In this document: positions 1 to 29,865 of the stretch, piece by piece
How the letters are laid out: every line of letters starts with the position of its first letter
Numbering within the stretch: position 1 is the stretch's first letter
DNA from: Baffinella frigidus
Lineage: Eukaryota; Cryptophyceae; Cryptomonadales; Baffinellaceae
Assembly: GCA_026770585.1 (NCBI GenBank)
Contig: MU646379.1
Location: 144,868-174,732, forward strand
Direction of reading: 5' to 3'
Length of the DNA stretch: 29,865 bases
Made by a program: the position numbers and the translations under genes
Notes under the pieces: model-generated
Databases searched by the model: none
The model's input: the letters and a program-made list of their open reading frames with translations, nothing else
Told to the model about the DNA's origin: nothing

Positions 1-75
1 CCCCAAACCCCCAACCCCCAACCCCCAACCCCCAACCCCCAACCCCCAACCCCCAACCCCCAACCCCCAACCCAG
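1..75 (+). repeat. C-rich telomere-like array (CCCCCAA)n
   Basis: A seven-base unit CCCCCAA repeats about ten times and ends in CAG, the 3' splice site of exon 1. It is the end of an intron that begins outside the window. Confidence 0.9.
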
Positions 76-141
76 GTGATAGCGAAATCGCTGACACCGG
101 AATGGAACGAGACATTCATCCTCGACTTCGAGGGCGGCCGG
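76..141 (+). CDS. Exon 1: C2-1 strand with the P-E-W-N-E motif
   Basis: The exon gives 22 codons in phase 0, VIAKSLTPEWNETFILDFEG followed by GR. TPEWNE is the hallmark of a C2 domain (consensus NPxWNE before the strand F-x-F), so the N-terminal strands of this domain lie left of the window. The exon follows CAG and is followed by GTCAAA. The same motif recurs in exon 6 (LSPEWNE), exon 17 (NPVWNK) and exon 27 (HPHYNE). Confidence 0.72.
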
Positions 142-1918
142 GTCAAACCCTAAACCATAAACCCTAAACCATAAACTCTGAACCATAAACCATAAACCAT
201 AAACCATAAACCATAAGCCACAAGCCATAAACCCTAAGCCTCAAACCCTAAACTATAAACCATAAACGCCAAACCTTGAACCCTGAACCCTGAACCCTGA
301 ACCATACACCATGAACCCTGAACCCTAAACCCTCTACCCCACGAAGTCTCTACCCCGGGCGGGGCGGGTATTGCCCCTGAAAAGCGTCGGAGTCCCTCCC
401 CTGAAAAGCGTTGGAGAGGGACTCCAACGCTTTTCAGGGGGATATTATACAGACCCTTATACAGACCCTAAACACGTCGGGGTCTTGCGGTGGACTTGAC
501 TTTCTCACAAGGTTTCGTTATGTGTTGCAATGTTCGTACTGATTCGCGTCCAAACACGTCATCTTGCAACGTTGGATTTCTGCCTGATCAGTCCTCGGAC
601 GCAGGATGGTTGGCATACCAACCGCAAGAAAACCAAGGTCCACTTTTGAGGAATTTAGTACGGCGGGGTCCCGCGTTACTCCAAAAGTGGCCAATCTGTG
701 ATACACATAATAGAAAGACAGTACTCGTCCTCGGACGCAGGATGGTTGGCATACGGTAACTACTTCTTCTTTTCCTTCTCTGTCACTTGCTCTCACCCCT
801 AACCCTAACCCCTCACCCTAAACCCCCATACTCATAACCCGACCCCCAAAAACCTAACCCTAAACCCTAAACCATAAACCTGAACCTAACCCTAAACAGG
901 ACTCGGTACTCTCAGTGGTGCCCCTAAACCCCAAACCTCAAACCCCAAACCCTAAAACCCCATACCCCTAACCCCCAACCCCTAACCCCCAAATCATAAA
1001 ACGTAAAACGTCAACCTAAACTCCTACCCCCAAACCTCAACAATAAACCCTAAAAACGCCTGCAGGACTCGGTACTCTCAGTGGTGATCTACGACCACGA
1101 CCGATCGCTCCTCGGCGGATCATCCGCAGAGTACACCCCCCGCCTACATATTTACCACACGTCCGTGACTTCTTTACTACTCGCCCGTGACTTCTTTACT
1201 ACACCGAATACCGCGCCCCACATCTTCACTTCACGTCCGTGACTTCTTTACTGCACCGAATACCCCGATTCGAACCACCCATAAACGATCTACGACCACG
1301 ACCGGTCGCTCCTGGGCGGATCATCCACAGAGTACACCCCCCGCCTACATATTTACCACACACCCGTGTCTTATTTACTACACCGAATACCGCCCCCCAC
1401 ATGTTCACTACGCGTCCGTGGCTTATTTACTACACCGAATACCGTCCCATCTAAGGATCATCCGCTCCTGGATCGACCGGTCGCTCCTGGGCGGATCATC
1501 CGCAGAGTACCCGCCCGCCCATCCCCCCGGACTTGACCACACAGCGGGCTACCCAGTGATTTTCTTGCTGAAATTGAGCGACATTCCGTACATTCCATTA
1601 CATTTTAGTCGTCCACGACCGTTCGCTCCTCGGCGGGTCATCCGCAGAGTGCGCGCCCTAAACCCTAATCCCTACCACCAACCCTCACGGCTTGGGCAAA
1701 TCGATGATTTTCGATTTCCCGATTTCAAGGGGATCTGGAGCCGTTCAAGTCGGATTCCGACTTCAACCCCCTTGAAATCCCAAATCGAAAATCGTCGATT
1801 TGCCCAATCCCAGAGGGTTGGTGGAAACCCTAAACCCTAAGAGGGCGCGCACGCTGCCGTGGCCCCCGCCCCCGGCAGCTCCTTGGGGGCCTGCGGCCCC
1901 TGACTATAACTTTGTATG

Positions 1919-1965
<47 letters not shown>

Positions 1966-4867
1966 ATATATATATATATGTATATATGTATATATATATA
2001 TCCTCTAGCCGGTTTGAAAAATAAAGTGTCCATCTATATTTCGGGTTTGCTGCGAAATTTCGCCCCTAATTTTTGTCCTTTTTCAAATCTGAAAGCGCAG
2101 ATCCTCGAGATTTGGCCGTCAGCTCCAGAATCTGCTAAAAAAAATCGAGCTGCGATGAAATCTTGAGATCTTTACTACAGGCCAAAAAATATGTTCTAAA
2201 GGGATTATATTCCTATAAAACCGGCTAGAGGATACGTCACGTACGTGACGCTTGACGTGACCGCAGCCGCAACTGTTAGAGAGGTTTTCACATGTGGTGG
2301 CCACCAAAACAAAGAAACGATGCCAAACGATAACGATTCAGTTCCAGCATCGTCATCGTTTTCCAGTGTTCCATTCGCGTGGCCATCAGATGTCACAACC
2401 GTGCTACAGAAGCCTATTTAAACGAAAGTTACTACACGAATGCCCACTTTTAAAAGTACATCGGTTTTAAATAGGCGTTCTACAGAGGTTCCACACGAGA
2501 ACGCTAGAGGGGCCTATTCAGCCCCCGACGTGCTTTTAAAAGTGGGCATTCGTGTAGTAACTTTCGTTGATTGGTCACGTAACTCTGCGAAATTAGCACA
2601 GTCACGAGGTTGGAATACCCTATCCTGGTACACCTATTTATAACCCCACATGTAAATAGGATCCTCCAGCATTCTCGAGTGGTTTCTCGGGCCGTGCGGC
2701 ATCCAGCCCCAGCAGCGATTTTCAGAAGTATGAGTTTAAACGTGGGATACTTGGATCCACGCAGGGCTGGAGGGGGGGGGTATTCAAAAGTCATTTTGAC
2801 GTGACAACTTTCTCAAAAGTCATTTTTAGCACCAAAACGGCTCCAAGAACGAGCAAACGGCTCCAAGAACGAGCATGGAATACCCCACCCAAGGGCCTGG
2901 AGTGGGGTTGCTGACGCGTCGTGGTGCAGGTTCCTGGGGTCGTGCGACATCGATGTCGCACAGGGTCCTCGACACCCATGGGGTGCAGCGCGATGTGAGC
3001 GCGATGTGTATTAATATCGAACGTGAGACCACGGTCTTGCTGACACGAACCGTTTCGTGTTCAGGTTCCTGGGGATAGCGGGACAAATTATGTCTTGGTC
3101 CGAGATGAAATTGATGCGGCATGTTTCAGGTTCCTGGGGTCGTGCGACATCGCGCTCGACCCTATGGGTGTGGACGACCCTGTGCGGCAGTGGTACAAAC
3201 TCGTCTGGGATGAGAAGTTCTCCAAGGCTAAGGAGAAGGTGCTCCAACACTCCCCCCAGACCCTAAACCCCTGAACCAGTTGCCCTATCAGTGTGTCCGA
3301 CACCACCCTGACTATCCCTTAAGTGGCTAGTAGGCGCATACGCCCTACCGTAGGGCCCTAGGACCTGCCTAGGACCTCTTGCGGGTCAATTTTGACCGGC
3401 TGGCCACTTAAGGGATACTCTGCAGTGCGAGGCGGGCGGTGCGGCTGCCTCCCTTAAGTCAACTCGTGCGTGATTAAGTCAATTCGAGTGCACGCGAATT
3501 ATTTGCGTGTTTCAAGCATGCCACACGAGGCTATCCATGCGAACAGAATAAAATAACATTTTAAAATTTGTGGGGAAATGATCACGTTTCCGTACGGATG
3601 TCCGTACGGAAACGTGACCAAATGCAGACTTTTGGCGTGTTTCCTGGGCAATAATCCAATAATTAACTTATGAATCTGTTCGCATGGATAGCCTCGTGTG
3701 GTGCACGGCTTTCATTTTTGCGCTTATATTGTTTTAGTGGGTGGGTTTTAGCGGGCGGACGGGAAGATTTCATGAAAGGCCTTTCATGCGTGCTTTGTTC
3801 TGACCTTGCTACTCCTCAGATTCATAGGCTAACGGCCTGAAAATGGGGTAGTTAGGCATACGGCATTGCCTAGGACCTCCTACCGTAGGCCGAGGGATCC
3901 TAGGACCAAAACGTCTCGGCCTACGGTAGGAGGTCCTAGGCAATGCCGTAGGCCTAACTACCCCATTTTCAGGCCGTTACCCTATTAAGATCTTCGCCAT
4001 GCTTTTCGGCCTTCTCCTGCCCGAGGGTTGCCCGGCCCGCCTCTCTGAAAGTGGCCAGGAGCTGAAAGTGGCCATCTCGCTGAAAGTGGCCTCCTCGCTG
4101 AAAGTGGCCGGGTGGCAGGTGACGGGTCGCGTCCTGATCCGCACACTCGTGCGACCCTTGACGGTCTCGGTGCAACTCGACATTTCCAAGGTGCCCCCCC
4201 ATCCACACAGAGGACTGCAAAGGGATTTTGCGAATCACCCAGAAGTGGGTAAGCCCTATGACCCTACGGTAGGCCATCCGTAGGGACGTAGGGAGTTTCC
4301 TACGGATATCCTAACCGAAACCTGGTTGATATCCAACCAAGTTTCCCTTCGTAGCCCGCTGTGTGGGGCGACATTTCAAAGGTGTCCGCCCAGATCCGGT
4401 CTTGTCCAGGAAAACAGTTGATTTCGTGGACGGACTGCGACACAACTGTGCCGGATAAACGCATCATTTCACAAACAAATATCGTGAAATCAAGGTGCCG
4501 TGGAAGTTACGATGGGCGATGGTCTAGCTCTTCCTGAGTAAAACTGTGCTCGCAATCAACAAATGTAAGCTGCCCTTTTGCACTGGAGTTTCTGCTCTAA
4601 ACCTGTTCAATGGCGAGCCAACTTTTGCTCAGGCATGGCTAGATGGGCGCTGACGCGAAGCGTTTCGTTTTTCGCAGATTCCGCGCGCTCCACGAGACGT
4701 GAACAAGGCTGTGCGGAACCAGGAGCGGGGCGTCGGCCTTCTCGAGGTGTGTCCCACACTCCCCTGACTATAACTTTGTGTGTGTGTAAATTTTTTTTTG
4801 AAAAATGTTTTTCTTTTGAGTGTATTTATGCGCCTTATGAATCATGCGCTTCAGCTCCTCTGAACAC

Positions 4868-4904
<37 letters not shown>

Positions 4905-4905
4905 G

Positions 4906-4940
<35 letters not shown>

Positions 4941-7900
4941 CATATATCCTGGCGATCCTTGCACAAAGTCAACGCTTTTGCAAACAGGTTACAGTGATCT
5001 CAGCGGAGCGGCTTCCGGCAGTGGACAGAGGGGGCTCATCTGACCCCTTCGTCGAACTCCGAATTCGGAGTTGACTCAACAGCCGCACGCTGTAGTTGAC
5101 TTACGGACGTTGACTTAATCACGTAGGATTTGACTTAAGGGAGTTGACTTAATCACGAAGGAGTTGACTTAAGAGAGTTGATTTATCATCAGGTTACGGT
5201 GATATCGGCGGAGCGTCCTCCGGCAGTGGACAGAGGGGGGTCGTCTGACCCCTTCGTTGAACCGTCAACTCAACAGCCACACGCAGGAGTTGACATAACA
5301 CCGCGCGAAGAAGTTGACGTCCGGAGTTGACTTAACCATGAGTTGAATTAAGTATGAGTTGACTTGAGCACCGCATGCAACAGGTTACGGTGATATCGGC
5401 GGAGCGGCTTCCGGCAGTGGACAGAGGGGGCTCATCTGACCCCTTCGTGGAATTGCTCGTCGGGGGGAATAAGCAGAAGACCAAGACGGTACACCCTACA
5501 TCCTAACCCCTAAACCGTACACCCTAACCGCAGGGTATAGGGTTAGGGTGTAGGGTGTGGGTGCAGGGTGCAGGGTGCAGGGTGTAGGGTGTAGGGTGTA
5601 GGGTGCAGGGATACCCTGCACCTTCATCCAGGGTATGTCGAGCACCCTGATCAACTCTCCTTGAACTCCAGAACTGGTGATCGGGGTTCAGGCATTTACC
5701 CAACGTTCTCGCCATGGCAGACTTTATTGTCGGGAATGGCGGGTTTGGGAGAGTGTGGGGCGTGGAGTGGGGGCTATGGTGTGTTGATGGTAGGGTGTGC
5801 TCAACCCCGGTGGGCAACCATCGGGCAGGAGAAGGTCGAAAAGCATGGCGAACATCTTAATAGGGTAACGGCCTGAAAATGGGGTAGTTAGGCCTACGGC
5901 ATTGCCTAGGACCTCCTACCGTAGGCCGAGACTTTTTGGTCCTGGGAGTGGAACTGCTCGTCGGGGGGAATACGCAGAAGACCAAGACGGTGCGAACCCT
6001 GAACCCTAACCCTTAAACCCTACAAATAACCCCTGCACTATATACCCTCATCCAGGCACCCTACACCCCAAACCCTAACTCCGGCACCCTAACCTCCACT
6101 TCAAACCCTAATCTGATGGCTGCCGGCTCTCGTGTAGATCAAGAAAGACTTCTCGGTCAAGTCACTTTCTCCAATCAAGTCACTTTTTCTCGCTTGCTCT
6201 CCTAAACTCTAAACTCTAAACACTAAACACTAAACCCCAATCCAGATCAAGAAAACGCTGCCACCAGAGTGGAACGAGCCGTTCTCGATTGAAGTCCCTC
6301 TTGGCACTCTAACTGCAGGATGTTGGACCAACATCCAACACCATTTCAGTCTAGGTTGAGGACCAACTCCTAGGGTGTAGGGTGTAGAGTGTAGGGTGTA
6401 GGGTGTAGGGTGTAGAGTGTAGAGTGTAGGGTGTAGGGTGTAGAGTGTAGGGTGTAGGGTGTAGGGTGTAGGGTGTAGGGTGTAGGGTGTAGGGTGTAGG
6501 GTGTAGGGTGTAGGGTGTAGGGTGTACGCTGAGGACCAACACCACTTCAACAACCCCATTTCAGACTGAAGTGAGGACCACCTCTAGACTACCTCTAAAC
6601 TGAGGACCACCTCCATTTCAGTAACGTCGCTTCCTCTCTCTCACGCAGATCAAGAAAACGCTGTCGCCGGAATGGAACGAGCCGTTCTCAATCGAGGTGC
6701 CAGCTGGGGCGTCATCACTCGAGTGCAGCGTCTACGACGAGAATTTCGCACAGTTCAATACGTTCATGGGAACGGTGACGCCCCACGCCCCACACCCCAA
6801 GAAACCGTCTTTGAAATCCCCATATCGCAAACTGCAACACCCCGACGCAATCTGGTGTCAAGACTTTCATCAGCAGCCGTCCTAACTCGCTAACAAGTCT
6901 ATTTTAATTCGGGGTCGTGGTACTTTCTCGAGTGGTAGCTCTGCCATTCGATAACCTTTTAAAACTGTAATGCCACAAGCTAACGCCAGCGGACCCCTTA
7001 GCCTACGGTAGGAACCCCCCCTCCTCCTACGACGTTTTTTTAAAAAGGTCTTTAAAAGTCGTAGGAGGGGGGCTCCTACCGTAGGCAATCCGTAGGTTCT
7101 AAGTACCGGAAAAGCAGTTGAGAAGGAGCCGCAGACGCGATCGATCCGGTCAACGAACGGTTCCCCAGCGGAAACACCTGCACATAGCGACAGCAGTTGC
7201 CCGAAGCGTTTCAAAACTGCGGCGTCCCCGCGGCTCCTGAGAGGGTGGTTCCCGAGGCCCCACCTGCGGTAGGCAATCCGTAGGGACATAAGGTGGTCCC
7301 TACGGATACCCTAACCGATGCTTGGTCGACACCCATCCAAGAATCCCTTGGTAGCCCACTGTGTGGCAGGCCCCTTGCGGATGAGCACTCGGGGGGGTAC
7401 GTGACTTGTGTAAAGTCACTCAGACTAAAACTGACTCTCGAGTGCTGCGGGCAGGTGGTGGTGTGTCTCGACCAGCTGGAAGTCGGGAAGGACACAGTCC
7501 AGGTATTCGCCCACGCCCACGAAACGTTGCTTTTTCTGCGGCTGTAGTGTGTCTGGCCCGTTCGTGATGGGGAATGACACAGTCTAGACATTCGCGCACG
7601 TCCACGAAACGTCCCATTTATGTGGTCGTGATGGGGGCGTGACCCCTTTCAGTGGGTGTAATTTGTCGCGTCCGGCCGTGATTGGAAGGACACCGTCCAT
7701 GTATTCGCTGACGTACGTGAAACGAGCCCTTTTCAGTGGTCGTAGTGTGTCTTGGCCTCGTTTGAAGGTGTTTCCACTGAGGCACCGTTCGCTGTCCGGA
7801 TCGATCGTCGCGTGTATTTTTGTTAACAAAAACAAAAATACATATACATAAACACATAGGAGGTAACAGTTAAGGGTGTGGGGTCTCACAGGGAGGTCCA

Positions 7901-9166
7901 TTGCAGCTACGATCGTCACGGTGCACGACCCCGCTTTGTTGCGCATGATACACCCTGTCGCGTGCGTATTTATCTTTGTGCTTGACATCAATTCACAATT
8001 CGCCCGTGTAAAGTTCTCTCTTTGCTTGACATAAATGGTGTATCGGTATGGTTGCAGGTGTTTCCGCTGTGGAACGGGTCGTTAGAGCGCTGTGCAGAGA
8101 AGTTGGCCACCGAAAAATGGGGAAATGGGGAAATTGGAGCCATTTTGTCCACTTGTGAGAAATTCATGGTACTAAATCTCTCAAAAGTTGACAAAATGGC
8201 TCCAATTTCTCAATTTTCTATTATTTCCCGTGGCTAACTTCTCTGCACAGCGCTCTTACCGGATCGAACGCCATCCCGTGAACCTTTCTAATTTTGCCTT
8301 ACTCACATTATGTAAAGCAACTGCTGTCTCTATGTGCAGGTGTTTCCGCTGGGGACCCGTTCGTTGACCGGATCGATCGCGTCTGCGGCTTCTTCCCAAC
8401 TACATTTCCACGCGTATATTTCGTGTATGTTTGGTCCGCGCATTCAAGCCTGCCGGCATGATAACACCGTGTATACTTGTCTGATTAATTTACGTAAATT
8501 ATGTGTGCTTTACATAAATCTTTTGTTTGCAGGTGTTTCCGCTGGGGAACCGTTCGTTGGCAGGATCGATCGCGTCCGGGAACCTGCGGCTTCTCCTCAA
8601 CTACTTCGCCCAGGGCAAGGACACTCTTCGCTACCCCGAGGTATCTCCCGCTTCATGGAAACACCCCCGGGCGTCCTGGACACACACGGACAGCTTCCAC
8701 AACACACCCCTCCGGACGTGATAGCTTCTACAACACACTTCGGAGGTGTGCATTGCTTCTTGGACACACTTGGGTCGATCGCGTCCGGGAACTTGCGGCT
8801 TCTCCTCAATTACTTCGCTCAGGGCAAGGACACTCTTTGCTACCCCGAGGTATGTTAAACCCCAAACCCCAAACCCTAAACCCTAAACCCTACACCCTAC
8901 ACCCTACACCCTAAACCCTGAAACCCTAAACCCCAAACCCTAAACCCCAAACCCTAAACCCCAAACCCTAAACCCTAAACCCCAAACCCTAAAACCCAAA
9001 ACCCAAACCCCAACCCCAAAACCAAAACCTTAACCTTAAAACTAGGTCGACATGGGGGACGTTCGGCAGAAAGCGGCGGAGAGCGGCGCGGGGTCGTGCA
9101 CCGTGACGATCGTCGCCGCCATGGACCTCCCTGTGAGACACGCCCCCCTGATGTATATAGATATAC

Positions 9167-9201
<35 letters not shown>

Positions 9202-12200
9202 TTTATATAATATAAATATATAGTGAGGCAGAAAGCGGCGGAGAGCGGCGCGGGGTCGTGCACTGTGACGATCGTCGCTGCGATGGAGCTCCCTGTGAGA
9301 CCCTACACCCGTACCTGTTACCTCCTATGTATTTATGTATCTATATATATATGTATATATTGCATTAATATGTAAATATATTGTATTTATGTATACATGT
9401 ATATATATATGTATATATTGTGTGCATATACATATGTGTCTGTACGTATATATACAGTGAGGCAGAAAGCGGCGGAGACTGGGGCGGGGTCGTGCACTGT
9501 GGCTATCGTGGCCGCCATGGACCTCCCTGTGAGTCCCTACACCCTTGTCTGGTGGTACCTACTGTGTATGTGTATGTGTATATATATATTTATATACATA
9601 TATATATGTACACTGTATTTGTATGTATATTGTATTTATATTTATATATATATATATGCACATGTCTATATTGTATGTATATATATATATATATATTGTA
9701 GGTATATGTATATTTATATAGTGAGGCAGAAAGCGGCGGAGAGCGGGGCGGGGTCGTGTACCGTCACCATTATCGCCGCGATGAACCTCCCTGTAAACTC
9801 TGAACCCTACACCCCACACCCTGCACCCTGCACCCTGCACCCTGCACCCTGCACCCTGCACCCTGCACCCTGCACCCTGCACTCTGCACCCTGACTGAGA
9901 CTTGAGCCCCACATTGTCTTTTACATGTGGTGTACGCGCCTTAATCTGTCTTTCACATTTTTTGTGTAGAGCATAAAACGTGGATATGTTTTGGGCATGG
10001 TGCTCCCTACCATTTATGTAATGTATTTTGTGTTGCATTGTGTATGATGCAAGAGTGGGACTCTCCCTGATACAAGACTGAATTTCATCTTGGACCATAC
10101 CAAAATCTGTCCTGATGAAAAGGCGTAAGATAGCATCCTTTGATGCCTAAAATAGCATATATACACCCTTACCTTCCGCGTGGGGAGCCTAAGATAGCGG
10201 GACAGATTCTGTCTTGGTCCGAAATTAAATTGGAGGCGTGGTCATGCGTGACTGAGTGGCTTTGTCTCCTAACAATTGCAGGTTTCGGATCCCAAAAACT
10301 CGGGGCTGACATGCTATGCGGAAGCGCGCGCGAATGACTACAAGGCCGCCACCTCGGTTCGACCCCTAATTGATTTACTTAGTCCCCTAATTGATTTACT
10401 TAGTCCCCTAATTGATTTTCTTAGTCCCTATGATTTACTTAGTCCTAGATGGCAGGACTGACCTGCGATGCGGAAGCGCACGCGAATTACTACAAAGCTG
10501 CCACCTTGGTGCGAACTTCCCTCACCCACCTAGACATATACACATATACACATATACACATATACACATATACACATATACACATTTACACATATACACA
10601 TGAACACATTTACACATATACACATATACACATATACACATATACACAAAATAAAAAATACAAATATACACACGCGCTCACACGTATGCGAACCTCTCAC
10701 ACCCGCCCACACATACGTGAACCCCCATACATATATGAAGACGCGTGGCCCACACCCATACATATATGGAGACGCTTGGCTCTCCGCGGGTGTCTCCTCC
10801 CAGCGTTGCTCAAGCCCAAGACACTCTCCTTTTCGACATGAACACCCTACACCTTCAACCCTAAACCCCAAACCCCAAAACCTAAACCCTGAACCCCAAA
10901 CCCTAAACCTTGAACCCTCAACCCTCAACCCTAAACCCTAAACCCAAACCCTAAACCCTAAACCCCCAACCCTAAACCCTAAAACCTAAAACCTAAACCC
11001 TAAACCCTAAACGTTCAAAAACATTCAGGTGGTCGAAGGGAGTCGGCAGCCAGTATTCAACGCGCCAGTCCTCCTCGAAGGGGCTGTTCGTGGAACAGCC
11101 CCGCCGGCAGGCTCGTGAACGCCCGCGTGACCGGTCACGCGGACGCCGAAGCCAACTGTCCGAGGTGACTGTCTTGCGTGTGCTGCCCCCTCAGGTGGTC
11201 GAAGGGAGTCGGCAGCCAGTATTCAACGCGCCAGTCCTCCTCGAAATCACCCCGGACTGCCAGGTCAACTTTCCCTCCCCCCATGTCAACTTACGCAAGT
11301 CAACCTGCTGAAGTCAACTTACTGCTGCGGGTGGTCACCTTTCTCTCCCCAACTTGCTGTTGTCAACTTACTCAAGGCAACTTGCTGAAGTCAACTTGCT
11401 GTTGCGGACATGACTTAGGGTTTAAGGTTTAGGGTTTGTCTCGCGACCAGGACTTCATGTTCTCAACCCCGGTGTCGGGGTGGGGGGGGTTGAGCCAGTG
11501 GCGGTCAAGATTTTCTGGAACGGAGATGATACTACACGAAAACCGATAGACTCGAGTCTAGATTTTCTGAAACGGAGTTGATACTACCGGAAAACCGATA
11601 GACTCGAGCTGCATTGCGGGAAACAAGATAGACTCCATCTGATGCATTGCGTCCTTTCAAGCTTGGCTCTCAAAATTCAGCCTTAGCTTACCAAAGTCAA
11701 CCTCGGCTCTCAAAAATCGACCTCGGCCGGTTGACTTTCAGCGGGTCCACCCGATACTCCTCCTGAAATCAGTTTCTCTGAAACCCCTTAACGCCTAACC
11801 CTAACCCCTAAATCCTCTCCATCAGGTGGTTGAAATCGTGGTTTTCGAAAAGGCTTCCGCCCTCAACATCCGCCGGTGAACCCTGAAACCCAAACCCTAA
11901 ACCCTAAACCCTAAACCCTAAACCCTAAACCCCGATCCCCAAAACCCAAAACCCAAAACCCAAAACCCAAAACCTCAAACCCCAAACCCCAAACTCCAAA
12001 CCCCAAACCCCAAACCCCAAACCCAGAACCCAAAACCCCAAACCTCAAACCCCAAACCCCAAACCCCAAACCCCAAACCCCAAACACCTCACCCTAAACC
12101 CTAGACCCGAAACAGAGGCGACGTGCCGATCGGCATAGCGACAATCCTGCTCGCGTCACTCCCGCCGAACCCCTCCTTCCTTTGGTAATTCCCCAAACCA

Positions 12201-15200
12201 ATACCCGAAATGAGTACCCGAAATAAATACCCGGAATCCAACGACGCCCTGAAACCCCTGCTTTCGAGTAGACGGGCGTTGCATTCGGTGTCGCGTCCGG
12301 TAGGTACGCCTTGCTTCCTTGATCGTCCGAACTGATGAAATGATGACATGGTCGTGTCCGAATTGATTACGTGCTGGCTTGATCGTGTCCGAATTGGTGA
12401 CTTGATGACGTGATCGTGTCCGGCTTGCTGACATGGTTGCGTCCGGTGGACACGACTTGATGGCGTGATCGCGTCCAACTTGATGACTTAATAACATGAT
12501 CGTGTCCGGCTTGCTGACGTGGTCGTGTCCGGTAGGTACGACCTGATGCCGGTCCGTCCTGGCGACGCCCGCATGGGTGCCATCAAGGTCAAAATTCTGA
12601 ACCCTGAACCCTAAACCCTGAACCCGAAACCCGAAACCCTAAAACCGAAACCCGAACCAATAAACACTAAACCCGAAACACAAAATACAAAACATGAAAC
12701 ACCAAACACGAAACCCGGAACACTAAGCACTAAACACTAAACCCCAAACCCCAAACCCCAAGCCCCAAACCCCATACCCCACACCCCAAACCCCAAACCC
12801 TAAACCCCAAACGCAAAAGGTGGTCACGGACCCGCACTTCATTCCGGAGCTCAAGCTAAATCGCCCGCGGCGAGAGGTCCCTCTCCTGCAAAAGTCAACC
12901 TTTGTCGAAAAGTCAACCTCGTCAAGTCAACTATCACCAGAAAAGTGGATGGTTTCTTTCCTAGACGCACAGACTATCGTTCTCGGTGCCGAAACCAACC
13001 CGGTGCAATCATCGTGAACCCTCAACCGGAAGACTTGGCAAACTCCAACGAATCTGTTCACCCGTGACTCTATAATCTGTAATCAAGGAATTTTTGGAAC
13101 TATGGTGATACGTCAACGGTTACCCCTTGTACAACCAATTACGAAATCAATATTTCACATCCATGCAGGTATCGCGAGTGCGAGCGAACGCCTCGAAGGG
13201 GTTGGGAACCCTCGAGATGGTGGTCATCGCCGCCAAGCAGCTCCCCTCCGCAGAAGGTCCCGAGAGCCCTACTCCTACCTCTATCGCAGAGCCCAACTCC
13301 TAGCTTTGTCTGACCAATTGGGTAATCCCGGGCTCTTTTCCGCGCCAAAGCTGGCGGGTTTGTCCTGCGAATTCAGCGTATCAGCTGGAGATTAGTCAGC
13401 CAATACTGGTTTCGTATTTCGTGTTTCGAGTTTGCCTTCTGTTTCGGGTTTCGGGTTTCGGGTGGATCGTGACCTTCCTGTTCCCGGCAGTGACAACCAC
13501 CAGCGGCTCCCGATCCCGCCCTGTCTGTCAGCCAACACCCATAGAATTCAGCATGTCAGCTGGAGATGAGTCAGCCAACTCCCAGAGGCCAACGGCCTGA
13601 AAATGGGGTAGTTAGGCCTACGGCATTGCCTAGGACCTCCTACCGCAGGCCGAGGGATCCCAGGACCAAAAAGTCTCGGCCTACGGTAGGAGGTCCTAGG
13701 CAATGCCGTAGGCCTAAGTACCCCATTTTCAGGCCGTTACTCTATTAACACGGCTGAATGACCACCTCGAGATGGTGGTCATTTCCTGCAAAGCAGTTCC
13801 CGTCTGCCGAAGATCGAGAGCCCTACCCCACACCCCAAACTCCAAACCCCAAAACCCACACCTTAAACCCTGAATAATAATAATAAAAAATGATAAATGA
13901 TAAATAATAAATGGTGAATATAAAATAATACACGATAAATAAACCCTCCGTAAAACCTGAAGCATAAACCCCAATCCCCAAACAGGGCGGGATCGGGAGC
14001 CGCTAGTGATTGTCACTGCCGGGAACAGGAAGGTCACGATCCACCCGAAGCACTAAAATCGAAACAGAAGGCAAACTCGAAACACGAAATACGAAACCCG
14101 AAACCTGGAACCCGAAACCCGAAACACGAAACACGAAACCCGAAGCCCGGAACCCGAAACCCCAAACCCTAAACCCTAAACCCCAAACCCCTAAACCTCA
14201 GACCCTAAACCCCACAGGTTACGATCGAGTCAGGAAAAAAGGGATTAAATCCCGTGTGGAACAAGCCGGTCGTGTTGGAAATCTCTCCGGACGTTGAGGA
14301 GGTCAAGCTTGAGGTCTCGTCCCCCAATCCGCGTCTAATTAAACGTCTCGTCCTCGAATCCGTCTATGTAAACGACCTGGTCCGTCCTTGTAAACATATC
14401 CGGTCGTGTTGGAAATCTCGCCGACGTGGAAGAGGTCAGGCTCGAGGTCTCGTCCGAGAATCCGCGTCTATTTAAACGTCGCATCCTTGAATCCGTGTCT
14501 ATTTAAATGTGTCGTCCTTGAATCCGTGTCTTTTTTCACACCCGATCCGTCCGTTTACAACGAAAGACGTGCGCCTGAAGAGGCGCTGGATCCTCGTTCG
14601 TAGCGCAGGTCGTTGACTGATCCAGATAGTTGACTGATCCAGATAGTTGACTGATCCAGAACGTTGACTGAAGTGAGGGCGCGTTTGCGGTGGCAGGTTC
14701 TGGACCGGCTGGGAAATGCCACGAATGGCGGGAAGAACCTGGGAGTGGTGCTGCCCTTTGACCCATTTACCAGATCCGTGGATCCGTTCTTTGAACCATT
14801 TACCCGTGCCTTGGAGCCATTTTCCTGAAACGCGTCCGGGGTATGGCGGGGCAACTTCATCTCCACAAAAGTATTAATTAATTGCTTTTCGCGCAACGAA
14901 ATTTACTACACAAATGCTCTACTATTACTTTTATGAGCAAATCGTGTAGTAATTTTTGTTGCCCAAAAGCAATTAATTAATACTTATATGGAGATTAAAC
15001 TATTCACGAACAGGCAACCTAATAGGGTAACGGCCTGAAAATGGGGTAGTTAGGCCTACGGCATTGCCTAGGACCTCCTACCGTAGGCCGAGACTTTTTG
15101 GTCCTAGGATCCCTCGGCCTACGGTAGGAGGTCCTAGGCAATGCGGTATGCCTAACTACCCCATTTTCAGGCCGTTAGTCTATGAAACCTTGCGCTTTTT

Positions 15201-18200
15201 CGGAGGGAACGCGCGCGCGAGAAGATCCGTTTTGAAGCCATCACTCGCTTTGGCTGAGAACCCCTCTACAACTCCGCATCGTTTGTTCGTGGCTGGGCAG
15301 TTGACTAAAAGCGATAGTTGAAAGTTGACTAAAAGCGAAAGTTGACTGGACCGCGGGCTTGTTCGCAGATAACGGTGAAGTTGGACGATCTGAAGGAGGG
15401 GGAGGAGTACGATTTCTGGAGCGATCTGAAGACGGGGGAGACGCTTCGCGCGCAAGGGTCCTCGCCCTCCCCACTCGACCAAAAAGTCTCGGCGAATAGT
15501 CTAACAGTCAACCCGAGAGAGGCAGAGATAAAACCTGGGTGGTCAAAATTTGCAACTGTTTCCTTCTTTTTGTAGCCAGCCGATGTTAATAGGGTAACGG
15601 CCTGAAAATGGGGTGGTTAGGCCTACGGCATTGCCTAGGACCTCCTACCGTAGGCCGAGACTTTTTGGTCCTCGGATCCCTCGGCCTACGGTAGGAGGTC
15701 CTAGGCAATGCCGTATGCCTAACTACCCCATTTTCAGGCCGTTAGCCTATGAATGCGCCTCTTTTTCCTCGTGGCCGCCAGATCTGAAACCGCTCTGTAC
15801 TCGCAGCAAAAACTTGGTGCCGGACCCACCCGAGGCTAGAAATGTGACCATTTTAAAACGGGGGTTCTTTTACAAGAGAAGTAAAAAAAGGTGGGTGTAG
15901 TAATTTTCACACAAATAGGGGCGTTTGGTCACGTTACTGGGGGGATTCCCCCAGTAACGTGACCAAGCCTGCCCGTGACTGGTACTAAATTTGACTACCC
16001 CACATTTAAAATACTCCCTCTTCCAGCCCCGAGTGGCCCTCCAAGTTCATCTCGGTAGATAACTGAACCGGTATCACTTTCACGTGGAGTCAGCGAAAAT
16101 GGCGAAAATCAGCGTCGTCTCGCCGGCCGGCAAGGCGTTGCCCCCCAAGAGCCCTGGCATCGCAAAGGACAAGCCTTCCGCCGAGGCCAAGGCCAGCGTC
16201 GCCAACTTTCTTGGTTTACTCAACAGGCGTTAAGTCAATAGTGGAAACGTTTTTGGTTGAAAAAAAAATTGGTTTAGTCAACGTTTCTTGGATCGCCCTC
16301 CCTCAAAGTGGACTACTGAACCCCCAGAGACAGCTTTTCGATTCCGGGAAAGCCTGCCACATGTGCAAACGGGCTTCGCCGTTTAGTCAACTGATTGTGG
16401 AATTCACGTTAAGTCAACCGTTTAAGTCAACCGTCTCTTATCTTAAACGTGACGGTTCACTGTCACGTTCGACAAACACAGTAAATGTGTGTTTGGTTGG
16501 CAGGTCGCTGCGGGTGATGGTGAACTACGTTCAGAAGATCGCCTACATCGACCCTGCCGAACGCGGCCTCATCCAGGCACGACCTACCCCCTACACCCTA
16601 CACCCTACACCCTATCTACCCTACCCTACCCTACCCTGCCCTACCCTACCCTATCCTACCCCACCCTACCCTACCAAACCAAACCAAACCAACCCCTGCC
16701 CTACCCTACCCTACCCTAACCTACCCTAACCTACACTAACCTACCCTGCCCTACCCTACCTTGCCCTCCCCTACCCTACCCTGCCCTGACCTGCCCTACC
16801 CTGCCCTACCCTACCCTACCCTACCCAACCCAACCCAAACCAACCCAACCCAAACCAAACCAAACCAACGAAACACAGCCCTGCCCAACCCTTTCCTACC
16901 CCTACCCTAACCCGGGACGCTTGCCTCCGGTGCACTCTAAACCCCGAGCCTCGAACCCCAAACCCTACACACTAAACCCTAAACTCGAAACCCTGAAACC
17001 CTGAAACCCTGAACCCTAAACTATAAACCCTATGTGAGCAGACGGCGATTGGCACAGCCGAGATTCTGATCATCTCTGCCCGCTCCGTCGGCCATATCGG
17101 TACTGAGGGTTTAGGGTTTAAGGTTTAGGACATCTCGGTACCCACACAGGACTGGGGGGGGGGGTATTTCAAAAGTCAACTATCGCAGTTTTTTTTGGAA
17201 AACTCGGGGCCCTTCTCTGCCAAAAGTTGACACTTTGGACCAATGGCTCCAACTTTGGACCTGGAATACGATTTTTTTGCACCAGCGTCGCTATCTTTCG
17301 CCACTGCCGAATCGTTAGTTTTCCTGGTTCTAAGCCTTCATGTTTCAGCGCCCGTCCCGGTACCAACGCTGCTTGGTTCAGGTAACCTTTGCACGGGGGG
17401 CTACAGGGGTTACTTGAAATTAAGGACACGCACCGCCCTAGGGTCCTACTGTAGGCCTATGCCTAGGGGGCATAGGACTACCCTAGGACTGATGCGTGCC
17501 CTTCCTTTGGAGTAACCCCTTAATCAGAGGTCAGGGGCTTTGTTCTGTGGTAAAGCTATGTCGAGGCTAAGCTATAAAATTACGCCCTCAAGATAGCACA
17601 GAACGGTGATTTAAATCGAATTTGTTTCCGCATGATATCAGAGGGCATGGTATCAGAGGGCAAAGGGCATGGACACGCACCGCCGGTCCTACTGCAGGCC
17701 TAGGAGCATAGGACCACCCTAAGGCTGGCGCGTGTTGTTAATTTGGAGTAACCACCTTACCCCTTTGTCAGAGGGGATGGTGCCGACGGAAGACAGCGGC
17801 GTAGCTCTGTTCCCGTCCACGAAACCGCCTTCCTCCGTGTCAGCAAAGGTGAAAACGCCTCCTTTTGTGTCAGCAAAGGCCCAAACGCCTTGTTGGGTGA
17901 AAGAAAAAGGTGAAAACACCTTCTTTTCGAATCTTTCGAAGGAATCTTTCGTGTCGGTTTAAGACGCCTTGTTCCTTGTCAGCACGGTGCGTCTTGGTTA
18001 TCCACCGTTACTCTTGAGTAACGGCAATTCCTTTTGCTTTGTGACGTTCCCCACTCTCGACGTTTGTCGTACCGCCCTAGGGTCCTGCTGTAGGCCTATG
18101 CCTAGGAAGCATAGGACTACCCTAGGGCTGATGCCATAGGACTACCCTAGGGTGGGCAGCGCTCTCTGAATGGCTGTCGAAGAGCAAGAGGCACGACCCC

Positions 18201-21200
18201 CCTCCGTATACAATTGCCCGTACAATAAGGTTCTTGGCTGGACGTGGAAAGCTTTAAAACTCCTTTAAAACCCACTTGTAGCCTCCCCGAACCCCCACTT
18301 CACTCGGTAGCGGTCGACGTTTGTCTCGGTGGGCAGCGCTCTCTGCATGGCTGTCGAAGAGCAAGAGGCACCGGTTATATGTGTATATGTCAGTTGAACG
18401 TAAAGTTAACGGGGCGACAACTTTAGAGCGTCGTCCACCTATCCCGAATAACGCATGGGGTTGACTTAGCAGTTGAACTATTTGCTTGACTTGGGGGGAG
18501 GCGCCACCAGATCATCTATCATGGTAGACCAGATATTCTATCATCATATCCACGACAGGCGTGGTTTGACCCCCTCCAAATTCCGCAACGGAGTCTCCTT
18601 TGCCCACTCTCAACTAATAAATAGTTATGGCAGTTGAAGTATCGGTCAATTTCTTTACGCCAAAGAAAATTACTATACGGTTGGATCATAGTAGTAGTAG
18701 TAAAGCATGTTGTAATTTTCATTGCCCCAAAAGAAATTAATCAATCGTTTTACTGACATGAATATGGACCGCAGGCCCACAAAGCGCTCTGCGGACCACA
18801 CTGTCAAGTTATCGCCCAGTTGGCTTCACTTTCAACTTACATATATAACATAAATGGACTCATATATATTACATATATGGCCCGCAGGATGGTGCGTCCC
18901 CCTCCAAGTTCAACACCAAACTGGGGGTCTCCTTCGTTAATGGCTCAAGTCTCGTTACTGCGGGATATCCCGCAGTAACGTGATCAAACGCGCCTGAGTG
19001 TGAAAATCACTACACACAGCCCCACGTGTAAAGGACTTGCGGGTTTAAAATACTCACATTTCTGGCCATGAGTGGCAGGCTGGAGCATCACCATCCAAGT
19101 TCATTTTTATAACAAGATAGCGAAAAAAATATAACATTTTTATGACAAGGTAGCGATAATTTCATAAGAGTTCATTTTTATAACAAGATCCGCCAGTCTA
19201 TGGACCACAGTCTAACGTGGACCACAGTGTAAAGTTGCCGCCCAGTTGACTTCCCACTTTCAACTGACATATACATATATGGCCCGCAGGCTGGCGCATC
19301 CCCCTCGAAGTTCAACGCCAAACCCAGAGTCTCCTTCGCCAATGTGGACCACATTCTAAAGTTGTCGCCCGGTTAACTTCACTTTCAATTTGCATATATT
19401 ACACATATGGACTCATATATTACATGTATGGACTTACATATATTACATATATGGCCCGCAGGCCGGATCATCGCCCTCCAAGTTCAACGCCAGACCCAGA
19501 GTCTTCTTCGCCAATGTGGACGACACTCTAAAGTTGTCGTCCAGTTGACTTCACACTTTCAACTGACATTTATTTACACGACCCGCAGGCTGGACCCTCC
19601 TCAAAGTTCAACGCCAAACCCGGGGTGTCCTTCGCGAATGTGGACCACACTTAATTGATATTAATAAATACTTTTACTGGCCTGAATACATCGACCGCAG
19701 GCGGACTTATCCTCCTCCGGGTTCGAAACCAGGCCCGGGGTTTCCTTCGCCAATGTGGGCCACACTCTAAAGTTGTCGCCAAGTTAACTTTACGTTCAAC
19801 TGACACATACACATATGACCCGCAGGCTGGACCCCCCTCCAAGTTCAACAACAAACCCGGGGTGTCCTTCGCGAATGTGGACCACACTTAATTGATATTA
19901 ATAAATACTTTAACTGGCCTGAATACATCGACCGCAGGCGGACTCATGTAACTCCACCTCCCAAGGTGGAGTTCCCTCCCAAGTAAAGCATGTCAACGCT
20001 CATAATTGCTTGGGGTTGGCGATGACAGTCGAAACCAGGCCCGGGGTTTCCTTCGCCTTAACTTCACGTTCAACTGACAAATACACATATGACCTGCAGG
20101 CTGGACCTCCCTCCAAGTTCAACAACAAACCCGGGGTGTCCTTCGCGAACGGCTCAGGAAATGGCTCAAGCGCCAACGACCCTGACGTGTCAGCTATCTC
20201 GCCATTTTCGATGACCGCCTCGCCTGCCGTCTCCAACGCGACTCCCGCTGTAACCCTGAACCCTAAACCCTAATTCTTCATCCCTAGTTCCGACTCCCTA
20301 AACCCTAAACCCTAATCCCGACTCCCTAATCCCTAATCCCTAATCTCTTAACCCTAAACCCTACACCCTGAACTCAAAATCCTCAACCCTGAATCCTGAA
20401 TCCTGAACCCTAAACCCTAAACCCTACTCCCTGAACCCCAAACACTCAACACTAAACACTAAACACTAAACACTAAACACTAAACACTAAACCTCTGAAC
20501 CAGCCTCCTCGTTCGGGGCCCTCCGGTCTTTCCTCGACGGAAGGTCCGCTTCCCGACTCTCTTACTAGAACGTCGCTTATTAGCTAACTAAGACAGTCGC
20601 TTACTTTTCCGACTCTCTTAATTCTCCGGCATGATCATGCAAATGTGTTACTGTGGTCAAGTGTGAGATCATGCAAATGTGCTGCCTGGCGAAATGATGT
20701 GGTTGTGTGTGAGACGGCGTGTTTTTGTGAGAGGTGGTGTTACATTGCTAAATGACGTGATTTTGTCAGGCGGATAAATGGAGTGATTTTGTGTCAGGCG
20801 GAAAAATGACGTGATTTTGTGTGGGGCGGTGTGCAGAAGGGCCGCGGCTGCTGGCGGAAGGTTCTCTCGTGCGGATCCAGGCGAAACTCGGCACCATGAA
20901 ACGCATCACTCAGGTGCTAGCTCCGCCGCACTCGGCTTGACGGACTATTCCTGAGTTGACATGCTGGGTTTGCGGTACAAATCCGTCAACTTAGGAGCGG
21001 AAAAGAGCCCGGGCTCCCCAAATTGGTGAGCCCAAAAAGACTGGCGGGGAGGTTGCTCGTGCGGATCCAGGAGAACCTCGGCACTATGAAATTCATCACT
21101 CAGGTCCGCATAGAGAGGGTTTCACATTCATAGGCTAACGGCCTGAAAATGGGGTAGTTAGGCATACGGCATTGCCTAGGACCTCCTACCGTAGGCCGAG

Positions 21201-24200
21201 GGATCCTAGGACCAAAAAGTCTCGGCCTACGGTAGGAGGTCCTAGGCAATGTCGTAGGCCTAACCACCCCATTTTCAGGCCGTTACCCTATTAACATCGG
21301 CTGGCCACAAAAAGAATGAAACGGTTGCAAATTTTGACAGTTTAGTACCAGAACCGTCAACTCCAGGCGAAGCTCGGCACCATGAAACGTATCACCCAGG
21401 TTTTATCTCTGCCTCTCTCGGGTTGACTGTCAGACTATTCCTAAGTTGACATGCTGGGTTTGCGGTACAGATCCGTCAACTTAGGAGCGGGAAAGAGCTC
21501 GGGCTCCCCAAATTGGTGAGCCCGAATAGACTGGCGGAGAGTTTGCGCGTGCGGATCCAGGCGAAGCTCGGCACCGTGAAACGCATCACCTAGGTCGGAC
21601 GCATCCCAAACGATAATCGGATCGAGCGGTTTTCACACGGTTGGAACCAAATCGTCACATTGTGGCGTTCTTTTATTTTTTTTGGCCAACAGATTCATAG
21701 GGCAACGTCCTGAAAACCGGGTAGTCAGGCCTACGGTATTGCCTACGGTAGGCCGTAGGGTCCCTAGGACCTAATGTTTCGTAGGACCCCCCTAGGCCCC
21801 TACGGCCTACCGTAGTCAATACCGTAGGCCTAACTACCCCATTTTTGGTCCGTTACCCTATCAAGATGTCGAAACCGTTCTACCTTCTCAAGTTCGAATG
21901 CTTTCCTGGGAAAAGGATGCGAAAACCCATTAGAATTAATCGTTTCGCGAAATTAAACGATTTTTTGCAAGTTCTTTCGTCGCAACAGGATGTGGTAACG
22001 CATGCGAATTAAAAAAAGGCGAAATTGGCTGAATTAAATTTAACATGTTCCCGTTTTAAACAGGTGTCACGTGCGACGCCACATCCGCACTACAACGAGA
22101 AATTGATCCTCAAGATCCCCCACCCTGCCGCGGTCCTCGAGGTACCTCCATGTCCCACTCGAGACCGGGAGAGGGAGTATTTTAAATGTGGGGTTGTTGA
22201 ATTTAGTACTAGTCACGGGCGGGCTTGGTCACGTAACTGGGGGAATTCCCCCAGTTACGTGACCAAACGGCAAATAACCTGACTATTTGAATGAAAATTA
22301 CTACACACTTCTTTTTTTCTCTCACTTGTAAAAGACTCCCTGTTTTAGAATAGTCAGCCTTCTAGGCTCGAGTGGACAACTGACACTTGCCCTTGTTGAG
22401 CACGCTTCTGCGTAATGAAGAACCTGGTATGCACACCCCTTTGCGGTCAAGTTGCTGACGGTTGCTGACGGTTGCTGACGGTTTGCTGACGCGTGGCGGT
22501 CGCGTCCCAATTTCTGGCACGGTTCGTAACCGCGAAGGGGTGTGCACAAGACTCTTATTAAACCCGGTTTGCTGACGCACGGGGGTCACGTCCCATTTTC
22601 TGGTACAGATTGCGATCGTGGAGGAGGACGTGGCCGGCGAAATCTCGCTCACGCCCAAGGATTGTAATGAAAATTACTACACGGTTGCTTTAATGTTACT
22701 AGTACAGATCGTTGAGTGTAGTAAATTTCATTGCCGAAATGTTTGAAATTAAATCAGTTTTCACATGAGATTTCCTGGCACAGATTGCGATCGTGGAGGA
22801 GGACGTGACCGGCGAGATATCGCTCACGCCCTACGCGACGTGCGAGGTTCCGATCTAACCCCGAAACCCTCAACCCTGAACCATCAACCCTGAACCCTGA
22901 ACCCTGAACCCTGAACCCTGAACCCTAATCCCTGAACCCGGAACCCCAAACCCTAAACCCTAAATCCCAAACCCTGAACCCTGAACCCTAAACCCTGAAC
23001 CCTAAACCCTGAACCCCAGAACCCAAACCCCAAACCCCAAACTCCAAACCCTCAACCCTAAATACTGAACACTGAACACTAAACACTAAACACTAAGCCA
23101 GGTTCCAATAGCGCAACTCAAGGACGGCGAGACCAAGGATGCCTGGTATGTTCGCCAAAAGTTGACTGGGTTGGTACTGACTGTCAACTTTCGCCATTGT
23201 TTCGTTATTTTCGGGGGCATCAGATGCGAAACCCCCTACTCGAGGCTGGAAGAGGGGGTATTTTAGATGTAGGGTTGTTAAATTTAGTACCAGTCACGGG
23301 CATGCTTGGTCACGTTGCTCAAGTTATAACTTGAGCAACGTGACCAAATGCCCCTATGTGTATGAAAAGTACTACGCATTTGTTTTTTTTCCTCCACTTC
23401 TAAAAGAAGCTCTGTTTTAAAATGGTCCCATTTCTAGCCTCGAGTGGCCGCTCTAACCTCTTCTCCCTCGCAACACTGTTTCAAGTACCCTCATGTTAGA
23501 TTTTATGTTTTGGCATGTTAGGGTGCGTGTCGCTATCGTGTTGTAAACATAAAAGCCATGCCCAACATATCATAAACGCGATACTGATTCAATAAACTGG
23601 CAGGTATGTTCAAGCTATGTCGAGGCTAAGATAGCAGACTCCACCCTCAAGATGACACAAAACGATGTTCAAAATTGAGTCTGATTTCGCATCAAAACAG
23701 GTATCCGCTGCTGCGGGTACCCGCAAAGGTTGACCATGAATTGTCAACTTCCGCTAAATTGTCAACTTTCGCCAGGTACCCGCTGAAAGCCAAGCGCGTC
23801 ACGTCCCCGAGATCCTCCCTGTACTTGCCCCTCCTCCCCGAAACGCCGAAAGTCAATTGTCAACTTCCTAGCGCTGCCTCGCTCGGGTTAATCGACTATT
23901 CTCAATTTGACATTCTGGGTTCGCGGTGCAAACCAGTCAGCTTTCGAGCGGTGAACGGGACGTCTCCGGATCTCATCCCGGCGAGTATTTCTGAGAAATA
24001 CGATTTCGGGGATCTCCGATTCGATTTGCAACGAAAATTACTACACGGACGTGACTGAAAATGTCCGGTGTGTAGTAATTTTCGTTGCCAGGATCGTATT
24101 TCTCAGAAATACCCAGGATGAGATCTCCTCAGGTCAACTCATGCGTCAACTTTCGGCGAATCCTGTGGACGTTCAACCCCTATGTCCCTACGGATTGCCT

Positions 24201-27200
24201 ACCGTAGGGTCCCGTGGATCATCCACTTTTGGACCTCCTCTGCCTGCGCAGAAAATTGCCATTACCCTGTTGACTTTCACGTGGAAAGCTGACATCGGTG
24301 TGTTGACTTTTCGCGCAGCTCACGGCAACTTTCAGCGGCGGAGTCAAGCATCTCAGGAGAAGACACCCATGATCCCATCCTCGGGAGCATCCAGATCCTC
24401 ATCAAGATTTCAAGAAATTGGGGCTTCAACCTTTCGGTGCTCGGAGGCCTCATCGCCTGTCCGTGGCAGGTATCTCAGTTCAAATCCGAATCCAAAGTTG
24501 ACAATTGACTTGAGGCAGGTTATGAGTCCCACCCGCCACTTTTGACACAGATCAACTTTTGCTGTTGTGTGTCTTTTTCTGGATGCAGAACGCCCACGAG
24601 CCGAACAAACCCCAAACCCCAAACTCCAAACCCCAAACCCAAAACCCAAAACACCCAACACCAAACATCAAACACCAAACACCAGACCACAAATCACAAA
24701 CACCAAACACCAAACACCAAACACCAAACACCAAACACCAAACCCAAACACCAAACCCCAAACCCCAAACCCCAAACCCCAAACCCCAAACCCCGGATTC
24801 CAGACCCCAAACCCCAAACCCCAAACCCCAAACCCCGGATTCCAAACCCCAAACCCCAAACCCCAAACTCCCAAACCCCAAACCCCAAACAACAGTGCGG
24901 GACACACTTCGAGGCGGACCAAGCCTCAGAGCACTTCATCCAGTGTCCTCTCGCGCCCGACCCGACCGCGGTCGTGTCATGCGTCCACTTAGGTCCTCCC
25001 TCACCCAAAAGTCATCATGCGTCCACTTAGGTCCTCCCTCCCCCAAAAGTCATCGGCAACCTCGTCGTACTCCACCAACTTTCACGAGAGAACATTCCAT
25101 TGATCTCGGCCTGTTTCCAAAAGTTGATCATGTGCCAAGATTTTTGTCAACTTGAGATCAGACACCCGAGATCTGGGGTGTCTGCAAGGTGAATTTGAGG
25201 TCTGAAAATCGACGATTTGGTCTTTCCGTGAGGGTTGGTGGCTCGGTGTCGTGGTTCGCCCCTGGACCCTGGACCCCAAACCCTAACCACTACCCAGTTA
25301 TGGGTTGGGATCCAGGGTCTGAAGCTCCACATAACTCCACAACTGTACCACCAACTGTGCAGGTAACTGCACAACTCAGTAACTAGCTGTATTACTCTAT
25401 AACTAACTGCACAACTCTATAACTAACTATACAACTATAAAACTATACAACTATACAACTATACAACTATACAACTATACAACTATACAACTATACAACT
25501 ATACAACTATACAACTATACAACTAACTGCATAGGTGTACACCTAACTGCGCAACCCGCAGGACTCGGATGCTCATTCCGCGGCCCGCGCTTCGGAATGA
25601 AGGACCATCTTGTCATCTGCCCCTTTGAGCCGGTCCCTCCCCCCCCTCCGATACACTCAAACCCTAAACCCTAAACCCTAAACCCTAAACCCTAAACCCT
25701 AAACCCTAAACCCTAAACTCTGCACCCTAAACCCTAAACTCTGCACCCTAAACCCTAACCCCTAAAAAAAAAACATTTAACCCAAAACCATCAACCATAA
25801 ACCATAAACCATAGACCGTAGACCATAAACCTTAAACCATAGACCATAAAACATTAAACATAAAACATAAAACATAAACCATAAACCATAAACCATAAAC
25901 CCAAACCCAGGTCAAGGAAGTAGTGCGGGGATACCTCAAGGAAAACGTCAGCTTGAAAAAGGCCCTGGAAACACAGGTCGTGACCGCGCACCGTATACAA
26001 TAGATGTATAGCCACCATATACAATAGAAGTATAGCCTACATAAATACATGTACGAAACAAAATGTGCCAGGAAGGAATGTACAATAGAACACCTAGCTC
26101 TGTCTCACACGGTTTGGTCTCGTCAATTTGACGAGACCAAATCGCCAAAAGTTGACGAGTCCCTGTGCGGGGCCGTCAACTTTTGGCGCGACAGGGACTC
26201 GTCAACTTTTGGCGGTTCGAATTTAGTCAACCCGACTGAGGCTGAGCTAGGACACGCTCTCCTGTTTTCTCTCTCGCATCTTTCATGATTTGGGGTCCAT
26301 TGGCTTTACTTGGAAACTGGCAGCAAAAGTCGGTTTGATGCCCCTACAAGAAACTGGCTAGTTTGCATCGAAGCAGAACCAACGACAAAAAAATGTTGAC
26401 TAAAGAGCGCTCAACTCTCAACTCTAAACTCTAAACTCAAAACTCAAAACTCAAAACTCAAAACTCAAAACTCAAAACCCAAAACCCTGAACCCTGAAGC
26501 CCAAACCCCAAACCCCAAACCCTAAACCCTAAACCCTAACCCCTAAACCCTAAACCCTGAACCTTAAACCCTGAACCCTAAACTCTGACCCCTCAACCGT
26601 AACCCCCAAACTCTCAAGCAGGAAGAGGAGATAGCGGTGCTCCGCTTCAAAATCCAAAACATGGAAATCGCCGCAGAGGTCTGAAATCCTACGGGGGGGG
26701 GGGTAGACGTCTTATCTAGGCAACCGGAAAGCATATCCTGCGGTTACCGGCAGGGTCAAAGTTAATTAATTGTGGGTATTTCCGGCAACTTTTGCCGATT
26801 TCAAGGGGAAATAATAGAAAGACGCAGGGCGTAAATTGACTCTCCCGCGTAGTCGCCCTCCACGCCAGATTCTTGCAAGGGGTTGCCAAAAGTCAATTTC
26901 CCCTCCAGGCAGTGGTTTTCAAAAGTTAACAAACACCACCTGTGGTGTTTCAAAAAAAATCGACACCCGCATCCAATCTGGCGTGGCTCCTCCTCCCCCC
27001 GACCACAATGCTGTTTATCCCTTAAGTTCATAGTTCACAACGCCTTCGCGAAGCAATAATGGCTCCAAGCCCTGGTACAAATTTTGTACGGGGCTTGGAG
27101 CCATTATTGCTTCGCGAAGGCGTCGGAAACTATTAAAGTGACCAGGTGGTCAAATTTGAGGGCCAAGAGGTCCTAGGCAGGTCCTAGGGCCCTACGGTAG

Positions 27201-28362: not shown

Positions 28363-28367
28363 GTCAG

Positions 28368-28480
28368 CCTCTCTCTTGACTTTTGGCCACCGAAACCATT
28401 CTTGTCAGGCTCCTGACAAGAATGGTTCAGGAGGAGTCGCGGGAGCCTTACTGGTTCAGGAGGAGTCGCGGGAGCCTTAC
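28368..28480 (+). repeat. Hairpin and 29-base tandem repeat
   Basis: AACCATTCTTGTCAGG pairs with its inverse (28395-28428). TGGTTCAGGAGGAGTCGCGG plus GAGCCTTAC repeats at 28423 and 28452. The segment 28368-28404 recurs at 28787-28825. Confidence 0.72.
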
Positions 28481-28489
28481 TTGCCCCGA

Positions 28490-28683
28490 TTACAGTCCAC
28501 CTGCCCTAACACAGGCTACCGTAACACATACTTACCCTCCACACATACTCCTTCGGCCGGCCCCCGATTTCCCCCTGCAATGAAGTATGCCTGAAGGGTG
28601 GACACCATAACTCATACCTACCCTCCACACATACTCAATCAGTCTGGCCCCGACGGGTATGTGTTAGGGTAGGTCCACTGTAA
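28490..28683. mobile_element. Palindromic element, TTACAGTCCACCTGCCCTAA ends
   Basis: 194 bases; inverted ends of about 23 bases. TACCCTCCACACATACTC repeats inside. Confidence 0.72.
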
Positions 28684-28833
28684 CCCAGGACGACTCCCTA
28701 GGACCATCCGCGGTAGATCAACCAGGGTCAGTGCCTGGACCATCAGTGGTCAGGCAGTGGTGTGTAGACGGGTCGCATAGCTGGTGAGACTCCCTCTTGA
28801 CTCGTGGCCACCTCAACCATTCGTGTAGACTAC

Positions 28834-28924
28834 AGTTTGGTCCTAGGATCCCTCGGCCTACGGTAGGAGGTCCTAGGCAATGCCGTATGCCTAACTACCC
28901 CATTTTCAGGCCGTTAGCCTATGA
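28834..28924. mobile_element. Half element A8
   Basis: It starts within the loop (TTTGGTCCTAGGATCC) and keeps the other arm, ending CCTATGAA. It complements half element A2. Confidence 0.77.
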
Positions 28925-29098
28925 ATCTATGTAGTGAGGAGCCCTGAGGCTCCCGCGTCTTCTTCTTCTTTGTTATTATCGAGTCTTGAGTGGTCCAAAG
29001 TTGCAGTGATCGGCGGTTCCCCCCCCTATTTGTCAAGCGATCGTGATATATATAATCCGCGCGTTCCCAGGGTAGAGTGACCTCTTTCGGCGCCCGTA

Positions 29099-29247
29099 CC
29101 ACGCAGGGCCCTTCGGGGGGGTATTCCAGGGTCGCCATTTGAGCCATTGGGTCGCCCTTGGAGCCGTTTTCTTTCCAAAATTGACTTTTGAATACCGTTT
29201 TCCCTTGAAAAATGACTTTTGAATAACCCCCCTCCAGCCCTGCGTGG
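29099..29247. mobile_element. Palindromic element, CCACGCAGGGC ends
   Basis: 149 bases; inner arms GGGGGGGTATTC and AAAATTGACTTTTGAATA. Sister of 2758-2899. Confidence 0.75.
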
Positions 29248-29289
29248 CACAGCCTCGGCGGAGGTGCATACTTAGCGGCCGCGTTGGTA

Positions 29290-29551
29290 GAGCGTTTGCG
29301 GTAATTGTTGTCCGTTTTGGACTTGCGGTTTTCCCGTTTTCCAATTTTGATTTGTACCAGAAGTGTCCATTTAAAGTTCGTAAAAAAATTTAAATGGACA
29401 CTTCTTGTACAAATCAAAACCGGGAAACGGGAAACCCGTATGTCCAAAACGGACAACAAAAACATTTTAAATGGACACTTCTGGTACAAATCAAAACCGG
29501 GAAACGGGAAACCCGTATGTCCAAAACGGACAACAATTACCGCAAACGCTC
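29290..29551. mobile_element. Palindromic element with a duplicated 78-base arm
   Basis: GAGCGTTTGCGGTAATTGTT pairs with its inverse at the right, flanked by TA. One arm occurs twice in tandem (29391-29467 and 29468-29545), so three arm copies exist. Confidence 0.78.
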
Positions 29552-29563
29552 TATTTGATACTT

Positions 29564-29819
29564 CCCTAAAACCTCTTTCTCGAAGTTTGTGGACAGAAAA
29601 ACAGTCGAACATTATGAAAACCTTTGGCGGGACCCCGATCCTGGTACAGTTTTTCACAGGAAACTGTGGGAACGTGTGAGGTCTAAATTTTGGGAAGCAT
29701 TCGTTGACAAACCACACGAGGCTATCCATGCGAACAGAATAAAAGGACATTTGAAAATTTGTGGGGAAATGATCACGTTTCCGTACGGATGTCCGTACGG
29801 AAACGTGATCAAATGCTGA
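29564..29819 (+). CDS. Orphan coding-like frame running into element B2
   Basis: From about 29564 a frame stays open to TGA at 29817-29819. It contains KFVDRKTVEHYENLWRDPDP and GTVFHRKLWERVRSKFWEAF, a credible soluble-protein composition rich in Trp and charges. The last third is encoded by the palindromic element B2 (from 29712). I recognise no domain. It could be the next exon or a captured gene piece. Confidence 0.35.
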
Positions 29820-29865
29820 CTTTTGGCGTGTTTCCTGGGCAATAATCCAATAATTAACTTATGAA
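29712..29865. mobile_element. Palindromic element B2 (cut by window end)
   Basis: It matches B1 (3521-3675) including the central hairpin (29771-29810). The right end lies beyond the window. Confidence 0.8.

Follow-up and report, generated by a model that had tools for sequence, protein, structure and literature searches.

The window, a stretch of 29,865 nt from the Baffinella frigidus genome (contig MU646379.1, positions 144,868 to 174,732; assembly GCA_026770585.1, 382.5 Mb in 1364 contigs), contains the greater part of a gene that encodes a multi-C2 protein; 38 of its exons lie on the + strand between window positions 76 and 28362. Their translation (969 aa) is letter-identical to residues 363-1331 of P0001, a 1645-aa predicted protein detected in a predicted-protein search and derived from a 5440-bp contig with the source label 'lgn', which we take to denote assembled sequencing runs. 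An initial exon model (medians of 69 bp for exons and ∼600 bp for introns) was adjusted to P0001 by placing the exon 4 donor at 4190, removing the block 18311-18373 and setting the end of the last exon to 28362. All acceptors in the 38-exon model are AG, and the donors are GT in 37 cases and GC in one, at 16577 (exon 22). The stretch designated L009, which is located upstream of the window and contains six transcript-checked exons (x1-x6) of the same gene, likewise has a GC donor at exon x5.

Pfam detected five C2 stretches followed by a sub-threshold TRAF-like zinc finger in the window protein, and WD40 repeats are among the precomputed domains of P0001, beyond the part encoded in the window. 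The relatives found in two protein searches are transcript or environmental contigs, such as P0001 and P0016, and distant C2 proteins of fungi, a rotifer, fish and a ciliate.

Half-exon copies in the window

Each exon was compared by blastn with the unmasked window (E <= 1e-3, copies ≤3 kb away), and local copies were detected for 15 of the 38 exons (E2, 3, 6, 7, 9, 10, 11, 12, 17, 18, 19, 25, 27, 29, and 37), 31 of them direct and four inverted, in agreement with an initial annotation that had proposed local copies of many exons. Matches >3 kb away or within another exon, the block 18311-18373, L004 (which is part of the window) and all-N stretches were excluded, and the tandem arrays that overlap exon ends at 17821-17927 and 24977-25054 were left outside the count. 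Exon 1 was also excluded, its matches being 6 kb off, at exon 7 and the exon 7 copy, as between related C2 domains; with exon 1 kept in, the count is 16 exons. The proposal that a repeated mechanism rather than chance had been at work is likewise upheld by a shuffle control (one shuffle per locus, within 100-base blocks), which gave no direct and no inverted self-matches at every tested locus, against 74 direct and 24 inverted pairs <3 kb apart in the window.

What had been described as copies of exons are indeed local, but in direct orientation they are half-exons: none of the 31 direct copies is full length or carries both splice sites. The flanking intron that was said usually to accompany them is carried too, but often amounts to just 2-20 bp, with longer stretches in some. 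Repeats are hard to assemble, but the copies differ from the intact exons by 0 to 25%, most spacers are unrelated to the flank and the pattern recurs in independent contigs (see below), so that an assembly artefact is scarcely credible.

In the following, copies that carry an exon start are termed start copies and those that carry an exon end are termed end copies, all positions being given on the + strand. Exon 2 (1066-1130) is followed by end copies at 1287-1331, 1474-1506, and 1610-1648, and a 23-bp repeat at its start (898-920 and 1064-1086) flanks a telomere-like array (921-1063). The intact exon 3 (3130-3238) is preceded by a start copy (2912-2952) and an adjoining inverted copy (2954-2996). 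Exon 6 (5384-5488) has start copies upstream (4983-5056 and 5187-5261) and an end copy downstream (5948-5989), and exon 7 (6649-6774) has a start copy at 6243-6298. The exon 9 cluster spans 7760-8853, with upstream start copies ending at 7807, 8083, and 8403, the exon itself at 8533-8640 and a downstream end copy at 8772-8853; an inverted copy of this exon is found at 7108-7200. Downstream of exon 10 (9046-9132) are end copies at 9227-9301, 9457-9530, and 9725-9794, and its inverted copy is located at 7841-7934. Single end copies follow exon 11 (10282-10356; copy at 10455-10514), exon 17 (13169-13256; 13765-13824), exon 19 (14218-14313; 14393-14507) and exon 37 (27628-27736; 27966-28033), and exon 18 (13986-14032) has a full inverted copy at 13464-13527. 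Six start copies, beginning at 18870, lie upstream of exon 25 (20100-20249) and owe part of their spread to later tandem duplication; the match of four of these copies starts 9-10 bp into the exon and is directly preceded by an acceptor-like gcag, which was read by eye. Exon 27 (20837-20913) is followed by end copies at 21041-21105, 21362-21401, and 21531-21595, the first of them separated from the exon by a piece of a dispersed repeat, family B (20917-21040). At exon 29 (22784-22846, intact) the two halves of a 62-bp repeat, a start copy at 22595-22656 and a second half at 22770-22831, enclose a dispersed fold-back element (22657-22769). Exon 12 is described below. In L009 the first coding exon of the gene (1542-1631) has a full inverted copy 5.4 kb downstream (7079-7168; 100% over 90 bp).

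Exon numbers of the initial annotation were matched to the present model only as far as possible. Its exon 7 (7455-7502) has copies only in a wider alignment, in which they include about 18 bp of exon. Its exon 23 is possibly the block 18311-18373, an open block with AG/GT borders that is in frame and is indeed duplicated (18328-18371 is repeated at 18151-18194 with 97.7% identity), yet is missing from P0001.

Positions of the copies relative to their exons

Of the direct copies in the window, the 16 that lie upstream all include the exon start with its acceptor and the 15 that lie downstream all include the exon end with its donor, the labels having been checked against exon positions because some realignments had slid into neighbouring repeats. 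The initial annotation held that in many clusters the last copy in the + direction is the intact one; the side is instead set by which splice site a copy carries, not by being last, and this side rule is stricter than the earlier one and replaces it. The exons named as exceptions to the earlier rule (2, 7, 8, 9, 17, 26, and 36 in its numbering) do have end copies downstream, but so do exons 6, 11, and 17 of the present model.

The same arrangement is found elsewhere in the gene and the genome. All six exons of L009 have copies, and among its 13 direct copies seven are start copies upstream, four are end copies downstream and two are internal, so that all 11 with an exon end follow the rule. 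Other genes of the same genome, which the initial annotation had suggested checking, were represented by 36 protein-kinase and C2 exon stretches obtained from profile searches, and copies were present at 14 of these, one of the matches concerned containing a stop codon. Their 27 copies comprise 13 start copies upstream, 10 end copies downstream and four internal copies, with none reversed and none inverted; the rule therefore holds for 23 of the 23 copies that carry an exon end, start and end being judged here against profile-match ends (within 9 bp) rather than transcript-checked exons, and the test having been written after the list of local repeat pairs had already been seen. In total, 65 of 65 direct copies carrying an exon end obey the rule, and six internal direct copies (two in L009, four in other genes) carry no splice site. 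When copies are grouped by exon and side, all 24 groups in this gene and all 15 elsewhere obey, for which the even-chance probabilities are 6e-8 and 3e-5, respectively.

The side rule bears on repair-mediated capture, in which a nearby stretch is copied into an intron break in either orientation. According to the accessible part of a study of vertebrates (PMC2671141), repair-mediated duplications there are short and local (proximal mean 162 bp), most donors lie within 5 kb, and some include pieces of exons (of 824, four had partial exon/intron stretches as donors and a few had full exons); no side rule was found in that part of the report, whereas here half-exons occur at 15 of 38 exons in one gene and follow a strict one. 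Inverted copies do exist (four of 35 in the window, and the full, 100% identical exon in L009), and for these capture is plausible. However, capture would place direct copies on either side of an exon, and the 65 of 65 that obey the rule make it an improbable source of the copies in general and disfavour it for direct ones.

That the mechanism acts on exons, as the initial annotation supposed, is not supported by the distribution of duplicated bases: local direct duplications account for 30% of the bases in exons and 26% of the unmasked bases in introns, and when the exon map was shifted circularly the observed exon value was reached in 498 of 2000 shifts. Exon targeting was therefore rejected, exon bases being duplicated no more often than unmasked intron bases. 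In 93.9 kb of unmasked sequence of this genome, 171 non-redundant direct pairs were detected outside hairpins, with a median repeat of 53 bp and, among spacers <1 kb, a median spacer of 131 bp. Exon copies are conspicuous because selection holds the exon still, while both halves of an intron duplication drift.

The divergence of the copies relates to the idea that they are functional, either as mutually exclusive exons or as splicing decoys. In the other genes, half and whole exons differ by 8.0, 6.5, and 13.8% at codon positions 1, 2, and 3, and by 15.5% where the alignment extends beyond the profile match (26 pairs, L008 1121-1572 having been omitted from the 27), which is close to what one decaying and one constrained branch would give. 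In this gene the differences, summed over divergence classes, number 65, 38, and 159 in 832, 832, and 821 sites at positions 1, 2, and 3, for a set comprising 14 of the 15 window exons with copies and x2-x6 of L009, the copies of exon 12 and x1 being identical to their exons. In the least diverged class 23 of 30 differences are at third positions, an excess that counts against the insertion model presented below (p = 0.0003 against an assumed share of 0.443, with copies that are not independent), and the third-position bias is stronger than in the other genes (Fisher p 0.036). Mutation bias was rejected as its cause, per-base mismatch being 0.112-0.134 for the four bases in 35 intron-only pairs; one possibility is a divergent allele as the source. 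The third-position excess in this gene is what functional exons would lead one to expect, but each of the 31 direct copies in the window lacks at least one splice site, all seven indels in copies are frameshifting, P0001, the single transcript seen, consists of intact exons only, with no copies, and the other genes fit neutral decay; a function as exons is thus very improbable.

Spacers and the family A element

The insert could be recognized at exon 12 (11195-11263, + strand), where a 111-bp insert separates the halves of a 55-bp duplication. The left half (11025-11079) consists of the acceptor (4 bp) and the first 51 bp of the exon and is identical to 11191-11245, which belongs to the right half and intact exon (11191-11263), and the insert between them (11080-11190) has as its core, at about 11089-11183, a ∼95-bp high-copy element designated family A. 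Exon 12 is spliced whole in P0001. For family A 41 matches were listed, with 40 of 993 first-look candidates scored, and the 40 other listed matches are 95-99% identical to the exon 12 insert.

Flanks were analysed for the window copy and the 20 best-scoring of the 40 other listed copies, which are not a random sample, over up to 160 bp to the left and 200 bp to the right of the core. Direct repeats of local sequence flank 18 of these 21 copies (22-75 bp, median 36, seven of them perfect), and no flanking repeat was found within this range at the remaining three (L049, L054, and L056); when left flanks were paired with right flanks of other copies, repeats appeared in 3 of 168. The inserts between the repeats measure 93-235 bp (median 120.5) and consist of the core and a variable tail, mostly on the right; the left end is fixed within a few bases in most of the 21 copies, and the right end is near-fixed before the tail begins. 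Family A is thus dispersed, with reproducible ends and locus-specific direct repeats on both sides, as is a transposable element. Most DNA transposons generate short target-site duplications of fixed length; those of family A are 22-75 bp and variable. Target-primed retroposition of the LINE/SINE type leaves an A-rich or simple 3′ tail and target-site duplications of variable length, and the duplications of family A are long and variable, with no A-rich tail visible by eye in the flanks. At exon 12 the element did not give rise to a new intron within an exon, as introners do, but shares a longer intron with the half-exon. A known RNA family was rejected as the identity of family A (one match, E 0.08, far below the gathering score), and a search of viral contigs gave no matches to a 33-nt pattern.

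The most likely origin of the copies (probability about 0.7) is the insertion of small pieces of DNA with long duplication of the target site, each copy being one half of such a duplication. It is proposed that small pieces of DNA, namely family A, probably other repeat pieces, telomere-like arrays and unique filler, insert throughout the genome where breaks are widely staggered, which would leave some 20-110 bp of target in duplicate, one copy on each side. Where such a duplication straddles a splice site, one side would keep the complete exon and its splice site, and the other would become a half-exon within the intron, with the insert lying between half and whole. Events on the acceptor side would leave exon starts upstream and events on the donor side exon ends downstream; a duplication wholly inside an exon would break the gene and be lost, and full copies would be rare, the duplications being mostly shorter than an exon. 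The half-exons would then decay, and introns would gain roughly 100-250 bp per event. When family A lengths were placed randomly on the gene in a simulation, the events touching an exon were 33% start, 33% end, 34% internal and 1% full, so that the absence of full direct copies needs no selection.

Family A, which has long flanking repeats at 18 of the 21 sites, behaves as this insertion model requires. Family A filler was found at only one exon event, that of exon 12, and we infer that most other exon copies arose likewise; the general claim rests on the geometry, the family A demonstration and the statistics of the side rule rather than on an insert identified at each exon. Long duplications of variable length, with filler on one side, would be expected if widely staggered breaks were repaired, and those seen here may have been made in this way or by target-primed reverse transcription with distant second-strand cleavage.

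Plain tandem duplication of intron-exon junctions by slippage or unequal exchange, with one breakpoint in the exon and subsequent decay of the intron part, predicts the same side rule. Homology between spacer and flank (z > 4) is present in 12 of 47 exon-copy pairs, which may be plain or secondary tandems, the pair 4621-4806/4807-4991 in L009 is exactly tandem, and secondary spread is seen in the exon 6, 10, 25, and 27 clusters. However, such homology was not detected in the other 35 of the 47 pairs, including exon 12 with its identical halves, so that these are probably not plain tandem duplications, and the long repeats that flank family A at 18 of 21 sites also speak against this origin. 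Plain tandem duplication explains a minority of the copies and is unlikely to be the general explanation.

Genome-wide searches with three exon-copy spacers identified that of exon 12 as family A and that of exon 27 as a piece of family B, and found that of exon 9 (8645-8771) to be single-copy in the searchable sequence. At most exon events the filler matches no recognised repeat: at least 30 bp of a repeat dispersed in the sample occurs in 11 of 42 spacers ≤300 bp, compared with 11.9 by chance. In eight of these 11, an uncontrolled figure, three quarters or more of the spacer is taken up by the repeat. The spacers show no clear enrichment in hairpins or arrays. Family B gave 3429 first-look candidates and was aligned over 124 bp at 20917-21040 and in L061-L080. 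Its copies begin with CTAGCTCT and many end, ∼14 bp further on, with CAGAGCTA, the ends forming inverted repeats, and they are older. It was rejected as an element with long target-site duplications, repeats (11-14 bp) being found at only 2 of 20 copies, and at exon 27 it stops short of its usual end, so that either captured filler or an older neighbour is suggested.

Fold-back hairpins were rejected as a general cause, abutting direct repeats occurring at 2 of 47 hairpins and at 28 of 300 random positions. The window also contains near-perfect palindromes of ∼170 bp at 3821-3988, 13583-13748, 15020-15186, 15586-15753, 21127-21294, and 21694-21864, which are mostly 94-98% identical to one another (about 70% for 21694-21864) and have relatives in L005, L017, and L037.

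The six shortest of the 37 introns (185-278 bp; 11876-12115, 12588-12819, 14033-14217, 20250-20503, 22847-23101, and 25633-25910) consist to at least 75% of telomere-like 7-base arrays and have GT and AG ends, and in 14 of the 15 introns with >10% array the coding strand has more C-rich than G-rich words. Such arrays may have become introns, and the same break repair may also have produced the short introns that consist mostly of them.

Known processes and intron growth

Introners are short, non-autonomous repeated elements that create introns, and their splice sites can derive from the target duplication (PMC9860276; PMC7789003). As far as these two reports were available, introners resemble family A in being short non-autonomous repeats that hit genes, but their repeats are 3-9 bp in some families and 3-5 nt, compared with 22-75 bp for family A, and they make new introns, whereas the exon 12 insert lengthens an existing one. 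In the available portion of a report on potato RdRp (PMC4974935), a tandem duplication over an intron end and exon start made a new intron in one case; the present cases are numerous, and in most of them unrelated DNA separates the two halves. Telomeric repeats have been described as inserted at double-strand breaks, with the target duplicated at few loci, in the corresponding portion of another (PMC7215372), compared, in this gene, with a single array enclosed by a 23-bp duplication at exon 2 and with introns that consist mostly of arrays. A literature survey covering titles and the beginnings of abstracts yielded no published description of the side rule or of telomere-array introns.

The processes involved are known ones in a new form, and the unusual target duplication of the element is the newest part. 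A broader view, offered tentatively as a possibility, is that family A is a ∼95-bp mobile element of an undescribed kind, with internal hairpins and without a visible A-rich tail, which integrates at staggers of 22-75 bp and, together with similar insertions, could be a main engine of intron growth in this lineage, turning exon edges into intron and leaving the protein unchanged. If true, a ∼95-bp element with 22-75-bp target duplications would need an integration mechanism of its own.

For gene finders the half-exons, with their splice sites, are a warning of decoys. The side on which half-exons lie provides a countable test between insertion with long target duplication and the pasting of nearby copies that can be applied to any intron-rich genome. 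The copies in this gene should no longer be interpreted as exon duplication but as the result of insertions with long duplication of the target, visible through conserved exons. Intron lengthening is usually argued from distant comparisons, whereas here its steps are visible within one gene, with the exon as a fixed ruler.
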